Positions 1 through 64,000 of a DNA stretch of 64,000 bases are shown here, piece by piece. Source of the stretch: Chrysopilus asiliformis (lineage: Eukaryota > Arthropoda > Insecta > Diptera > Rhagionidae). The stretch's first letter is position 1, and the number at the start of each line of letters is the position of its first letter. Under the pieces are notes generated by a model that was given only the letters and a program-made list of their open reading frames with translations, did no database searches and had not been told where the DNA came from. A program made the translations under genes and the position numbers. Where the stretch lies: the NCBI GenBank assembly GCA_964034945.1, contig OZ035962.1, forward strand, positions 95,852,284 to 95,916,283. Direction: 5' to 3'.

Positions 1-173
1 GACAACTAAAAACATTACTAGCGCCACTCGCGGTTGATTCTTGATACCGAATAACCGGGCCGGAAAACACGACTCAAACAGATTTTTACCGAGACCGTAA
101 CTTGGTTAAAATTTGACTGAATTACCGAGCGGTAAATTTACCTGCAATTTAAAAGAGGACTGTGAATACCCTG
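1..173. mobile_element. H1 element, right part, with an internal inverted segment
   Basis: This is the right-hand third of the H1 repeat whose complete 492-bp copies are at 3478-3969 and 12551-13042. It ends in the same terminal repeat (gactgtgaataccctg) followed by ATT. Compared with the intact copies, about 31 bp at 77-107 are present in reverse complement with one mismatch, and the neighbouring sequence is missing. The left part lies outside the window. Being non-coding, it is classed by structure only. Confidence 0.7.
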
Positions 174-2105
174 ATTATTTTCCTTTTTAGTGCATATTTC
201 TTTAAAATAAAAGTTTTTTTTCAAAAAAAGAAATTTTCATTTTTTGCACATTATTTCTACAATTTTTACGAGATTTTTTCCTTAGAAGGGTTTTATCTAC
301 ATATCTTGAACGGTTCCTAAAATATTTGAAAAAAAAAATTATTTGTTACACATTTTTTAAGAAACGAAATATTACAAAGGAAAGTTTTGTGTTGATCACA
401 ACTGGCATTTCAGGATATATTTTAAGAAAACAAATTGCAGACGCGATGGTAAAATATGTCTTCTTATATTGTCAAACAAACGATAAAGATATATTTAAAA
501 AAATACAATTCTTGCTATAAAAATTATAATCCATTTTCAAATCAAAGAAATTTACTTGACAATTCTGGTCAATTTGCACAATAGGGTCATTTTGTACCAC
601 GAAGTTATTATAAAACAATAGAAACCATTAATATTCACTTAATCATTTTCTTTGTTTCAATTTTAACCTAAATAGTGTATATAAAAAATGCGAAAATTTA
701 CAACTAAAATTAAAACATGTTCAGCGTATTAATTCACCAAATATTATATTTGTGGCGATTAAAACCAAATTTTCAATTGGCGCTTTAGCGAAATTATTTG
801 AAATTTAACGGTGCGACCAAGTGAGCAAAAATAATAATTTTCGCTATAAATTTATTAGTGCCATTTGAATTCTAAATTCGATATATGTATCGTTTGATGT
901 TGGGCGACTTCAACTGGACGTGACAAATTCAATTTATTGTCTATTTAGCCTCCTTATCTCCAAAAACCAAAGGAATGGCCTCGGATTAAAAAAAATTGAC
1001 TGAATATTTCGAAAATATGAATTAATTATTAAACTATCAATGGAACAATGACACTTTACAATGAATTAAATGCAAAATTAACGCGGAATTGACCGTCTCT
1101 TATAGAAATTCAGAAAGGTTTATTACTTTTTGGCAAGTGACTGACTCATTTGAAGTTTTTTTTTTGCCTTCATATCAACAGATGGTATTCTAATATTTTC
1201 TGTATCTAATTTAATATTCTTGACCAATATGTAGACGAAACGATCTTTTGGCAGCTAAGTTTAGTTCAATTTACAAGAGCCTTTAGTCTCTACTCGGATC
1301 AGTTTTCACAACGAGTACATAAAAAATTATTTTCAACTTTAATGACAGCACATTTATGAATGTTGGTGTAGCCACGCTGTCTTGGCCTGTTTTTGGTTCA
1401 TTTCATCCGAAATCCGTACTTTAAGTATATCCAAGTTTAGACTGTGTGAAAAAGTTCCCTTCTCAATTTCACGAATCAGTTAAACATCTGTTTGATGCTG
1501 ACAAAAAATCGGTTTAAAATCTCAATGCCGACATTTTCTAAAGATTTGGGATGGAAAAGCCACCAAATTTGAGGCGCAATTACCTCATTTCGTGTTGTAT
1601 CTGGGCACGATGATCTTTAAGATTTTCACCATCTGTAGGCGCTTAAAAATTATGTTGTCTGTGGCTTGAAGTTTAAAATGAGTTGTATTGTAGAGCAAAA
1701 TTTGGAAAATTTGAACAAAAACCGCTTTATGTTGGCTGTCCAAGGAATATTAATCACTCCATCGAACTTGGTTTTCAGTTTTCAATTTTAAATGCACTTT
1801 TGTCAACTTTAAGTGGCAATGACAAATTTCTGAACACATTTTTCAACTTTCTTTAACTTTGAGACGGTTTTCAGAGTAAAATATGTTGTATCTAGGGTTG
1901 AATCAATCCAGGAAAAGATGCGAGGGATGGGAGAAGGCTTTTCGCATCCCCCTACCCCTCCTTTATCCTTCGTAACACTTTCTCGTGGTTCTTTGTATAG
2001 ACTTTATCATAGCCACTCCCCTGCCCCCATTCCCCTACCACATACCCTCCGAAAAGTTTGGTCTATTTTACGGTCAACTTTTAAGAAAAAAACATAAGGT
2101 GCTCC
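174..2105. other. AT-rich stretch with no recognisable gene
   Basis: No coding region, RNA gene or terminal-repeat element is recognisable here except a short R3-family tail at about 375-410 (gttttgtgttgatcacaact). The only long open frame (326-520) overlaps that tail and has the composition of random AT-rich DNA. Confidence 0.5.
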
Positions 2106-2109
2106 CTGG

Positions 2110-2340
2110 GCACCAATCATGTATTCCGACGCGTCTCTGACTTTCGACTTCGACGCAGCTTTTAACTCTTGACTTCGCCATATCTGCAGCTGGAAATTTC
2201 GCGGAATCGACACTATAAATCGAAACGTGATTCTGACTGTCACTCCAGGAAATTTGAAGATGCTGATATTGCGAAGTCAAGAGTTAAAAGCTGCGTCGAA
2301 GTCGAAAGACAGAGACGCGTCGGAATACATGATTGGGGCC
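2110..2340. repeat. Foldback (inverted-repeat) element
   Basis: Two arms of about 91 bp (2110-2200 and 2250-2340) are near-perfect reverse complements, both carrying 'caatcatgtattccgacgcg' and 'cagcttttaactcttgactt'. About 50 bp lie between them. The overlapping open frames on both strands here read the same arm twice and are not genes. No clear target-site duplication is visible, so the class is unknown. Confidence 0.75.
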
Positions 2341-2828
2341 TTGTTTTCAAAATATTTTTCCCAATTTGATCGGAATCAACAACATAAACCCAATTCCATT
2401 ATAATATTTCCCACTATAACTTCCATGATTCGCCAGCAATTAAGTCATAATATTGAAGCAAACTTCACGCAACGCATTTCCTGAAGTGTTGCAAAAGAAT
2501 TCACGCATACGATCGACCATAAAATACGATCGACCATAAAATGGTCCATATTTTCAAACATCTGTGATATCTTGGCATGAAAATAATTTAAATATTTTCG
2601 TGTGAATTGAATACAAAGGGAAATTACATAAAGTTGTGTGGCAATTAAAGAAAATTACTGCGATCGCACGCTTTGCAGTTCAATTATATGCCATTTAAAA
2701 AAATATTTATCTCCGATGGGGTCTGTTTATTGGATTTTTATGCTTGTACAAACTCCTTGAATTCTGATGGTTGATAATATTTAATTGTCTCCAGCTTAAC
2801 AGGAACATACATAAGATTTTTATATAAT
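2341..2828. other. Intergenic, nothing recognised
   Basis: The sequence is AT-rich, apart from a short direct repeat of 'acgatcgaccataaaat' near 2510-2540. No coding potential is apparent. Confidence 0.45.
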
Positions 2829-3424
2829 ACTAGCTTGCATACCCGTCCTTACCGGGTTAAGTTTTTTCAAATTTTTTTGGTCTATGTTGGAGCTAAACTT
2901 CAGGCCAATCGGTTCAGTAGTTTCCCCGCGGAAGAGTAACATAGAGGGAAAACTAAGTTTCGAGATTACTTTACCCCCTCCCCTTACTCCCCCCACCCCT
3001 CGCGCTACTTTTTCGTATGCCTACACTCAGAAAAATGTCCAGGTCAACTTTTTGTCAGGTTAACTCTGACCTTACAGAGGTGTCTGTAAGCCAGCTAGCG
3101 GTCAGAGTTAACCTATCTAAGGCCAACTCGTGCAGCTCCCAATGCCCTACTTCACCTGCTGGTGGCTTAATTTCAGAATTTCTCCGACCACAGGTCAACT
3201 CAGTTTTACTTGCCCACATGCAGGCGAACGAGCGCCTGCCCGAGGCCAATTACGCCGTATGTAGGTCGTCGAGTTAGCCTCCATTTTTCTGAGTGTATGT
3301 TGGAACCAGAACTACCACAGACACTCATGCCAAATTTCAAGTCAATCGGTTCAGCCGTTTTTGCGCAAAAGAATAACAGACAGACAGACACCAACTCATT
3401 TTTATATATTAGTATGATATGATA
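2829..3424 (+). mobile_element. R1 dispersed repeat, copy a (interrupted)
   Basis: The copy begins 'actagcttgcatacccgtc', contains 'ggccaatcggttcagtagtttcc', and later 'agtcaatcggttcagccgtt' before a short GACA run, ending 'tatattagtatgat'. The same order is seen at about 9945-10485 and, inverted, at about 21995-22522. The layout of repeated 'aatcggttcag' blocks ending in a simple repeat resembles 3' ends of non-LTR (RTE-like) retrotransposons, but no reverse transcriptase is present, so this is inference. It is split by a small DNA transposon at 3024-3295. Confidence 0.65.
3024..3295. mobile_element. TA-flanked MITE nested in R1
   Basis: This 272-bp insertion has 14-bp perfect terminal inverted repeats (CACTCAGAAAAATG), flanked by TA on both sides. 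The uninterrupted R1 copy at about 10340 reads 'gcctatgttgg' at the same place, so removing the insert and one TA restores the empty site. TA target sites and short terminal repeats fit a non-autonomous Tc1/mariner-type element. A diverged, truncated relative lies at about 8995-9145. Confidence 0.88.
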
Positions 3425-3477
3425 GATATCAAATGATTTTTAATTCTGAATTAAACTAAACCCAAATAATTTACATT

Positions 3478-3969
3478 GAGGGTATTCACAATCCTCTTCG
3501 GTATTCGGTATTCGGTATTTTCGGTAATATTAAAAGACTGAAAATATTCTGCTGTGAACATCCCACAGCACAGATTTGAGAACAGCGCTTTTATTTGATA
3601 CGTGACCAAATCATGAACTGCGAATTTGATTGTAAAATATATCACATACCTTTAAATCCATGTTTGATGTATTCTTTTGAATTTCTATTGTGGCAACGGC
3701 TATCAAAATTGAAAAAAAATTGCAGTCCGATGAGATAACCAGCGAAAAAATTTGACAACTAAAAACATTACTAGCGCCACTCGCGGTTGATTCTTGATAC
3801 CGAATACCGAGGCTGAAAAACACGACTCGAGGCATGTATACAATTACCGAATCCGGTAATTCATTTTTACATGAACCAAGTTACCGTCTCGGTAAAAATC
3901 TGTTAAATTTTACTGAATTACCGAGCGGTAAATTTACCCGCATTTTAAAAGAGGACTGTGAATTCCCTC
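3478..3969. mobile_element. H1 element, complete copy 1 (492 bp)
   Basis: The terminal repeats are GAGGGTATTCACAATCCTCTT at the left and the imperfect complement at the right, flanked by ATT on both sides (3475-3477, 3970-3972). The copy at 12551-13042 has exactly the same length and is flanked by TAT. Three-base AT-only target duplications suggest a PIF/Harbinger-type MITE, though no transposase is present to prove it. The interior is rich in 'ggtattcggt' and 'ttaccg' motifs. Confidence 0.8.
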
Positions 3970-3972
3970 ATT

Positions 3973-5849
3973 GTTTAGTAAGTGCTAAAGTTCAAATAGT
4001 TTTTGCAAAGATTTTTCTTTTTGCCACTAGAAAATTCGATTGATTTAAGATCAGTCCTAAGTAAAGTGTAAATCTTAAGACCAAATGATGTTTAAAATTT
4101 ATTCAAAATCATAAATTAATAACAAATTATCATCTCAATATGTTGACACAAAAACATCCACTCAGCTGGAAAAGATGATTTTGTTGGTTACAGTTTGTGT
4201 CCAATTCAAAGTTTCTCAATTCCAATGAACTCTTCACGTCGATAGAACGATTTTGACTATGGAAATATGGTCATTGGATTCTGCAATGACATCACTTGAC
4301 GACGATGAGATCAGTAACAGTAACTATGGAGAAGATTCGATGAGGTTCAGGCGAACAAAAACGTTTAGTTTGGACATAAGTTCACCATATATAAATCGTC
4401 TTCAATTTGTTAAGTTCTAATTAAGGAAGATTAAGAAATTTGCTGTTAGATTCTAATGGTTTCAATAACAATCACGGGTCAATAACTAAGTGGACCAAAA
4501 TACTGAAATTGAACTAAATATTTTGATCAAGAGGCATCGTTTGAAGTACCGAAATTACGAACTACGCGAGTATAATTCGGGCATGAACTCCATATTTGCC
4601 AAAAACTGACATAAATTTTACATATGATTTGCATGAGTTTTTTATTCAATGATTCTTTGGAATTCTTAAAAAAAATTAAGACTTTATCATATTAAGATTC
4701 TTTTGAAACGAAATGTTTTAAAAATGCAAGTCAGGTATTCAGAGTTAGAGATTCATGTCACAATGCATAAAAGAAAATACAACAAAAAAAAATTGGGAAA
4801 ATATTGATGACATATTCTGTGGTATTCATAAAATTTTAATGATTCATAAAATCAGAATATTCTTTTCGTGCTATTTGTTATTCTGATTTTTTTTGATTTT
4901 TTTTTGATTTTCTAATTTTATTTTGGTATTTGTCACCGTTGGAATCACCTCATTTTTAGTGACTTAAGCAAAATGACAACATGATGATACATTTTCGCGT
5001 ATTTGACAGAAAATGACTATTTTTCAAAGAAAAAATATTCTTAAACAACACCTTTTCACTTTCAAATTTTATTTTAAAATTCAATGATTCGATTATTATT
5101 TTCTAATATCTACATAATGAAAAAAGGGTGCTAAAAAATTAGAATATTTTTAATTAATTGAAACCAGATTTTGCATTTCATTTTACATTTGTGATACGAA
5201 AGATTTGAGACAAGGATCATTTAGTGATTTCGAATTTTCTTTTTGTGTTTTATATATTGTCGACCAAGAATCTAATTTCATGCGTTGTTCGGCGTTTAGA
5301 ACAACGTACGAAAATTAAATTCTCGGGCGATGATATTGAAAAGAAAATTTCCACTTTCCCGCCAATTTAAAACCCCCTCGCCCAGTATCTTTTTCTTTAT
5401 TGAACCGATTTCGATCCCGTTTTCGCAATTCGGCTAGAAATTTTATAAAGAAGATTTTAAACTGCCTCCGTTACTTTTAACCCTCTCTTTTTATAACGTT
5501 TCATCAACTGAACCGAGTTTATTACGGCTGTCGCGATTCAGTCGGTGTGAATCTAAAAAAAAAACTTAAAATTCAATCGAATATTAAAAAGTTAACTATC
5601 TTTAAAAAGAGTAAAAAGAAAATCAAAATAAGAAGCCTTTTGTTAAAACAACTATATAGATCATTAGATTCTACACAAAGGTTACCATCTTTCTAATAGT
5701 CAAATCTGCTAAGTGTAGAACAGAGCTGTCAAACTCAATTGCCACATAAGGTTTTTTACACCAAACGGCGGGCAGCATTGCAAAAAAAAATATGGTAAAA
5801 GTTCTTTATTATTAGCATTGAAATTTAAATTAAAAATTGATATACTATC
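3973..5849. other. Intergenic, with one weak coding candidate
   Basis: AT-rich. Apart from the 53-codon frame annotated at 4259-4420 I see no coding region. Blocks near 5280-5560 are GC-richer but lack open frames. Confidence 0.45.
4259..4420 (+). CDS. Weak candidate small ORF or exon (53 codons)
   Basis: A 53-codon frame starts at ATG 4259. Its composition differs from the background: it has an acidic stretch (SLDDDEISNSNYGEDS) followed by a basic segment (RFRRTKTFS). The frame is closed by TGA ten codons upstream of the ATG. I do not recognise the protein and no clear splice sites frame it. It could be an isolated small ORF, an exon of a longer plus-strand gene, or chance. Confidence 0.2.
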   Translation: MEIWSLDSAMTSLDDDEISNSNYGEDSMRFRRTKTFSLDISSPYINRLQFVKF

Positions 5850-6612
5850 AAAACATAAGATAAAGTAATGCGCCGCAGGCGTAATTTTTTGAAAAATCTA
5901 CTATGGACGCAAAAGTTTTTAAAAATGAGCAACATACGCAAAAAACCATTAGAAAAACATAACAAAAGCTATAATTCCCTATCTGGCAATCATTGGAGAC
6001 CCGTATGGTGATATTCGTATCAAAATTTGAACAGTCATACCAAAATTCCACTTTGAAGTCAAACTTTCCAATAAGATTTTTTAAAATTTATTCCAATCGG
6101 ATTTTGATGTATGGGAGTTTTATGTAGAATCATATCCTAAATAACTTTTGTTCTTGGACTTTTTTGATAAGATGCGCCGTTTTTGCGATCTTTACAAAAA
6201 ACGTTTTCGTTCGTATGGGGGTCACCCCCCCCCCCCCCCCCCCCCCTAACGGTCCATTTTTGCCCGTTAACGAACTTAGCCTCGCATTTTACAAAAAACG
6301 GATCCACGCAAAATTTCAAGTCTCTAGCTCAATCCGTGCGCCCGCAATCCTCGTCACAGACAGACGGACAGACAGACAGACGGACAGACAGACGGACAGA
6401 CAGACAGACAGACGGACAGACGGACAGACGGACAGACGGACAGACGGACAGACAGACAGACAGACAGACGGACGGACATGCAAAAATCAATTATTTTTAT
6501 CATTCTAAACACACTGGTGTAATTCATTTTTATGTGTGATTACGGGATCTTGGCGTTACAAACGGTAAGGCAAAGTTAATATACCCTTTGGTTTCACCAT
6601 ACGGGTATAAAC
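5850..6612 (+). mobile_element. R2 dispersed repeat, copy a
   Basis: This copy shares long similarity with the inverted copies at about 33431-33800 and 52365-53000. Landmarks are 'tccaatcggattttgatgta', 'cgcattttacaaaaaacgga', a GACA/GACG simple repeat, 'cacactggtgtaattcattt', and the end 'tttcaccatacgggtataa'. It contains a run of 22 C at 6225-6246. The proteins read from it are simple-repeat translations. The class is unproven; the structure resembles a truncated retroelement 3' region. Confidence 0.65.
6356..6478. repeat. GACA/GACG tetranucleotide microsatellite in R2
   Basis: About 120 bp of GACA units with regular GACG variants. It lies where the other R2 copies carry only a short gtccgtccg tract, so it is an expansion of a motif native to the repeat. 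Confidence 0.9.
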
Positions 6613-8990
6613 ACTAAAAAAATCAACATATAACGATTGCTGAGAAGAAGAGCTAGCCTAGTTAAACGATCTTGTCCCATGCCATTTCCAAGTTTAGCAG
6701 ACGATGTTGACACGATCAAAATTTTCAAAAGCTGGTGTTCTCGCGGACAAAAATAAATAAGTTTTTGTTCACATTTCTTTAATATTTCGATGGCAGTAAA
6801 ACTAGAGCTGACTGCTTCCCATTTTCACCAAATTTCGTATGCCTTCAGCAAACCATCCAAATTTTCGTTTTACTGGCATATCTGTTGAATCTCTATCAGC
6901 TAATCCTTTTCGCTCTTTTTTTAAGAAATTTCTATTCTCCATGGGGCATTTGAAGTTTAAAAACAATTACTTCAAAATTAAAATTAATTCTGTGTAGTTA
7001 CTTGGAAAAACCTTTATTTTATGAGTGAAAAAGATTTGACTCTCGACAAACTTTTTACACAGATATCTACTTTTTTCCAATTTTTACATGACTAATATTA
7101 TCAACTAAAGATAACGTAATTGCCGTCATTTAGATACTATGATTAACAATGAGAACATCAAATAGTCAAACCACAAACAGAAATATCTACTCATGTGTTC
7201 AATTATAAATTCTCGCGAAATTTTACATGAAATTCCCCCGCGGTTTGCTAATCAATTAGTCAGCGAACCCAAACACTATAATGAATGGAAGCAGAAAAAA
7301 AGAATCATCCGAATCGCATTCAAGACAAAATTTCTTTGATTTCTTCGTTCTTACAAACCAACGCGTGAAATCATTTACCCAATTTAATGTTTTGACAAAT
7401 TGCATGACTCGTGCCTACAAAACACCTGGACAATCACATTTGATTCTTGAAAGGTGCGCCAAGTCACGCCATCAACTTTTCGAATAGTAAATCATCTATC
7501 AGGAATCGAATATCCTTCTTCGTGTCATGTCTTGCGGAGAAATTGTTTGTTTACTGTTCATTCGAATTGCGGGTTTCTCCCAGGGAAAGTGAAAATTTCA
7601 CTGACAGGAATTTTCCTTTGTACGAAAATTTCTTCGCATGTGCTTAATAGGAGCTTACAATACCGGGAAATTGGTGGAAATTTCTATGACCAAAAAAATG
7701 TGATAAACCCGGTACGTTATTATTGCCTTTGGGGTAGGGAGAATGGGAAACAATTCCTTTCGGAATTATAAATTCCGCTCTACTTACCACAAAATCGTTT
7801 GTCGCTTTTGCATACCTTGCAAGTAGAATAAATCAACAATATTCATTGGTTTGCAGTTTCCATTATTGATTTTCATCTGGAAATCGATTTTCTCGGCATA
7901 GTTTTAGGTTCGTGGTGCAATGGGTCTTTGGGTTAGTGTCATACAGTGGCCCCATTTTCACTTTGCATGAACAGGAAGCACTCCTACTATGCTCGCAAGC
8001 AATTCTATAACCAGCGATGAGAATTCGTGTGTAAGAATGGGCGGGTGGCAGGCATGATTTATTTCTACAAAATTAGCTCGTTCGATTTATTTTTAACAAT
8101 TTGGAAGCCTCAAAAATTTGCATGGCTTCAAATCGACCAACGACGTCAGGATGCCAAATTTATCAGCTGGAGCGGAGCGACCATTTGTTGCTTTTAAATG
8201 CTGGCGCTGTTTATTTTAGTGTTAGTGATTTTCAAAGCGGAAAAATCATTTTCCTCTGAAATTCTTGGAAAATCGTTTTGCAAAAACGAAATGTTTTATG
8301 CGATTATTTTTTTTTACATTTTCTATATTGTGGATAACTTGAAAAGAAAAATACTTAAATTTTAAGAAAACTTTCCCCGCAGGAAATTTATTCTATAGAG
8401 AAAATAAAATATTATCTATTGACTTGTGAGTCACCAATGATTTCTAATCTGTAAATATAAATGTTACATCATCATCATCATCATCATCATCATGCATTAT
8501 TATCAAAGTAAGTACTATTGAAAGAGATGTTGTAAATGGTGAACAACCTTGAATGAAATAAATTGAATTATTAAAATTCATGTCAACATCAAATAATTTA
8601 CTTTTACTTAATGACTCTAATAATATTGGTGTATTTATAGCCAATCTGATGAGTAATTAAATGTCGTTGTCTAATTAAAAGCGTTTTAAACATTAGCAAA
8701 ATATTTTTGTGTAGCGATTAATAAATACTTCAATCAGATATTTTAATAAACAATTTTTTTAATATATTTTGCCGCTTCCTTTATGACGCTTTATTTGGAG
8801 TAGTTTTAAATTCCACATTGAAATATTATTTTGCTCGAATAATTTAGATTTTTCTTCCATTTTCATTTGGAAATAATGTCATCTATTCAAAAGTAGAAGA
8901 ATTTTTCATTTTCTCAGGAAAAATGTTGTGCTAGAAATATTATTGTATTTTTTTTTAGAATTTATGTTCATGAACGCCGGAATAACAGAG
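6613..8990. other. Intergenic, no gene recognised
   Basis: AT-rich sequence with several short open frames (7281-7771) that have no recognisable domain, no supporting splice sites and mutually overlapping frames. A trinucleotide microsatellite is annotated separately. Nothing else is supportable. Confidence 0.45.
8465..8492. repeat. ATC trinucleotide microsatellite
   Basis: About nine perfect ATC units in non-coding sequence. Confidence 0.9.
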
Positions 8991-8994
8991 GAAA

Positions 8995-9145
8995 GGGACA
9001 AAGAGGAGCAGGTAATTTTTGAATTTATCCTGCCATAGGTTAACAGATTTTTACTTTTCCTAATGCATGCGAACGCGTGCCTGCAGGAAGCCAATTATGC
9101 CGTACGCAAGTCAACGACTTCTACTAAATTTTTCTGAGTATATCA
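8995..9145 (+). mobile_element. Truncated relative of the 3024-3295 MITE
   Basis: The segment 'gaagccaattatgccgtacg...aatttttctgagtata' aligns with the right half of the 272-bp MITE, including its terminal 'tttttctgagt' and the 'gcaggcgaacg' block. The left terminal repeat is not found, so this is a diverged partial copy. Confidence 0.6.
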
Positions 9146-9169
9146 GATTAAATAAAACTATTTTTACTT

Positions 9170-9840
9170 TGTGAGAACATTGTTTTAGTGGAGACTTTTT
9201 TTGAAATACAGTACAAGATACAAAAAAACCGTTAAAGAAAAAAATCTAGAAAATTTTATTTCCTTTAAATCTTTACACAAAAGTACATAATTTTTCTGTT
9301 GATGTTTAGTGACCGTTTTGTCTATTGATGATTTTTATGTTTATCCACTGACCGAGAAGCCTGCGAAAGACATAATAAAAAAAAGTACATAATTTTCGAG
9401 AAATTTTCAAAAAACATAATTTTTGTCAAATATCTTGAGAACCGTTAGAGACATGTAAAAACTGTTAACGCGAAAAATGTAGAAAATTTCATGTCACTTA
9501 AATTTGGTTTCATTTTTTCCCAAAAGATTGATGTCGGAAAATTAAAAAAAACTGTATTTTTCAAAAAAAAAAATTGTATGGGAAACAATATTTTGTATTT
9601 TTTTCAAAAGAAATTAATACTGTATTTTGTCAAAAAAAATTATAAGTACTTATTAAAGCTAACGTTACTTTTCCAAAAGTTGATAGAAATCATGATTTCC
9701 GTAAAATTCTGTGACAAAAAAATTCAAGTCGCTAGCTCAACGCGTTCTCAAGTTATTTAAGACACGGCAAACGGACAGACCGACATATGCACGGACATCC
9801 TTACAATTTTGCCTAAAACGGAAGAAATTTTCAATCTGTA
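9170..9840 (+). mobile_element. R3-family repeat, diverged copy
   Basis: Shares 'acttttccaaaagttgat', 'gctcaacgcgttctcaagtta' and a short GACAGACCGACA motif with the copy at 56250-57172. Terminal sequences are not preserved. The 89-codon frame at 9491-9760 is AT-rich repeat DNA, not a gene. Confidence 0.5.
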
Positions 9841-9944
9841 ACTTTTTTTGTATGGTCAATTAATGAAACTTATAGAGCTGGTTCCTCAAATGAAAAAAAT
9901 TGCCTTGGAAAACCGGGTTTTTCATCATGTATGTAGTTTATAAA

Positions 9945-10485
9945 GTACTAGAATTTGGACCCGGCTACGCCCGGCTAAAAGCGTGAGTAGAATAAAACCT
10001 ATCAGAAAGCAAAATTCAATTCAATTGGTTATAAATTAGACAGTCTGCGGCTTATCTTTAGAGTTTTTTCTTCCTCGGAAAATGGTTTTCAGAAATTAAT
10101 CACAATACAATAAATTCCAGCATTCGGATTTACTTTACCCTCTCTCTTTACCACCCCCCCCCCCCTCCACCACTCGGTATGGCATATTAGAGCTGTACCA
10201 CCGACGAACATCTATGCCGAATTTCAGGCCAATCGGTTCAGTAGTTTCCCCGCGAAAGAGTAACATAGCGCAAAAACTAAGTTTCGAAATCACTTTACCC
10301 CCTCCCCTTACTCCCCCGACCCCTCGCGCTACTTTTCCGTATGCCTATGTTGGAACCAGAACTACCACAGACACTCATGCCAAATTTCAAGTCAATCGGT
10401 TCAGCCGTTTTTGCGTGAAAGAGGAACAGACAGACAGACAGACACCAACTCATTTTTATATATTAGTATGAGTATGATAACGGTT
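9945..10485 (+). mobile_element. R1 dispersed repeat, copy b
   Basis: Starts near 'ggacccggctacgcccggct', carries two 'aatcggttcag' blocks and a GACA run, and ends 'tatattagtatgag'. It supplies the empty-site sequence for the MITE inserted in copy a. It includes a 12-C run near 10154. Confidence 0.6.
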
Positions 10486-10841
10486 GTCAACCAATACAAA
10501 CATGGGACTCCAATATTGGTTTACCCCACAATTTTTTTAATGTGCTACGTCAAGTACACTGGAATGCAGAAGGTTAAAGCAAATATTTCTTTATTAAAAA
10601 AAAATTCATTCATTTCATTACCAATGAAAAACACAGGAAAAACTATGCTATAAATCAAAACAACTACCATAATAATTAAAAGCTGTTAATATATTAACGT
10701 TATTAGAAAATTAATGGCTTTCAAAAATGTTAAAATTTATTCGTAGGTTTTGTGTTATTTGTCTTATGGGTACTAAAACTGAAACTGCTTCCACCAAAAG
10801 GTGCTAATTTATTAAATTTTGATAAATTTCTTTCTGTTTAG
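10486..10841. other. AT-rich stretch upstream of the terminal exon, probably intron
   Basis: Ends in the pyrimidine-rich acceptor 'tttctttctgtttag' at 10841. Otherwise non-coding. If the downstream exon is real, this is intron sequence. Confidence 0.45.
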
Positions 10842-11068
10842 CTTACACGGCCCTAAAATGTAATGGAGAAGGCGCGTCGATTACAACATCAAAAGTTCCA
10901 TTGGTCCATTATACAAATTTAGATAAACGGCCAGAAGAGGAAATAATGTCAGTTTGGACACTTGCCAAACCTTATGCCCTTTTTCGACATTCAGATGATT
11001 ACAAAGTTGACAGTTTGATTGCTCAATATAAATTCAATGGCATTGGAATTGAAATGATTCATTTGTAA
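10842..11068 (+). CDS. Terminal coding exon of an unrecognised plus-strand gene
   Basis: A 227-nt exon has no ATG-initiated frame of useful length. It follows a good 3' splice site (tttctttctgtttag) and runs 74 codons to TAA at 11066 after two leading bases that complete a split codon. Codon use and composition are protein-like (for example VHYTNLDKRPEEE, TLAKPYALFRHSDDYKVDS and a C terminus ending FNGIGIEMIHL), unlike the AT-rich surroundings. AATAAA lies 57 nt downstream of the stop. I do not recognise the protein. Upstream exons must lie to the left, possibly beyond the window, across a transposon-filled intron. Confidence 0.6.
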
Positions 11069-11124
11069 TTTGGTATTGCATCCCTCACCCTGTTCGGACG
11101 ATGGTGGACCTTCAATTTTAATCA

Positions 11125-11130
11125 AATAAA
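11125..11130 (+). terminator. Poly(A) signal AATAAA
   Basis: Canonical hexamer 57 nt after the stop codon of the exon at 10842-11068. Confidence 0.55.
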
Positions 11131-12550
11131 TATACATGAAAAAAAATCCAAGTTAAAGGTTTGGTCCGACCGTCAATTTTGATAGAGAATTCTATTGATC
11201 AATTAACGAATTAATTTCTGTCGCTTTTATCGGTCGGCGTGTGGGGTGCTGACGGTGTTTATTCCATCACGAGTCCGTTGAACCCGCGACAAACCCAAAC
11301 ATGTGGTCAGTTAACATAATCAAAGGGTCTGCTATCGTCCCCTGTCCAAAAATATTCAATGGAAATTTTGATCTTGTCTAACTCCAAGTGTAAATGGACA
11401 AGTAGTTTTTTTTCTGAAAATTTTCGCTTGACCGCACGCAGAGCACGGCATATTTCGGAGGAACACCGCCGCGCATTTCATAAAATGCTGGAAAAATGAA
11501 AATTTTACATAAAACCCTGTCGTATATGCGATGTTTGTTTGGATTGCGCTCAAGTAGTTGATCAATTGCTTGACCAGATCATTTAAATGGACACGCGGCG
11601 ACAGGCGTCGGTTTTTCCCTCTTGGTTGGTCGTGGTTCGCCACATGTCCAGGTCATTTTGAATTGGGAATGGTGATCAGTTTACCGGAACCGCGCCATTT
11701 ACATGCTTCGCCCCGGCACTAATCAAATATTGAATGGTGTATGGACTTAGCCCTTTGCCGCCGCCGCCGCCGCTCGAAAGTGAAACGAGCCAATGGCCAA
11801 TTTAATTGACAGCCGATCAATTGATCAATAGACGTGATCTCATCAAATCACCAAAAAAAAAAAAAATTAAATGACCCGATTGAAAATGGGTAATAGGCGC
11901 AGAGGTAACAAGGGGAACATATTATTAGAAGACAAAATTAGAGACATAAATTTTATGCATGCTGTTTTTTATGTTTTCGATAATTGATGATTAATTGATA
12001 TGCGAAGGAAGTGATGAAAGTACAGACAAACGTGACCTTTTCATTTTCCATTTTCGAAAAGTTTAACTCCAAAAATGACTCGCTAGATTAATAAAATTTG
12101 TTAAAACCCTAAGCCAAGTTTGTGTTTTATGTCGGCAATGTCTGCTTAATCCAACATATATTGTATGATTTTTTAAAATTTCATTTCCAAGTTGTATTTC
12201 AAAGCAAAAATGTTAAAGTGATGTCGTCGAAAATGTCTGTTAATGTTAGAAAATGTCCGAAGCAGCCTTAGGGATCCCAAAAGAAGTGTTAGGGATCCCA
12301 AAAGATTTTTTTTTGTGAAATCTTTAATTTTTATGATCCTTTCCTGTTCTGCAAAAAATCACAAAGAAGCTACTAGTTTAGTGGTGGGCTGAAATGGGTT
12401 AACAATAAAACAATTTACTAGAATATAAATCACGGATTTGTTTCCAGTATTGTAAAGCTTTTGTTCAAGCTTTTCAAATGATTATTATTATTTTTTTGAA
12501 ACTGTTTACATAATGAAGCTTTTTTTAAAATTTCAACCTGGAAAAACTAT
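11131..12550. other. Intergenic with a GC-richer block
   Basis: Sequence from about 11220 to 11860 is less AT-rich than its surroundings and has a (CCG)n run at about 11758-11775 and 'gatcaattgatcaata' palindromic motifs. A 95-codon minus frame at 11356-11643 has no recognisable domain. The block could be regulatory, but nothing shows this directly. The rest is AT-rich, with a short direct repeat of 'agggatcccaaaag' near 12270-12305. Confidence 0.4.
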
Positions 12551-13042
12551 GAGGGTATTCACAATCCTCTTTTAATTTTCGGTATTCGGTATTTTCTGTA
12601 ATATTAAAAGACTGAAAATATTCTGCTGTGAACATCCCACAGCACAGATTTGAGAACAACGCTTTTATTTGATACGTGACCAAATCATAAACTGCGAATT
12701 TGATTGTAAAATATGTCACATACCTTTAAATCCATGTTTAATGTATTCTTTTGAATTTCTATTGTGGCAATGGCTATCAAAATTGAAAAAATTTGCAGTC
12801 CGATGAGATAACCAGCGAGAAAATTTGACAACTAAAAACATTACTAGCGCCACCCGCGGTTGATTCTTGATACCGAATAACCGGGCCGGAAAACACGACT
12901 CAAGGTATGTCTAGAAATACCGAATCCGGTAATTCATTTTTACATGAACCAAGTTACCGTCTCGGTAAAAATCTGTTAAATTTCACTGAATTACCGAGCG
13001 GTAAATTTACCCGCAATTTAAAAGACGACTGTGAATACCCTG
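12551..13042. mobile_element. H1 element, complete copy 2 (492 bp)
   Basis: Same length and order as the copy at 3478-3969, starting GAGGGTATTCACAATCCTCTT and ending gtgaataccctg, flanked by TAT at 12548-12550 and 13043-13045. Non-coding. Confidence 0.82.
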
Positions 13043-13045
13043 TAT

Positions 13046-15697
13046 GTAAAATTTTGAATATTTTTAAACTAACCGCGTCGCGCCGCGCCGCAAAGCACAT
13101 TGTTGTGAGACAAGCTTAACTCAAAAAGTGTAAAATGATCAGAAAACTCAAGAACTATTGAATATAAACCACAAACCCCTTTAGGGAAATTTTAGGGAAC
13201 CAAAATCAAATCTGAAATTTTAGGAACCAAACCCAAAATCAAAAACAAGAAATCCAATTCACCCTTGAATCAAATCGAACCACACTCAAAAAACACCTGG
13301 TTTACATCTCTGATTTTCTTGTACATTATTTCACGATTTTAACCTATCGACGGCATTACAATTTAATATGACATTCCATATACTGACAATCACATCTGTA
13401 TATTTAAGAATCTAACCGTTAAATTTTTGTTAATATAACAATTTGCGTTATCCGAAAATCGTGTACATATCTTTGAACTTCACACGACTAGAGTAAATAA
13501 ATCATTATCACTAAACGGAAAATATTGATCTTAGGGCCGTCTATGATTGACCAAAAACCATTCAGATAATGTCCTCAAGGTAACAAATCACGTTAGATTT
13601 TGGTACTCGAACTGAATGTAGTACACGACATCATATGAATTGTACAAAAATCGATTCAAGATATCTGATGATTTTCAAATCTTCGGATCTTCCATTTGAA
13701 CATAGAGAAATGTGTAATCTTAACTGCGGCATCATTTTTTATGTCAAGTTAGCCGGTGTGATGTGAGAGTATCATTTTACCTGGCTAAACATATTTGTTA
13801 GCATACACCTGTTTACATTGTACACAGCTTTTAGGAACGCGTACGATAAACATTTTGCCCAATTGCCTTGAATTATGTAATATGTTTGTCATATACACAT
13901 TCTAAACGTTGTTTTTTTCGTCTTTGCTAGTGTACAAACATAATCTTCATGTAGCATCGCTGACTGGATTGTTGAGATAAAAACAGCCTCCCAATATTTT
14001 ATCGCGATCTGTAATCACAAGTACAGAATTGTTTCCAAGATATGGAAGTTGAAGTTCTAGCGTTTATTTGTTTGCCATCCAACCGGCTGCGCCAACGACC
14101 GCGTTTTTATATTTTAAACCTTAGCGACATGCATTAGCCACAAATGCGGCTACCCACACGATAAAATGGAAGTCCAGTGGGAATTCACATTGCGTACTCA
14201 TTCATGCTTGAAAGTTTTTGGCTAATTAAAAAAAAATTCAATTCAATTTGTGTTTTTATAGGTTAGCGAAATGTTTCCACGGATTGAACTAGAAAATGGT
14301 CATTAGGTCAATAAAGCGGTGCATTTAGAAGATTCGCTGTGGGGCGCCCATTGTTGTTGTTGTTGTTGTTGTTGTCGCTGTGGGACCCGATAGATAACCT
14401 ATAGATGATAATGACACTCCCTAACCTAACCTATAAAATTGCGCATGGAACTTAGTCCATTGCCTCGTTTCCTGCAGAAAAAACGCATTCATATCATTTT
14501 TGCTAGGAGGCATATATTATTAGCGGTATGATGGCATCATCATCATCTATCCATCTATTAAACTAACCAACCATAAACTCACAGCATAAACGATTTCGTA
14601 TTGCACTAGGACTGAAACATTCAGCAAATTTATGCTTAGTTCATAAAATATACGTAGTTTATAGTTTTATAGAGTGTCGCATATTGAGTTTGGCGAGAAT
14701 TGTCCAAGAGGTGACCCAATTCAACGGATGGATGGATGGATGTCACATATGAAGTACGACTGAATATTCCCTTTGAATATTGCCATTTACCACGTCGATA
14801 ATAATCGATGCTAACGATCGAATGTGCTGAATTCACATGAGAATGGCGCAATAGAAGCCATAAGCCATAGTTTATAATGCATGCTGGGATAATTCCTGTG
14901 CTAACCAAACTCCCCAAAGCCTCGAACTGGAAGGTGTGAGAAATTGCCTGATGTCATATGTGTGAAGGACAATGGTGAGTTCATTTTTGCCGGGAGTGAT
15001 CCAGATTCGTCACGTTCACCAGCGTTTCTGTTGTAAGCTGTTGTAGGTATCACTATTGACATCGAAAAATATGAGAAAAAACGTTGAAAGCAACGATTTT
15101 TTTAAACGAACCCAGTTCTTTTAGCAATTTTAAGATACTTATACAACGGAGGCGTGAAAATGTGTTGAAATTTACATTTTTCTTGTAGTTCAAAAGTATA
15201 TGAATTTAAGGTATGAAACATAGGTCTAAACAAAATTTATTTAAAAAATCGGTCATGTGGAAGGTAAGAACTTAATAAAGTTACACAAAATCACATTTTC
15301 AAATATCCTACCGCCACCTAATTAGGTTTTAGAGCGAATATGCCTGGCCTATTAGAAGGAGTTTTTTTTCGGATGTGAAAACATCCACAAAAATAATATA
15401 ACATTTCATAATATTTTTTATTACCTGTAAGCCGAGAAACTCCAATAGAGCATATTTTTAACCACATACATATCTTGTAATATTCTCTATTCAATACCGA
15501 AAACCCTATAGAAATCCGTTGACTGGTTTACGAGATAGAGGGTGAGGGGGTCAGGGGATAGGGATTTCCTGCTGCAAACCTAGCTAGAAACATTTGCGCC
15601 ATCTCAAGCATTCTAACGCAGAGTAGTTCCATGTTCTCCGTTGAGAGGTTCAAAAGTTACAGGGGAACTTCCTTCTTTTATGTCTAGAACCGAACGC
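13046..15697. other. Intergenic, no gene recognised
   Basis: AT-rich with a few simple repeats: GTT at 14352-14375 and GGAT near 14722-14740. Sequence at about 15365-15450 is related to 28405-28500 (both contain a 'gatgtgaaaacatcc' or 'ttgtgaaaacatcc' block followed by 'taagccgagaaa'). A 93-codon minus frame at 14636-14917 has no recognisable domain. Confidence 0.45.
14352..14375. repeat. GTT trinucleotide microsatellite
   Basis: Eight consecutive GTT units. Confidence 0.9.
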
Positions 15698-16042
15698 ATA
15701 TCGCACATGGTCCCGTAGACTGTAGTATCTCAAAAAAATGTGTTTTTGGGTAATTTTTCCATTATGTAAAGGAAAATTGACTGAATCAAATGAAAAACAA
15801 ATTTAAATGTAAACATAGTCCTAAAATTTATTTATTTTTGGTTTTTTAAATTCCCATTTTTTAAAATTTAAATTGATTTTGTGGAAAACAAACCTAACTC
15901 TATCTTTTATTATTGCAAAAAAAAATGAAGCAAATGATCTGTAAATTATTATCAAAAGAGTAATAAATTGAAATATTACTGTACAGACAACAGAAAAAAA
16001 AAACAATTATTTATAAACAGTCTACGGGACCATGTGCGATAT
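15698..16042. mobile_element. Inverted-repeat element (345 bp)
   Basis: A 26-bp perfect inverted repeat (ATATCGCACATGGTCCCGTA and six more bases) bounds AT-rich sequence. If the true ends begin TCGCACATGG, TA flanks both sides, as for Tc1/mariner-type MITEs. The 61-codon minus frame inside is not a gene. Confidence 0.7.
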
Positions 16043-16984
16043 ATGGTACTCTTCTTTTTTGTGAAACCGCTTAAAAATTAAGGAACCACTGCATTAGTTC
16101 AATAACTTCTACTGGTATTTTATTCTTGGAAAAATTAAATTCCGGTCAGTTCCATCTGATCCAAATGTTTATTACAACTAAATGAAAGTATAAGCAACTA
16201 CTCTGGTGACCAATTTATTGTGTTTTGTTTGCAATTCCTTGCTATTTTCACACTCGCAAAAAAAATCCCATCTGGGTACAGAGAAATCATGTTTAAATCA
16301 ACATAAAATCGATTGGACACCACCAATAAGTGCTTTTTACATGAGTATGTCTGAAAAGTGAAACCAAAAATAAACAAATGCCACATTTATGCTGGAGTTG
16401 TGGTACAAATGCTGAAATGCTGCATGGATTCATAAATATTTCGCGATTATTTTAAGAAAATGACATCACTACCGCCTATAAATGATTTGTAATTTAAGAA
16501 CTTCAAATGAAATATGAGAATGCGCTAAGTAAAATGCTGTTTTTTTACTGATATAATGATATAAATTGATTCTAATTATGATTTTTTGTAAATATTATGA
16601 GATATTGCATGAGTTTAGTTAATTTGGATTTCACTTTTTTCTTTAAGTTTATCTTGTTTTAATGATAAGTGGCTCTCCGATCTCGAAGTGAATTAAAAAA
16701 AACTCGTTTGCTGAAATTTTTATTGAATTACTATGAGTCGCTAGACATAGCTTTACATCGAATTGTAAATTATGTACAAACAAGCCTTCACTAGTGATTA
16801 TTGATAAATCTAATCGCATCAAAAACAGGTCCATTTTTTTGCGCGTAGGTTGTTTACTAATATATCCTCTTCGCGTGCGGAATACGGCTTCTTTTTCTTA
16901 TATTTCCATTTTTCCAATGCAGCACAAATGTCAAAACTGATGTGCTGAAGAGAGCTGAATAAGTGATGTAGGGTTGTATCCATT
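16043..16984. other. Intergenic, nothing recognised
   Basis: AT-rich. Two minus frames of about 60 codons lack recognisable features. Confidence 0.45.
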
Positions 16985-17205
16985 GGGCCTTACCAATGAC
17001 CCGTGACTAACTTAGTAACAGCTTTTGGTGTGTGCGAAACGGGCTATTTGCTTGCTAATTTCGGTTCAAATCCCAGATTTTATTGAAAAGTTTTAAATTC
17101 GCTGTCATAAATGTGTGAAAACTTACTAGAATTAGCAAGCAAATAGCCCGTTTCGCACACACCAAAAGCTGTTACTAAGTTAGTCACGGGTCATTGGTAA
17201 GGCCC
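16985..17205. mobile_element. MITE with 76-bp perfect inverted repeats
   Basis: The arms 16985-17060 and 17130-17205 are perfect reverse complements over 76 bp (starting GGGCCTTACCAATGACCCGT), with a 69-bp spacer. ATT flanks both ends, consistent with a 3-bp target-site duplication of the PIF/Harbinger kind. Perfect arms imply recent activity or strong homogenisation. Confidence 0.85.
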
Positions 17206-19212
17206 ATTGTTTTTGCTTGATTTCGTTCCTAATTTTATGGAAATTGCATACTTTTAGTGATTTTGAAAACAGGTTAATGTACTGGAAATCTCGTGATTTC
17301 GAGCGTGATTTCGTTCAAAATTACGAAAATCTTCAAAATTAATTAATTTTGCGTCAGTGTGAACATAGTATTACTTTATTAACTTAATTATCGAAATCTA
17401 TATTATCTAAATTTCTTGTTATTTTATAGAGTTTAAATATTTTTCAAATGCCTGAAAAATGTGATTAACTTTTAGGAAGTAAAGCGATTTAAAATAAAAT
17501 TTTCAGTACCACCATGACTTCTTCAAAGGTTTTTTCCTTATGGCTAATTTAATTTAGATGCTCGTAATAGTAATTTTTACTATTATAACAGCAAAATCAC
17601 TTTTTCAATGTAAATTTCAATTTGCTTTTATTAGGTCTCCAGCTAATTACTATGACCCAAAAATGTTTATTACAACCATAAAGACTTTCCGAATAGTTAT
17701 GCGTAAACTATTCCCTGTTTGTTGATGGCTGTGCCCAAAACGCACGTTTCATTTCCTAAAACTTACATCATTTTCTGAAATAAACAGAATTGCAAAAATT
17801 ATTACCATTGTAAATGAAATGAAAAACAAAATTCTTTTTCAAACAAACACAAGTTAAGTCATCGCTATACAGTCTAATTTTAAATCAAAATAAAAACTGT
17901 TTGTGAAATGACACTGAAACTCTACTGAATTTTGTTCATGCGTTATTTATCTAAAAGAAATTTAATTACAGCCTAAAATCTTTGAACTAAATGCAAACAA
18001 AGCGATTTAATTGGTGTTTGAAATCATAAAACATTTAGAGGAAATACGCTAAAAGCGATGAAAATTCGGCCAACAACACAAATTGCTATTATTAACATTT
18101 CACTATTAATGAGAGATATTCGTAGGATCGCGCCAAATTCCCATTTATCCCATCCCAGCCAGGGAAAGTTCAGGAAACGAGATGAAAATTTCGGACAACA
18201 TGTGTTTAATTGCCATTTTCCTAATGTGTTTAAAAGTATTTCGCGGTTTCCAAGCAAAATTTGTCTGCTCCAATTTTCCCGAATGTAAACTGAGACGGAC
18301 TCTACTGGAATTTTGCATCATGTTTTAGTAATTCGACAACAGGCATTTTTTATTGCAAAGAAAAATTGCGCTACGCTTATTGTAAATTAATTCAGCATGT
18401 TTTGCATACAGTTTTAGCTTTTTGGCGGAAAATTGAAATCGAACTAATTTTCCATGCATAGACAATTTAAATAGAAATAGAATCTTGTGTCACTGAAATT
18501 TCTATTAAATTTCGGTCAATTTTCTTTATTTAGAAGAAAATCGTGTAGGTTATTAAAATATTTTATACTTTATTCTATGATTCCGCTAAAATGATATTAG
18601 AGAAAAAACAAGTCAAATTTTGTGATCTAATTTTGACCAACTTCCATTCATCCGATCGACATGAAATTTTTCACACATACGTAACTTAATACAATATTTT
18701 CACTAGTTCCTCATTGTATGGATAACGGAAAACCCTGTAAGAAAAACGTGAAAATCACCTCAAGTTTTCCGGACGAAATCTCATCTACGGGTTTCTGGCG
18801 TCGCTAAATCCAATTCTGGCTTTTAAATCTGTAAGGATAACGGAAGGTCTTATGATTACTCTTTTCAGGATACAGTGATTATTCTTTTCCTGCAATTTTC
18901 CGGAAAAAATCCGGATATATGTTTGACGACTAAAAAGTATATGTAAACGCGGCGAAATACAGACGTAATCTGGATTTTTAGTCATACTATACAAATTGAC
19001 TAAAAAGATATTTTTAAAAAAAACTTTAGTTTTAAAAACTGTACTTAAAAGAAAAAAAAATTCTGTCCGCTGTGTATCAGGGATAAAAGCATACAAAAAA
19101 TATTTATCTCGCTTTTATTTCCGATATACAGCATGGAGACTGACTCGAGAACGGAGGCAAATAGAAAAGACCCATGCAGGAAATAGTGTTTTTCGTGCCC
19201 CTGGGCTAACTT
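17206..19212. other. Intergenic, no gene recognised
   Basis: AT-rich. Part of 18600-18760 resembles 24990-25110 (both contain 'cacacatacgtaact' after a 'catcc' motif), so a diverged dispersed repeat is present. Open frames at 18024-18288 lie on both strands over the same DNA and look like chance. Confidence 0.45.
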
Positions 19213-20697
19213 TTGAACCCGTGTAGTTTTCACTTTGGTTGAATACTTTTTGGAAAGGGCACAGTCTCTACACGGAGAAAAATGTTGTTTCTTAATTTAA
19301 GAAACATGTTACTAAACCCATAAAAGTGGCTCAAAATTTTCAGTTACTATTATTTAGTAACATTTTTCTTGAATACAGTAACGGATTTTATGGATCACAC
19401 CACCTGTTACTTAAATCAAGAAAATTGAGATTTTTACCAAAATCATATTTCTCTGTGTCAACATCATCTCGTTCCGTTACTGAAATCATGCCACTTTTGT
19501 CTTGAATTTAGTAACATTTTCTATAAAATTATCAACATTTTCGATCCGGTATTTAGTAACATTTTTCTTGAATTAAGAAACATTTTTGCACCGTGAAATT
19601 TTCGGTTACTAGAATTAAGAAACATTTTTCTTAATTTCAGCTGCTTTATAAAAATCGGTTACTAAAATTAAGAAACATGTTTCTTAAATTGAGCTGATTT
19701 TTAAAAATCGGTTACTTAAATTAAGAAACATGTTTCTTAATTCTCACCGCTCGTTAAAAATCGGTTACTAGAATCAAGAAAATATTGTCTTAAATTTAGT
19801 AACGAACATCAATAACATTTTCGGTTACTAGAATCAAGAAAATATTTTCTTAATATTTATCTTCTTTTATAATTCGCATATAAACAGCAGAATAGATATA
19901 TAAAAGGAAAAATAATCGAACTGAGATTAACTAATATTTAGTAAATATTAGTTCATTTTTTTGGCCATAAATCGTGTAATCGGCTTTGAGGTTTTCGGGA
20001 GAAATCCTCGAACCGATACTTCGATTTTTTAAAAGATATAATGAAAATTCATTTAAATGGAAAAAACCGTGACAATGGAATTTAAAGAACCCTCATTGGA
20101 GATATATCGTCGATAAAGCATCTGAAATTAAGAAACATGTTTCTTGATTTCAGTAACCGATTTTTAAAGAGCGGTCGAAATTAAGAAACACGTTTCTCAA
20201 TTTAAGTAACCGATTTTGATAAAGCAGCTGAAATTAAGAAACATGTTTCTTGATTTCAATAACCGATTTTTAAAGAGCTGTCGAAATTAAGAAACATGTT
20301 TCTCAATTTAAGTAACCGATTTCTATAATCGGTTTAAAAAGAAGTAACATTTTCTCCATTTAAGTAAACAAATGTTACTAGATTTAAGAAACATGTGTAT
20401 TAGGGCCATACGCTACCACATGTTTCTTAAATCTAGTAACATTTTTTCTCCGTGTAGTTTCATTCATATATGGCGTCAAGAGCCACCGAATTGCAGGGGG
20501 ATGGTGAGGGGTTAACGAACTTTCTCGCGATTTTTCATATGATTTCTGCAATGATTTCTTTGAAAAATCACGAGAAAGTTCGTTAATCCTCACCATCCCC
20601 CTGCAATTCGGTGGCTCTTGGAGCCATATATGGATGAAACTAGAGACTGTGCCCTTTCAAAAAGTATTCAACCAAAGTGAAAACTACACGGGTTCAA
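19213..20697. mobile_element. Foldback element A, interrupted by element B
   Basis: The arms share TTGAACCCGTGTAGTTTTCA, 'gggcacagtctcta', 'ccatatatgg', 'gccaccgaattgcaggggga' and 'cgaactttctcg'. The left arm is split at 'gtctcTA' by element B. Joining 'gtctcta' to 'gtttcattcatatatgg' restores the complement of the right arm, so A was present before B inserted. Arms are about 170 bp after removal of B. Confidence 0.85.
19271..20454. mobile_element. Element B: TA-flanked MITE packed with self-complementary repeats
   Basis: The ends are CACGGAGAAAAATGTT and its near complement, flanked by TA (19269-19270, 20455-20456). The 1,184-bp interior is built from about a dozen variants of 'aattaagaaacatgtttctt' alternating with 'cggttact' or 'agtaaccgat', direct at the left and inverted at the right. 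No open frame of interest. The TA duplication fits Tc1/mariner-type mobilisation. Confidence 0.85.
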
Positions 20698-20920
20698 CAT
20701 TTAGTTTAGAGGGGCAAAATCGTGCATCGTTCTTTCTGATCAATATGAAATTCGTTTTGAGGATGTCCGTGCAGTTTTCTATCAACTTTTAGAAAATTTT
20801 TGAAGGTAACGGTGGCTATAATGGGTTTTTCCCATACAATTTTTTTGTTTTTTGAAAAAAAACGCCGTTTTTTTTTGAAAATTTCTCAAATTCTATACTT
20901 TTGAGGAACGGATTAAGTAT
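20698..20920 (-). mobile_element. R3-family fragment
   Basis: Contains 'gaggatgtccgtgcagttttctatcaactttta', the reverse of the R3 core found at 9.5 and 56.6 kb. Terminal sequences are not recognisable. Confidence 0.4.
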
Positions 20921-21994
20921 ACGAATCGCACTTCCATTGTACTAATAAACACATAATAATAGACGGTCATTACAGCCCAAAGACACACCGGTCTGATATA
21001 TGCAAAAGAGTTATGTCGACCAAAATTGCTGTTTTAAGTCATTTTTTGGAAGTCAATTTTTAACCAATTAAGATTAAGATGCACAAATATGATGAATACA
21101 GAATTTCTAATAAAAAATGACAAACTCAAATATTTATTAGAAAATATTAAAAATCAATTATTAAAATAAATTGAATCTAATTGAAACTTTCATCGCGGTT
21201 CACATATGTATGCGTGTCACTCCATTTATCGCTTGATTAAATAAACCATCAACCGTCATGTTCGAGAAGTAATTCACGATCAGTTTACTCATAAATCAGA
21301 TATTCATTTATTGTTGTTTCGTCTAATTCGGTTCTCAATTCCTTTAAACATAAAGCAAGCCATGAATTTATTCAAATACAATAAACATTTTCTCATTTTC
21401 ATGTTATGTGATTTTATGAATGCACTTTCCGAGTATATTTATATCTAAATGACGATGAAGTTATGTTTAAATAACATTATGATCATGATTTCCCGATCGA
21501 TTGTTGTGTCAAATATTTTATGGTAAGCTTTACTATCCAGGAATTCGTGATTGAGTCATAGAAGAAAAATGAAATCTTATACACGTGGCTTGCAGCTACT
21601 CTGAAGGGTACGCGACAGAGAAAATCTTCAACGTCTTGAAACATAATTCGTATTAATACGGAAGATACATTCAGGTCGAATATTACCTCAAAAAAGTTAA
21701 AAATTTTTATCAACTGCGAATAGCCGATACTTTAATATGCTTATACTGTGGAAATTTTTCATAAAAAATGTGAAATTTTTTATTCATAATAGAATAAAAA
21801 TTAACTAAGGGCTCCGCCACTTACAGCTTCGCGGTCCATTCCTCCACTGAGAGAAATTGGGCATGCAGTTGAATCAAGAATCGTCATTTGATTTAACTGT
21901 TTCTCATTTATAGTCCGAAATCAATTCATAATATAATTTTACATGAAAATTCAATCGAGGCAGCTTTAAAACATTTTGATCGGTTTGTTATAAT
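20921..21994. other. Intergenic, nothing recognised
   Basis: AT-rich with no convincing coding region. Confidence 0.45.
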
Positions 21995-22522
21995 GAAATC
22001 ATCATCATCATCATACTAATATATAAAAATGAGTTGGTGTCTGTCTGTCTGTCTGTCTGTCTTTTTGTCTGTCTGTCTGTTCCTCTTTCACGCAAAAACG
22101 GCTGAACCGATTGACTTGAAATTTGGCATGAGTGTCTGTGGTAATTCTGGTTCCAACATAGGCATACGGAAAAGTAGCGCGAGGGGTGGGGGGAGTAAGG
22201 GGAGGGGGTAAAGTGATTTCGAAACTTAGTTTTCCCTCTATGTTACCCTTTCGCGGGGAAACTACCGAGCCGATTGGCCTGAAATGTGGCATAGATGTTC
22301 GTCGGGGGTCCAGCCCCAACATAGATCCATTAAAAAGTAGATTGCGGGGTGGGGAAGTAAGGGGGAGTGGTAAAGTGATCTGGAAACTTGGCTCTTCCTC
22401 TGTGTTACCCTTTCGCGGGGAAACTACCGAGCCGATTGGCCTGAAGTTTAGCTCCAACATAGACCATCAAAAAAAAAATTTGAAAAAACTTAACCCGGCA
22501 ACGACAGGTATGCAAGCTAGTT
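21995..22522 (-). mobile_element. R1 dispersed repeat, copy c
   Basis: Reverse orientation: begins at the right with 'actagcttgcatacctgtcg' and ends at the left with a CATCAT run next to 'actaatatataaaaatgag'. It has three 'gaaactaccgagccgattgg'-type blocks, one more than the other copies, so tandem block number varies within the family. The 149- and 112-codon frames here are repeat translations. Confidence 0.65.
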
Positions 22523-25500
22523 GAATATATTTGAAAGTTGGGAGTCACGCCATATTGGGTTGACACCTTCTTATAATTAAAACGATAGTAGATTTTATTT
22601 ATTTCGAATAGGGGATATTAAAGATCATGTTCTCGTTAATTTTTTTCGAAATCTTTTTAATTTTGTCAGATTACAATAATGGTCTCTTTTTTAGAATATA
22701 AATTCCTAATCCACAAATACTATTCTTTTTACTTTAAAAAGGCGTTTACCAGAAATTCCATAACTTTTGAATATTCTCCCCTGTCATTCTGAAGTACGTC
22801 GAGGAGGCGTACTCAAAGTCAATCAACAGATCATTTTGCCTCTTACGACGATATTAATCACTTGAGATTTAGTTTTTTGTGTGTATAACAAAAGCGCTGT
22901 TCAAAATTAGAAAGAATATCAAATGAAACACAAGCTCAAAATTGGAAATAGTTGCACACTTGATTGAAGACGAGGATTTTTTCTTAATAATAACCCTTAT
23001 ATTTTGAACCACCTTTGCTTGTTACTAGACAATTTTTTTCTCAGTAGTCCACTATTAGATTATTTTAGAACGGATTAAGAACTGATTTATCTAAGCTAGA
23101 ATAATGAAATGAAAAAAATCAAATCTACCTCACCCCAACAAATCTCACGGTTCGTGATCCAGAATGATACAGATTTGTGTGTATCTATTTGAGGAATACA
23201 TAAAGTTGTTAGGTAGGTTACTTTACATTTAGATGTGGCTCAGAGTATGCTTGATTTGGTCTCCTATTGTTGCCTAAAACTGGGTCTCAACGCATGATTG
23301 ACCTCCGATTGGAATTTTAACATTTATTTCGGTTTTTTTGATTTATTTTAATCTGAAAGCAAATTAAATATTTTACGGGTTACGATGTAATTTGACATTT
23401 TTTCATTAAAGTTTAATTTTATCATTGACATTTTGTATTCAGAAGTGTCATTGATATCGTGAAAAGTTGTTTATGCGTTTAGTTAAAGCAGATTGTAAAC
23501 GTTCTGGCAACTATCAATTTTCAAAAATACATTTTAAATATTCGAAAAAATCAAAACATCTCAAATGATTGCAAAAAAAAGAATTTGTTTAGGTTTTTTT
23601 TGAGTCCTTTAATAAGTTGGTTTAACACTTAAAGTATTTCCACACTGTCAACAAAACGAAGTCGATCACGTGCCGAATTGGAGTTTGAGGAAGTTCCCTT
23701 CCCTGTGACGTTAATTTTTATCCAACTTATCAGAGAAGTTAAAAAAATTCACCTCACAAATTCTTTTTTTTTTGCGAGCATTTGAGATGTTTTGATTTTA
23801 CTTACTTTTAAAGCTTACTTTTAGCTATGTTTTGAGGCGGTGTTAATTCGTCCCCGGATTTTATCGGGAGTGTCGTAATATATGGTTTTCCGCCTCTTTT
23901 CCCTTCTTGCACTTCTGTCGGCAGCTTAAAATTCACTCAAAAATTATTGCAAACGCCAAATATCTATTATTTGATTTTAAAATTTATAACTGATTTTTGC
24001 ATATACATCATTCAGCCGTAAATCTCTTGTATACGATTTTAATGAATCTATTGACGTGATGTTCTTTATATGTTAGTTTCCCATTTCCATAGCAGCATAC
24101 ATCGAACATAATCCAACATAAATAGTCTTTTGAACTCCGTAGTTACACCTACGCTACTATAATTATAGACGCATAAAATTAAGTCTTAAATGCATAGCTC
24201 GATTAGACACCCTCAATCAACATTAATTTCGATTAGTTCCATTGTCTTGCATGTTGTATGCTGACCATTTTGACCCACGCTATTGCATTTCAACACATTT
24301 AACCCATTCAATTTGGATTTACAGAATTTTCGAAAAAAAAAATCATAGTAACGCGTCATTATTTCAATTTTTAGTGACCAATAAATGAAGCAGTATTCCC
24401 GTTTTTCTTTAAATTTAATAACTAGGCACAGTGCCGATATTTGCACATCGTTTCTGATTCGTAAATAATGTAAACAGTGAAAACTGGCTAAATACGGATA
24501 AAAAAATGAAAAAACAAATTTTTTTGAGTGTCACTCACAAGAAACTCACAGATGACTTCTAATTTGCATATTTTCCGATTGTGTTTAAGAAATACTTTAT
24601 ACTCGTAAATTTGTCCGGTGATTGGCCACCTACAGCCGAAAACTAAAATCTACCTGCGACAAAACGCAGTTAACTAATTTTGAATTTAAATTTAACCGGA
24701 AAAGGTTACGATAAAATATTGAAATCGCATCCGGCATGAGTTCCGATACTTTTCACCGTTTTGACGACCGACGTTGACCCATTTCGGGAGCTATTCTTGG
24801 CGTCTTTTGAGACATTCATATTTAAAGTGAAATTCAAGATTTCTAAGGGAATACAAGGTCGTTTCAGAGGTACATACTTTTATGAATAGGTAATCTAGAA
24901 TTTGAATTCATTTCAATAAATTGCCGAATTCCTCTGTTAGCCTATACAAATGTGTACTTTTTTTTTAGAAAATTATTCTATTCTTACAAGTTTTGTTAGT
25001 TAGTTTGTTAGGGTCAAATCTTATAATCTAATTTAGACCCATCTCCACTCATCCAATTGACTTGAAATTATTCACACATACGTAACTTCGATGACAACAT
25101 AATATCTGGTTATGCATGTACGAGAAAAAACAAAATGGCGGCCATTTTAAATGAAAAAGCTTCGAAAAAATAGAAAAAGAAATAAAGAAAACATTACAAA
25201 ATTAAAATATTGAAAATAAAATATCAGTTGTGATCAACACAAAACCCCTCTTCAACATTTAATTTCGAAAAAATGCATTCTTTTAAAGTACTAAAAATTT
25301 AAAAAAAAAATAAAAGCAAGATAAAAGTTAATACACAAAAACTCTCAACGTTTCTATTTTTCTTCAATTTTGCTTTTATTTTTGAGGCTAAATCCTTACG
25401 AAAAATTATTATTTTAAGTTTTTTTTTTTGATTATTTATTGTTTTGCTCGCGAAGTTGGTTTCAAAATGCTTCCAACTATTTGTTATACCAAGTGAATCC

Positions 25501-25593
25501 TTTAGCACGTAAATGATTTTATACATACATGAAATGCTAACGAGTTTGTCCACTTCCGCATGGAAAACCAAATTTCAGACAAACTGCGATAGT
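22523..25593. other. Intergenic, with small repeats only
   Basis: AT-rich. A palindromic element is annotated at 23547-23799. At 24990-25110 there is a diverged copy of the 18.6-kb repeat, and at about 25215-25245 an R3 tail in reverse ('gttgtgatcaacacaaaac'). No gene recognised. Confidence 0.45.
23547..23799. repeat. Imperfect palindromic element
   Basis: Arms carrying 'aaatcaaaacatctcaaatg' and its complement are separated by about 170 bp. Probably a degenerate MITE; no clear target duplication. Confidence 0.55.
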
Positions 25594-25874
25594 GCCTGTT
25601 TACATTAGGACTCATTTTGAGGCAGCACGTCTTTCGCTCCGGCCAAGTGAGGGTGAGGGACGCAGTGGGGAGGGAAACCAAAAAGAGCGAACGAAGTTTA
25701 GATTCACTTAAAATTATCGGTTGCAAACTGGTTTTTGAGTCTGGTCGTTGAAACCTGTCGTTTAGTTTTGTTGATGAAACCGGTTTATGAATCCAGATAA
25801 AGTGAACCGTGTGCACACGGCAGAAAAGTGACGAAAGACGTGCCGCCTCAAAATGAGTCCTACTGTAAACAGGC
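25594..25874. mobile_element. Inverted-repeat element (281 bp)
   Basis: Terminal arms of about 43 bp, 'gcctgtttacattaggactc' onward and its complement with a few mismatches. Nearby flanks both contain ATAGT but are offset by two bases, so the target duplication is uncertain. It interrupts the apparent frame at 25502-25876, which is not a gene. Confidence 0.7.
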
Positions 25875-26493
25875 AAATAGTGATCAAGGCGTCAGTACAA
25901 TGTTTGTCTCTCATGGTAACTTTTCGGCAACTCAAACAGACCTCACCCCTTACCTGCGAACCCCTCTCCCGCTATCTGCTGAAGCTTTGAAGGTACTTTG
26001 ACGCGGCTTTCGCCATCTCCAAAGGAAACTTTTCGTTCATGAAAAACCGACCCCGTCTCTTGCACATGAACCCTTCCCCGCTATATCCTGATCTATTGGA
26101 TATACATCTTGGTTGGGGTTTTCGCCATTAGATCGGTCGCTCCCCAAAGAAAGTTTTCGTTCTCCCAAAGCGATAATTTCCCTTGCCTGTAAACCCCTGC
26201 TCGTTGGAAGAATTTTTTGGGGTTTTCGCCATTACGCAGATTGTCCTACATGGCTGCTTTACGTTTCTTTCAGTGTATTCCACTCGAGTAAAATCGCATG
26301 TCAATGTATGAAATTTATTTCAAAAACAGGATAGATATTTAAATTTTGTTGTAAAAGTTTAAAATTATTTCAGAGTCGTTTTCGCGAACAATTTCATAAA
26401 AATTAGGTTGAATTAATTCCCATTTTGACCAAGAGATTTAATGGCTTAAATAATTTAAAAAGAACATCAAGTTACTACCATTTTGTGCAACCG
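25875..26493. other. Degenerate direct repeats, no gene
   Basis: Between about 25990 and 26250, three blocks repeat 'ttttcgccat' followed, in two of them, by 'ccaaagaaagttttcgtt'-like sequence, suggesting a diverged tandem repeat of about 110 bp. The 73-codon frame at 26113-26334 overlaps it and is not convincing. Confidence 0.4.
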
Positions 26494-26501
26494 ACTCTGA
26501 A

Positions 26502-26864
26502 TAGAGAGCCTATAACCTAGAGAGTGGCCATGGGGACATCTAAAAATGGCCGCCGAGCTGAAAAACGAGCGCGAAAAACGAGAGCGAAAAACTTTAAAAA
26601 TTTGATTCATTGTCACAGATAATTGCCAAAATTACTGAAATCAGTTAATTTAATTAAAAAACTCATTTCTGAGGTATCAAAAAAATTTAGAACGTCGTAG
26701 TTGTTTTAATAAATTGAAAAATTGTTTACAGACTGTTCTAATCTGGAGAAAAAGCTGTTCTAACTGACCTAATAGACTGTTCTAATTGGAGTTAATAGAC
26801 TGTCCTACTCAGTAGCACAGTCTAGTAAGGTAGCAAGGCCACTCTCTAGGTTAAAGGCTCTCTA
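26502..26864. mobile_element. hAT-type MITE with 8-bp target duplication
   Basis: Terminal repeats of 28 bp with one mismatch (TAGAGAGCCTATAACCTAGA onward). Perfect 8-bp direct repeats ACTCTGAA at 26494-26501 and 26865-26872. Eight-base duplications with TAGAG-type ends are diagnostic of hAT elements. No coding sequence in its 363 bp. Confidence 0.88.
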
Positions 26865-27585
26865 ACTCTGAATAGCGGCCCTTTGTTTCAGAATATTTGA
26901 AATCTTCCATTTACAAAATATTTCAAAAATAGTTAGAACCTAAAATTATTGAATAAAAAACCAAGTTGCAATTATTTTCTTTAATTCAACAAAATCGTTC
27001 CCGTTGTAGTCAAAAGCAAAGAAGTGCAATTAAAAATCGATTTAGGCCATGTCACCATATCCACTGCTGATGATTTTTAATTTGCAAAAGTGCAACTTCC
27101 ATTGAATGACGAAGAACAATCAAAGAATTACAATCACTTCTCTTTTCCGGTGTTTCAACACCTGGAAATTAATGTCCGAATGCTGTTCCATGGCGCGGGT
27201 AATGACACACAACCTGAACATTCATATTAAAATTAATCATTGTAAATATTTGCACGACAAATTAAAGCAGTATGACGGCGGCATTTTTTTTTTAGTTTTG
27301 TTTGCTATTAGTAAACTGATGACATTTTTTTTATTTCAACGATAAAAAAAACTTTCTGCGAAATATAATAAATAAATCCCGTAGAGCGGTAGTCCTCAAA
27401 GTTTTGGAACCCTTCAAAGATTCGTTAAAAAAATTTCTTCGAATTTTCGATCTTCAAAAAATGTATAGCTTGGGGTCGCATAGAAAATATTCAATTATTT
27501 TCGCGCAAAAGGCGGGAAAATTTTTCGCATAGAGACTATACCAAGATTATATAGCTCTTCAAAACCAAGTTTCCAATCTTAAAAA

Positions 27586-27900
27586 TTACATTTTCTCAAA
27601 TTTTTGAAAAATAAAATTTATAGTTAAATCGATGTCATAATTTATATCGTAACCCAGTTGAACTAAACTCCAAAGAAAGCAAAACACAAAAATCAATTTA
27701 ACCTTTTTCGGATTTGGCGATCCATATTTATGTTTTTCGCTTTTGTATTTTTTAGAGCACAAAGACAGTAATTCTTCAAATGGGATTTCCTCCATCTTCA
27801 TGTTAATCTCTCCGAAAATAGCCGCAATAAAATTAATACGTCGTCGAAATGTTTCTAGAGCCAAAAACATAAGAGAAACCATCGACCCCATTTTAGTCAA
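27586..27900 (-). CDS. Weak candidate ORF with a hydrophobic segment
   Basis: A 104-codon minus frame. Met5 has a good start context (aaaATGG). The first half is mixed in composition (ETFRRRINFIAAIFGEINMK, then IPFEELLSLCSKKYKSEKHK), followed by a hydrophobic stretch near residues 67-85 (VKLIFVFCFLWSLVQLGYD). It could be an exon of a membrane protein or chance in AT-rich DNA. No domain recognised. Confidence 0.2.
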   Translation of the reverse strand: MTKMGSMVSLMFLALETFRRRINFIAAIFGEINMKMEEIPFEELLSLCSKKYKSEKHKYGSPNPKKVKLIFVFCFLWSLVQLGYDINYDIDLTINFIFQKFEKM

Positions 27901-28200
27901 ATTGTTCTAAATCATTTATCGAATCAGTCGGAAGTTAAGCCCAAAAGAGATTCAATTTTATTCGAAAATTTCCATTTGCAAAAATCTTTAAAATTACAAT
28001 TGACGACTTCTAATTGTCAGTTAGCAGCCATATGGCTGTATTTGCGGATTATGAAATGATTTAGTGCAAATCGTAGAAATTGTAAATAGGTTAAATGTCA
28101 ATTACCTCGAAGATTAGCTGCTTTTCTTTTTACATATGATCAAAAGTAATTCAATTTTTACAGCCATATTGTTTTTTTTTTGAATTGATGATACAATATT

Positions 28201-28389
28201 TTATGCTCGAAAAGTATTTAAAAGTTTTGCGAAATCATTAACGATATCTGTTAAACATTTAATAAGACCAAAATCATTTTCACCAAAATCCTGTAAGCCT
28301 GGGCGGAAGCTGGCAAAGCAGGCTCTGATGTCGGTGAGCAAGCTTTCCATACCAGAAACAGGCTCCTGATGGGTTTTCAGGGCAGACAT
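28201..28389 (-). pseudogene. Weak candidate coding remnant, unrecognised
   Basis: A 62-codon frame with protein-like, GC-richer composition (LLTDIRACFASFRPGLQDFG). It lies beside a segment that recurs at 15.4 kb, so it may be a remnant of a mobile element. I do not recognise the family. Confidence 0.25.
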
Positions 28390-28904
28390 GTCCGACCTGT
28401 TGGGGGGAAATTTGGTTGTGAAAACATCCGCAAAAATAATATAATTTTGTTGTTTTTGCAGACCTTATAAGCCGAGAAATTCCAATAGGATTCAATGCTA
28501 AAAGGTCGAGTATAAACCATGAATCAGAAATGGTTCAATGGTTAAACACTAAATAGTTTGTTCTAGATAGATCTGCATAGCTCCAGAACATTAAAAAAAC
28601 ACGACTATTAATGAAATCTCTCGAATATTTAAAATTAATGCAATTGAATCAAAGGAAAGGTTTCCCTTATAGATTGTTCGGGCTCAGGCCGTCTTGCGAC
28701 GGTTTCTAGCTCGAAATAAATGAAGAGGTGCCGGGTCAAATGAAACAGTTTATAATTACTAATTCTAATTAACGTTATTAATGTTTTCAAATATAATGAT
28801 TCAATGTTCCTTTTATTTTATGTCTCCGTCGTTGCGTTGTGTGGACGTCTCTTGTTATGCACTATCTCTGGATCTTCTGTCTTCGGTGTCCGTTGATTGT
28901 AGTT

Positions 28905-29770
28905 GCTGGTAGTGTAGCTTCTTCCTGATTGCAGCGTAGCTTCTTCTTGATAGCAGCGTAGCTTCTTCGTGATTGCAACGTATCGGTTGCCTGATTGCAG
29001 CGTGTCTTCTGCCTGATTGCAGTGTTGCATCTGCCTAGTTGCAACGTATCTGTTGCCTGATTACAGCGTAGCTTCTTGCAGCGTAGCTTCTTCGTGATTG
29101 CAGCGCAACTTCTTCTTGATTGCAGCGTAGCTTCTTCGTGATTGCAATGTATCTATTGCCTTGTTTGCAGCGTATCTTCTGCCTAGTTTGCAATGTATCT
29201 ATTGCCTTGATTGCAGCGTATCTTCTGCCTGATTTGCAATGTATCTATTGCCTTGATTGCAGCGTATCTTCTGCCTAGTTTGCAATGTATCTATTGCCTT
29301 GATTGCAGCGTATCTTCTGCCTAGTTTGCAATGTATCTATTGCCTTGATTGCAGCGTATCTTCTGCCTAGTTTGCAATGTATCTATTGCCTGGATTGCAG
29401 CGTATCTTCTGCCTAGTTTGCAATGTATCTATTGCCTTGATTGCAGCGTATCTTCTGCCTAGTTTGCAATGTATCTATTGCCTTGATTGCAGCGTATCTT
29501 CTGCCTAGTTTGCAATGTATCTATTGCCTTGATTGCAGCGTATCTTCTGCCTAGTTTGCAATGTATCTATTGCCTTGATTGCAGCGTATCTTCTGCCTAG
29601 TTTGCAATGTATCTATTGCCTTGATTGCAGCGTATCTTCTGCCTAGTTTGCAATGTATCTATTGCCTTGATTGCAGCGTATCTTCTGCCTAGTTTGCAAT
29701 GTATCTATTGCCTTGATTGCAGCGTATCTTCTGCCTGATTTGCAGCGTATCCTCTGCCTAGTTGCAACGA
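28905..29770. repeat. Minisatellite, 46-bp higher-order unit from a 22-24-bp monomer
   Basis: The left part (28905-29140) consists of variant monomers like 'attgcagcgtagcttcttcc'. From about 29140 to 29740 two monomer types alternate, 'ttgcaatgtatctattgcct' and 'attgcagcgtatcttctgcc', giving a very regular 46-bp period (for example starts at 29281 and 29327) over about a dozen units. Since 46 is not a multiple of 3 and stops occur in every frame, the regular part is not translated. Confidence 0.92.
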
Positions 29771-29779
29771 ATATGTTGC

Positions 29780-29960
29780 CAGATTGACTTCCTGAGTTTC
29801 GTCCTAACTGGTATAGGAGTTAGGATTAGTTAGTTCGACGTGATCGAATCGAGAGATGAAACTGAAGTGATTTGCTTCCAGCAGTGCTTGGTCTTATATA
29901 CACGCTGAAGTAGCGGATTTTCTGGTCTATACTATATTAGTGGAGGGGATGTCCGTATTT
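29780..29960 (-). promoter_or_regulatory. Possible minus-strand core promoter beside the minisatellite
   Basis: Read on the minus strand, this stretch has 'gtgtatataagacc' followed 30-36 nt later by 'atcacttcagtttc', which contains an insect-initiator-like TCAGTT. Transcription would run into the 46-bp array. It could be a promoter of a repetitive non-coding RNA or part of a retroelement LTR. Motif-based only. Confidence 0.3.
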
Positions 29961-30166
29961 TGTGCATTAATAAATCGTGTAAACGATTGGGAGTGACTTG
30001 TTGATTTTTTACACACTTTAGTTGTTGGTGGTGGTACTCTAGTTTGTCATCTAGGGAATTGTCATCTAGGGAATGTGGCCTTTAGAATAATGTTTTACAT
30101 TTCCTAGCTGAAGACGTCAGTTTTTGTTTTGTTGTGAAAGTGAGTGTTTTAGTTTTGTGTTTTTAG

Positions 30167-31010
30167 GTTCGCCGAGGGAATGTGAGGTGGACAGAGAGGT
30201 AGCAGTGGGTGGCAGAAATGGGAGGCAGACAATGGGAGGCAAGGTAGGTTCAAGGCAGCTTGCTCCCACTTGGGCAACTGCCCTAATAATGATGTTTGTC
30301 TAAAGAGCCAAATACAATGATACCCACACAACATTTACGGCTACAGATTACGGCGACAATGTCGCCCTCCATATACAATGGCACACACTTTGTTGTTCTG
30401 AACATAATTTGCTTTTCACAGATAAAACTTTTTATTCACGCACGCACTCAATTAATTGTTCTTCGAAATTCATTTTTTTCATTTCTTGGTCTTGATTATT
30501 CTTTATTTCTTTCATTTGAATTGTGACAGTCAGTGAGCTACATATAACATTTTTTGTACCCAATTATCATAAAATCTAAGCAACACAGCATACGAACTAT
30601 ATTTCCTAATACTTCCTTTAAATGACGAAATTTAGATTTTATGACATCCCCATAAGATTTCATTTTGAATCAACCATGAAATTTTGTATGCGAGCTGGCC
30701 GACAAAAGTTAAATTCAATTGAACTTTTTACGACGACAAAGTTGGTCGGATTCATTGTATATAGAAGCACAGAGTCCTATGAGTTTAAAACCTGAAATGT
30801 CGCCGTAAATGTTGTGTGGGTATCATTGTATTTGGCTCTTAATGCGTTCTTCTCTTTTTATAGGTAGCTGGTGGAGCACTCTTTGCCCCGAGAGGGTGTT
30901 CCACTTGATCGTGATTCGGGAACTTTTCCTTGGGAGGATGATTTGAGGTAATTATATTTGGTTTTTATGTTTATTATTTTTTCATTGTTGTTTTGTTCTT
31001 TTTCAGGTGA
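30167..31010 (+). CDS. Candidate spliced gene 3' end (three exons), unrecognised
   Basis: Exon 30167-30243 follows 'gtgtttttag' and ends AAG|GTAGGT. Exon 30868-30947 follows 'tataggtag' and ends GAG|GTAATT. A 59-nt intron (30948-31006) ends 'tttttcag'. The frame stays open through the junctions (25 codons, then 26 codons and a split codon, including LVEHSLPREGVPLDRDSG) and stops at TGA 31008. Composition is much more GC-rich than the surroundings. The first intron contains a 536-bp MITE, without which it would be about 85 nt. Upstream exons were not found and I do not recognise the protein. Confidence 0.33.
30304..30839. mobile_element. PIF/Harbinger-type MITE (536 bp)
   Basis: Terminal inverted repeats of 38 bp, perfect (AGAGCCAAATACAATGATAC onward), at 30304-30341 and 30802-30839, flanked by TAA at 30301-30303 and 30840-30842. 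A TAA/TTA 3-bp target duplication is typical of PIF/Harbinger. Non-coding. Confidence 0.9.
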
Positions 31011-31283
31011 AATGGATTTGAACACTCTTGGTGGGCCTGAACATAGATATATGACCTATTTTATGGATAGCACCTGACTTATAAATCCTTTCTGAAAATA
31101 TGTTTGCCATTAATTAATTTAGTACCGAAAATTTACTTAGTAATACACAGTTTCCATCACAGAATTTGTGAAATTATTTAAAAAGTATAAAAAAAACTTC
31201 TAGAAACTCCTTCATAATTTATATCGAATGACCTCTAAAATCGTAGTGATGTTGTGAAATAAATAGTACAATTGCGCAAATAA
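31011..31283. other. Intergenic, 3' side of gene 1
   Basis: AT-rich; includes the 3' flank of the candidate spliced gene and, at its right, the poly(A) signal region of gene 1. No other features. Confidence 0.4.
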
Positions 31284-31289
31284 TTTATT
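31284..31289 (-). terminator. Poly(A) signal of secreted gene 1
   Basis: TTTATT on the plus strand is AATAAA on the gene strand, about 45 nt after the stop. Confidence 0.6.
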
Positions 31290-31333
31290 TATTATATTCA
31301 TTCATTTGTAATTAATTCTTGTTAGATTATTAT

Positions 31334-32437
31334 TTAGCCTATCCTTTTAGTTGTGGTCTTTCTAGTGGTCGTTTTAGGTTTAGTGGTGGTTTTCTTAGTT
31401 GTAGTGATTTTTCTAGTCGTTTTAGTAGTCTTTCTAGCCGTTGTGGTTACCTTCTTTTTTGTGGTGGTTCTAGTAGCTGCACTAGTCACTGATACTTTGG
31501 CAGTCGTGGTAGTTGTAACTACGGGTGCTATGGTACTTTTAGAAGTAGACGTGGTGGTAGTTTTTGCAGCAACCGTTGTTTTAGAAGCAGATGTGGTGGT
31601 AGGTTTGGGAGCGGGCGTAGTTTCAGAACTAGATGTGGTGATAGTTTCGGAAGCGGACGTAGTTACAGCACCAGATGTAGTGGTAGTTTTGGGGGCGGAT
31701 GTAGTTTGAGAAGCAGTTGTGGTGGTAGTGTCGGGAGCTGGCGTAGTTTTGGGAGCGGGTGTAGTTTCAGCACCAGATATGGTGGTAGTTTTGGGAGCGG
31801 GCGTAGTTTCAGAACTAGATGTAGTAATAGTTTCGGAAGCGGACGTAGTTACAGCAGCAGATGTGGTAGTAGTTTCGGGAGCGGGCGTAGTTATAGCAGC
31901 AGATGTGGTAGTAGTTTCGGGAGCGGGCTTAGTTACAGCACCAGATGCGGTGGTAGTTTCTGGGGCAGATGTTGGGTTTTGTGTTGTAGTGACCGGTTCC
32001 GGAATAACTGAAATTTCATCCGTTTTATTTTCTGTGTTTTCTTCCGCGTTTTCTTCTCCATTGTCTTCTGTGTCCCCTTCATCACTCTCTTCGGAGCCTT
32101 CTTCCGCGTTTTCTTCTCCATTGTCTTCTGTGTCCCCTTCATCACTCTCTTCGGAGCCTTCTTCCGCGTTTTCTTCACCGGTATCTTCTGCATTTTCGTC
32201 GTCTGGATCGCCTTCTTCTGTGTATTCCTCGGAATATTCTTCTGAATCCTCATCTGGATATTCTTCTGAATCCTCATCTGGATATTCTTCTGAATCCTCA
32301 TCTGGATATTCTTCTGACTCCTCATCTGTATATTCTTCTGAGGATTCTTCTTCTGCGGCACGTCGACGTCGCACATTTGCGCCATTTGTCGTTAAGAAAA
32401 TCGCCAAAACGGTTACAAAAATTACAAGGAATCTCAT
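31334..32437 (-). CDS. Secreted low-complexity protein 1 (acidic/Thr/basic), 367 aa
   Basis: A single coding exon. Residues 1-19 form a signal peptide (MRFLVIFVTVLAIFLTTNG), followed by ANV and the convertase-like RRRR at 23-26. Residues about 27-145 are acidic with four EEYPDEDS-type octads and a perfect 20-residue tandem duplication (60 bp at 32041-32100 and 32101-32160). Then come a Thr/Ser/Pro/Ala-rich region (ETTTTS, TTPAPK units) of about 160 residues and a basic KTTTKK tail ending KRIG. There are no cysteines. Ser-x-Glu and acidic-Tyr contexts suggest secretory-pathway phosphorylation or sulfation, and the Thr block O-glycosylation; these are inferences. The start is fixed by the signal peptide. 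An extracellular mucin, silk or glue component is likely; no homologue is recognised. Confidence 0.88.
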   Translation of the reverse strand: MRFLVIFVTVLAIFLTTNGANVRRRRAAEEESSEEYTDEESEEYPDEDSEEYPDEDSEEYPDEDSEEYSEEYTEEGDPDDENAEDTGEENAEEGSEESDEGDTEDNGEENAEEGSEESDEGDTEDNGEENAEENTENKTDEISVIPEPVTTTQNPTSAPETTTASGAVTKPAPETTTTSAAITTPAPETTTTSAAVTTSASETITTSSSETTPAPKTTTISGAETTPAPKTTPAPDTTTTTASQTTSAPKTTTTSGAVTTSASETITTSSSETTPAPKPTTTSASKTTVAAKTTTTSTSKSTIAPVVTTTTTAKVSVTSAATRTTTKKKVTTTARKTTKTTRKITTTKKTTTKPKTTTRKTTTKRIG

Positions 32438-32453
32438 TGTTATGGATTATTTC

Positions 32454-32576
32454 CTATAATTAATTTTAAAAAAATCGTATAAAATAATTACGAACTCAGA
32501 TTTGTTATTCCTTGAAACAAGTTTTAACCAATATCAACAAAAAACAATAAAAAGGAGTAAACTTATTACAAATCAC
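32454..32576 (-). other. 5'-UTR intron of gene 1 (123 nt)
   Basis: Donor AGTAG|GTGATT and acceptor 'attaattatag' leave a 16-nt leader before the ATG. Donor position relative to the TATA box (61 nt) matches the other four paralogues (60-61 nt). Confidence 0.65.
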
Positions 32577-32630
32577 CTACTTTCTGGGAAGTGATGCCGC
32601 AGTTTGTGGATTAGTTTATCTTTCTTTAGA

Positions 32631-32637
32631 ATTTATA
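32631..32637 (-). promoter_or_regulatory. TATA box of gene 1
   Basis: TATAAAT on the gene strand. Transcription start expected near 32607, giving a leader exon of about 31 nt. Confidence 0.65.
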
Positions 32638-32769
32638 CTAAAATGGATATTTTTTTTGTACTCTTTAAACAATTATAAGCAGTTTGTCTTTAATTGCCAA
32701 TAATATTGACAAAATTTAAATTAGAGTACTAAACAAATATTAAAACAGTTGTTTATTTCACTAATTTCA

Positions 32770-32777
32770 TTGACGCA
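32770..32777 (-). promoter_or_regulatory. TTGACGCA upstream element of gene 1
   Basis: This octamer (TGCGTCAA on the gene strand) lies 133 bp upstream of the TATA box and recurs 155-159 bp upstream of the TATA boxes of the other four paralogues. A second shared block 'aatattgacaaa...gagtactaaa' is at 32702-32733, matched upstream of gene 3. Confidence 0.55.
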
Positions 32778-32970
32778 ATCCCAAATGTTCGTTGGATGTG
32801 GCATATTATTATTGATTTGACAATTGTTTAAAAAAATACCAGTGCCAAGATTAAATTGAGGAATACCCTATATGATGCAAAGGGGGTTCTCTTTTGAAAT
32901 TTCAATAAAAAAAATTATATACTTCTTTTCTGCCAAAAATGTTGTGAAATCAACTTATGCGACGGTTGCT

Positions 32971-33146
32971 TTGTGACTGGTCACAATGAAGCCGCTTTCA
33001 TATAGGTTACCTTGTAACCGGTCACAAAAAAAACCTTTCAAATGGGTTATTTTGTGCTCGGTGGCAAACAAAAAAACCAGTTGCTAATTAGTTACATTGT
33101 AACCGGTTACAAATTAACCGTTGCAAATCGGTTACTTTGTGCCTGA
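32971..33146. repeat. Tandem repeat of about 40 bp with palindromic AACCGGTT-like cores
   Basis: Five units begin at 32971, 33012, 33051, 33097 and 33137 with 'ttgtaaccggttacaa', 'ttgtaaccggtcacaa', 'ttgtgactggtcacaa' and more diverged cores. The core resembles the insect Grainyhead site AACCGGTT. It lies upstream of gene 1, between the gene 1 promoter and a hAT element. Confidence 0.65.
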
Positions 33147-33267
33147 CAGGGAAGTTATCGTTGTTTTTCGTTGTATTTTTATATCGTACTCGTTTATAAT
33201 TCACTTACAAACAGTGGCATCGAAATATAAATAGTTAACTTCGGACCAAAGAAATCATACTTACAAT

Positions 33268-34274
33268 CAGGGTTCCCACCCCAAAAGTGAAAAGCGGAGT
33301 GTTACTGATCGAAAAATAGTAGTGTCAGAGGGATTTCAGTAGTGTCAACTTTTTAACAGTCATTTAGAGTTTTATTGAGACAACACATTTTGTGTGTTAC
33401 CGTCTAATGTTTTATTTCATATCATATCAGTACATTTTTATACCCGTATGGTGAAACCAAAGGGTATATTAGATTTGACTTACCGTTTGTAACGCCAACA
33501 TCCCGTTATCACACACAAAAATGAATTACACCAGTGTGTTTAGAATGATAAAAAAAAATTGAATTTTGCATGTCCGTCCGACCGTCTGTGGCGCGGATTG
33601 CGGGCGCACAGATTGAGCTAGAAACTTGAAATTTTGCGCAGATCCGTTTTTCGTAAAATGCGAGGCTAAGTTCGTTAATGGGCAAAAATGGACTATTAGG
33701 GCGGGTACCCCACCCACCATACGAACGAAAACGTTTTTTCTAAATATCGCAAAAACGGTGCATCTCATCAAAAAAGTGCAAGAACTTGTTAAATCATTTT
33801 AATTTTCATTTAAAGAAAACAGAGTCTCATTTAAAGAAAACTGAGCCCAATTTTTCTCATTTAAAGAAAACTCAGTGTTATTGAAAAATAATTAAAATGA
33901 TTTAACAAAGTTTTCATTGCTCTTCTGGAAAATTATACCAAATGGACTTAGCACAATTTCACTTTTAGCCGACAATATGTCTCTTTTGTTCAAGAATTGA
34001 GTGCGTTTAGTCAGTCACTTTTTCATAGGAAATGCCTAAAGTACCTACTTAAATATTTTAGATAAAGAGTCTGAATGATTACATATTACATATTTTTTAA
34101 TTTTCTCAATATAAATGAAATTTTCAAATCTAGAAATTAACTTTCTTTGTAGCACGTTTTTTATATGGCGAAAAAGGTAGTGTTTTGGGTTTTTCAGTAG
34201 TGTAAATAGTGTTAGGTCAAATTATGTCGAAATAGTAGTGTAAAACTACGATAGTAGTGTAAACGGGATCCCTG
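33268..34274. mobile_element. hAT-type element with nested R2 copy
   Basis: The ends are CAGGGTTCCC and GGGATCCCTG, flanked by perfect 8-bp duplications CTTACAAT (33260-33267, 34275-34282), diagnostic of hAT. Inside are repeats of 'agtagtgt' near both ends, three 'tctcatttaaagaaaact' units near 33810-33875, and an inverted R2 copy (33431-33800). No transposase remains. Confidence 0.88.
33431..33800 (-). mobile_element. R2 dispersed repeat, copy b, inside the hAT element
   Basis: Reverse orientation: starts 'tatacccgtatggtgaaacc', carries 'cacaccagtgtg'-like sequence and a short GTCC tract without microsatellite expansion. The 81-codon minus frame here is repeat sequence. Confidence 0.65.
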
Positions 34275-34503
34275 CTTACAATGCTTACTGATGTATACTT
34301 GGAATATAAGTTTTCATTCATGTCACATATAATCTGCCTACCCTCCCCCCCTTCCCAAAAAAAACTGGGCAAAAATGGTTTCTTAAATGTTGCAGCAACG
34401 TTTTTGTGACGTTGTAGCAATCAATGTATAAACCAATATATAGAATTGTTTTAATAAATGCAGTTCCCGTATAAAATTAAAACCAAATTTAGAGGATAAC
34501 TTA

Positions 34504-34509
34504 TTTATT
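34504..34509 (-). terminator. Poly(A) signal of secreted gene 2
   Basis: AATAAA on the gene strand, about 40 nt past the stop, inside a 3' flank (34444-34560) homologous to those of genes 4 and 5. Confidence 0.6.
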
Positions 34510-34547
34510 TACCATTTTAAAAATTATTCTTTGACTTCAATTAATTC

Positions 34548-35195
34548 TTAACCTGGCCTCCTTCGAGTAGTCCTTTTTGGTGTTGGCTTTCTCTTAGTTG
34601 TCACCTTCCTAGTTGTCCTCTTCTTAGTAGTCCTCTTCTTAGTAGTTCTTTTTTTAGTAGTTAATTTCTTTGTGGTTATCTTCTTTTTTGTAGTTTCAGG
34701 AGCGGAAGTTGTTGCAGTTTTTTCTTCCTCTTTTTTAGCTGCCTCTTCAGCTGCCTTTTCTTCTTCCGCTGCCTTTTCTTCGGCTGCCTTTTCTTCTTCA
34801 GCTGCCTTTTCTTCGGCTGCCTTTTCTTCTTCTTCGGCTGCCTTTTCTTCTTCAGCTGCCTTTTCTTCGGCTGCTTTTTCTTCTTCAGCTGCCTTTTCTT
34901 CGGCTGCCTTTTCTTCTTCTTCGGCTGCCTTTTCTTCTTCAGCTGCCTTTTCTTCGGCTGCCTTTTCTTCTTCAGCTGCCTTTTCTTCGGCTGCCTTTTC
35001 TTCTTCAGCTGCCTTTTCTTCGGCTGCCTTTTCTTCTTCAGCTGCTTTTTCTTCGGCTGCTTTTTCTGCGGCTGCCGCTTCTGCGGCTGCCTTTTCTTCG
35101 GCGGTTGTCGTATCTTCTCGACGACTTCTCACATTGGCTCCGCAAGTCATCGAGGAAAATGCCAAAAAAGTTAGAAAAATTACAAAGTATTTCAT
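34548..35195 (-). CDS. Secreted hendecad-repeat protein 2, 215 aa
   Basis: The signal peptide (residues 1-19, ending MTCG) is followed by ANV, then RSRR at 23-26, a canonical furin-type site. Residues about 30-155 are repeats of [11 protein letters not shown], an 11-residue period that would form a continuous amphipathic helix; the period recalls group 3 LEA proteins, but those are not built like this and I do not claim homology. The tail (about 160-215) is basic with TTKKR units and ends RRRPG. The only cysteine is in the signal peptide. It is the shortest of the family; its 3' and 5' flanks match genes 4 and 5, so these three are one subfamily. Function unknown; extracellular structural or adhesive role inferred. 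Confidence 0.87.
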   Translation of the reverse strand: MKYFVIFLTFLAFSSMTCGANVRSRREDTTTAEEKAAAEAAAAEKAAEEKAAEEEKAAEEKAAEEEKAAEEKAAEEEKAAEEKAAEEEKAAEEEEKAAEEKAAEEEKAAEEKAAEEEKAAEEEEKAAEEKAAEEEKAAEEKAAEEEKAAEEAAKKEEEKTATTSAPETTKKKITTKKLTTKKRTTKKRTTKKRTTRKVTTKRKPTPKRTTRRRPG

Positions 35196-35216
35196 TGTAA
35201 CAGTCGCTTCCTTTAG

Positions 35217-35292
35217 CTACAAAAAAAAAAAAAAATTTTATCAAAACTCGCAGATGTTTTAAAAGTTTTTTAAGACAAATGTTGCTTTATAC
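35217..35292 (-). other. 5'-UTR intron of gene 2 (76 nt)
   Basis: Donor GAAG|GTATAA and acceptor in a long T run (tttttttgtag). Leaves 21 nt before the ATG. Confidence 0.65.
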
Positions 35293-35344
35293 CTTCTTTT
35301 AACAAAGTGAAGTTAAACTTACTCTAGAATATATTTTTTACGCG

Positions 35345-35352
35345 TATTTATA
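35345..35352 (-). promoter_or_regulatory. TATA box of gene 2
   Basis: TATAAATA in the context ggTATAAATAcgcg, identical in genes 4 and 5. The leader exon is about 30 nt. Confidence 0.7.
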
Positions 35353-35507
35353 CCAAAATTACTAATATTTAGACAACTAATTCTATTGACTTATTCAAAA
35401 GCTGTCTTCGGTTTCAAATAACATTCATTTAAATTCAATGAAATTAAACTCGTTACAGTTTATACAATTGTTGAAAACGTTTTTATTTGCGAAACATAGC
35501 AATTTCT

Positions 35508-35515
35508 TTGACGCA
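35508..35515 (-). promoter_or_regulatory. TTGACGCA upstream element of gene 2
   Basis: Lies 156 bp upstream of the TATA box, followed by 'cttccaaaaatatg' as in genes 4 and 5. Confidence 0.55.
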
Positions 35516-35559
35516 CTTCCAAAAATATGATATAAATATTGCGTATTAAAAAAAAATAT

Positions 35560-36095
35560 TTTGTAACTTTGAACGTCTTAGAGAGGGTCTTGTGCGGTAT
35601 TTATCGTAATTAGAACGTCAAAGCAATTTTTACTTCCTCTCAGCGTTGCTAAGAATGAAAGAATGGTATTCATGACGGTAACTGATTCGAGAACGGGAAC
35701 TGACAGAAACTTTCTGATCAGCACGATATCCGATTCAGACAAAATTAATTGGATGTCTATCGGTTTGTGGGTCTGTCGGTCTTTCCGTTTTACGTATCTC
35801 AAATAACTCGCTAGCTACTTAAAAATTTTTGTCGATGGGTTTTACAAAAATCGTAGTTCTCTGTCAACTTTTGGAAAAGTAACGTTAACGGGTACCAACT
35901 ATGGGTCTTTGATAAAAATGCACACGGTCAAATTTAAAGAAAATAAAATTTCCTACATTTTATTTCTTCTTCAACGGCTTTGTTATCTCTAACAGTTTCT
36001 AGTAATTTCGAAAAAAGTTTTTTTTTATATATTTTTTCCGAAAATTTTAAATATTGCAGAGGAAAGTTTTGTGTTGATCATAATTGATATTTTTT
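35560..36095 (+). mobile_element. R3-family repeat copy
   Basis: Contains 'gtctgtcggtctttccgttt', 'ctcaaataactcgct', 'atcaacttt'-type core in reverse, and the R3 right end 'ggaaagttttgtgttgatca'. No microsatellite expansion in this copy. Confidence 0.5.
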
Positions 36096-36164
36096 AATGA
36101 CATCTATTACAAAAACATAAAAATTTTCAAAACCGTTGAATTTGGTAAAAAAAAATTATGAATA

Positions 36165-36483
36165 AAAAAAACACTTTAAAAAGCAAGTTTTATAACCTTA
36201 TACACTTTCAAAATGCACTAAAAAGTAAAAAAACAAGTTTAAAGTTTCACAAAAAATGTTTTTATAAATTGCGTGTTGTAGTGAAAATATAAAGTGTGCT
36301 GCTTTGCACAGTATGAAACCGCTATTACAGATTCAAGAGCAAATGCAACGTCACACACTTTATATTTTCACAACAACACGCAATTTATAAAAACATTTTT
36401 TGTGAAACTTTAAACTTGTTTTTTTTACTTTTTAGTGCATTTTGAAAGTGTATAAGGTTATAAAACTTGTTTTTTAAAGTGTT
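36165..36483. repeat. Large palindrome (about 120-bp arms)
   Basis: The left arm from about 36171 to 36290 ('aacactttaaaaagcaag...caatttataaa' region) is matched in reverse complement by about 36360-36482 with few mismatches, around a spacer of about 70 bp. It lies directly beside the R3 copy and may be a foldback element. Confidence 0.75.
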
Positions 36484-36559
36484 CTTTTTTTATTATTTTA
36501 TACTTTTTAGTCTTGAATTAGCCTACCAAAAACCTCCAGAAAAGATCTTTCGCGGGAAA

Positions 36560-36975
36560 TTTGAGCAAAAGGAAACTCACGTTATCTTTGCAGGACATTC
36601 CGTTATCATTACAGAATTTTAAATATCAGAGTCGGAGTCAGCGACCCCGAAAACCCCCTAATGCCATTTTTCCCCGGGAACGACGGGAAAAGGATATTTA
36701 CGTCATGTTTGCAGGACCTTCCGTTTTGAATTTTGAAAATCTAACACCGGATTCGTGATCAGCGACCCCGAAAACCCCCTGATGCCAGTTTTTCCCGGGA
36801 AAGACGGGAAAAGGATATTTACGTCATCCTTACTGGACCTTCCGTTTCTAATTTCGAAAATCTAACACCGAATTCGTGATCAGCGACCCCGAAAACCCCC
36901 TAATGCAATTTTTTCCCGGAAAAAATGGGAAAAAGGATATTTGTGTTATTCTTACAGGAGATTCCATTATCTGTA
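36560..36975. repeat. Tandem repeat with about 120-bp period, three-plus units
   Basis: 'gcgaccccgaaaaccccct' recurs at 36641, 36762 and 36882, each followed by a 'cccgggaa' motif, 'aaaaggatattt' and 'ggaccttccgtt'. A related single unit, inverted, lies at about 60470-60560 in the duplicated right end. Non-coding. Confidence 0.85.
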
Positions 36976-37296
36976 CAAGCATGGAGTAGTAAAAATATTG
37001 AACTGTTACCGGAACTACGCAAGGTGACAAAATTTCATCTTCCTAGATTGCATAGTTTTGGAGATATAAGGTTCCAAAAATTCCAGAGATAGACACATAG
37101 CCAGCCAGGTAGCCAGGTCGCGACAAATCAACTTAATAGAAAGTGTATAAAAAAAGCGATTATGTTTACTGTAATTATGTAAATAATTACTCTTAGCGTT
37201 GTAGATTACGAATTTTGCTGAGATAACTATTATAGATTTTTATTGCAAATTAAATGTAAAGTGACAACTACAATTGCCAGGAAGAATTGTAAGATA

Positions 37297-37402
37297 CAGC
37301 CGAACCTGGATAAGTGGGACCTGAGGAAATGGGAAACCTCTATAACTGCGGGAAACTTAGGGTAAGTGGTCCCGTAAGTTGCCCCTTATCCAAGTTCGAC
37401 TG
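37297..37402. mobile_element. Small TA-flanked MITE (106 bp)
   Basis: The ends are CAGCCGAACCTGGATAAG and an imperfect complement, flanked by TA on both sides. This CAGTCGAACCT-type terminus is common in insect Tc1/mariner MITEs. Confidence 0.75.
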
Positions 37403-37404
37403 TA

Positions 37405-39637
37405 CTCTATTTTGAAAATTTCAGACAGAATTTTCATAGAAATTTTTCAAATTCTATGAGAAAGGGGAAGTGCCCCAACAAACATTTCGTGCCTTGATGT
37501 GACCACCTTCGATTTTCAAAACAAAAACGTTGTCTCGGCGTCATTGCGCAGGAATTGTTCCCAACATTTGCCTCTGACGGCACATTTCCCATTTGGGAAA
37601 AGTTAAAGGAATAGTGACTAAATTGTTACCACAAAAGTTCCCACGCGGGCAAAGTGGAAATGCGGGCACAGTTGTGCCTCGGCGGGAATTTTTTATTGTC
37701 ACACAATCGTCGCTGTTACGTTTCAGTACCAGGCAATTGTAAGGAATAACTGTCAATTTTTATTTTATGTCATTCAGTTTCTTGTTCTTGTAAAATATGG
37801 AAAAACAATTTGAAATGCTCAGAGAGAATAGCAAAAGTGTGGGAAATAGAAAGCGTCCATAATATTTCTCTAACTGCAAGGCTTCCATAAAATCTTGTGC
37901 AAAACATTTCACCTTGCATTGCATTTTTACCCAGTTTTTTCAGAAGTAGAGGAAAAATTCTTTCTAATTCTGTCGATTTGCAATTTCGTCATATGTTTTG
38001 GCCAAAAAAGGAAGGAGTTTTGTTCTCTATTGGACGGTACTGCAGTATAGTTCCATTCTCGCCAGTTTCTACTACTTTTTCAAGATAAATTAACTTCACA
38101 AAGATTTCAATTGAACTGTCAATTCACCCACGAAAAATGTGTGTGTGGCACAAATACTTGCGCAAATCAACAAATATCGTACTACTAGAATCCATTTGCT
38201 ATCTCCTCAAACGACAAAAAGTTCTAAAGAAAATAAGGGACAAAGCTAATAATCTCTGGGAAATTTAAATTCTGGAAAAAAGTGCTTATGCAGGTCCCCG
38301 ACGGAATATTATTCAATTCCTATACCGATTATTCATATTAATATTCAGAGCTGCCACATACAATAATATGCAATTCCCTAAAAAATGCTTGCAACCTGTT
38401 ATAAGTCTTATGAGTTCGACGTAAAACATATAAGTCAAGTGTTATATTCAGAAATGATTCGAACATCTGACTTCACTAAAGTCGGCCATTTCATATTACG
38501 TATTCACAGTCACTTACAAAATGGCAAAGTAAAAACTAAATCTGAAAATTTTCAAGGCGAATGGGGAAAACAGTTCTGTAACTGAAATATCTGATTTGTG
38601 ATGTAAATTAAAGAATGTGTCGTCCAGAGCCACCAATTGAACATGTAAAAATTGCTGGGGAACCTAAAAGCGAGGGCGACAAAAATTCAAATTTCCTTTT
38701 AATGTCTGAATTACCAAAATAACTACAATGAAAGTTAAAGTTTAGACAATTTTTATTTTCTTTATCTATTGTAAAACACTATCAAAAAATCGTTAGTTTT
38801 CGAAATAATGTAAAAAAAGGTTTTTGGAGTTTTAGTGAAAAACCAATTCTGGCAAATTTCAATATCTTTAACTTCCATTACATATTTTCGGAGAAAATTG
38901 CGAAAAATAGCATTTCGATTTTTAAAATCCGGTATATTTTTTGCCAAAAGTAGATATAATCGTCCGGAAATTAAAATTCAAAATGCCACAAAATATTTCT
39001 ATTTAATAAAAGTTAAGCTGTTTTTCAGAGGTGCTCGGGAAATGTGTTCTGGGCAAAATAACAAGGTCAACCATTTCTATGAATACAATATTTACAACGC
39101 ACTACGTATTCGGCATTGCATCCAAGCAAGTGTTAAAATAAATATATATGCTGTATGTGCCCCGCGAGCCTCTAAATTTTGATTGGAAAGCAATTTCACT
39201 TCAAAACTTACTGCAACGTGACCACAACAGTTTTTAATTTCTGAGCGATGGTAATTTTAGTTGCCACCGTATTTCACTTTTAAATATGGCGGTGATTTTG
39301 TTAAACGATTTGCGAGTTTTGTAAATCTAATTAAAGGCTTTTTAAATACTATTTCATGAACCTGATTAGGAAAAAATCAGTTTTTGGAATAATATCTTTT
39401 CTTAGAAATTAGTTTGAATCGTTTTTTGTTAAAGTTTTTATGCCCATTTTTTCAGATTTTCATGAAAAATTTCCCTTTTTTTGCAAAATTATGAGGAGGA
39501 GTAATTTTTTTAGGAAGTAACACAAGCACTTTCATCGAAAAATTTCATTCGTTTGGAGTCTTTGATCTGAAAAATCGTCCAAATGCCATTATTTAATTTG
39601 ATTCAGATTGGCATTCATAAAATATGTCTTCCATTAT
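37405..39637. other. Intergenic, no gene recognised
   Basis: AT-rich except 37480-37760. Frames at 37541-37756 (minus) and 38835-39182 (plus) lack recognisable features and have no supporting signals. Confidence 0.45.
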
Positions 39638-39641
39638 TTAA

Positions 39642-40278
39642 CCCTCATACTGTCCTCAAGAAAAATAACGTATGATATCTTCGTGGGTCAAGAATGACCC
39701 TCTACATTTTCACATAAAAATAGGTTTTCTCTTACCCCTCATGCTGTCAGTCAGTCAGTTCAATCACCAGCAGTGGCAACTCTTTTTTTTCATATTATTT
39801 CAGTCGTTTATTTTGCGAAAAAATCGATTTTTTCCCGTATTTTTTTTGTGAGTTAACTGTCGTTAAGAAAAATAACGTATGATGTCTTCGTGGGTCAAGA
39901 ATGACCCTCTACATTTTTCACATAAAAATAGGTTTTCTCTTAAATAAATTGATTTTTTATTACACTTTGAGTGGAACCACAAAAAGTTTTTGCGCTATAG
40001 AGAAATAAAAATTAATTAGAATGTAAATAAAAATTAATTAGAATGTTGCAGGCAGTGAGAAACACTAGGGTCATTTATGACCCATGAAGACTACACCCGT
40101 CACAATTTTCAGTGCTCTTCAATGGATTAAAATATGAAAAAATAGATTATTGTTTTCGGTATTCAAAAGAAATTTGTTCACTGGGCCTAGACCATACAAA
40201 CATTGTTCATGTAGTTGAGAAGATACTTTTAATTAAAATCGAATTTGGGTCAGAAATGACCCGAGGACAGTATGAGGG
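39642..40278. mobile_element. piggyBac-type MITE (637 bp)
   Basis: 16-bp perfect terminal repeats CCCTCATACTGTCCTC, flanked by TTAA at 39638-39641 and 40279-40282, the hallmark target of piggyBac elements. The interior has two copies of a block of about 77 bp containing 'aataacgtatgat' and 'cgtgggtcaagaatgaccct'. No transposase frame remains. Confidence 0.9.
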
Positions 40279-40282
40279 TTAA

Positions 40283-41313
40283 GAATATTCGATGAAGCTA
40301 CACATAAACACATTCGATGGAAGTACACATTTATAAATGTTTTATAACCATCACACCTAATACAATTTTCGCATATTTATAGTATTAAGTACCTTCTGTT
40401 TACACACACTATTAAAAAACGAATGACAGATTCCATATTAAACAGCGACGTCGTTGTTACCTCAAACCGTGTGCCTCCGAAGGCATATTCTTGGGAAAAG
40501 TGTTGCGCCAAATACGTCACGTACGCATCACTCAAACGTCGCTGTTAAGTCACAACTGTTCCTCCGGAGGCACCAAATCTTCAACAGCGACGTCGCTGTG
40601 ACCCAAATGTGTAAATCAATGTTAGTTGGGTGGTGGTCCAATTGAATCCTAATGTACGGAAGAGTTATATCAAATTATGTATTCTGAACATATTTTGTTT
40701 TTATAAACTTTAACAACAAAAATAATTGAAATTTCATATTAAAAAATGGGGTCCCGAATTAACGTATAGTTATAACGTATAGACAAAAAAATGTTTTCAC
40801 TTACGTCAGCGATCTGTCATTTTTGGCCAAGCATTACTATTTATTTTCAGGTGGGGCTTATCATCCCAACATCGCCATATTATAAATATTCGTATAGAAA
40901 AAGCTAAGGCCCACCCAGTGGCATAGTCAGAAGAGGATTAAAAAAATCTAAAAATGTCATTACTTTTTTCACAGACCCCGTGGAAGCCCCCTCTCCCCCT
41001 CCCCACCCACACTCCCTGGCTTCACCACTGGCCCAACCTACATTTTTTATGTTCACGCCCTGAGTATAAGAAACTTTTACCTGTGCTTAAGAATGAATAA
41101 AGTCAATGTTAAAGTGCCTATATAGTATCCCTGAATCGAAGGTTGGAGAAGCATGCTGTAAAACGGTGCATATTGGTTGGTTTTACCCTACAATCATTTG
41201 GTGAATATTTTAACTTCAAAGTTTGATTAACTTTGATAAAGTTTATCGTGATAATTTTGAAATTACGCAAAGCTAATGTAGAAAAAACTCAAAATTACAG
41301 AAACAACTTTGTT
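40283..41313. other. Intergenic, 3' side of gene 3
   Basis: Contains the GACGTCG repeat cluster annotated at 40441-40610. The rest shows no coding region. Confidence 0.45.
40441..40610. repeat. Cluster of AACAGCGACGTCG motifs
   Basis: The motif occurs at 40441 and about 40583 in direct orientation and once in reverse near 40535 (cgtcgctgtt), along with 'gcctccgaaggc' and 'cctccggagg' palindromes. This is a compact GC-rich island in AT-rich DNA. GACGTC resembles a CRE core; role unknown. Confidence 0.55.
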
Positions 41314-41319
41314 TTTATT
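41314..41319 (-). terminator. Poly(A) signal of secreted gene 3
   Basis: AATAAA on the gene strand, about 45 nt past the stop. Confidence 0.6.
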
Positions 41320-41363
41320 TCCCATCTTAAAATATTTTCAAGTTCATTTTTGTTAAATTTTTT

Positions 41364-42851
41364 TTAGCCTGGCCTCCTTTTAGTAGTCTTTTTTACGGTG
41401 GTCCTCACGGTAGTCCTCGTTGTTGGTATTTTAGTAGTTTTCTTAGTCGTTTTTACAGTGGGCTTTTGAGTGATTTTCTTAGTCGTTTTTACAGTGGGCT
41501 TTTTAGTGGTTTTCTTAGTCGTTTTTACAGTGGGCTTTTGAGTGATTTTCTTAGTCGTTTTTACAGTGGGCTTTTGAGTGATTTTCTTAGTTGTTTTTAC
41601 AGTGGGCTTTTTAGTGGTTTTCTTAGTCGTTTTTAAAGTGGGCTTTTTAGTGGTTTTCTTAGTTGTTTTCCTGGTAGTAATTTTCTTTTTGGTGGTTCTT
41701 TTAGTGGCTATAGTCGTTTTTGGCCGTTTTGTTGTTGAAGTAACTGGTTTCTCTGTCTCATCCTCGATTTCCTCATCTGTATATTCTTCTGGATCTTCTT
41801 CCGTTTCCTCATCTGTATATTCTTCTGGATCTTCTTCTGTTTCTTCATCTGTATATTCTTCTGGGTCTTCTTCTGTCTGCTCTTCTGTGTTTCCTTCTCC
41901 GTTTTCTTCTGCGCCTTCTTCTGCGCCTTCTTCTGCGCCTTCTTCTGCGTCTTCTTCTGCGTTCCCTTCAGTGTCTTCTTCTGCGTTCTCTTCCGCGTCT
42001 TCCTCTACGTTCTCTTCCGCGCCTTCTTCTGCGTTCTCTTCCGCGCCTTCTTCTGCGCCTTCTTCTGCGCCTTCTTCTGCGCCTTCTTCTGCGCCTTCTT
42101 CTGCGCCTTCTTCTGCGTCTTCTTCTGCGTTCCCTTCAGTGTCTTCTTCTGCGTTCTCTTCCGCGTCTTCCTCTGCGTTCTCTTCCGCGCTTTCTTCTGC
42201 GCCTTCTTCTGCGCCTTCTTCTGCGCCTTCTTCTGCGTCTTCTTCTGCGTTCCCTTCAGTATCTTCTTCTGCGTTCTCTTCTGCGTCTTCCTCTGCGTTC
42301 TCTTCTGCGCCTTCTTCTGCGTTCCCTTCAGTGTCTTCTTCTGCGTTCTCTTCCGCGTCTTCCTCTGCGTTCTCTTCCGCGCCTTCTTCTGCGCCTTCTT
42401 CTGCGCCTTCTTCTGCGCCTTCTTCTGCGCCTTCTTCTGCGCCTTCTTCTGCGTCTTCTTCTGCGTTCCCTTCAGTATCTTCTTCTGCGTTCTCTTCTGC
42501 GTCTTCCTCTGCGTTCTCTTCTGCGCCTTCTTCTGCGTCTTCTTCTGCGTTCCCTTCAGTGTCTTCTTCTGCGTTCTCTTCCGCGTCTTCTTCTGCGTTC
42601 TCTTCCGCGCCTTCTTCTGCGCCTTCTTCTGCGCCTTCTTCTGCGCCTTCTTCTGCGCCTTCTTCTGCGTCTTCTTCTGCCTGCTCTTCTTCTCCGTTAT
42701 CTTCCATATTTTCTTCGGGATTTTCTTCCCCCTGCTCTTCAGATCCCTCCTCAGTTTTCACTGCTGCTGAATCACCACGGTGACGCCGCACATTTGCTCC
42801 GAATGTGCCCGAAATCACAAGAGCCGTTATAAAAATCGTAAGGAACCGCAT
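41364..42851 (-). CDS. Secreted acidic/basic diblock protein 3, 495 aa
   Basis: A signal peptide (1-18, ending GTFG) is followed by ANV and RRHR at 22-25. Residues about 26-367 are almost entirely Glu, Ala, Gly, Asn and Asp, as four-residue units (AEEG, AEEN, AEED) in higher-order blocks such as AEENAEEDTEGNAEED, ending with three EDPEEYTDEETE units. Residues about 368-495 are basic, built from a 12-residue unit (KTTKKITQKPTV, 36 bp), ending TTKRRPG. There are no cysteines. Net charge therefore switches sharply from strongly negative to strongly positive. It shares promoter layout and an acidic EEY motif with gene 1. It is inferred to be a structural or adhesive secretion; no homologue is recognised. 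The long plus-strand frame over it is a repeat shadow. Confidence 0.88.
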   Translation of the reverse strand: MRFLTIFITALVISGTFGANVRRHRGDSAAVKTEEGSEEQGEENPEENMEDNGEEEQAEEDAEEGAEEGAEEGAEEGAEEGAEENAEEDAEENAEEDTEGNAEEDAEEGAEENAEEDAEENAEEDTEGNAEEDAEEGAEEGAEEGAEEGAEEGAEEGAEENAEEDAEENAEEDTEGNAEEGAEENAEEDAEENAEEDTEGNAEEDAEEGAEEGAEEGAEESAEENAEEDAEENAEEDTEGNAEEDAEEGAEEGAEEGAEEGAEEGAEEGAEENAEEGAEENVEEDAEENAEEDTEGNAEEDAEEGAEEGAEEGAEENGEGNTEEQTEEDPEEYTDEETEEDPEEYTDEETEEDPEEYTDEEIEDETEKPVTSTTKRPKTTIATKRTTKKKITTRKTTKKTTKKPTLKTTKKTTKKPTVKTTKKITQKPTVKTTKKITQKPTVKTTKKTTKKPTVKTTKKITQKPTVKTTKKTTKIPTTRTTVRTTVKKTTKRRPG

Positions 42852-42867
42852 TGTAACAAATAGTTAT

Positions 42868-42976
42868 CTGTTCAAGTTTTATGAAGAAAGGACAATTTAA
42901 TTATAAAGTGTTTAATAAAATTAATTAGGTTAAAATATTATTTAAAAAATCACATTAATAGAAGTTTTTCAATTAC
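42868..42976 (-). other. 5'-UTR intron of gene 3 (109 nt)
   Basis: Donor AAAGTAG|GTAATT, nearly identical to gene 1, and acceptor 'acttgaacag'. Leaves 16 nt before the ATG. Confidence 0.65.
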
Positions 42977-43030
42977 CTACTTTCAAGAAACTATAATGGA
43001 AACTTAAGTAGAATAATATTTTCTCATGGT

Positions 43031-43037
43031 TTTTATA
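43031..43037 (-). promoter_or_regulatory. TATA box of gene 3
   Basis: TATAAAA on the gene strand, 61 nt before the leader donor site. Confidence 0.65.
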
Positions 43038-43195
43038 CCAAAAAACTAGATTATAATTGTTGTTATTCGAAGTTAGTATTCAATTGTCAACAATATTGAC
43101 AAATATTAAACTTGAATACTAAAAAGTGTACACAAATGTTAAAATTGAAATATGGTATTTTTTACTATTTCTTATTAACATTTGCCGCTTTTTTT

Positions 43196-43203
43196 TTGAC
43201 GCA
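43196..43203 (-). promoter_or_regulatory. TTGACGCA upstream element of gene 3
   Basis: 159 bp upstream of the TATA box. A second block shared with gene 1, 'caatattgacaaa...gaatactaaa', is at 43091-43121. Confidence 0.5.
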
Positions 43204-44106
43204 GCTGAGAGCTAAATTTCAAACTTTTCACACTAAAATTGTTAATTGAATCATTAAAATATGTTTATTTAAGAAAATATTTGCTTTTTGTCTACAATAA
43301 ACAATTTTTTAGTACTTTTTTACTTAAGAGTATCAAAAATTTGGTTATAACATAGATAAAACTTGAAAACGAATCATCTCTCTAGATTATAGGCTCTCTA
43401 CTTAGGACTAAATAAATTTTACTGCAATAATCCTTTTATTCACTTGATAACCCAATTTTCTATATAAGCATTAATTTACGATCAATTTTGTTTATATGAA
43501 TTTTTAGTCTGACTTTCTTTTTGGGATGGGGGTTCCTTTTAGTGATCGTTTTGTGAGTAGGTGGCTATTTTAACTTATTGTCACAGATATATCCGAGGTA
43601 CTCGTTTGAGTACAGCGAGCGTTAATGTGTTAAGATATTTGATAAAAATATATTTTTTTCATATTTTTTCCGAAACTAAATATTGCAGAGGAACGTTTTG
43701 CGTTGATCACAACTGGTATTTGAAGTGAAGAGTAATTCTTGTGTAATTGGACTACGCTCTTTCTGTATTCTGAATTAGAATGAGTTTTCTGTAACTCATT
43801 CCGTTCCTGAGATAATGAGTACTTTTTACGTGTCTGTAAATCAGTTGTGCGATATCCGTAAGTTACTCAAGTAAGTGTTGATTTTTCGAAATATCCCGAA
43901 TTGTGCCATATTTTGACCGACCTCATATATTGCAATAACAAATCCCTAAACATAATATGGATATGGCACAAACTGAAAATTTCGTGTTTCATAGAAATTG
44001 CTAAAACTTCTTTTGTTTTTATGGAAACAGATATTTGGTCGAGTCAACGGTCTGAGTATTCAATGGGCCAAATTACAGGAAATGCAATCGACTAGTTTTT
44101 GAGTAA
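43204..44106. other. Intergenic with an R3 tail
   Basis: An R3-family right end ('attgcagaggaacgttttgc', then 'gttgatcacaactggt') is at about 43678-43722. No gene recognised; the frame at 43901-44095 has no features. Confidence 0.45.
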
Positions 44107-44928
44107 AGGGCCCTCTCCACGAGATACATGTATTACATACATCGGTGTTTGCGCAAGCCAATTTGATGATGGATGGGCAAGTATTCTTGTTTACGCATGT
44201 ATGTATGACAAAATCAAAATGATGAATGATCTTACCGCATACATGAATTCTCATGGATGGCGATGTTTGCGCATACATAGCGTGGTTAGTACGTTGCAGA
44301 CTGCCGACAAGATGACAACCTCGATCGGGAGTAATGTATTTTGTCGCGAGTTTTTGGCATTATATAGAGATTTGCCGGAATTATGGAAAGTGAAAAGCGA
44401 AGCATATAAAAAAATCATTTAATAATGCTGCATACGAAAAATTAGTGGAAAAATTCAACGAAATTGAATCGAACGTAGATCGGGAAATGGTCCGCAGAAA
44501 ATAAATAACATTCGCTGCAGCTACAGGCGGGAGCTGAAAAAAGTGGGAACATGCAAAAAAGCCGGAGCAAGTGTTAATGACATTTAAACGCCTTCCCTAT
44601 GGTATTACGATCTTCTCGATTTTTTGCGTTTCTCGATTTTTTGAGCGATGTGAAAATCGCTGTCGTTTTGCCAAGCAATTTTTTTTACCCAGTTTTCGTT
44701 TTTTTTTATTTATTTTTTAGGGCCTTGTAGGCATTCTAAAATTATTGCGATCGCTAAAGTAATGTCACTCATTTTTAAATTTAGTGTCAGTGTTTTGAAA
44801 ATTACAAAATATTACGGGAAACGCAACATACTCAATGATGGCTTTTGACAAACTAATGTATGCATGCACAAATTGGAATGCGCAAACAAACAATGTAATG
44901 TATACATGTATCTCGTGGATGGGGCCCT
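44107..44928 (+). mobile_element. PIF/Harbinger element remnant with MADF gene relic
   Basis: Terminal arms AGGGCCCTCTCCACGAGATA onward and the imperfect complement, flanked by TAA on both sides (44104-44106, 44929-44931). Inside, 44340-44585 encodes a MADF/Myb-SANT-like domain relic. PIF/Harbinger elements are known to carry such a DNA-binding protein next to the transposase. No transposase frame remains here. Confidence 0.8.
44340..44585 (+). pseudogene. MADF (Myb/SANT-like) domain pseudogene
   Basis: Begins with REFLALYRDLPELWKVKSEA, the typical first helix of MADF domains with its conserved Leu-Tyr and Leu-Trp positions. It continues after a frameshift near 44418 with AAYEKLVEKFNEIE and, after a second near 44502, with SYRRELKKV, the typical MADF third helix. 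Two frame disruptions and an in-frame stop show it is dead. In the family this domain binds DNA and, in Harbinger elements, helps the transposase. Confidence 0.75.
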
Positions 44929-45027
44929 TAAATAAGCTTGAATCTTTAAAGTTGATTTGCTTAAAACTAAGAAATTGGTGTATGGCACAAATGCGAAATC
45001 AAGTGACGAAATGTCGAAATTACATTA

Positions 45028-45549
45028 ATGGCGTTTTCGACTGGCATGCTCTTTTTGCTCTGAAGTTGCTCTAAATTTGCTCACTCTGAGATCTTGTGTT
45101 CGACTGAGATTTTTTGATCGCTCGAAAAAGAGTTACGTGTTCGAGTGACGCAAGTACTCCGTATGCGAGCACTAAAAGAGCATTTTTCGAGCAATTTTGT
45201 GATCTGCCTAATGTAGTCAGATTTGAGTTGCTCTTTTGAGGTTAAGGCTAACAAAATCGTGTGGAATCGTAAATGGAAGATATTTATGATTTTGATTTCT
45301 TGGATTCTTCTTCATCTAGTGAAGAAGAATTTCATTTGGTCAGAAATATATTAGTGCAGTGTCAACTTAAGGGGAATATATCAAAATTAATTTTAATTTG
45401 TTTTATGCTTCTTCTTGTTCTTTGAGAAATGCTCGACTCCCAAGCAGAGGTGCTCGAAATCTACTCGAGATCTGCTCGAAATACCTTGCTCTAAACTGGG
45501 GTAGAGCGTGCTCTGAATCTGCCCTGAATCTGCCAGTCGAAAACGTCAT
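45028..45549. mobile_element. Second Harbinger-like element remnant
   Basis: The termini ATGGCGTTTTCGACTGGCA and its complement (one mismatch) bound a region with many 'gctcgaaa' and 'tgctctga' motifs. A short frame starts at the ATG near 45272 (MEDIYDFDFLDSSSSSEEEF), which resembles acidic N termini seen in Harbinger transposases, then degenerates. Target duplication is not clean, so class assignment is tentative. Confidence 0.5.
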
Positions 45550-46372
45550 AAATTTTACACTTTTGAATGTGGTAATACGGATAAATCAAAGTAAATTGCG
45601 GAAAAAAAAACTTGTGCATTTTAGCGTGTAATACAGTATGTCATCAAAATATGGTTAGCACTGAATGTAGTAAGATGAATAAAATCTACGATTTTCACTT
45701 AATTTTCAAACTAAACTGATGAATGGCAGTATGCACATTTACTTGCTTCCTTGGAAATGATGTAAAACTTTGAGTGGCGAGCTATTTGGGCATTTATACT
45801 AGAAGGGAAATTTTTTGTGGTGTATAGAGGATATCTGTCTGGTGATCTGATGATGATCAACCAACAATCCCCCGTTCTTTTATACGCAGAGCAAAAAAAA
45901 AATGTAAATCTAACTATTTTATAATGAAGAATCATGACTATTACTAAAAAAGTTAATTTTAAGTCAATTTAACTACAAAATATTAAATTTTAATTTAAGA
46001 ACAAAATAGTAAATTTTTTTAAAGTTAAATTAATCATAAAAATATCCAATTTTGACTATTTTGTAATCGAAACTATCTCTTTTAGTAATAGTCACGAATA
46101 GTTAGATTTACTATTTATTCTCTGCGTTTACATTTTCGCCGCAGTAAACCGTTCAATCTTTAACTAATTTTTCTCCGCCCTCTGTTCGACCTTTTCTATA
46201 TCTGTGCCTGTGTCCTTTCCTTCTCTTACCTTATCTCTTTCTCTCTGTCTTACTCTCTCTTCATCTATTTCTAACTATCTCTTTCCTTCTCTCTAGCTCT
46301 CTACTTTTCATTGATTTTCGACAATCTAATTCCATGTAGATAATGTCAACGTGTAAATAGTTGACGTTGATC
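45550..46372. other. Intergenic, 3' side of gene 4
   Basis: Contains the inverted-repeat element at 45885-46126 and a CT-rich tract at about 46190-46310. No gene recognised. Confidence 0.45.
45885..46126. mobile_element. Inverted-repeat element (242 bp)
   Basis: Imperfect arms of about 70 bp: CGCAGAG, 'gtaaatctaactatt' and 'gactattactaaaa' at the left, the complements at the right. No coding content and no clear target duplication. Confidence 0.65.
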
Positions 46373-46553
46373 GATTTCTTTGTTTGACAATGTGAACTAT
46401 GCATTAGCCATGATATTGCCTTGTAAAACTTACTGTCGAAAGAGCAGAAAAAATCCCATAACCTTTAAAATAAGCATACACGACAACTTCCCGAATTGTT
46501 TTTATAAACGCAGTTCCCGTATAAAGTTAAAACACAATTTTGAAGGTAACTTA

Positions 46554-46559
46554 TTTATT
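46554..46559 (-). terminator. Poly(A) signal of secreted gene 4
   Basis: AATAAA on the gene strand, about 40 nt past the stop, in the conserved 3' flank shared with genes 2 and 5. Confidence 0.6.
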
Positions 46560-46597
46560 TACCATTTTAAAAATTAATCTTTGACTTCAATTAATTC

Positions 46598-48139
46598 TTA
46601 ACCTGGTCTCCTTCGAGTAGTCCTTTTTGGTGTTGGCTTTCTCTTAGTTGTCCTCTTCTTAGTAGTCCTCTTCTTAGTAGTCTTCTTAGTAGTCTTCTTA
46701 GTAGTCCTCTTCTTAGTAGTCTTCTTAGTAGTTTTCTTAGTAGTCCTCTTCTTAGTAGTTGTTTTTTTAGTAGTTAATTTCTTTGTGGTTATCGCCTTTT
46801 TTGTAGTGGCCTTAGTAGTTTTGGGAGCGGATGTTGTTCCAGTTTTTTCTTCCTCTTTTTTGGCTGCCTCTTCGGCTGCCTTTTCTTCTTGAGCTGCCTT
46901 TTCTTCGGCTGCCTTTTCTTCTTGAGCTGCCTTTTCTTCGGCTGCCTTTTCTTCTTGAGCTGCATTTTCTTCGGCTGCCTTTTCTTCGGCCGCCTTTTCT
47001 TCTTGAGCTGCCTTTTCTTCGGCTGCCTTTTCTTCTTGGGCTGCCTTTTCTTCGGCTGCCTTTTCTTCTTGAGCTGCCTTTTCTTCGGCTGCCTTTTCTG
47101 CGGCTGCCTCTTCTGCGGCTGCCTTTTCTTCGGCTGCCTTTTCTTCTTGAGCTGCCTTTTCTTCAGCTGCCTTTTCTTCTTGAGCTGCCTTTTCTTCGGC
47201 TGCCTTTCCTTCTTCAGTTGCCTTTTCTTCGGCTGCCTTTTCTTCGGTTGCCTTTTCTTCTTGAGCTGTCTTTTCTTGGGCTGCCTTTTCTTCTTGAGCT
47301 GCCTTTTCTTCGGCTGCCTTTTCTGCTTGAGCTGCCTTTTCTTCGGCTGCCTTTTCTTCCTGAGCTGCCTTTTCTTCGGCTGCCTTTTCTTCTTGAGCTG
47401 CCTTTTCTTCGGCTGCCTTTTCTTCTTGAGCTGCCTTTTCCTCGGCTGCCTTTTCTTCTTGAGCTGCCTTTTCTTCGGCTGCCTTTTCTGCGGCTGCCTC
47501 TTCTGCGGCTGCCTTTTCTTCTGCTGCCTTTTCTTCTTGAACTGCCTTTTCTTCGGCTGCCTTTTCTTCTTGAGCTGCCTTTTCTTCGGCTGCCTTTTCT
47601 GCGGCTGCCTCTTCTGCGGCTGCCTTTTCTTCGGTTGCCTTTTCTTCTTGAGCTGCCTTTTCTTCGGCTGCCTTTTCTGCGGCTGCCTCTTCTGCGGCTG
47701 CCTTTTCTTCGGCTGCCTTTTCTTCTTGGGCTGCCTTTTCTTCGGCTGCCTTTTCTGCGGCTGCCTCTTCTTCAGCTGCCTTTTCTTCTGCTGCCTTTTC
47801 TTCTTCAGCTGCCTTTTCTTCGGCTGCCTTTTCTGCGGCTGCCTCTTCTTCAGCTGCCTTTTTTTCGGCTTCCTTTTCTTCTTCAGCTGCCTTTTCTTCG
47901 GCTGCCTTTTCTTCTTCAGCTGCCTTTTCTTCGGCTGCCTTTTCTTCTTCAGCTGCCTTTTCTTCGGCTGCCTTTTCTTCTTCAGCTGCCTTTTCTTCAG
48001 CTGCCTTTTCTTCTTCGGCTGCCTTTTCTTCGGCTGCCTTTTCTTCGGTTGTCGTATCTTCTCGACGACTTCGCACGTTGGCCCCGTAAGTCACCGAGGA
48101 AAATACCAAAAAAGTTAGGAAAATTACAAAGTGTCTCAT
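46598..48139 (-). CDS. Secreted hendecad-repeat protein 4, 513 aa
   Basis: A signal peptide (1-19, ending VTYG), ANV, then RSRR at 23-26. Residues about 30-430 are 11-residue repeats, [11 protein letters not shown] near the N terminus and mainly [11 protein letters not shown] (Gln variant) further on, with occasional [10 protein letters not shown] inserts. The tail (about 435-513) is TTKK/TTKKR-rich and ends RRRPG. No cysteine. It is the longest hendecad member; the 33-bp DNA repeat explains its length difference from gene 5 (338 aa) and gene 2 (215 aa). A continuous helical rod with a basic tail is expected. The plus-strand frames of about 400 codons are shadows of the repeat. Confidence 0.88.
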
Positions 48140-48160
48140 TATAACAGTCGCTTTCTTCAG

Positions 48161-48224
48161 CTAAAAAACAAATAAAATTTTTATTAAAAATAGCAACTTT
48201 TTTAAGGCAAATGTTACTTTATAC
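48161..48224 (-). other. 5'-UTR intron of gene 4 (64 nt)
   Basis: Donor GAAG|GTATAA and acceptor 'tgttttttag', leaving 21 nt before the ATG. Confidence 0.65.
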
Positions 48225-48276
48225 CTTCTTTTCACAAAGTGAAGTTAAACTTACTCAGAAATATATTTTTTACGCG

Positions 48277-48284
48277 TATTTATA
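48277..48284 (-). promoter_or_regulatory. TATA box of gene 4
   Basis: TATAAATAcgcg, as in genes 2 and 5, 60 nt before the leader donor. Confidence 0.7.
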
Positions 48285-48438
48285 CAAAATTTCTAATATT
48301 TAGACAACTAATTTTATTGACTTATTGAAAAATTATTTTCGGTTGCCAATAACATTCATTTAAATTCAATGAATATAATCCCGTAAAAGTTTATACAATT
48401 GTTGAAAACGTTTTTATTTGCGAAATATACCAATTGCA

Positions 48439-48446
48439 TTGACGCA
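48439..48446 (-). promoter_or_regulatory. TTGACGCA upstream element of gene 4
   Basis: 155 bp upstream of the TATA box, in the block 'gcattgacgcaattccaaa' shared with gene 5. Confidence 0.55.
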
Positions 48447-48525
48447 ATTCCAAAAATATGGTATAAATATTGCGCGTTCGATCATAAGTACTAATGGTAA
48501 GTTATTCCAAGTTTTCAAATTTTTA

Positions 48526-49720
48526 CTTTCTTCTACGGAGTATAATAAAGTATTGTATTCATGAAAAATTTCGACCTCTTAATTTTGCCTAAAAAACATT
48601 TCCCGATCACTCCTGAGTCGATTGGAGTCATATTTAAAAAATGTCTTTCTGTCTGTCAGTCTGTCAGTCTGTCAGTCTGTCAGTCTGTCAGTCTGTCAGT
48701 CTGTCAGTCTGTCAGTCTGTCAGTCTGTCAGTCTGTCAGTCTGTCAGTCTGTCAGTCTGTCAGTCTGTCAGTCTGTCAGTCTGTCAGTCTGTCAGTCTGT
48801 CAGTCTGTCAGTCTGTCAGTCTGTCAGTCTGTCAGTCTGTCAGTCTGTCAGTCTGTCAGTCTGTCAGTCTGTCAGTCTGTCAGTCTGTCAGTCTGTCAGT
48901 CTGTCAGTCTGTCAGTCTGTCAGTCTGTCAGTCTGTCTGTCAGTCTGTCAGTCTGTCTGTCAGTCTGTCAGTCTGTCAGTCTGTGTACAAGATTTCTCAA
49001 AAACTAATAGAGCTAGCGCCATGAAATTTTATAGGCATGTTGGGTCCTGATATGGGACGATCTTATCAACTTTTGGTGGAAATCCGTTAACCGGAAGTAT
49101 CCAAAATGGCGGTTTTTCAAAAATCGCAATTTCGTTTTTCTCGATTTACTCCCAAACTACGCGTTTTTTAGTGGCCTTAAGTATGACAAAACTTGGAGAA
49201 AATATAATTTCCCACATTTTTGTCTTTAACTATAACTCGATATCTCCACCTGTTATCGAGATAAACCGTTATTTCCAAAAAAAAAGAGTTTTTTGCGATT
49301 ATCTCGAAAATTAACGGGTTTTTGCTAACTGAAAATATGAAGTGAATTAATGAGAATGGCATTCTGCACAATTTTGTCTTTTACCGTTATCCGTTATCTT
49401 TTACCGTTATTGAGATATTTTTATTAATATGTAAAAAATCATATTTTTGCAAATAATTTGCAAACTAACGGTTTTTCGACAAATTTGTTAAAAGAATAAT
49501 TAAAGACGTTAACATTTTCTACATTTTTGCCATTTACCGTAAATTGATATCTTTTACCGTTCTCAAGTTATCTCAAATTTAGTACATTTTTGATATTTTT
49601 GAATACACCAAGAATTTATTGGGAGGTCATCTTAGGTTGACAACGCGACAGGGCTCTAGCGTAAATTGCGCAGGGTCGTAGATTTTGTAGAAGAAAGTTT
49701 TGTGTTGACCACAACTGATA
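48526..49720 (+). mobile_element. R3 element, complete copy defined by an empty site
   Basis: Compared with the paralogous unit 2 (about 51927), this 1,195-bp insert lies between TTTA repeats (48522-48525, 49721-49724). It starts CTTTCTTCTACGG and ends 'gttgaccacaactgata'. Near the right end 'gtagaagaaagt' complements the left terminus. It carries the 48648-48984 octamer array and no coding region. Fragments at 0.4, 9.5, 20.8, 25.2, 35.6, 43.7 and 56.3 kb belong to the same family. Confidence 0.8.
48648..48984. repeat. Octanucleotide array (AGTCTGTC)n
   Basis: About 42 near-perfect 8-bp units, with two local losses of one half-unit near 48935 and 48955. All frames are open, producing long SVCQSVSL-type translations that are not proteins. 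Confidence 0.95.
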
Positions 49721-50471
49721 TTTATATTTCTATACGAATTATATCACTAGCATTGCGGTTTCAATTTTTTATTTGAATACTTTTTATTTTTAAGTGAAAT
49801 TATTTTTTTCAATAATAATATGACAAATGGACACTGATAACAATTTTTAAGACAAACTTCAAAATTTCGATTTTGCCTAATTTGTAAATTTAATAACTCA
49901 CTATTTAGTCACAGGAAAGTCGAATGATCGATAAACACGAAATAAACACAAAAAGAATTCAAATCGAATGATCAATAAACACAAAACTCAAACGTAATTT
50001 TATCGAAAAATTGTGTGCTTCTTTAAAAATATATTAAATTTATATTAAATGCATTTAATGGGCGATATTTTGTCCGAATCTTTTTGTTATTTTTTGTTAT
50101 TTTATGTCTTAAAAGAAAGAAATTTTCTAAGGTCCTCTTCTGCATGTGAAATTTTATGTTATGTTATTGCTTATAACATAAAATTTTTCTGTAAGAACAT
50201 AAATGAACCTCGGTAGGTTATTTTATAGACATCTATAATAAAAATGAATCGTGGTCAGTGGTGCGACTATCCATAACTCGGCTGAATATAATCCGATTTG
50301 TTTGATATTGTGAACTATGCCTTAGCCATGATATTGCCTTGTAAAACTTACTGTCGAAAGAGCAGAAAAAATCCCATAACCTTTAAAATAAGCATACACG
50401 ACAACTTCTCGAACTGTTTTTATAAACGCAGTTCCCGTATAAAGTTAAAACACAATTTTGAAGGTAACTTA

Positions 50472-50477
50472 TTTATT
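50472..50477 (-). terminator. Poly(A) signal of secreted gene 5
   Basis: AATAAA on the gene strand, about 40 nt past the stop. Confidence 0.6.
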
Positions 50478-50515
50478 TACCATTTTAAAAATTAATCTTT
50501 GACTTCAAATAATTC

Positions 50516-51532
50516 TTAACCTGGCCTCCTTCGAGTAGTCCTTTTTGGTGGTGGCTTTCTTTTAGTTGTCCTCCTCTTAGTAGTCTTCTTAGTCCTCTTC
50601 TTAGTAGTCCTCTTCTTAGTAGTCTTCTTAGTAGTCCTCTTCTTAGTAGTCCTTTTCTTAGTAGTCTTCTTAGTAGTCTTCTTAGTAGTTCTCTTCTTAG
50701 TAGTCCTCTTAGTAGTTCTTTTTTTAGTAGTTAATTTCTTTGTGGTTATCGCCTTTTTTGTAGTGGCCTTAGTAGTTTTGGGAGCGGATGTTGTTCCAGT
50801 TTCTTCTTCCTCTTTTTTAGCTGCCTCTTCGGCTGCCTTTTCTTCTTGAGCTGCCTTTTCTTCGGCTGCCTTTTCTTCTGCGGCTGCCTTTTCTTCGGCT
50901 GCCTTTTCTTCTGCGGCTGCCTTTTCTTCGGCTGCCTTTTCTTCTTCAGCTGCCTTTTCTTCGGCTGCCTTTTCTTCTTCTTCGGCTGCCTTTTCTTCTT
51001 CAGCTGCCTTTTCTTCGGCTGCCTTTTCTTCTTCAGCTGCCTTTTCTTCGGCTGCCTTTTCTTCTTCAGCTGCCTTTTCTTCGGCTGCCTTTTCTTCTTC
51101 AGCTGCCTTTTCTTCGGCTGCCTTTTCTTCTTCAGCTGCCTTTTCTTCGGCTGCCTTTTCTTCTTCAGCTGCCTTTTCTTCGGCTGCCTTTTCTTCTTCA
51201 GCTGCCTTTTCTTCGGCTGCCTTTTCTTCTTCAGCTGCCTTTTCTTCGGCTGCCTTTTCTTCTTCAGCTGCCTTTTCTTCGGCTGCCTTTGCTTCTTCAG
51301 CTGCCTTTGCTTCTTCAGCTGCCTTTGCTTCTTCAGCTGCCTTTGCTTCTTCAGCTGCCTTTGCTTCTTCAGCTGCCTTTGCTTCTTCAGCTGCCTTTGC
51401 TTCTTCAGCTGCCTTTGCTTCTTCAGCTGCCTTTTCTTCGGTTGTCGTATCTTCTCGACGACTTCGCACGTTGGCTCCGTAAGTCACCGAGGAAAATACC
51501 AGAAAAGTTAGGAAAATTACAAAGTACCTCAT
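50516..51532 (-). CDS. Secreted hendecad-repeat protein 5, 338 aa
   Basis: A signal peptide (1-19, ending VTYG), ANV and RSRR at 23-26, identical to gene 4 over the first 30 residues except one position. The repeat block starts with eight AAEEAK hexads (18-bp DNA repeat) and continues with [11 protein letters not shown] hendecads to about residue 230. The tail (about 247-338) is TTKKR-rich, ending RRRPG. No cysteine. It is a tandem duplicate of gene 4 with conserved promoter, leader intron and 3' flank, and differs mainly in repeat number and type. Confidence 0.88.
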   Translation of the reverse strand: MRYFVIFLTFLVFSSVTYGANVRSRREDTTTEEKAAEEAKAAEEAKAAEEAKAAEEAKAAEEAKAAEEAKAAEEAKAAEEAKAAEEKAAEEEKAAEEKAAEEEKAAEEKAAEEEKAAEEKAAEEEKAAEEKAAEEEKAAEEKAAEEEKAAEEKAAEEEKAAEEKAAEEEKAAEEKAAEEEKAAEEEEKAAEEKAAEEEKAAEEKAAAEEKAAEEKAAAEEKAAEEKAAQEEKAAEEAAKKEEEETGTTSAPKTTKATTKKAITTKKLTTKKRTTKRTTKKRTTKKTTKKTTKKRTTKKRTTKKTTKKRTTKKRTKKTTKRRTTKRKPPPKRTTRRRPG

Positions 51533-51553
51533 TATAACGGTCGCTTTCTTCAG

Positions 51554-51629
51554 CTAAAAAATAAATAATTTTTTTTATTAAAAATAGCAACTTTTTTAAA
51601 AGTTTTTTAAGGCAAATGTTGCTTTTTAC
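51554..51629 (-). other. 5'-UTR intron of gene 5 (76 nt)
   Basis: Donor GAAG|GTAAAA, acceptor 'attttttag', leaving 21 nt before the ATG. Confidence 0.65.
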
Positions 51630-51681
51630 CTTCTTTTCACAAAGTGAAGTTAAACTTACTCAGAAATATATTTTTTACGCG

Positions 51682-51689
51682 TATTTATA
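51682..51689 (-). promoter_or_regulatory. TATA box of gene 5
   Basis: TATAAATAcgcg, 60 nt before the leader donor. Confidence 0.7.
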
Positions 51690-51844
51690 CCAAAATTTTT
51701 AATATTTAGACAACTAATTGTATTGACTTATTGAAAAATTATTTTCGGTTGCAAATAACATTCATTTAAAGTCAATTAAATTAATCCCGTAAAAGTTTAT
51801 ACAATTGTTGAAAACGTTTTTATTTGCGAAATATACCAATTGCA

Positions 51845-51852
51845 TTGACGCA
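51845..51852 (-). promoter_or_regulatory. TTGACGCA upstream element of gene 5
   Basis: 156 bp upstream of the TATA box, in the same block as gene 4. Confidence 0.55.
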
Positions 51853-52364
51853 ATTCCAAAAATATGGTATAAATATTGCGCGTTCGATCATAAGTACTAA
51901 TGGTAAGTTATTCCAAGTTTTCAAATTTTTATATTTCTATACGAATTATATCACTAGCATTGCAGTTTCAATTTTTTATTTGAATACTTTTTATTTTTAA
52001 GCGAAATTATTTTTTTCAATAATAATATGACAAATGGACACTGATAGCAATTTTTAAGACAAACTTCAAAATTTCGATTTTGCCTAATTTGTAAATTTAA
52101 TAACTCACTATTTAGTCACAGGAAAGTCGAATGATCGATAAACACGAAATAAACACAAAAAGAATTCAAATCGAATGATCAATAAACACAAAACTCAAAC
52201 GTAATTTTATCGAAAAATTGTGTGCTTCTTTAAAAATATATTAAATTTATATTAAATGCATTTAATGGGCGATATTTTGTCCGAATCTTTTTGTTATTTT
52301 TTGTTATTTTATGTCTTAAAAGAGAGAAATTTTCTAAGGTCCTATTCTGCATGTGAAATTTTAT

Positions 52365-53000
52365 TATACCCGTATGGTGAAACCAAAGGGTATATTAGAT
52401 TTGCCTTACCGTTTGTAACGCCAAGATCCCGTCATCACACAAAAAAATGAATTACACCAGTGTGTTTAGAATGATGAAAAAAGTTGAAATTTGCATGTCC
52501 GTCCGTCTTTCCGTCTGTCCGTCTGTCCGTCTGTCTGTCTGTCCGTCTGTCTGTGGCGCGGATTGCGGGCGCACGGATTGAGCTAGAGACTTGACATTTT
52601 GCACAGATCCGTTTTTCGTAAAATGCGAGGCTAAGTTCGTTAATGGGCAAAAATGGACGAACGAAAACGAGTTTTGCGAATATCTCAAAAACGGTGCATC
52701 TTATCAAAAAAGTGCAAGAACAAAAGTTATTTAGGATATGATTCTACATAAAACTCCCATACATCAAAATCCGATTGGAATAAATTTTAAAAAAATCTGT
52801 TTGGAAAATTTGACTTCAAAGTGGAATTTTGATACAACTGTTCGCTGTTCATTTAAATCACCATACGGGTTTTCAATAATTGCCAGATTGGCAATTATAG
52901 CTTTTGTTATGTTTATTCTTAATATGGCTTTTATACGAGACTTACCTAAAGGTGCTCGTTTTCCCGCGCGTTTCTTTATATTATTTAATGTGATAATATC
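52365..53000 (-). mobile_element. R2 dispersed repeat, copy c
   Basis: Reverse orientation, starting 'tatacccgtatggtgaaacc'. Unlike copy b it extends through 'catcaaaatccgattggaat' to 'gccagattggcaattatagc', matching 5850-6120 of copy a. The 95-codon plus frame at 52738-53025 is antisense repeat DNA despite a hydrophobic stretch. Confidence 0.65.
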
Positions 53001-54736
53001 TCTATATTTTAAGGTAATTAATTGAATCTAAAATTATTTAAAGATTTCCAAAAATTATCCAAGTCCCAAACGTTCAACTGTAGAAGAATCTAGTATCCTT
53101 TCAAATATTTTTTTACTAAAAAAGTAAAATTTTTTCAAAAAGTGCTTAAAAAAACAAAAGTAGAAGTTATGTTACTCGATATCATTATTCATTATTAAGA
53201 TTGAAAATCGCATGCATAAATCTTATAAATCGATAGACAATTCAAATGGTAAACAACGAAAGGTGTCCAGCCGGAGAGCATATATTTATCATATCATGTA
53301 TTTCAATGGTTAACAGTTTATGTAAGCAACGACAACAACGATCTATTAATAAAACTACAAAATAATTTGGACTTTCATTTATTGTTTATCGCGTGGTCAA
53401 GAATGTGGTCCAATATACTTGAAAATGATTAGTTAAATTCACCTTGACTGAATTGGCGATTGTGATTTACAATTCATGCTGCATAAATCTGCAACATCGC
53501 AAAGAAAATCAGCAAAAAAAACATAAAAATTTTCTGGCATGTGAGAAGAATCTAAAAATTGATTTCAATTTGAACTTGAATTTGACTTTTTGCCGAAATC
53601 TGAAGAGAAATAGAAAAGATAAAAAAATAAATCATCCTTTTGAACTCCTTTTTGGCAGAAGGTCGTATATTTTAGGAATCTGAAGTCCTTTTATGGCATA
53701 AAATCTTTCAGGCTGACCTTGACTTTTATATGCGACTCAATTGAATGGAAGCAAACTCTCGCCTACTAGGCGCCAACAAATGATTTTTCTTCCATTCTTT
53801 TTATTTTCTGTAGAAGATTCTTCCCGTATTCTGTATATCCAACTTTGCCATTAATTTTCAATATATGCAACTTGCACTTGATTTTCATTTCTGCATGAGC
53901 ACAATTTTTTTTATTGGCATTGCATTCAGACAATGGGTCGCCATAAGTTTCAGGGATTTCCAGAGGGCTTAAAATGCGGAAAATTTATCATTTCAAAACT
54001 AAAACTTCATAATTTTCTACAGGTTTGTTGTGGATTAATCTATGTTCTAAATTTTTTATCATTATATACATATGTAATCACAAATTTCTCCACAGACTGG
54101 AAAAAAAATTTTAATGGCAGAAGCTGGACGCGACGACATGTCTATTGAAATATTTTATGTAAATCTAAGTTTTTACTTTACTACCTACTAAAAAGTGACT
54201 AATCACATTATGCTAATGTCGGCTGGCAACACGCCCTGTGCAAATGTGATCAAGAAAGTTTAATCTTTTTTGATGACTTCATCAATGAATTTTTCCATAT
54301 GTTTTGTACAAATTGATTTTTCTAGGGCACCGTTGTCCTACTCTTCCTTTCTAAAATCATTCTAGTACATTCAGCTTTATCTAAATTTAGGTAAATCCAA
54401 AAAAATCCAAAGAATTTGGAATGTTGTGCGTTTAAAGAATTCAAGATTTAATTTAAAAAAAATATGAAGTAAGCCAAAGTCCCCTGAAATTTAAGGCCGT
54501 CGCATCTAGTAATGGTAAAGATTTTCTTCATACCTATGAGACTCAAATGGCGATAAACGAAAATCTGATTTTATTGATTTATATATCGAAAACTATTAAT
54601 CGCCTACGGTTAAAACTAACCCTGATTCTGAATAAAACGATGTTTAGGGAAAATTGTAAGAGACTACCTTTTTCCAATTGTTCCTTAACCACTTAAAACT
54701 CTTCAAGAAATATGAAATTAAAAAAAATACAGGAAT
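53001..54736. other. Intergenic, no gene recognised
   Basis: AT-rich; frames at 53444-53683 and 53933-54148 have no recognisable features. Confidence 0.45.
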
Positions 54737-54739
54737 ATT

Positions 54740-56133
54740 GGGCGCATTCACGGTACTCAACAGTTGAGAGATCACTCATCATAACCAGAGCTGGGCAAAA
54801 TACTCAGTACATCAGTACCAGTACCAGTACATTGATACTGATACTGGAAAAAATCAGTACCAGTATTTTAGATAGAGAGAAAAACAGTACCAGTACCAGT
54901 ACTTGTATTTCTCTGTATCAAATGTACTGGTACTGGAAAAAACAAGTATCAGTACTGAGTACTGGTACTGGAAAAGCCAGTACGCACTTCAGAATTTTAA
55001 AAATACTGCAAGTTTTTCAATACATGAGAGGCGATTTTTTCATTTTCTGAATTAAATCAAAGTTTGCACTTTACATGTACTCGCGGAAATAGCTCTTAAC
55101 TGAGAAAACCGGATAAGTTTACCATTTGGCAAATGAAATATCAAATTTTTTTCAGGAAAATACCTTAGAGCAAAATAAAATTAGGGAGAACATTTATGAA
55201 CAGCACATGACTTTCTTATACAACAAAAAAAAAAATTTTTTTCAGGAAAATACCCTAGAGCAAAATAAAATTAGGGAGGAAATGTCTGAACAGCACATGA
55301 CTTTCTTATACCACAAAATTCTATATCCAAATCAACATACAAAACAAAAAACCAGTGTCTTTAAAATAGTGTATTTTTATATTTAAGAATCGATTTTTTG
55401 TGGTATAAGAAACTCATGTGCTGTTCAGAAATTTCCTCGAGAATTTTGTTTTGGTCTAGGGTATTTTCCTGAAATTTTTTTTTTTTTTTTGTGAATAAGA
55501 AAGTCATGTGCTGTTCATAAATTTTCTCCCTAATTTTATTTTGCTCTAAGGTATTTTCCTGAAAAAAATTTGATATTGCATTTGCCAAATGGTAAACTTA
55601 TCCGGTTTTCTCAGTTAAGAGCTATTTCCGCGAGTACATGTAAACTTTGATTTAATTCAGAAAATGAAAAAATCGCCTCTCATGTATTGAAAAACTTGCA
55701 GTATTTTTAAAGTTCTGAAGTGTGTACTGGCTTTTCCAGTACCAGTACTCAGTACTGATACTTGTTTTTTCCAGTACCAGTACATTTGATACAGAGAAAT
55801 ACAGTACCAGTACCAGTACCAGTACTTGTACTAGTACTGGTACTGGTACTGGTACTGGTACTGTTTTTCTCTCTATCTAAAATACTGGTACTGATTTTTT
55901 CCAGTATCAGTAACCAATGTACTGGTACTGCTTTTGTACTGCAGTACAAAAAGTACTTAAGTACGCCCAGCTCTGATCATAACTACTGATCGGACGCCAT
56001 TTTTTGTCTCGAAAAATTTCTGCGATACTTTTCTGCTCAACCGATGAGTGTAGAATTTTGACGTTTAATGTATCGAGACATTCACGAGAACTCATCGAGA
56101 TTTACTCAACCGTTGAGTACCGTGAATGCGCCC
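54740..56133. mobile_element. Outer MITE with a nested hAT insertion
   Basis: The termini GGGCGCATTCACGGTACTCAAC and its complement are flanked by ATT on both sides, a 3-bp duplication of PIF/Harbinger type. Its left portion is interrupted at 54786 by a hAT-type element with its own 8-bp duplication. The outer element without the insert is about 200 bp. Confidence 0.85.
54786..55975. mobile_element. hAT-type foldback element (1,190 bp)
   Basis: The ends CAGAGCTGGGC and GCCCAGCTCTG are flanked by perfect 8-bp duplications ATCATAAC (54778-54785, 55976-55983). The whole element is a near-palindrome: each arm has a 'cagtaccagtac' simple-repeat zone, a conserved 'tcgcggaaatagctcttaac' block, and two copies of a block of about 105 bp containing 'agagcaaaataaaattaggg' and 'cagcacatga'. 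No transposase. Confidence 0.9.
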
Positions 56134-56249
56134 ATTGTTAAAACGTGAGTCGCAGGTGATTTTTTTTTAAATAAACAACGGCGTCAGTGTCATAAAACTA
56201 CAACCTTTACCCATCCCCCGCTTTTCCTCTCAGAGGTGTAATTTCCAAA

Positions 56250-57172
56250 AATCTGTTGTTATCAACAAAAAACTTTTCTCTGCAATATTTAGTTTTGGCA
56301 ATATTTAAAAATTATTTTTTCAAATATTTCGGGAACAGTTAAAGATACGTTAAAACCGTTAAACGCAAAAATGCAAGAAATTTTATTTCCTTTGCATTTG
56401 GTTATATGCATTTTTCTCCAAAAGCGGATAGTTTCTGAGGAATTTTCAAAAAACCTAATTTTTTTCAAATGTCTTGGGAGCCGTTAGATACGTAAAAACC
56501 GTTAAAGTAAAAAAATGTGAAAAAAAAATACTTTTGTTATATTCATTTTTTCTCAAAAGCGCAAAGGTTTTCAAAAAAACTGTCTCGTTATCGCCAATTT
56601 TACTTTTCCAAAAGTTGATCGAAAACTACTATTTTCGTAAAACTCTGCGTCGAGAGTTCAACGCGTTCTCGAATTATTTAAGAAATGGACAGACCGACAG
56701 ACCGACAGACAGACAGACCGACAGACCGATAGACCGACAGACCGACAGACCGACAGACCGACAGACCGACAGACCGACAGACCGACAGACCGACAGACCG
56801 ACAGACCGACAGACCGACAGACAGACAGGCCGACAGACCGATAGACCGACAGACCGACAGACCGACAGACCGACAGACCGACAGACCGACAGACCGACAG
56901 ACCGACAGACCGACAGACCGACAGACCGACAGACCGACAGACAGACAGACCGACAGACCGACAGACCGACAGACCGACAGACCGACAGACCGACAGACAG
57001 ACAGACCGACAGACAGACAGACAGACCAACAGACCGACAAACAGTTGCACGCACATCCTCATCATTTTGCTTGAAACGGATTTTGTACAGATCAGAAAGT
57101 TTCTATCTCTCCCCGTTCTCGAGTAGATCTTCCTCAGGAATACAATACTTTCCCTCTATAGCATAGGAAAGT
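56250..57172 (-). mobile_element. R3 element copy with octamer array
   Basis: Reverse orientation: the left end 'gttgttatcaacaaaaaact' matches the R3 right terminus, and the right end 'gaatacaatactttcc' matches its left end. It contains the core 'acttttccaaaagttgatcg' and 'caacgcgttctcgaattatt'. Confidence 0.65.
56688..57043. repeat. Octanucleotide array (GACAGACC)n
   Basis: About 44 8-bp units with a few half-unit losses and GATAGACC variants. Different unit from the array at 48.6 kb, but in the same repeat family. Long open frames on both strands are artefacts. Confidence 0.95.
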
Positions 57173-59298
57173 AAAAAATAATTTTAAGTTTAATTGTAAA
57201 TATTTCTCATCAGATAATTTGCATGAGAATATTTTTACCAATATTTTAAAATTAAAAACCTAATGATTATAAATACATATTACAAAAAATGTTTTTACTC
57301 CGATTTCGGAATTCATAACTTTACTAATGCTTCCATTAAAAATGTTGACACCCACGCACTTAAGATTTTTCTTTTCTCAAAAATATTTAACTTTTCTCAA
57401 TTGAATAAACCGATAATAACAAAATTTATTGCCTTGAAATCGAAAAAAGAATGTTTTTGTCGCTGTCACAACAATTCGAATGACCACCATCAGTCCTTCG
57501 GGCTCATCTTTTAATGTCTTCCTGTGTGGTCCTCTAGAAAGAAATTTTTACGTTCGGAGACCGATTCGTGTGAACGTTGAGATCTATAAAAGAAATTACT
57601 TGGGGATATAAAACGATTGATAACCAAAAGTCAAAATCGAACGAAAGCCTTTCTACTAAACGTTTAATCTGATTAATTGCAGCGTAAATGTTCCTTAGGC
57701 GATTCACCAAATTCAAAATCATGTTTGCCTCGTTTTATTAGATTCTAGAAAATTATGTCGACTTAAATGGGTTTTTCACATAGGAATCATAATTGTCACA
57801 ATCGTACCATTTCATATAGTGACCTCTCGACCTCATGTAATTCCTAATGCAGTGGCACAAATCATTTGAATTGATTTCTACACGCATAACGCACACATAA
57901 TCAATTTAATGAACGTGGAAAATTAGCTGCGTGTACTTTAATGGTATACCTAAAAAGATGGTTCGACTGAATGCACTTTCCAATTGGAGAATTCCTTAAG
58001 AAATATCACCGCTTGTTAATTAAAGTGCTGAGACCTATAGGAGTAATGAAAGTTAAACGGGCATTCATAATAAGCCACATCGTCTAATTGAGCTGCACTT
58101 CATATTCATAAAGTTTGCGTGACGGCTGTCGCTCCATATCGCTCCAATTACATAATTTATGAATAGAACATAAGCCTTAAAATGCTTTCAATTTCATTTT
58201 TCATAAATAATTTGCATGCAATCGCAATTTTTTCTTAACAGGCCTTCTCTAAATATCCTGAAAGGATGAAAGTTTTCGATGCACTCCAATTATCCGCAAT
58301 TGTTGTTTATGCGATTTATGAGCATATGCCCTTTTAGAAAACTTTTTTCAACAAATTTGCATAAAAGTGGGAGGAAATCTTAAATCATATCAGGTTGTCT
58401 ATAAAATACATCATTTTTATAAGGGGAAGGGGCAATAGTTTAACGACGGCACTAAAATCCGCAAAAAACTCGCTCAAAGCTTCATCGTGAAGGGAAGATC
58501 CGAAAAGGTGACGGATTCTATAGACAACCTATTAGTGACAATGTGAGTCTAGTGGTACAGGCGTGGCTTCTATAAGTTTATAACTCAAAAAGTAGACCTG
58601 ATTTAGCCAGATTCGGATTTAGCAAGCTTAAATTACCCAAAAAGGACTCTTATATATCATAGAGAGTATAAAAAGTCTAATTCTGGAGAGAGCAAAAAAG
58701 AAAAAGCTAAAAATCATGGATAATTGCAACCTAGAACTATCTCTAAAACCTTCAAAAAAATCAAATACATTTCATGAATAAAGAAAATCTTTTGTGTGTC
58801 TAGTGGTCGTTTATACAGCCCACAATATTAAGTTATAATTCTCTTAAAACGTCTCCATCACAAAGATTAAAGTTCAGATTAGTCCTATTAGGTGTCAATC
58901 ACAGTATTCAGAAAAATGTTGCTCCACCGGCGACAAGGCGACTCCACAAATCGATTTTGAACTCGAAGTGAATCATCGAATCGGTTAAGAACATTCCTTA
59001 AGATGTATTTTTTGGATAAAAGAGGTTTGATTGATGCGTTTGATTCATTGTGGTTAAATACAATAAAAAGCAAAAGCCAAGTAAGTTTCCAACATGGTCT
59101 TCTACTCCACCCGTCGAATGCATTTTCTTTTGTTAAGCATTGAAGTTAATCGTAGACCTTTGGAGTCATTTAAAATTTTCTTCGAACTCTTGGCTCACCG
59201 AATAAATTATCGTCAAGTTATCTACTTCAGAATCCATTTGTTTAGTCGGTTATATTTAGGCATTAAAGAAGGTGTAACCAATTTGTAGACTCACTTTT
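57173..59298. other. Intergenic, no gene recognised
   Basis: AT-rich. One small inverted-repeat element (58392-58530) is annotated. Frames of 60-80 codons have no features. Confidence 0.45.
58392..58530. mobile_element. Small inverted-repeat element (139 bp)
   Basis: The ends AGGTTGTCTATAAAAT and a near complement (one mismatch) bound GC-richer sequence. Probably a MITE; target duplication unclear. Confidence 0.6.
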
Positions 59299-59629
59299 GT
59301 TGTCATGTAATATTGGAAACTGTAATTATTGATCACACGATGCAATTAAATTTCAATTTTAGTAATTCTTTAAATGCTACAATTAAATAAGTGATATAAA
59401 TTAGCATCGATCGAAAATGTTCATTTTTTTTGATCACTTGCACTATTTGGTCGAATTTAAATATTTATACCAATGTACGATTAGAGACTATTTTATTGTG
59501 AATGCCGCACTTAAAACATTTTTTTTTAAAATTTGTTCAGAACATTTTTCATGACTTCCAGTAAACTTGTATTTTGCTCTTTTTGGAACCTGTGCAATTT
59601 TCAACTTAAGATCCCCTTACAAAGAAGAG

Positions 59630-60235
59630 TTTTTATACTCTATATGATATATCATATAGCAGTATATTAGATTTAGTATACCGTTTGTAACGCATCGAAC
59701 CAATCATCGAAAACAAAAATGAACTACATCAGAGTGTTAGGGATGACAAAATATTTTAATTTCCGCATATGCGTCCGTCTGTCTGTCCGTAAACACCAAA
59801 ACTTTCGAAACGATTGAGATAGAGGCTTAAAATTTTATACAGTTTCGATTCTCGTAAATGGCTAGTCTAAGTTCTTGAACGGGCAAAATCGGACACATTT
59901 TGTTTAAAATTTTTCGATACGATGTTTTCAAGAAAACAGGAAAAAAAACTATTCCATTTGAATGTGGGAGGGGGAAGGGATGAAGAGGGTGGAGGGAAAG
60001 ATTGGTCCTAATTTGCCCGCTCGAAAACTTAGCCTGGCTATTTACGCAACCATACAAAATTTCAAGTCTCTAACTCAATCCAAAGTTATGGAGTTCATGG
60101 TCAGACAGACAGACGGGCGAACGGACATGCGGGAATCAAATTCTTTTGTTATCCCGAACACCTTGGTGTACTTTTGTGTCCGACAATTGGTTCGATGCGT
60201 TACAAACGGTATATTATATATATATATATATATAC
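59630..60235. mobile_element. Two-armed R2-related element (unit 1)
   Basis: The left arm contains 'gtataccgtttgtaacgcat' in reverse sense and a short gtccgtctgtctgtccg tract. The right arm (about 59985-60215) is its diverged complement, ending 'gttacaaacggtatat'. Both arms resemble R2. It is followed by a TA microsatellite at 60213-60234. The copy in unit 2 is at 62251-62856. Confidence 0.65.
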
Positions 60236-60333
60236 AGTAGAATCCCGATAATTCGTATTTCAAGGGACCAGCAAATTCATACGAATTAGCGGGATATACG
60301 AATTATCGGGGTAGGAATTAACGGGATTCTACT
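60235..60333. mobile_element. Small MITE with CAGTAGAATCCCG ends (unit 1)
   Basis: An imperfect palindrome: 'agtagaatcccgataattcg' at the left, 'cgaattatcgggg' and 'cgggattctact' at the right. This terminus is typical of small Tc1/mariner-derived MITEs. Repeated at 62856-62954. Confidence 0.65.
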
Positions 60334-60903
60334 ACTCACTCATCACATTATTTCCAGAACCACTAAACCGATTGCCATGAAATTTTCCACACAGAGTCAT
60401 CTTACCTCTTAGGTGTTTGCTTAGGTGCTCGCTACAGTTTTACAAGATTCGAGACGGAAGGTGCTGTAAGGATAACTCAAATATTCTTTTTCCCATTTTT
60501 TCTCCGAAAAGCAGGAACTGGGGGTTTTCGGGATCGTTGATCGCCAATTCGGTGTTTGAAATTTCACAAACAAACGGTTTTGAAGGCATATTTTTTTTAA
60601 AAAATGTTTAAATTGTTTCTCTGTTTTTGATGCAAAAAAAAAAAAACTTAAGCAAGAAACTTTTGTTGTATGGAAGAGTTGCGATAAATCATATCACTTT
60701 TTGTGTTAATAATCTTTTTTTTTGAAACCCCCTTAAGGGAGAAACCCCTTAAAACCCATAAAACCGAATTACTGCACAAATAACAAAACACGTGTCGAAT
60801 ATTTTTCATAGTTCCACAAATATGCAAAGTTTCATACAAATCGGAGAGTTACACTTCCGTAAGTCTTCTTTTAAATGTGACGTTAAACAAAACGTGAAAT
60901 ATA

Positions 60904-61834
60904 CAGGGTAGGCCATTTAAAGTTGACCTATCTGGCGACGCTATAACTTTTGACAGCGCTGACAGATCGACTAATGTCATACCGCGTTGGAAGCGTCATT
61001 CGAAGACAATTTACACCATGGAACAGTGCACTCCAAAAGAACGCGCTAAAATTGTTCAGCTTTACATTCAAAATAACGTCTCAATTGTGCGAAAATTAAT
61101 CATGTCAGATGAGGCACATTTCTCGTTGAATGGAGGGGCAAACAAGCAAAATTGTCGATTTTATGCCACCGAAAATCCTCAATTAATTGAAGAACAGCCC
61201 CTTTACGACCAAAAAGTAACAGTTTGGTGCGGTGTTTGCGCGAATATGATCATCGGACCGTATTTTTTCGAAGACGATTATGGAACCATGACAACAGTCA
61301 ATGGTGAGCGTTATCGAGCCATGATAATGGATTTTGTGATTCCTATTATTCGTGAAAATGACATGGATGACTCCTGGTTTCCACAGGACGGGGCAACATG
61401 CCATACAGCTCGACTAACAATCAATTTATTGCAACCATTGTTCCCCGGGCGAGTGATATCGAAAAATGGCGATTTTGACTGGCCATCGAGATCACCAGAT
61501 TTGACGCCACCAGACTTTTATTTGTGGGGTTATTTGAAATCCAAGGTATACGCTAATAAGCCAAAAACCTTAGCTCAACTGAAAGCCAACATTCGACGTG
61601 AAATAGCCGCCATATCGTCCGAAACATTGGCCAAAGCCATGGAAAATGCCGAAAAAAGAGTGCATTTGGCTGTCAAAGCTAAAGGTGCCCATTTACGCGA
61701 TCTAATTTTTAAAAATTAGCTGGAACAAATCTCCTTGGACCAAAATAAATTATTTTTGAAATGGACAAAAAAAATTGTTTTTTTTTGTTCTTTTTTTCAT
61801 AAACAAATGGGTCAACTTTAAATGGCCTACCCTG
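60904..61834 (+). mobile_element. Tc1/mariner DD41D element, internally deleted (931 bp)
   Basis: Terminal inverted repeats of 25 bp, perfect (60904-60928, 61810-61834, starting CAGGGTAGGCCATTTAAAGT), flanked by TA at 60902-60903 and 61835-61836. It contains one intact but shortened transposase frame. Elements of this type normally span about 1.3 kb, so roughly 0.35 kb is missing. Perfect ends imply it could be mobilised in trans. Confidence 0.92.
61018..61719 (+). CDS. Tc1/mariner (DD41D) transposase, internal deletion, 233 aa
   Basis: The cut-and-paste transposase starts with the typical MEQCTPKERAKIVQLYIQNN (beginning of the first helix-turn-helix), but after about 24 residues jumps to IMSDEAHFSLNG, which holds the first catalytic Asp. 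Next come a conserved TVWCGV motif, QDGATCHTA with the second Asp, and WPSRSPDLTPPDFYLWG with the third. Exactly 41 residues separate the second and third Asp, placing it with DD41D families such as rosa or Visitor. About 110-120 residues, the rest of the bipartite DNA-binding region and linker, are missing without a frame break. The catalytic domain is otherwise intact, so it probably cannot bind its ends specifically. Confidence 0.92.
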   Translation: MEQCTPKERAKIVQLYIQNNVSIVRKLIMSDEAHFSLNGGANKQNCRFYATENPQLIEEQPLYDQKVTVWCGVCANMIIGPYFFEDDYGTMTTVNGERYRAMIMDFVIPIIRENDMDDSWFPQDGATCHTARLTINLLQPLFPGRVISKNGDFDWPSRSPDLTPPDFYLWGYLKSKVYANKPKTLAQLKANIRREIAAISSETLAKAMENAEKRVHLAVKAKGAHLRDLIFKN

Positions 61835-63524
61835 TACACTATCGGATGGTATACAGAACTGAAATACACACTATCGGGTGGTATACGGTATCCATCTTTA
61901 AAGATTGCTCAAGATGTAAGTTGTCATGTAATATTGGAAACTGTAATTATTGATCACACGATGCAATTAAATTTCAATTTTAGTAATTCTTTAAATGCTA
62001 CAATTAAATAAGTGATATAAATTAGCATCGATCGAAAATGTTCATTTTTTTTGATCACTTGCACTATTTGGTCGAATTTAAATATTTATACCAATGTACG
62101 ATTAGAGACTATTTTATTGTGAATGCCGCACTTAAAACATTTTTTTTTAAAATTTGTTCAGAACATTTTTCATGACTTCCAGTAAACTTGTATTTTGCTC
62201 TTTTTGGAACCTGTGCAATTTTCAACTTAAGATCCCCTTACAAAGAAGAGTTTTTATACTCTATATGATATATCATATAGCAGTATATTAGATTTAGTAT
62301 ACCGTTTGTAACGCATCGAACCAATCATCGAAAACAAAAATGAACTACATCAGAGTGTTAGGGATGACAAAATATTTTAATTTCCGCATATGCGTCCGTC
62401 TGTCTGTCCGTAAACACCAAAACTTTCGAAACGATTGAGATAGAGGCTTAAAATTTTATACAGTTTCGATTCTCGTAAATGGCTAGTCTAAGTTCTTGAA
62501 CGGGCAAAATCGGACACATTTTGTTTAAAATTTTTCGATACGATGTTTTCAAGAAAACAGGAAAAAAAACTATTCCATTTGAATGTGGGAGGGGGAAGGG
62601 ATGAAGAGGGTGGAGGGAAAGATTGGTCCTAATTTGCCCGCTCGAAAACTTAGCCTGGCTATTTACGCAACCATACAAAATTTCAAGTCTCTAACTCAAT
62701 CCAAAGTTATGGAGTTCATGGTCAGACAGACAGACGGGCGAACGGACATGCGGGAATCAAATTCTTTTGTTATCCCGAACACCTTGGTGTACTTTTGTGT
62801 CCGACAATTGGTTCGATGCGTTACAAACGGTATATTATATATATATATATATATACAGTAGAATCCCGATAATTCGTATTTCAAGGGACCAGCAAATTCA
62901 TACGAATTAGCGGGATATACGAATTATCGGGGTAGGAATTAACGGGATTCTACTACTCACTCATCACATTATTTCCAGAACCACTAAACCGATTGCCATG
63001 AAATTTTCCACACAGAGTCATCTTACCTCTTAGGTGTTTGCTTAGGTGCTCGCTACAGTTTTACAAGATTCGAGACGGAAGGTGCTGTAAGGATAACTCA
63101 AATATTCTTTTTCCCATTTTTTCTCCGAAAAGCAGGAACTGGGGGTTTTCGGGATCGTTGATCGCCAATTCGGTGTTTGAAATTTCACAAACAAACGGTT
63201 TTGAAGGCATATTTTTTTTAAAAAATGTTTAAATTGTTTCTCTGTTTTTGATGCAAAAAAAAAAAAACTTAAGCAAGAAACTTTTGTTGTATGGAAGAGT
63301 TGCGATAAATCATATCACTTTTTGTGTTAATAATCTTTTTTTTTGAAACCCCCTTAAGGGAGAAACCCCTTAAAACCCATAAAACCGAATTACTGCACAA
63401 ATAACAAAACACGTGTCGAATATTTTTCATAGTTCCACAAATATGCAAAGTTTCATACAAATCGGAGAGTTACACTTCCGTAAGTCTTCTTTTAAATGTG
63501 ACGTTAAACAAAACGTGAAATATA

Positions 63525-64000
63525 CAGGGTAGGCCATTTAAAGTTGACCTATCTGGCGACGCTATAACTTTTGACAGCGCTGACAGATCGACTAATGTCA
63601 TACCGCGTTGGAAGCGTCATTCGAAGACAATTTACACCATGGAACAGTGCACTCCAAAAGAACGCGCTAAAATTGTTCAGCTTTACATTCAAAATAACGT
63701 CTCAATTGTGCGAAAATTAATCATGTCAGATGAGGCACATTTCTCGTTGAATGGAGGGGCAAACAAGCAAAATTGTCGATTTTATGCCACCGAAAATCCT
63801 CAATTAATTGAAGAACAGCCCCTTTACGACCAAAAAGTAACAGTTTGGTGCGGTGTTTGCGCGAATATGATCATCGGACCGTATTTTTTCGAAGACGATT
63901 ATGGAACCATGACAACAGTCAATGGTGAGCGTTATCGAGCCATGATAATGGATTTTGTGATTCCTATTATTCGTGAAAATGACATGGATGACTCCTGGTT
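63525..64000 (+). mobile_element. Tc1/mariner DD41D element, second copy (partial)
   Basis: Same TA-CAGGGTAGGCC left end as at 60904 and no difference seen to the window end. Right end not in the window. Confidence 0.9.
63639..64000 (+). CDS. DD41D transposase, second copy, 5' part (120 codons visible)
   Basis: Identical start and the same internal deletion as the frame at 61018. The reading frame is open to the window edge, ending within DMDDSW just before the second catalytic Asp. Partial at its 3' end only because the window stops. Confidence 0.9.
   Translation, partial: MEQCTPKERAKIVQLYIQNNVSIVRKLIMSDEAHFSLNGGANKQNCRFYATENPQLIEEQPLYDQKVTVWCGVCANMIIGPYFFEDDYGTMTTVNGERYRAMIMDFVIPIIRENDMDDSW

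Follow-up and report, generated by a model that had tools for sequence, protein, structure and literature searches.

What product is encoded by a run of five minus-strand reading frames, each opening with a hydrophobic leader and given over largely to repeats, and are these frames genes at all? They lie in a stretch of 64,000 nucleotides from the snipe fly Chrysopilus asiliformis (Rhagionidae), hereafter the window, whose first base is position 1. The first-pass annotation had described five minus-strand genes encoding a leader, ANVRxxR, a repeat block and no mature cysteines, and we found all five present in the window (coordinates counted from the first ATG):

31334..32437, minus strand: gene A, 367 residues; leader, ANVRRRR, acidic block (Glu/Asp/Ser/Tyr), Thr/Ser/Pro stretch, basic end, KRIG
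34548..35195, minus strand: gene B, 215 residues; leader, ANVRSRR, Ala-Glu-Lys block, Thr-Lys tail, RRRPG
41364..42851, minus strand: gene C, 495 residues; leader, ANVRRHR, (x-A-E-E)n acidic block, Thr-Lys-Pro tail, KRRPG
46598..48139, minus strand: gene D, 513 residues; leader, ANVRSRR, Ala-Glu-Lys/Gln block, Thr-Lys tail, RRRPG
50516..51532, minus strand: gene E, 338 residues; leader, ANVRSRR, Ala-Glu-Lys block, Thr-Lys tail, RRRPG

Gene structure and protein plan

Since other reading frames are likewise open over the A-E repeats, the length of these frames alone is no proof of coding. We found that the N-termini of A-E match one another (tblastn 2e-4 to 4e-26), that a TATA box, putative and called by consensus match, falls at the identical aligned column in 5/5, and that B, D and E align at 86.7-92.9% over 442-518 bases, mainly upstream of the ATG. 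An AATAAA lies downstream of the stop, and in B, D and E a probable 5'UTR intron could be placed by eye from the splice-site consensus:

32632..32637, minus strand: putative TATA box of A, 200 bases before the ATG
35347..35352, minus strand: putative TATA box of B, 157 bases before the ATG
43032..43037, minus strand: putative TATA box of C, 186 bases before the ATG
48279..48284, minus strand: putative TATA box of D, 145 bases before the ATG
51684..51689, minus strand: putative TATA box of E, 157 bases before the ATG
35217..35292, minus strand: probable 5'UTR intron of B, 76 bases
48161..48224, minus strand: probable 5'UTR intron of D, 64 bases
51554..51629, minus strand: probable 5'UTR intron of E, 76 bases

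Taken together, the common TATA promoter, the probable 5'UTR intron and the paralogous N-termini lead us to regard A-E as real genes. Over the N-terminal 25-26 codons dN was lower than dS in 12 of the 14 pairs among A-F, the exceptions being D-F and E-F. Comparing codon positions among the copies of each repeat did not cleanly support coding: the third position was the most variable in B, D, C and the 20-residue repeat of A, about equal to the second in the repeats of E and not the highest in the Thr stretch of A, and non-synonymous pairs exceeded synonymous pairs in most tests. Rfam and tRNA scans of the window returned no match.

In the proteins of A-E the leader, called by hydropathy and alignment, is a hydrophobic stretch of 18-19 residues with a Gly at its end, ANVRxxR follows, and the chain closes with -RPG or -RIG. 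The parts are laid out as follows (acidic, basic and Thr contents as fractions of residues):

32360..32437, minus strand: A leader and ANVRRRR, 26 codons
35118..35195, minus strand: B leader and ANVRSRR
42777..42851, minus strand: C leader and ANVRRHR, 25 codons
48062..48139, minus strand: D leader and ANVRSRR
51455..51532, minus strand: E leader and ANVRSRR
32030..32359, minus strand: A acidic block, 110 residues, 0.56 acidic, 0 basic
34689..35117, minus strand: B mixed-charge block, 143 residues, 0.42 acidic, 0.16 basic
41751..42776, minus strand: C acidic block, 342 residues, 0.55 acidic, 0 basic
46823..48061, minus strand: D mixed-charge block, 413 residues, 0.37 acidic, 0.17 basic
50780..51454, minus strand: E mixed-charge block, 225 residues, 0.41 acidic, 0.17 basic
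31337..32029, minus strand: A C-terminal part, 231 residues, Thr 0.39, basic 0.12, acidic 0.05
34551..34688, minus strand: B basic tail, 46 residues, 0.52 basic, 0 acidic
41367..41750, minus strand: C basic tail, 128 residues, 0.38 basic, 0 acidic
46601..46822, minus strand: D basic tail, 74 residues, 0.49 basic, 0 acidic
50519..50779, minus strand: E basic tail, 87 residues, 0.52 basic, 0 acidic

A basic Thr-Lys tail had been proposed for all five chains. This holds for B-E, whereas the C-terminal 231 residues of A are mostly a Thr/Ser/Pro stretch and become strongly basic only in the last ~50. The dominant tandem period of B, D and E is 33 bases, or 11 residues.

An N-terminal search of the Chrysopilus asiliformis genome assembly located eight loci, all on chromosome 3 in the intervals 95.88-96.01 Mb and 101.48-101.49 Mb, with A-E inside the window and F, G and H outside it; the earlier count of five is correct for the window but not for the genome. 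All eight frames are open without inner stops. The TATA promoter is common to A-F and is shared by sequence in G and H, so that promoter and leader recur across 5.6 Mb. Moreover, all eight members have a hydrophobic leader with a final Gly, an R-x-x-R motif, a C-terminal Gly and no Cys after the leader; Thr makes up 0.22-0.41 of the C-terminal part in every member, and in 7/8 (the exception is A) this part has no acidic residues and is 0.38-0.53 basic. The proteins of this family, at least eight in number, would be secreted, cysteine-free and repetitive, in agreement with the earlier call of secreted repetitive products, the route through the leader being read from sequence in all of A-H. ND5 agrees with a fly as the source, its matches being Diptera throughout the 120 listed out of 7999, although a 34-row ND5 tree gave no placement at family level; a sciarid fungus gnat (DNA puffs), an early candidate for the source, was set aside on ND5 and the assembly statistics. 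A whole-organism RNA run, ERR13093633, is on deposit.

Charge pattern and exchange of the central block

Negative and positive charge had also been reported to be segregated into separate blocks in each chain. We observe that this is the case in A and C, where the block is purely acidic, but not in B, D and E, where it is a mixture of Glu and Lys. In a local shuffle test covering A-F, segregation at the 5-residue scale was reached by 0/1000 shuffles in A and in C, but by 46/1000 in E, 146/1000 in B and 983/1000 in D; D is better mixed than most of its shuffles, and F likewise. At the scale of the whole chain, the asymmetry between block and tail exceeded 200/200 shuffles in all of A-E, and across A-H the block is negative and the end positive. 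With 0.16-0.23 basic residues in the blocks of all members but A and C, and with D and F well mixed, an acid-base diblock is rejected as the common principle; and since only A and C are diblocks, ionic self-assembly inside one chain is not a trait of the family.

What is constant across members is both termini together with the basic C-terminal end. Like ends border blocks of very different DNA throughout A-H, most clearly displayed by G and H, neighbours 4.5 kb apart, whose promoters are 94.4% identical (391 aligned bases) and whose hinges agree at 46/46 residues, and whose repeat units differ, being (AAADK)n in one and (PADKPEDK)n in the other. The central repeat block is exchangeable between members while the ends stay constant, and we regard both the gene structure and this block exchange as established.

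Relation to known families and materials

The first-pass annotation recognised no described family, and our Pfam and N-terminal searches likewise left no homology that survived a control. Pfam HC2 (PF07382, a histone H1-like nucleoprotein) scored 102.7 bits in G against a cut-off of 40, and 18.5 bits, under the cut-off, in D. The match in G falls within its Ala/Lys block, and F and H, with ends as in G, gave no HC2 match. The reversed G block still scored 76.6 bits, and the shuffled block gave no match; because the reversed block also passes the cut-off, we reject the match as a sign of homology. This was the only sign of the intracellular-family homology that had been named as grounds for rejecting the secreted reading. 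The Pfam PT disordered repeat (PF04886) matched the tail of F (78.9 bits, cut-off 26.2) and fell just short in H (23.6 bits), with no match at E 0.1 in the remaining six; PT is a generic repeat model. A PDB sequence search with A, E and H gave no match for A, one for E (cytochrome c1) and four for H, the best of which, OCM3, was rejected as an alignment chiefly of a recurring Pro. In single-sequence models the E block was predicted helical (pLDDT up to 93), C had no confident fold, and neither model was globular.

The short N-terminal query found no relative elsewhere, and a scan of IMG/VR viral contigs with the N-terminal alignment gave 26 pattern-matching stretches and 0 relatives. Restriction to the lineage is the best reading, although absence of relatives elsewhere is not established, as it rests on this short query and the viral-contig scan.

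Among known materials the Drosophila Sgs glue genes, highly expressed in the late larval salivary gland, invite comparison. Passages of two papers describe glue proteins with repeats (Sgs1, Sgs3, Sgs4, Eig71Ee) and without (Sgs5, Sgs7, Sgs8), repeats that change fast in number and sequence, a phase 1 intron inside the signal peptide in 5/8 D. melanogaster glue genes, and mature chains that contain or are rich in Cys (PMC6352337, PMC9409817). As far as these passages go, the snipe-fly genes are similar in their leader, internal repeats and linked paralogues (compare Sgs3/7/8) and in Thr/Lys/Pro-containing repeats (compare Sgs3 KPTTT). However, no member (0 of 8) has a mature Cys, and in the genome sequence the A-E frame runs unbroken through the leader with a likely intron before the ATG. 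Set against the Pro/Ser/Thr-rich repeats of the long Sgs members the picture is mixed: A has a stretch of this kind and all members have Thr-rich ends, but the main blocks are long, acidic or mixed in charge, and rich in Glu/Ala/Lys/Asp. The glue genes with the phase 1 leader intron are, we take it, Sgs1, Sgs3, Sgs7, Sgs8 and Eig71Ee. Given the absent cysteines and the lack of any intron sign in the leader, our reading places the snipe-fly genes outside the Drosophila Sgs family.

Coiled-coil silks of insects such as the honeybee consist of secreted helical chains that are charged and rich in Ala, and their genes are clustered; similar to them the snipe-fly chains are Ala-rich and charged and come from clustered genes, with a predicted helix in the E block; however, the period of B, D and E is 33 bases rather than the 21 of a heptad, the tail is strongly basic, and other members do not look helical. 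In complex-coacervate adhesives of the sandcastle worm type, acidic and basic proteins are separate. Here polyanionic (A, C) and polycationic (tail) segments also occur within one family, but each chain holds both charges, most blocks are mixed, and phosphoserine and DOPA are not indicated. LEA group 3 proteins have 11-residue helical repeats, and none of the eight members matched the LEA_4 model at E 0.1. Silk and pupal glue are not known to us from snipe flies, and among the titles listed for Rhagionidae and silk there was no such material.

Candidate roles of the polymer

We suggest that A-H encode a lineage-restricted structural polymer, glue- or silk-like, secreted as bulk extracellular material (glue, silk, cement, coat or mucus), a reading that we hold with about as much belief as doubt; silk, glue, cocoon or mucus is our best guess at its class. 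The leader would bring the chain into the secretory pathway, and R-x-x-R is a probable trimming site, leaving a long hydrophilic chain of two parts, the exchangeable repeat block and a basic Thr/Lys/Pro-rich end. Ala-Glu-Lys or AAADK blocks are likely helical, the PADKPEDK block is likely disordered and the x-A-E-E block would be a polyanion, so that the block might set chain length, stiffness and hydration while the basic end binds chains to acidic partners (the A and C blocks, anionic glycans, surfaces) without disulphides. Tissue, stage, assembly, trimming and role are inferred. A more specific version, possible though doubtful, is an unrecorded snipe-fly bioadhesive or silk whose chains keep their leader, their pro-site and their polycationic end while evolution replaces the entire central polymer, whether a stiff helix, a disordered Pro-rich chain or a polyanion, as a cassette; a mixture of members would then tune a disulphide-free material held by ionic bonds.

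Reproductive accessory-gland and egg-coat proteins also evolve by repeat turnover and duplication, and a male accessory-gland (mating plug) or female accessory-gland or egg-coat secretion would equally be expected to show leader, repeats and paralogues, the sequence naming no gland; with no positive pointer to reproductive tissue, we consider this fairly unlikely. Quite unlikely too is that the chains line the gut, peritrophic matrix or cuticle in the manner of mucins, their Thr-rich ends being O-glycosylated. The Thr content of all eight C-terminal parts and the long Thr/Ser/Pro stretch of A suit it, but chitin-binding, VWD or other mucin-associated Pfam domains were found in none of the eight at E 0.1, and the tails are much more basic than a classical mucin repeat. 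Improbable is a regulated-pathway pro-protein, cut at R-x-x-R, whose block neutralises the basic end and which yields as its active form a cationic peptide (antimicrobial, salivary or venom) that may be amidated at the C-terminus: R-x-x-R, the C-terminal Gly and the negative block with positive end occur in every member, but we saw no conserved cleavage site between block and tail, the tails are long simple Thr/Lys repeats, and for a neutralising pro-region the blocks, which reach 413 residues, are large. That the frames are non-functional tandem DNA open by chance is very improbable: further frames are long across the repeats and the window holds many more tandem arrays, but 8/8 loci lack an inner stop, like ends follow blocks of very different DNA, and promoter and leader are common over 5.6 Mb.

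If the glue- or silk-like reading is right, the material would be a cysteine-free one, in a fly lineage with no such material among the listed Rhagionidae and silk literature. Fixed ends with an exchanged central polymer form a natural series for asking which part sets stiffness and which binding, and the G/H pair, with near-identical promoters and hinges and different units, offers a ready comparison of the effect of the block.

Gene layout, protein plan and charge

Between positions 31334 and 51532 the first-pass annotation had proposed five minus-strand genes, and we find them there, here called A to E. Their products share a hydrophobic leader (the predicted signal peptide) with a final Gly, followed by ANVRxxR, a central repeat block and a Thr/Lys-rich C-terminal part.

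Gene A, 31334-32437, minus strand, open frame; protein end KRIG
Gene B, 34548-35195, minus strand, open frame; protein end RRRPG
Gene C, 41364-42851, minus strand, open frame; protein end KRRPG
Gene D, 46598-48139, minus strand, open frame; protein end RRRPG
Gene E, 50516-51532, minus strand, open frame; protein end RRRPG

Downstream of the leader there are 0 Cys and 0 Trp in each of the five, and aromatic residues number six in A, three in C and none in B, D and E. The claimed lack of mature Cys is thus borne out, and it extends to three relatives outside the window (F, G and H); all eight members also possess R-x-x-R and end in Gly. R-x-x-R is a suitable site for furin-type proteases, and a terminal Gly is a possible source of a C-terminal amide.

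The proposal that acid and base are segregated in every chain stood only in part. Splitting each chain into block and C-terminal part, we found that only two of the eight members have a purely acidic block: that of A is 0.56 acidic over 110 residues and that of C 0.55 acidic over 342, each with 0 basic. The blocks of B, D and E mix both charges (0.37-0.42 acidic, 0.16-0.17 basic); those of F, G and H are 0.25-0.34 acidic and 0.18-0.23 basic. In a shuffle test covering A-F, the observed local segregation was reached by 0 of 1000 shuffles for A and for C, but by 46 for E, 146 for B, 983 for D and all 1000 for F. Over the whole chain, the charge asymmetry of every one of the eight members was greater than in any of 200 shuffles. 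In 7/8 members the C-terminal part contains no acidic residue, and basic ones make up 0.38-0.53 of it; the exception is A, where the identical split gives 231 Thr-rich residues (0.12 basic) of which the last ~50 are strongly basic. For E, single-sequence AlphaFold2 predicted a long helical block (pLDDT reaching 93; mean 72.2) and a tail scoring close to 50; for C it gave nothing confident (mean pLDDT 41.4).

Evidence for genes, and a family with an exchangeable centre

Open-frame length is no evidence for A-E, as alternative frames are open over the same repeats, and we therefore judge them genes from likeness outside the repeats. Their N-termini are mutually similar (E-values 2e-4 to 4e-26), B, D and E are pairwise 86.7%, 88.0% and 92.9% identical in DNA over 442, 442 and 518 bases (~95 of them coding, the remainder upstream), and A and C have in common a 61-base upstream stretch at 79% identity. 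A TATA box occupies a single alignment column in A-F, 145-200 bases 5' of the ATG, although by itself it means little, since the 264 kb of sequence examined contain 82 occurrences of the looser string GTATAAAW. On visual inspection, B, D and E seem to carry a 5'UTR intron of 64-76 bases, with a donor-like AAGAAG/GTA and an acceptor TAG placed 21 bases upstream of the ATG; the corresponding sites in A, C and F are weaker. AATAAA follows every stop. Over 25-26 N-terminal codons, 14 of the A-F pairs yielded a value, and dN was lower than dS in 12 of them, D-F and E-F being the exceptions (C-D yielded no dS). When the repeat copies inside each block were compared with one another, no clean sign of coding emerged.

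In the 100 kb flanks on each side we found a sixth member, F, 88.5 kb beyond the window end on the opposite strand, which reads leader, ANVRRIR, (PADKPEDK)n, a Thr/Ala/Ser/Pro hinge, a Lys-Pro-Thr tail and KRRPG. The window is C3:95852284-95916283, on chromosome 3 of the snipe fly Chrysopilus asiliformis, in an assembly of 429,065,045 bases and 42 contigs; the genome report for this species gives a span of 429.05 Mb in 41 scaffolds and a 16.38 kb mitochondrion, with chromosomes of 117.0, 116.07, 114.8 and 68.48 Mb (PMC12371324). The ND5 of the assembly comes closest to that of Symphoromyia crassicornis (Rhagionidae) at 85%, and Heterostomus curvipalpis reaches 85% as well over a smaller part of the query; the best 120 of 7999 hits all belong to flies, and a 34-row tree gave no firm placement. 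We also searched this genome with 37-residue N-termini, accepting matches at E-values up to 10. Queries A, C, F and E gave 5, 5, 6 and 8 matches, respectively, whose union is at least eight loci (A-H), every one on chromosome 3 and without inner stops. Several matches were weak (E-values 0.03-0.6), yet every one of the loci has an open frame in which the whole plan can be read. A DNA search with the promoter region of E recovered only B, D and E.

G (~101.489 Mb) and H (~101.485 Mb) lie 4.5 kb apart, are 94.4% identical over 391 aligned upstream bases and have an identical 46-residue hinge, from which that of F differs by one residue. The G block contains 39 AAADK and 16 AAEDK with zero PADKPEDK, a single PADK being retained at its end, and those of H and F hold 27 and 40 PADKPEDK, respectively, with zero AAADK. 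Further block types are acidic (A, C) and Ala-Glu-Lys (B, D, E). As read from the predicted chains, the family retains its ends and swaps its centre.

Known families and likely working

In Pfam, A, B, C and E had no match, D matched HC2 weakly, F passed the cut-off for the PT disordered repeat (78.9 bits), and G with Extensin_1 and H with the PT repeat fell below the respective cut-offs. The annotation had looked to homology with an intracellular family as counting against a secreted system, and G does pass the HC2 cut-off (102.7 bits). We reject HC2 homology, since the reversed G block still reaches 76.6 bits and the shuffled block has no match, and we put the score down to an ordered simple repeat and not to descent. 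Residues 1-42 of E gave 11 candidates among 5.8 billion proteins, none at an E-value <= 0.1, the short query being weak for a database of that size. Viral contigs were scanned as well and yielded no relatives. The open-licence literature searched, including passages of PMC9880899 and PMC4280546, contained no description of these proteins.

Drosophila glue proteins, as described in two studies (PMC6352337, PMC9409817), likewise combine a leader with fast-turning repeats. However, they contain cysteines, absent from the mature snipe-fly proteins, and 5/8 of their genes have a phase 1 intron inside the signal peptide, where the A-E frame is unbroken. The snipe-fly family may be glue-like in its working, yet not composed of Sgs proteins.

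The plan of leader, putative trimming site, long hydrophilic repeat and constant basic end fits a secreted structural polymer, and we give a glue, silk, cement or mucus about an even chance. Since what stays constant across the family is its basic end, we suppose that this end would tie chains to each other or to anionic partners, with the block setting the bulk properties of the material. A reproductive plug or coat seems to us unlikely, as does, next in order, a mucin-like lining; that the chains are pro-proteins to be processed is quite improbable, that the loci are non-functional is hardly credible, and a small share of the probability goes to none of these readings.

Surrounding DNA

To the left of gene A lies a 46-base tandem repeat (29115-29751, 13.9 copies, 97% matches). 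Two 8-base microsatellites of ~42 copies each, (GTCTGTCA) and (GACAGACC), occupy 48643-48984 and 56688-57026, one of them immediately upstream of gene D. Gene E is flanked on both sides by a 348-base direct repeat (49810-50157 and 52017-52364, 99.1% identity), hinting at a recent duplication or an element. A ~1 kb inverted repeat with arms 86.8% identical spans 54801-55946, and a mariner-type transposase frame of 273 residues occurs twice as a direct repeat, at 60898-61719 and at 63519-64337 (the second running past the window end), the best named relative being a spider DD41D transposase (52%). By eye, frames resembling immunoglobulin-domain exons occur 61.7-62.6 kb ahead of the window start, and a 1829-residue retrotransposon-like frame lies 9.5-15 kb beyond the window end (73.5-79.0 kb counted from its start). 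Nuclear-chromosome fragments matching a mitochondrial proton-channel family (L015-L017; C2, C3, C4) are probably mitochondrial insertions.
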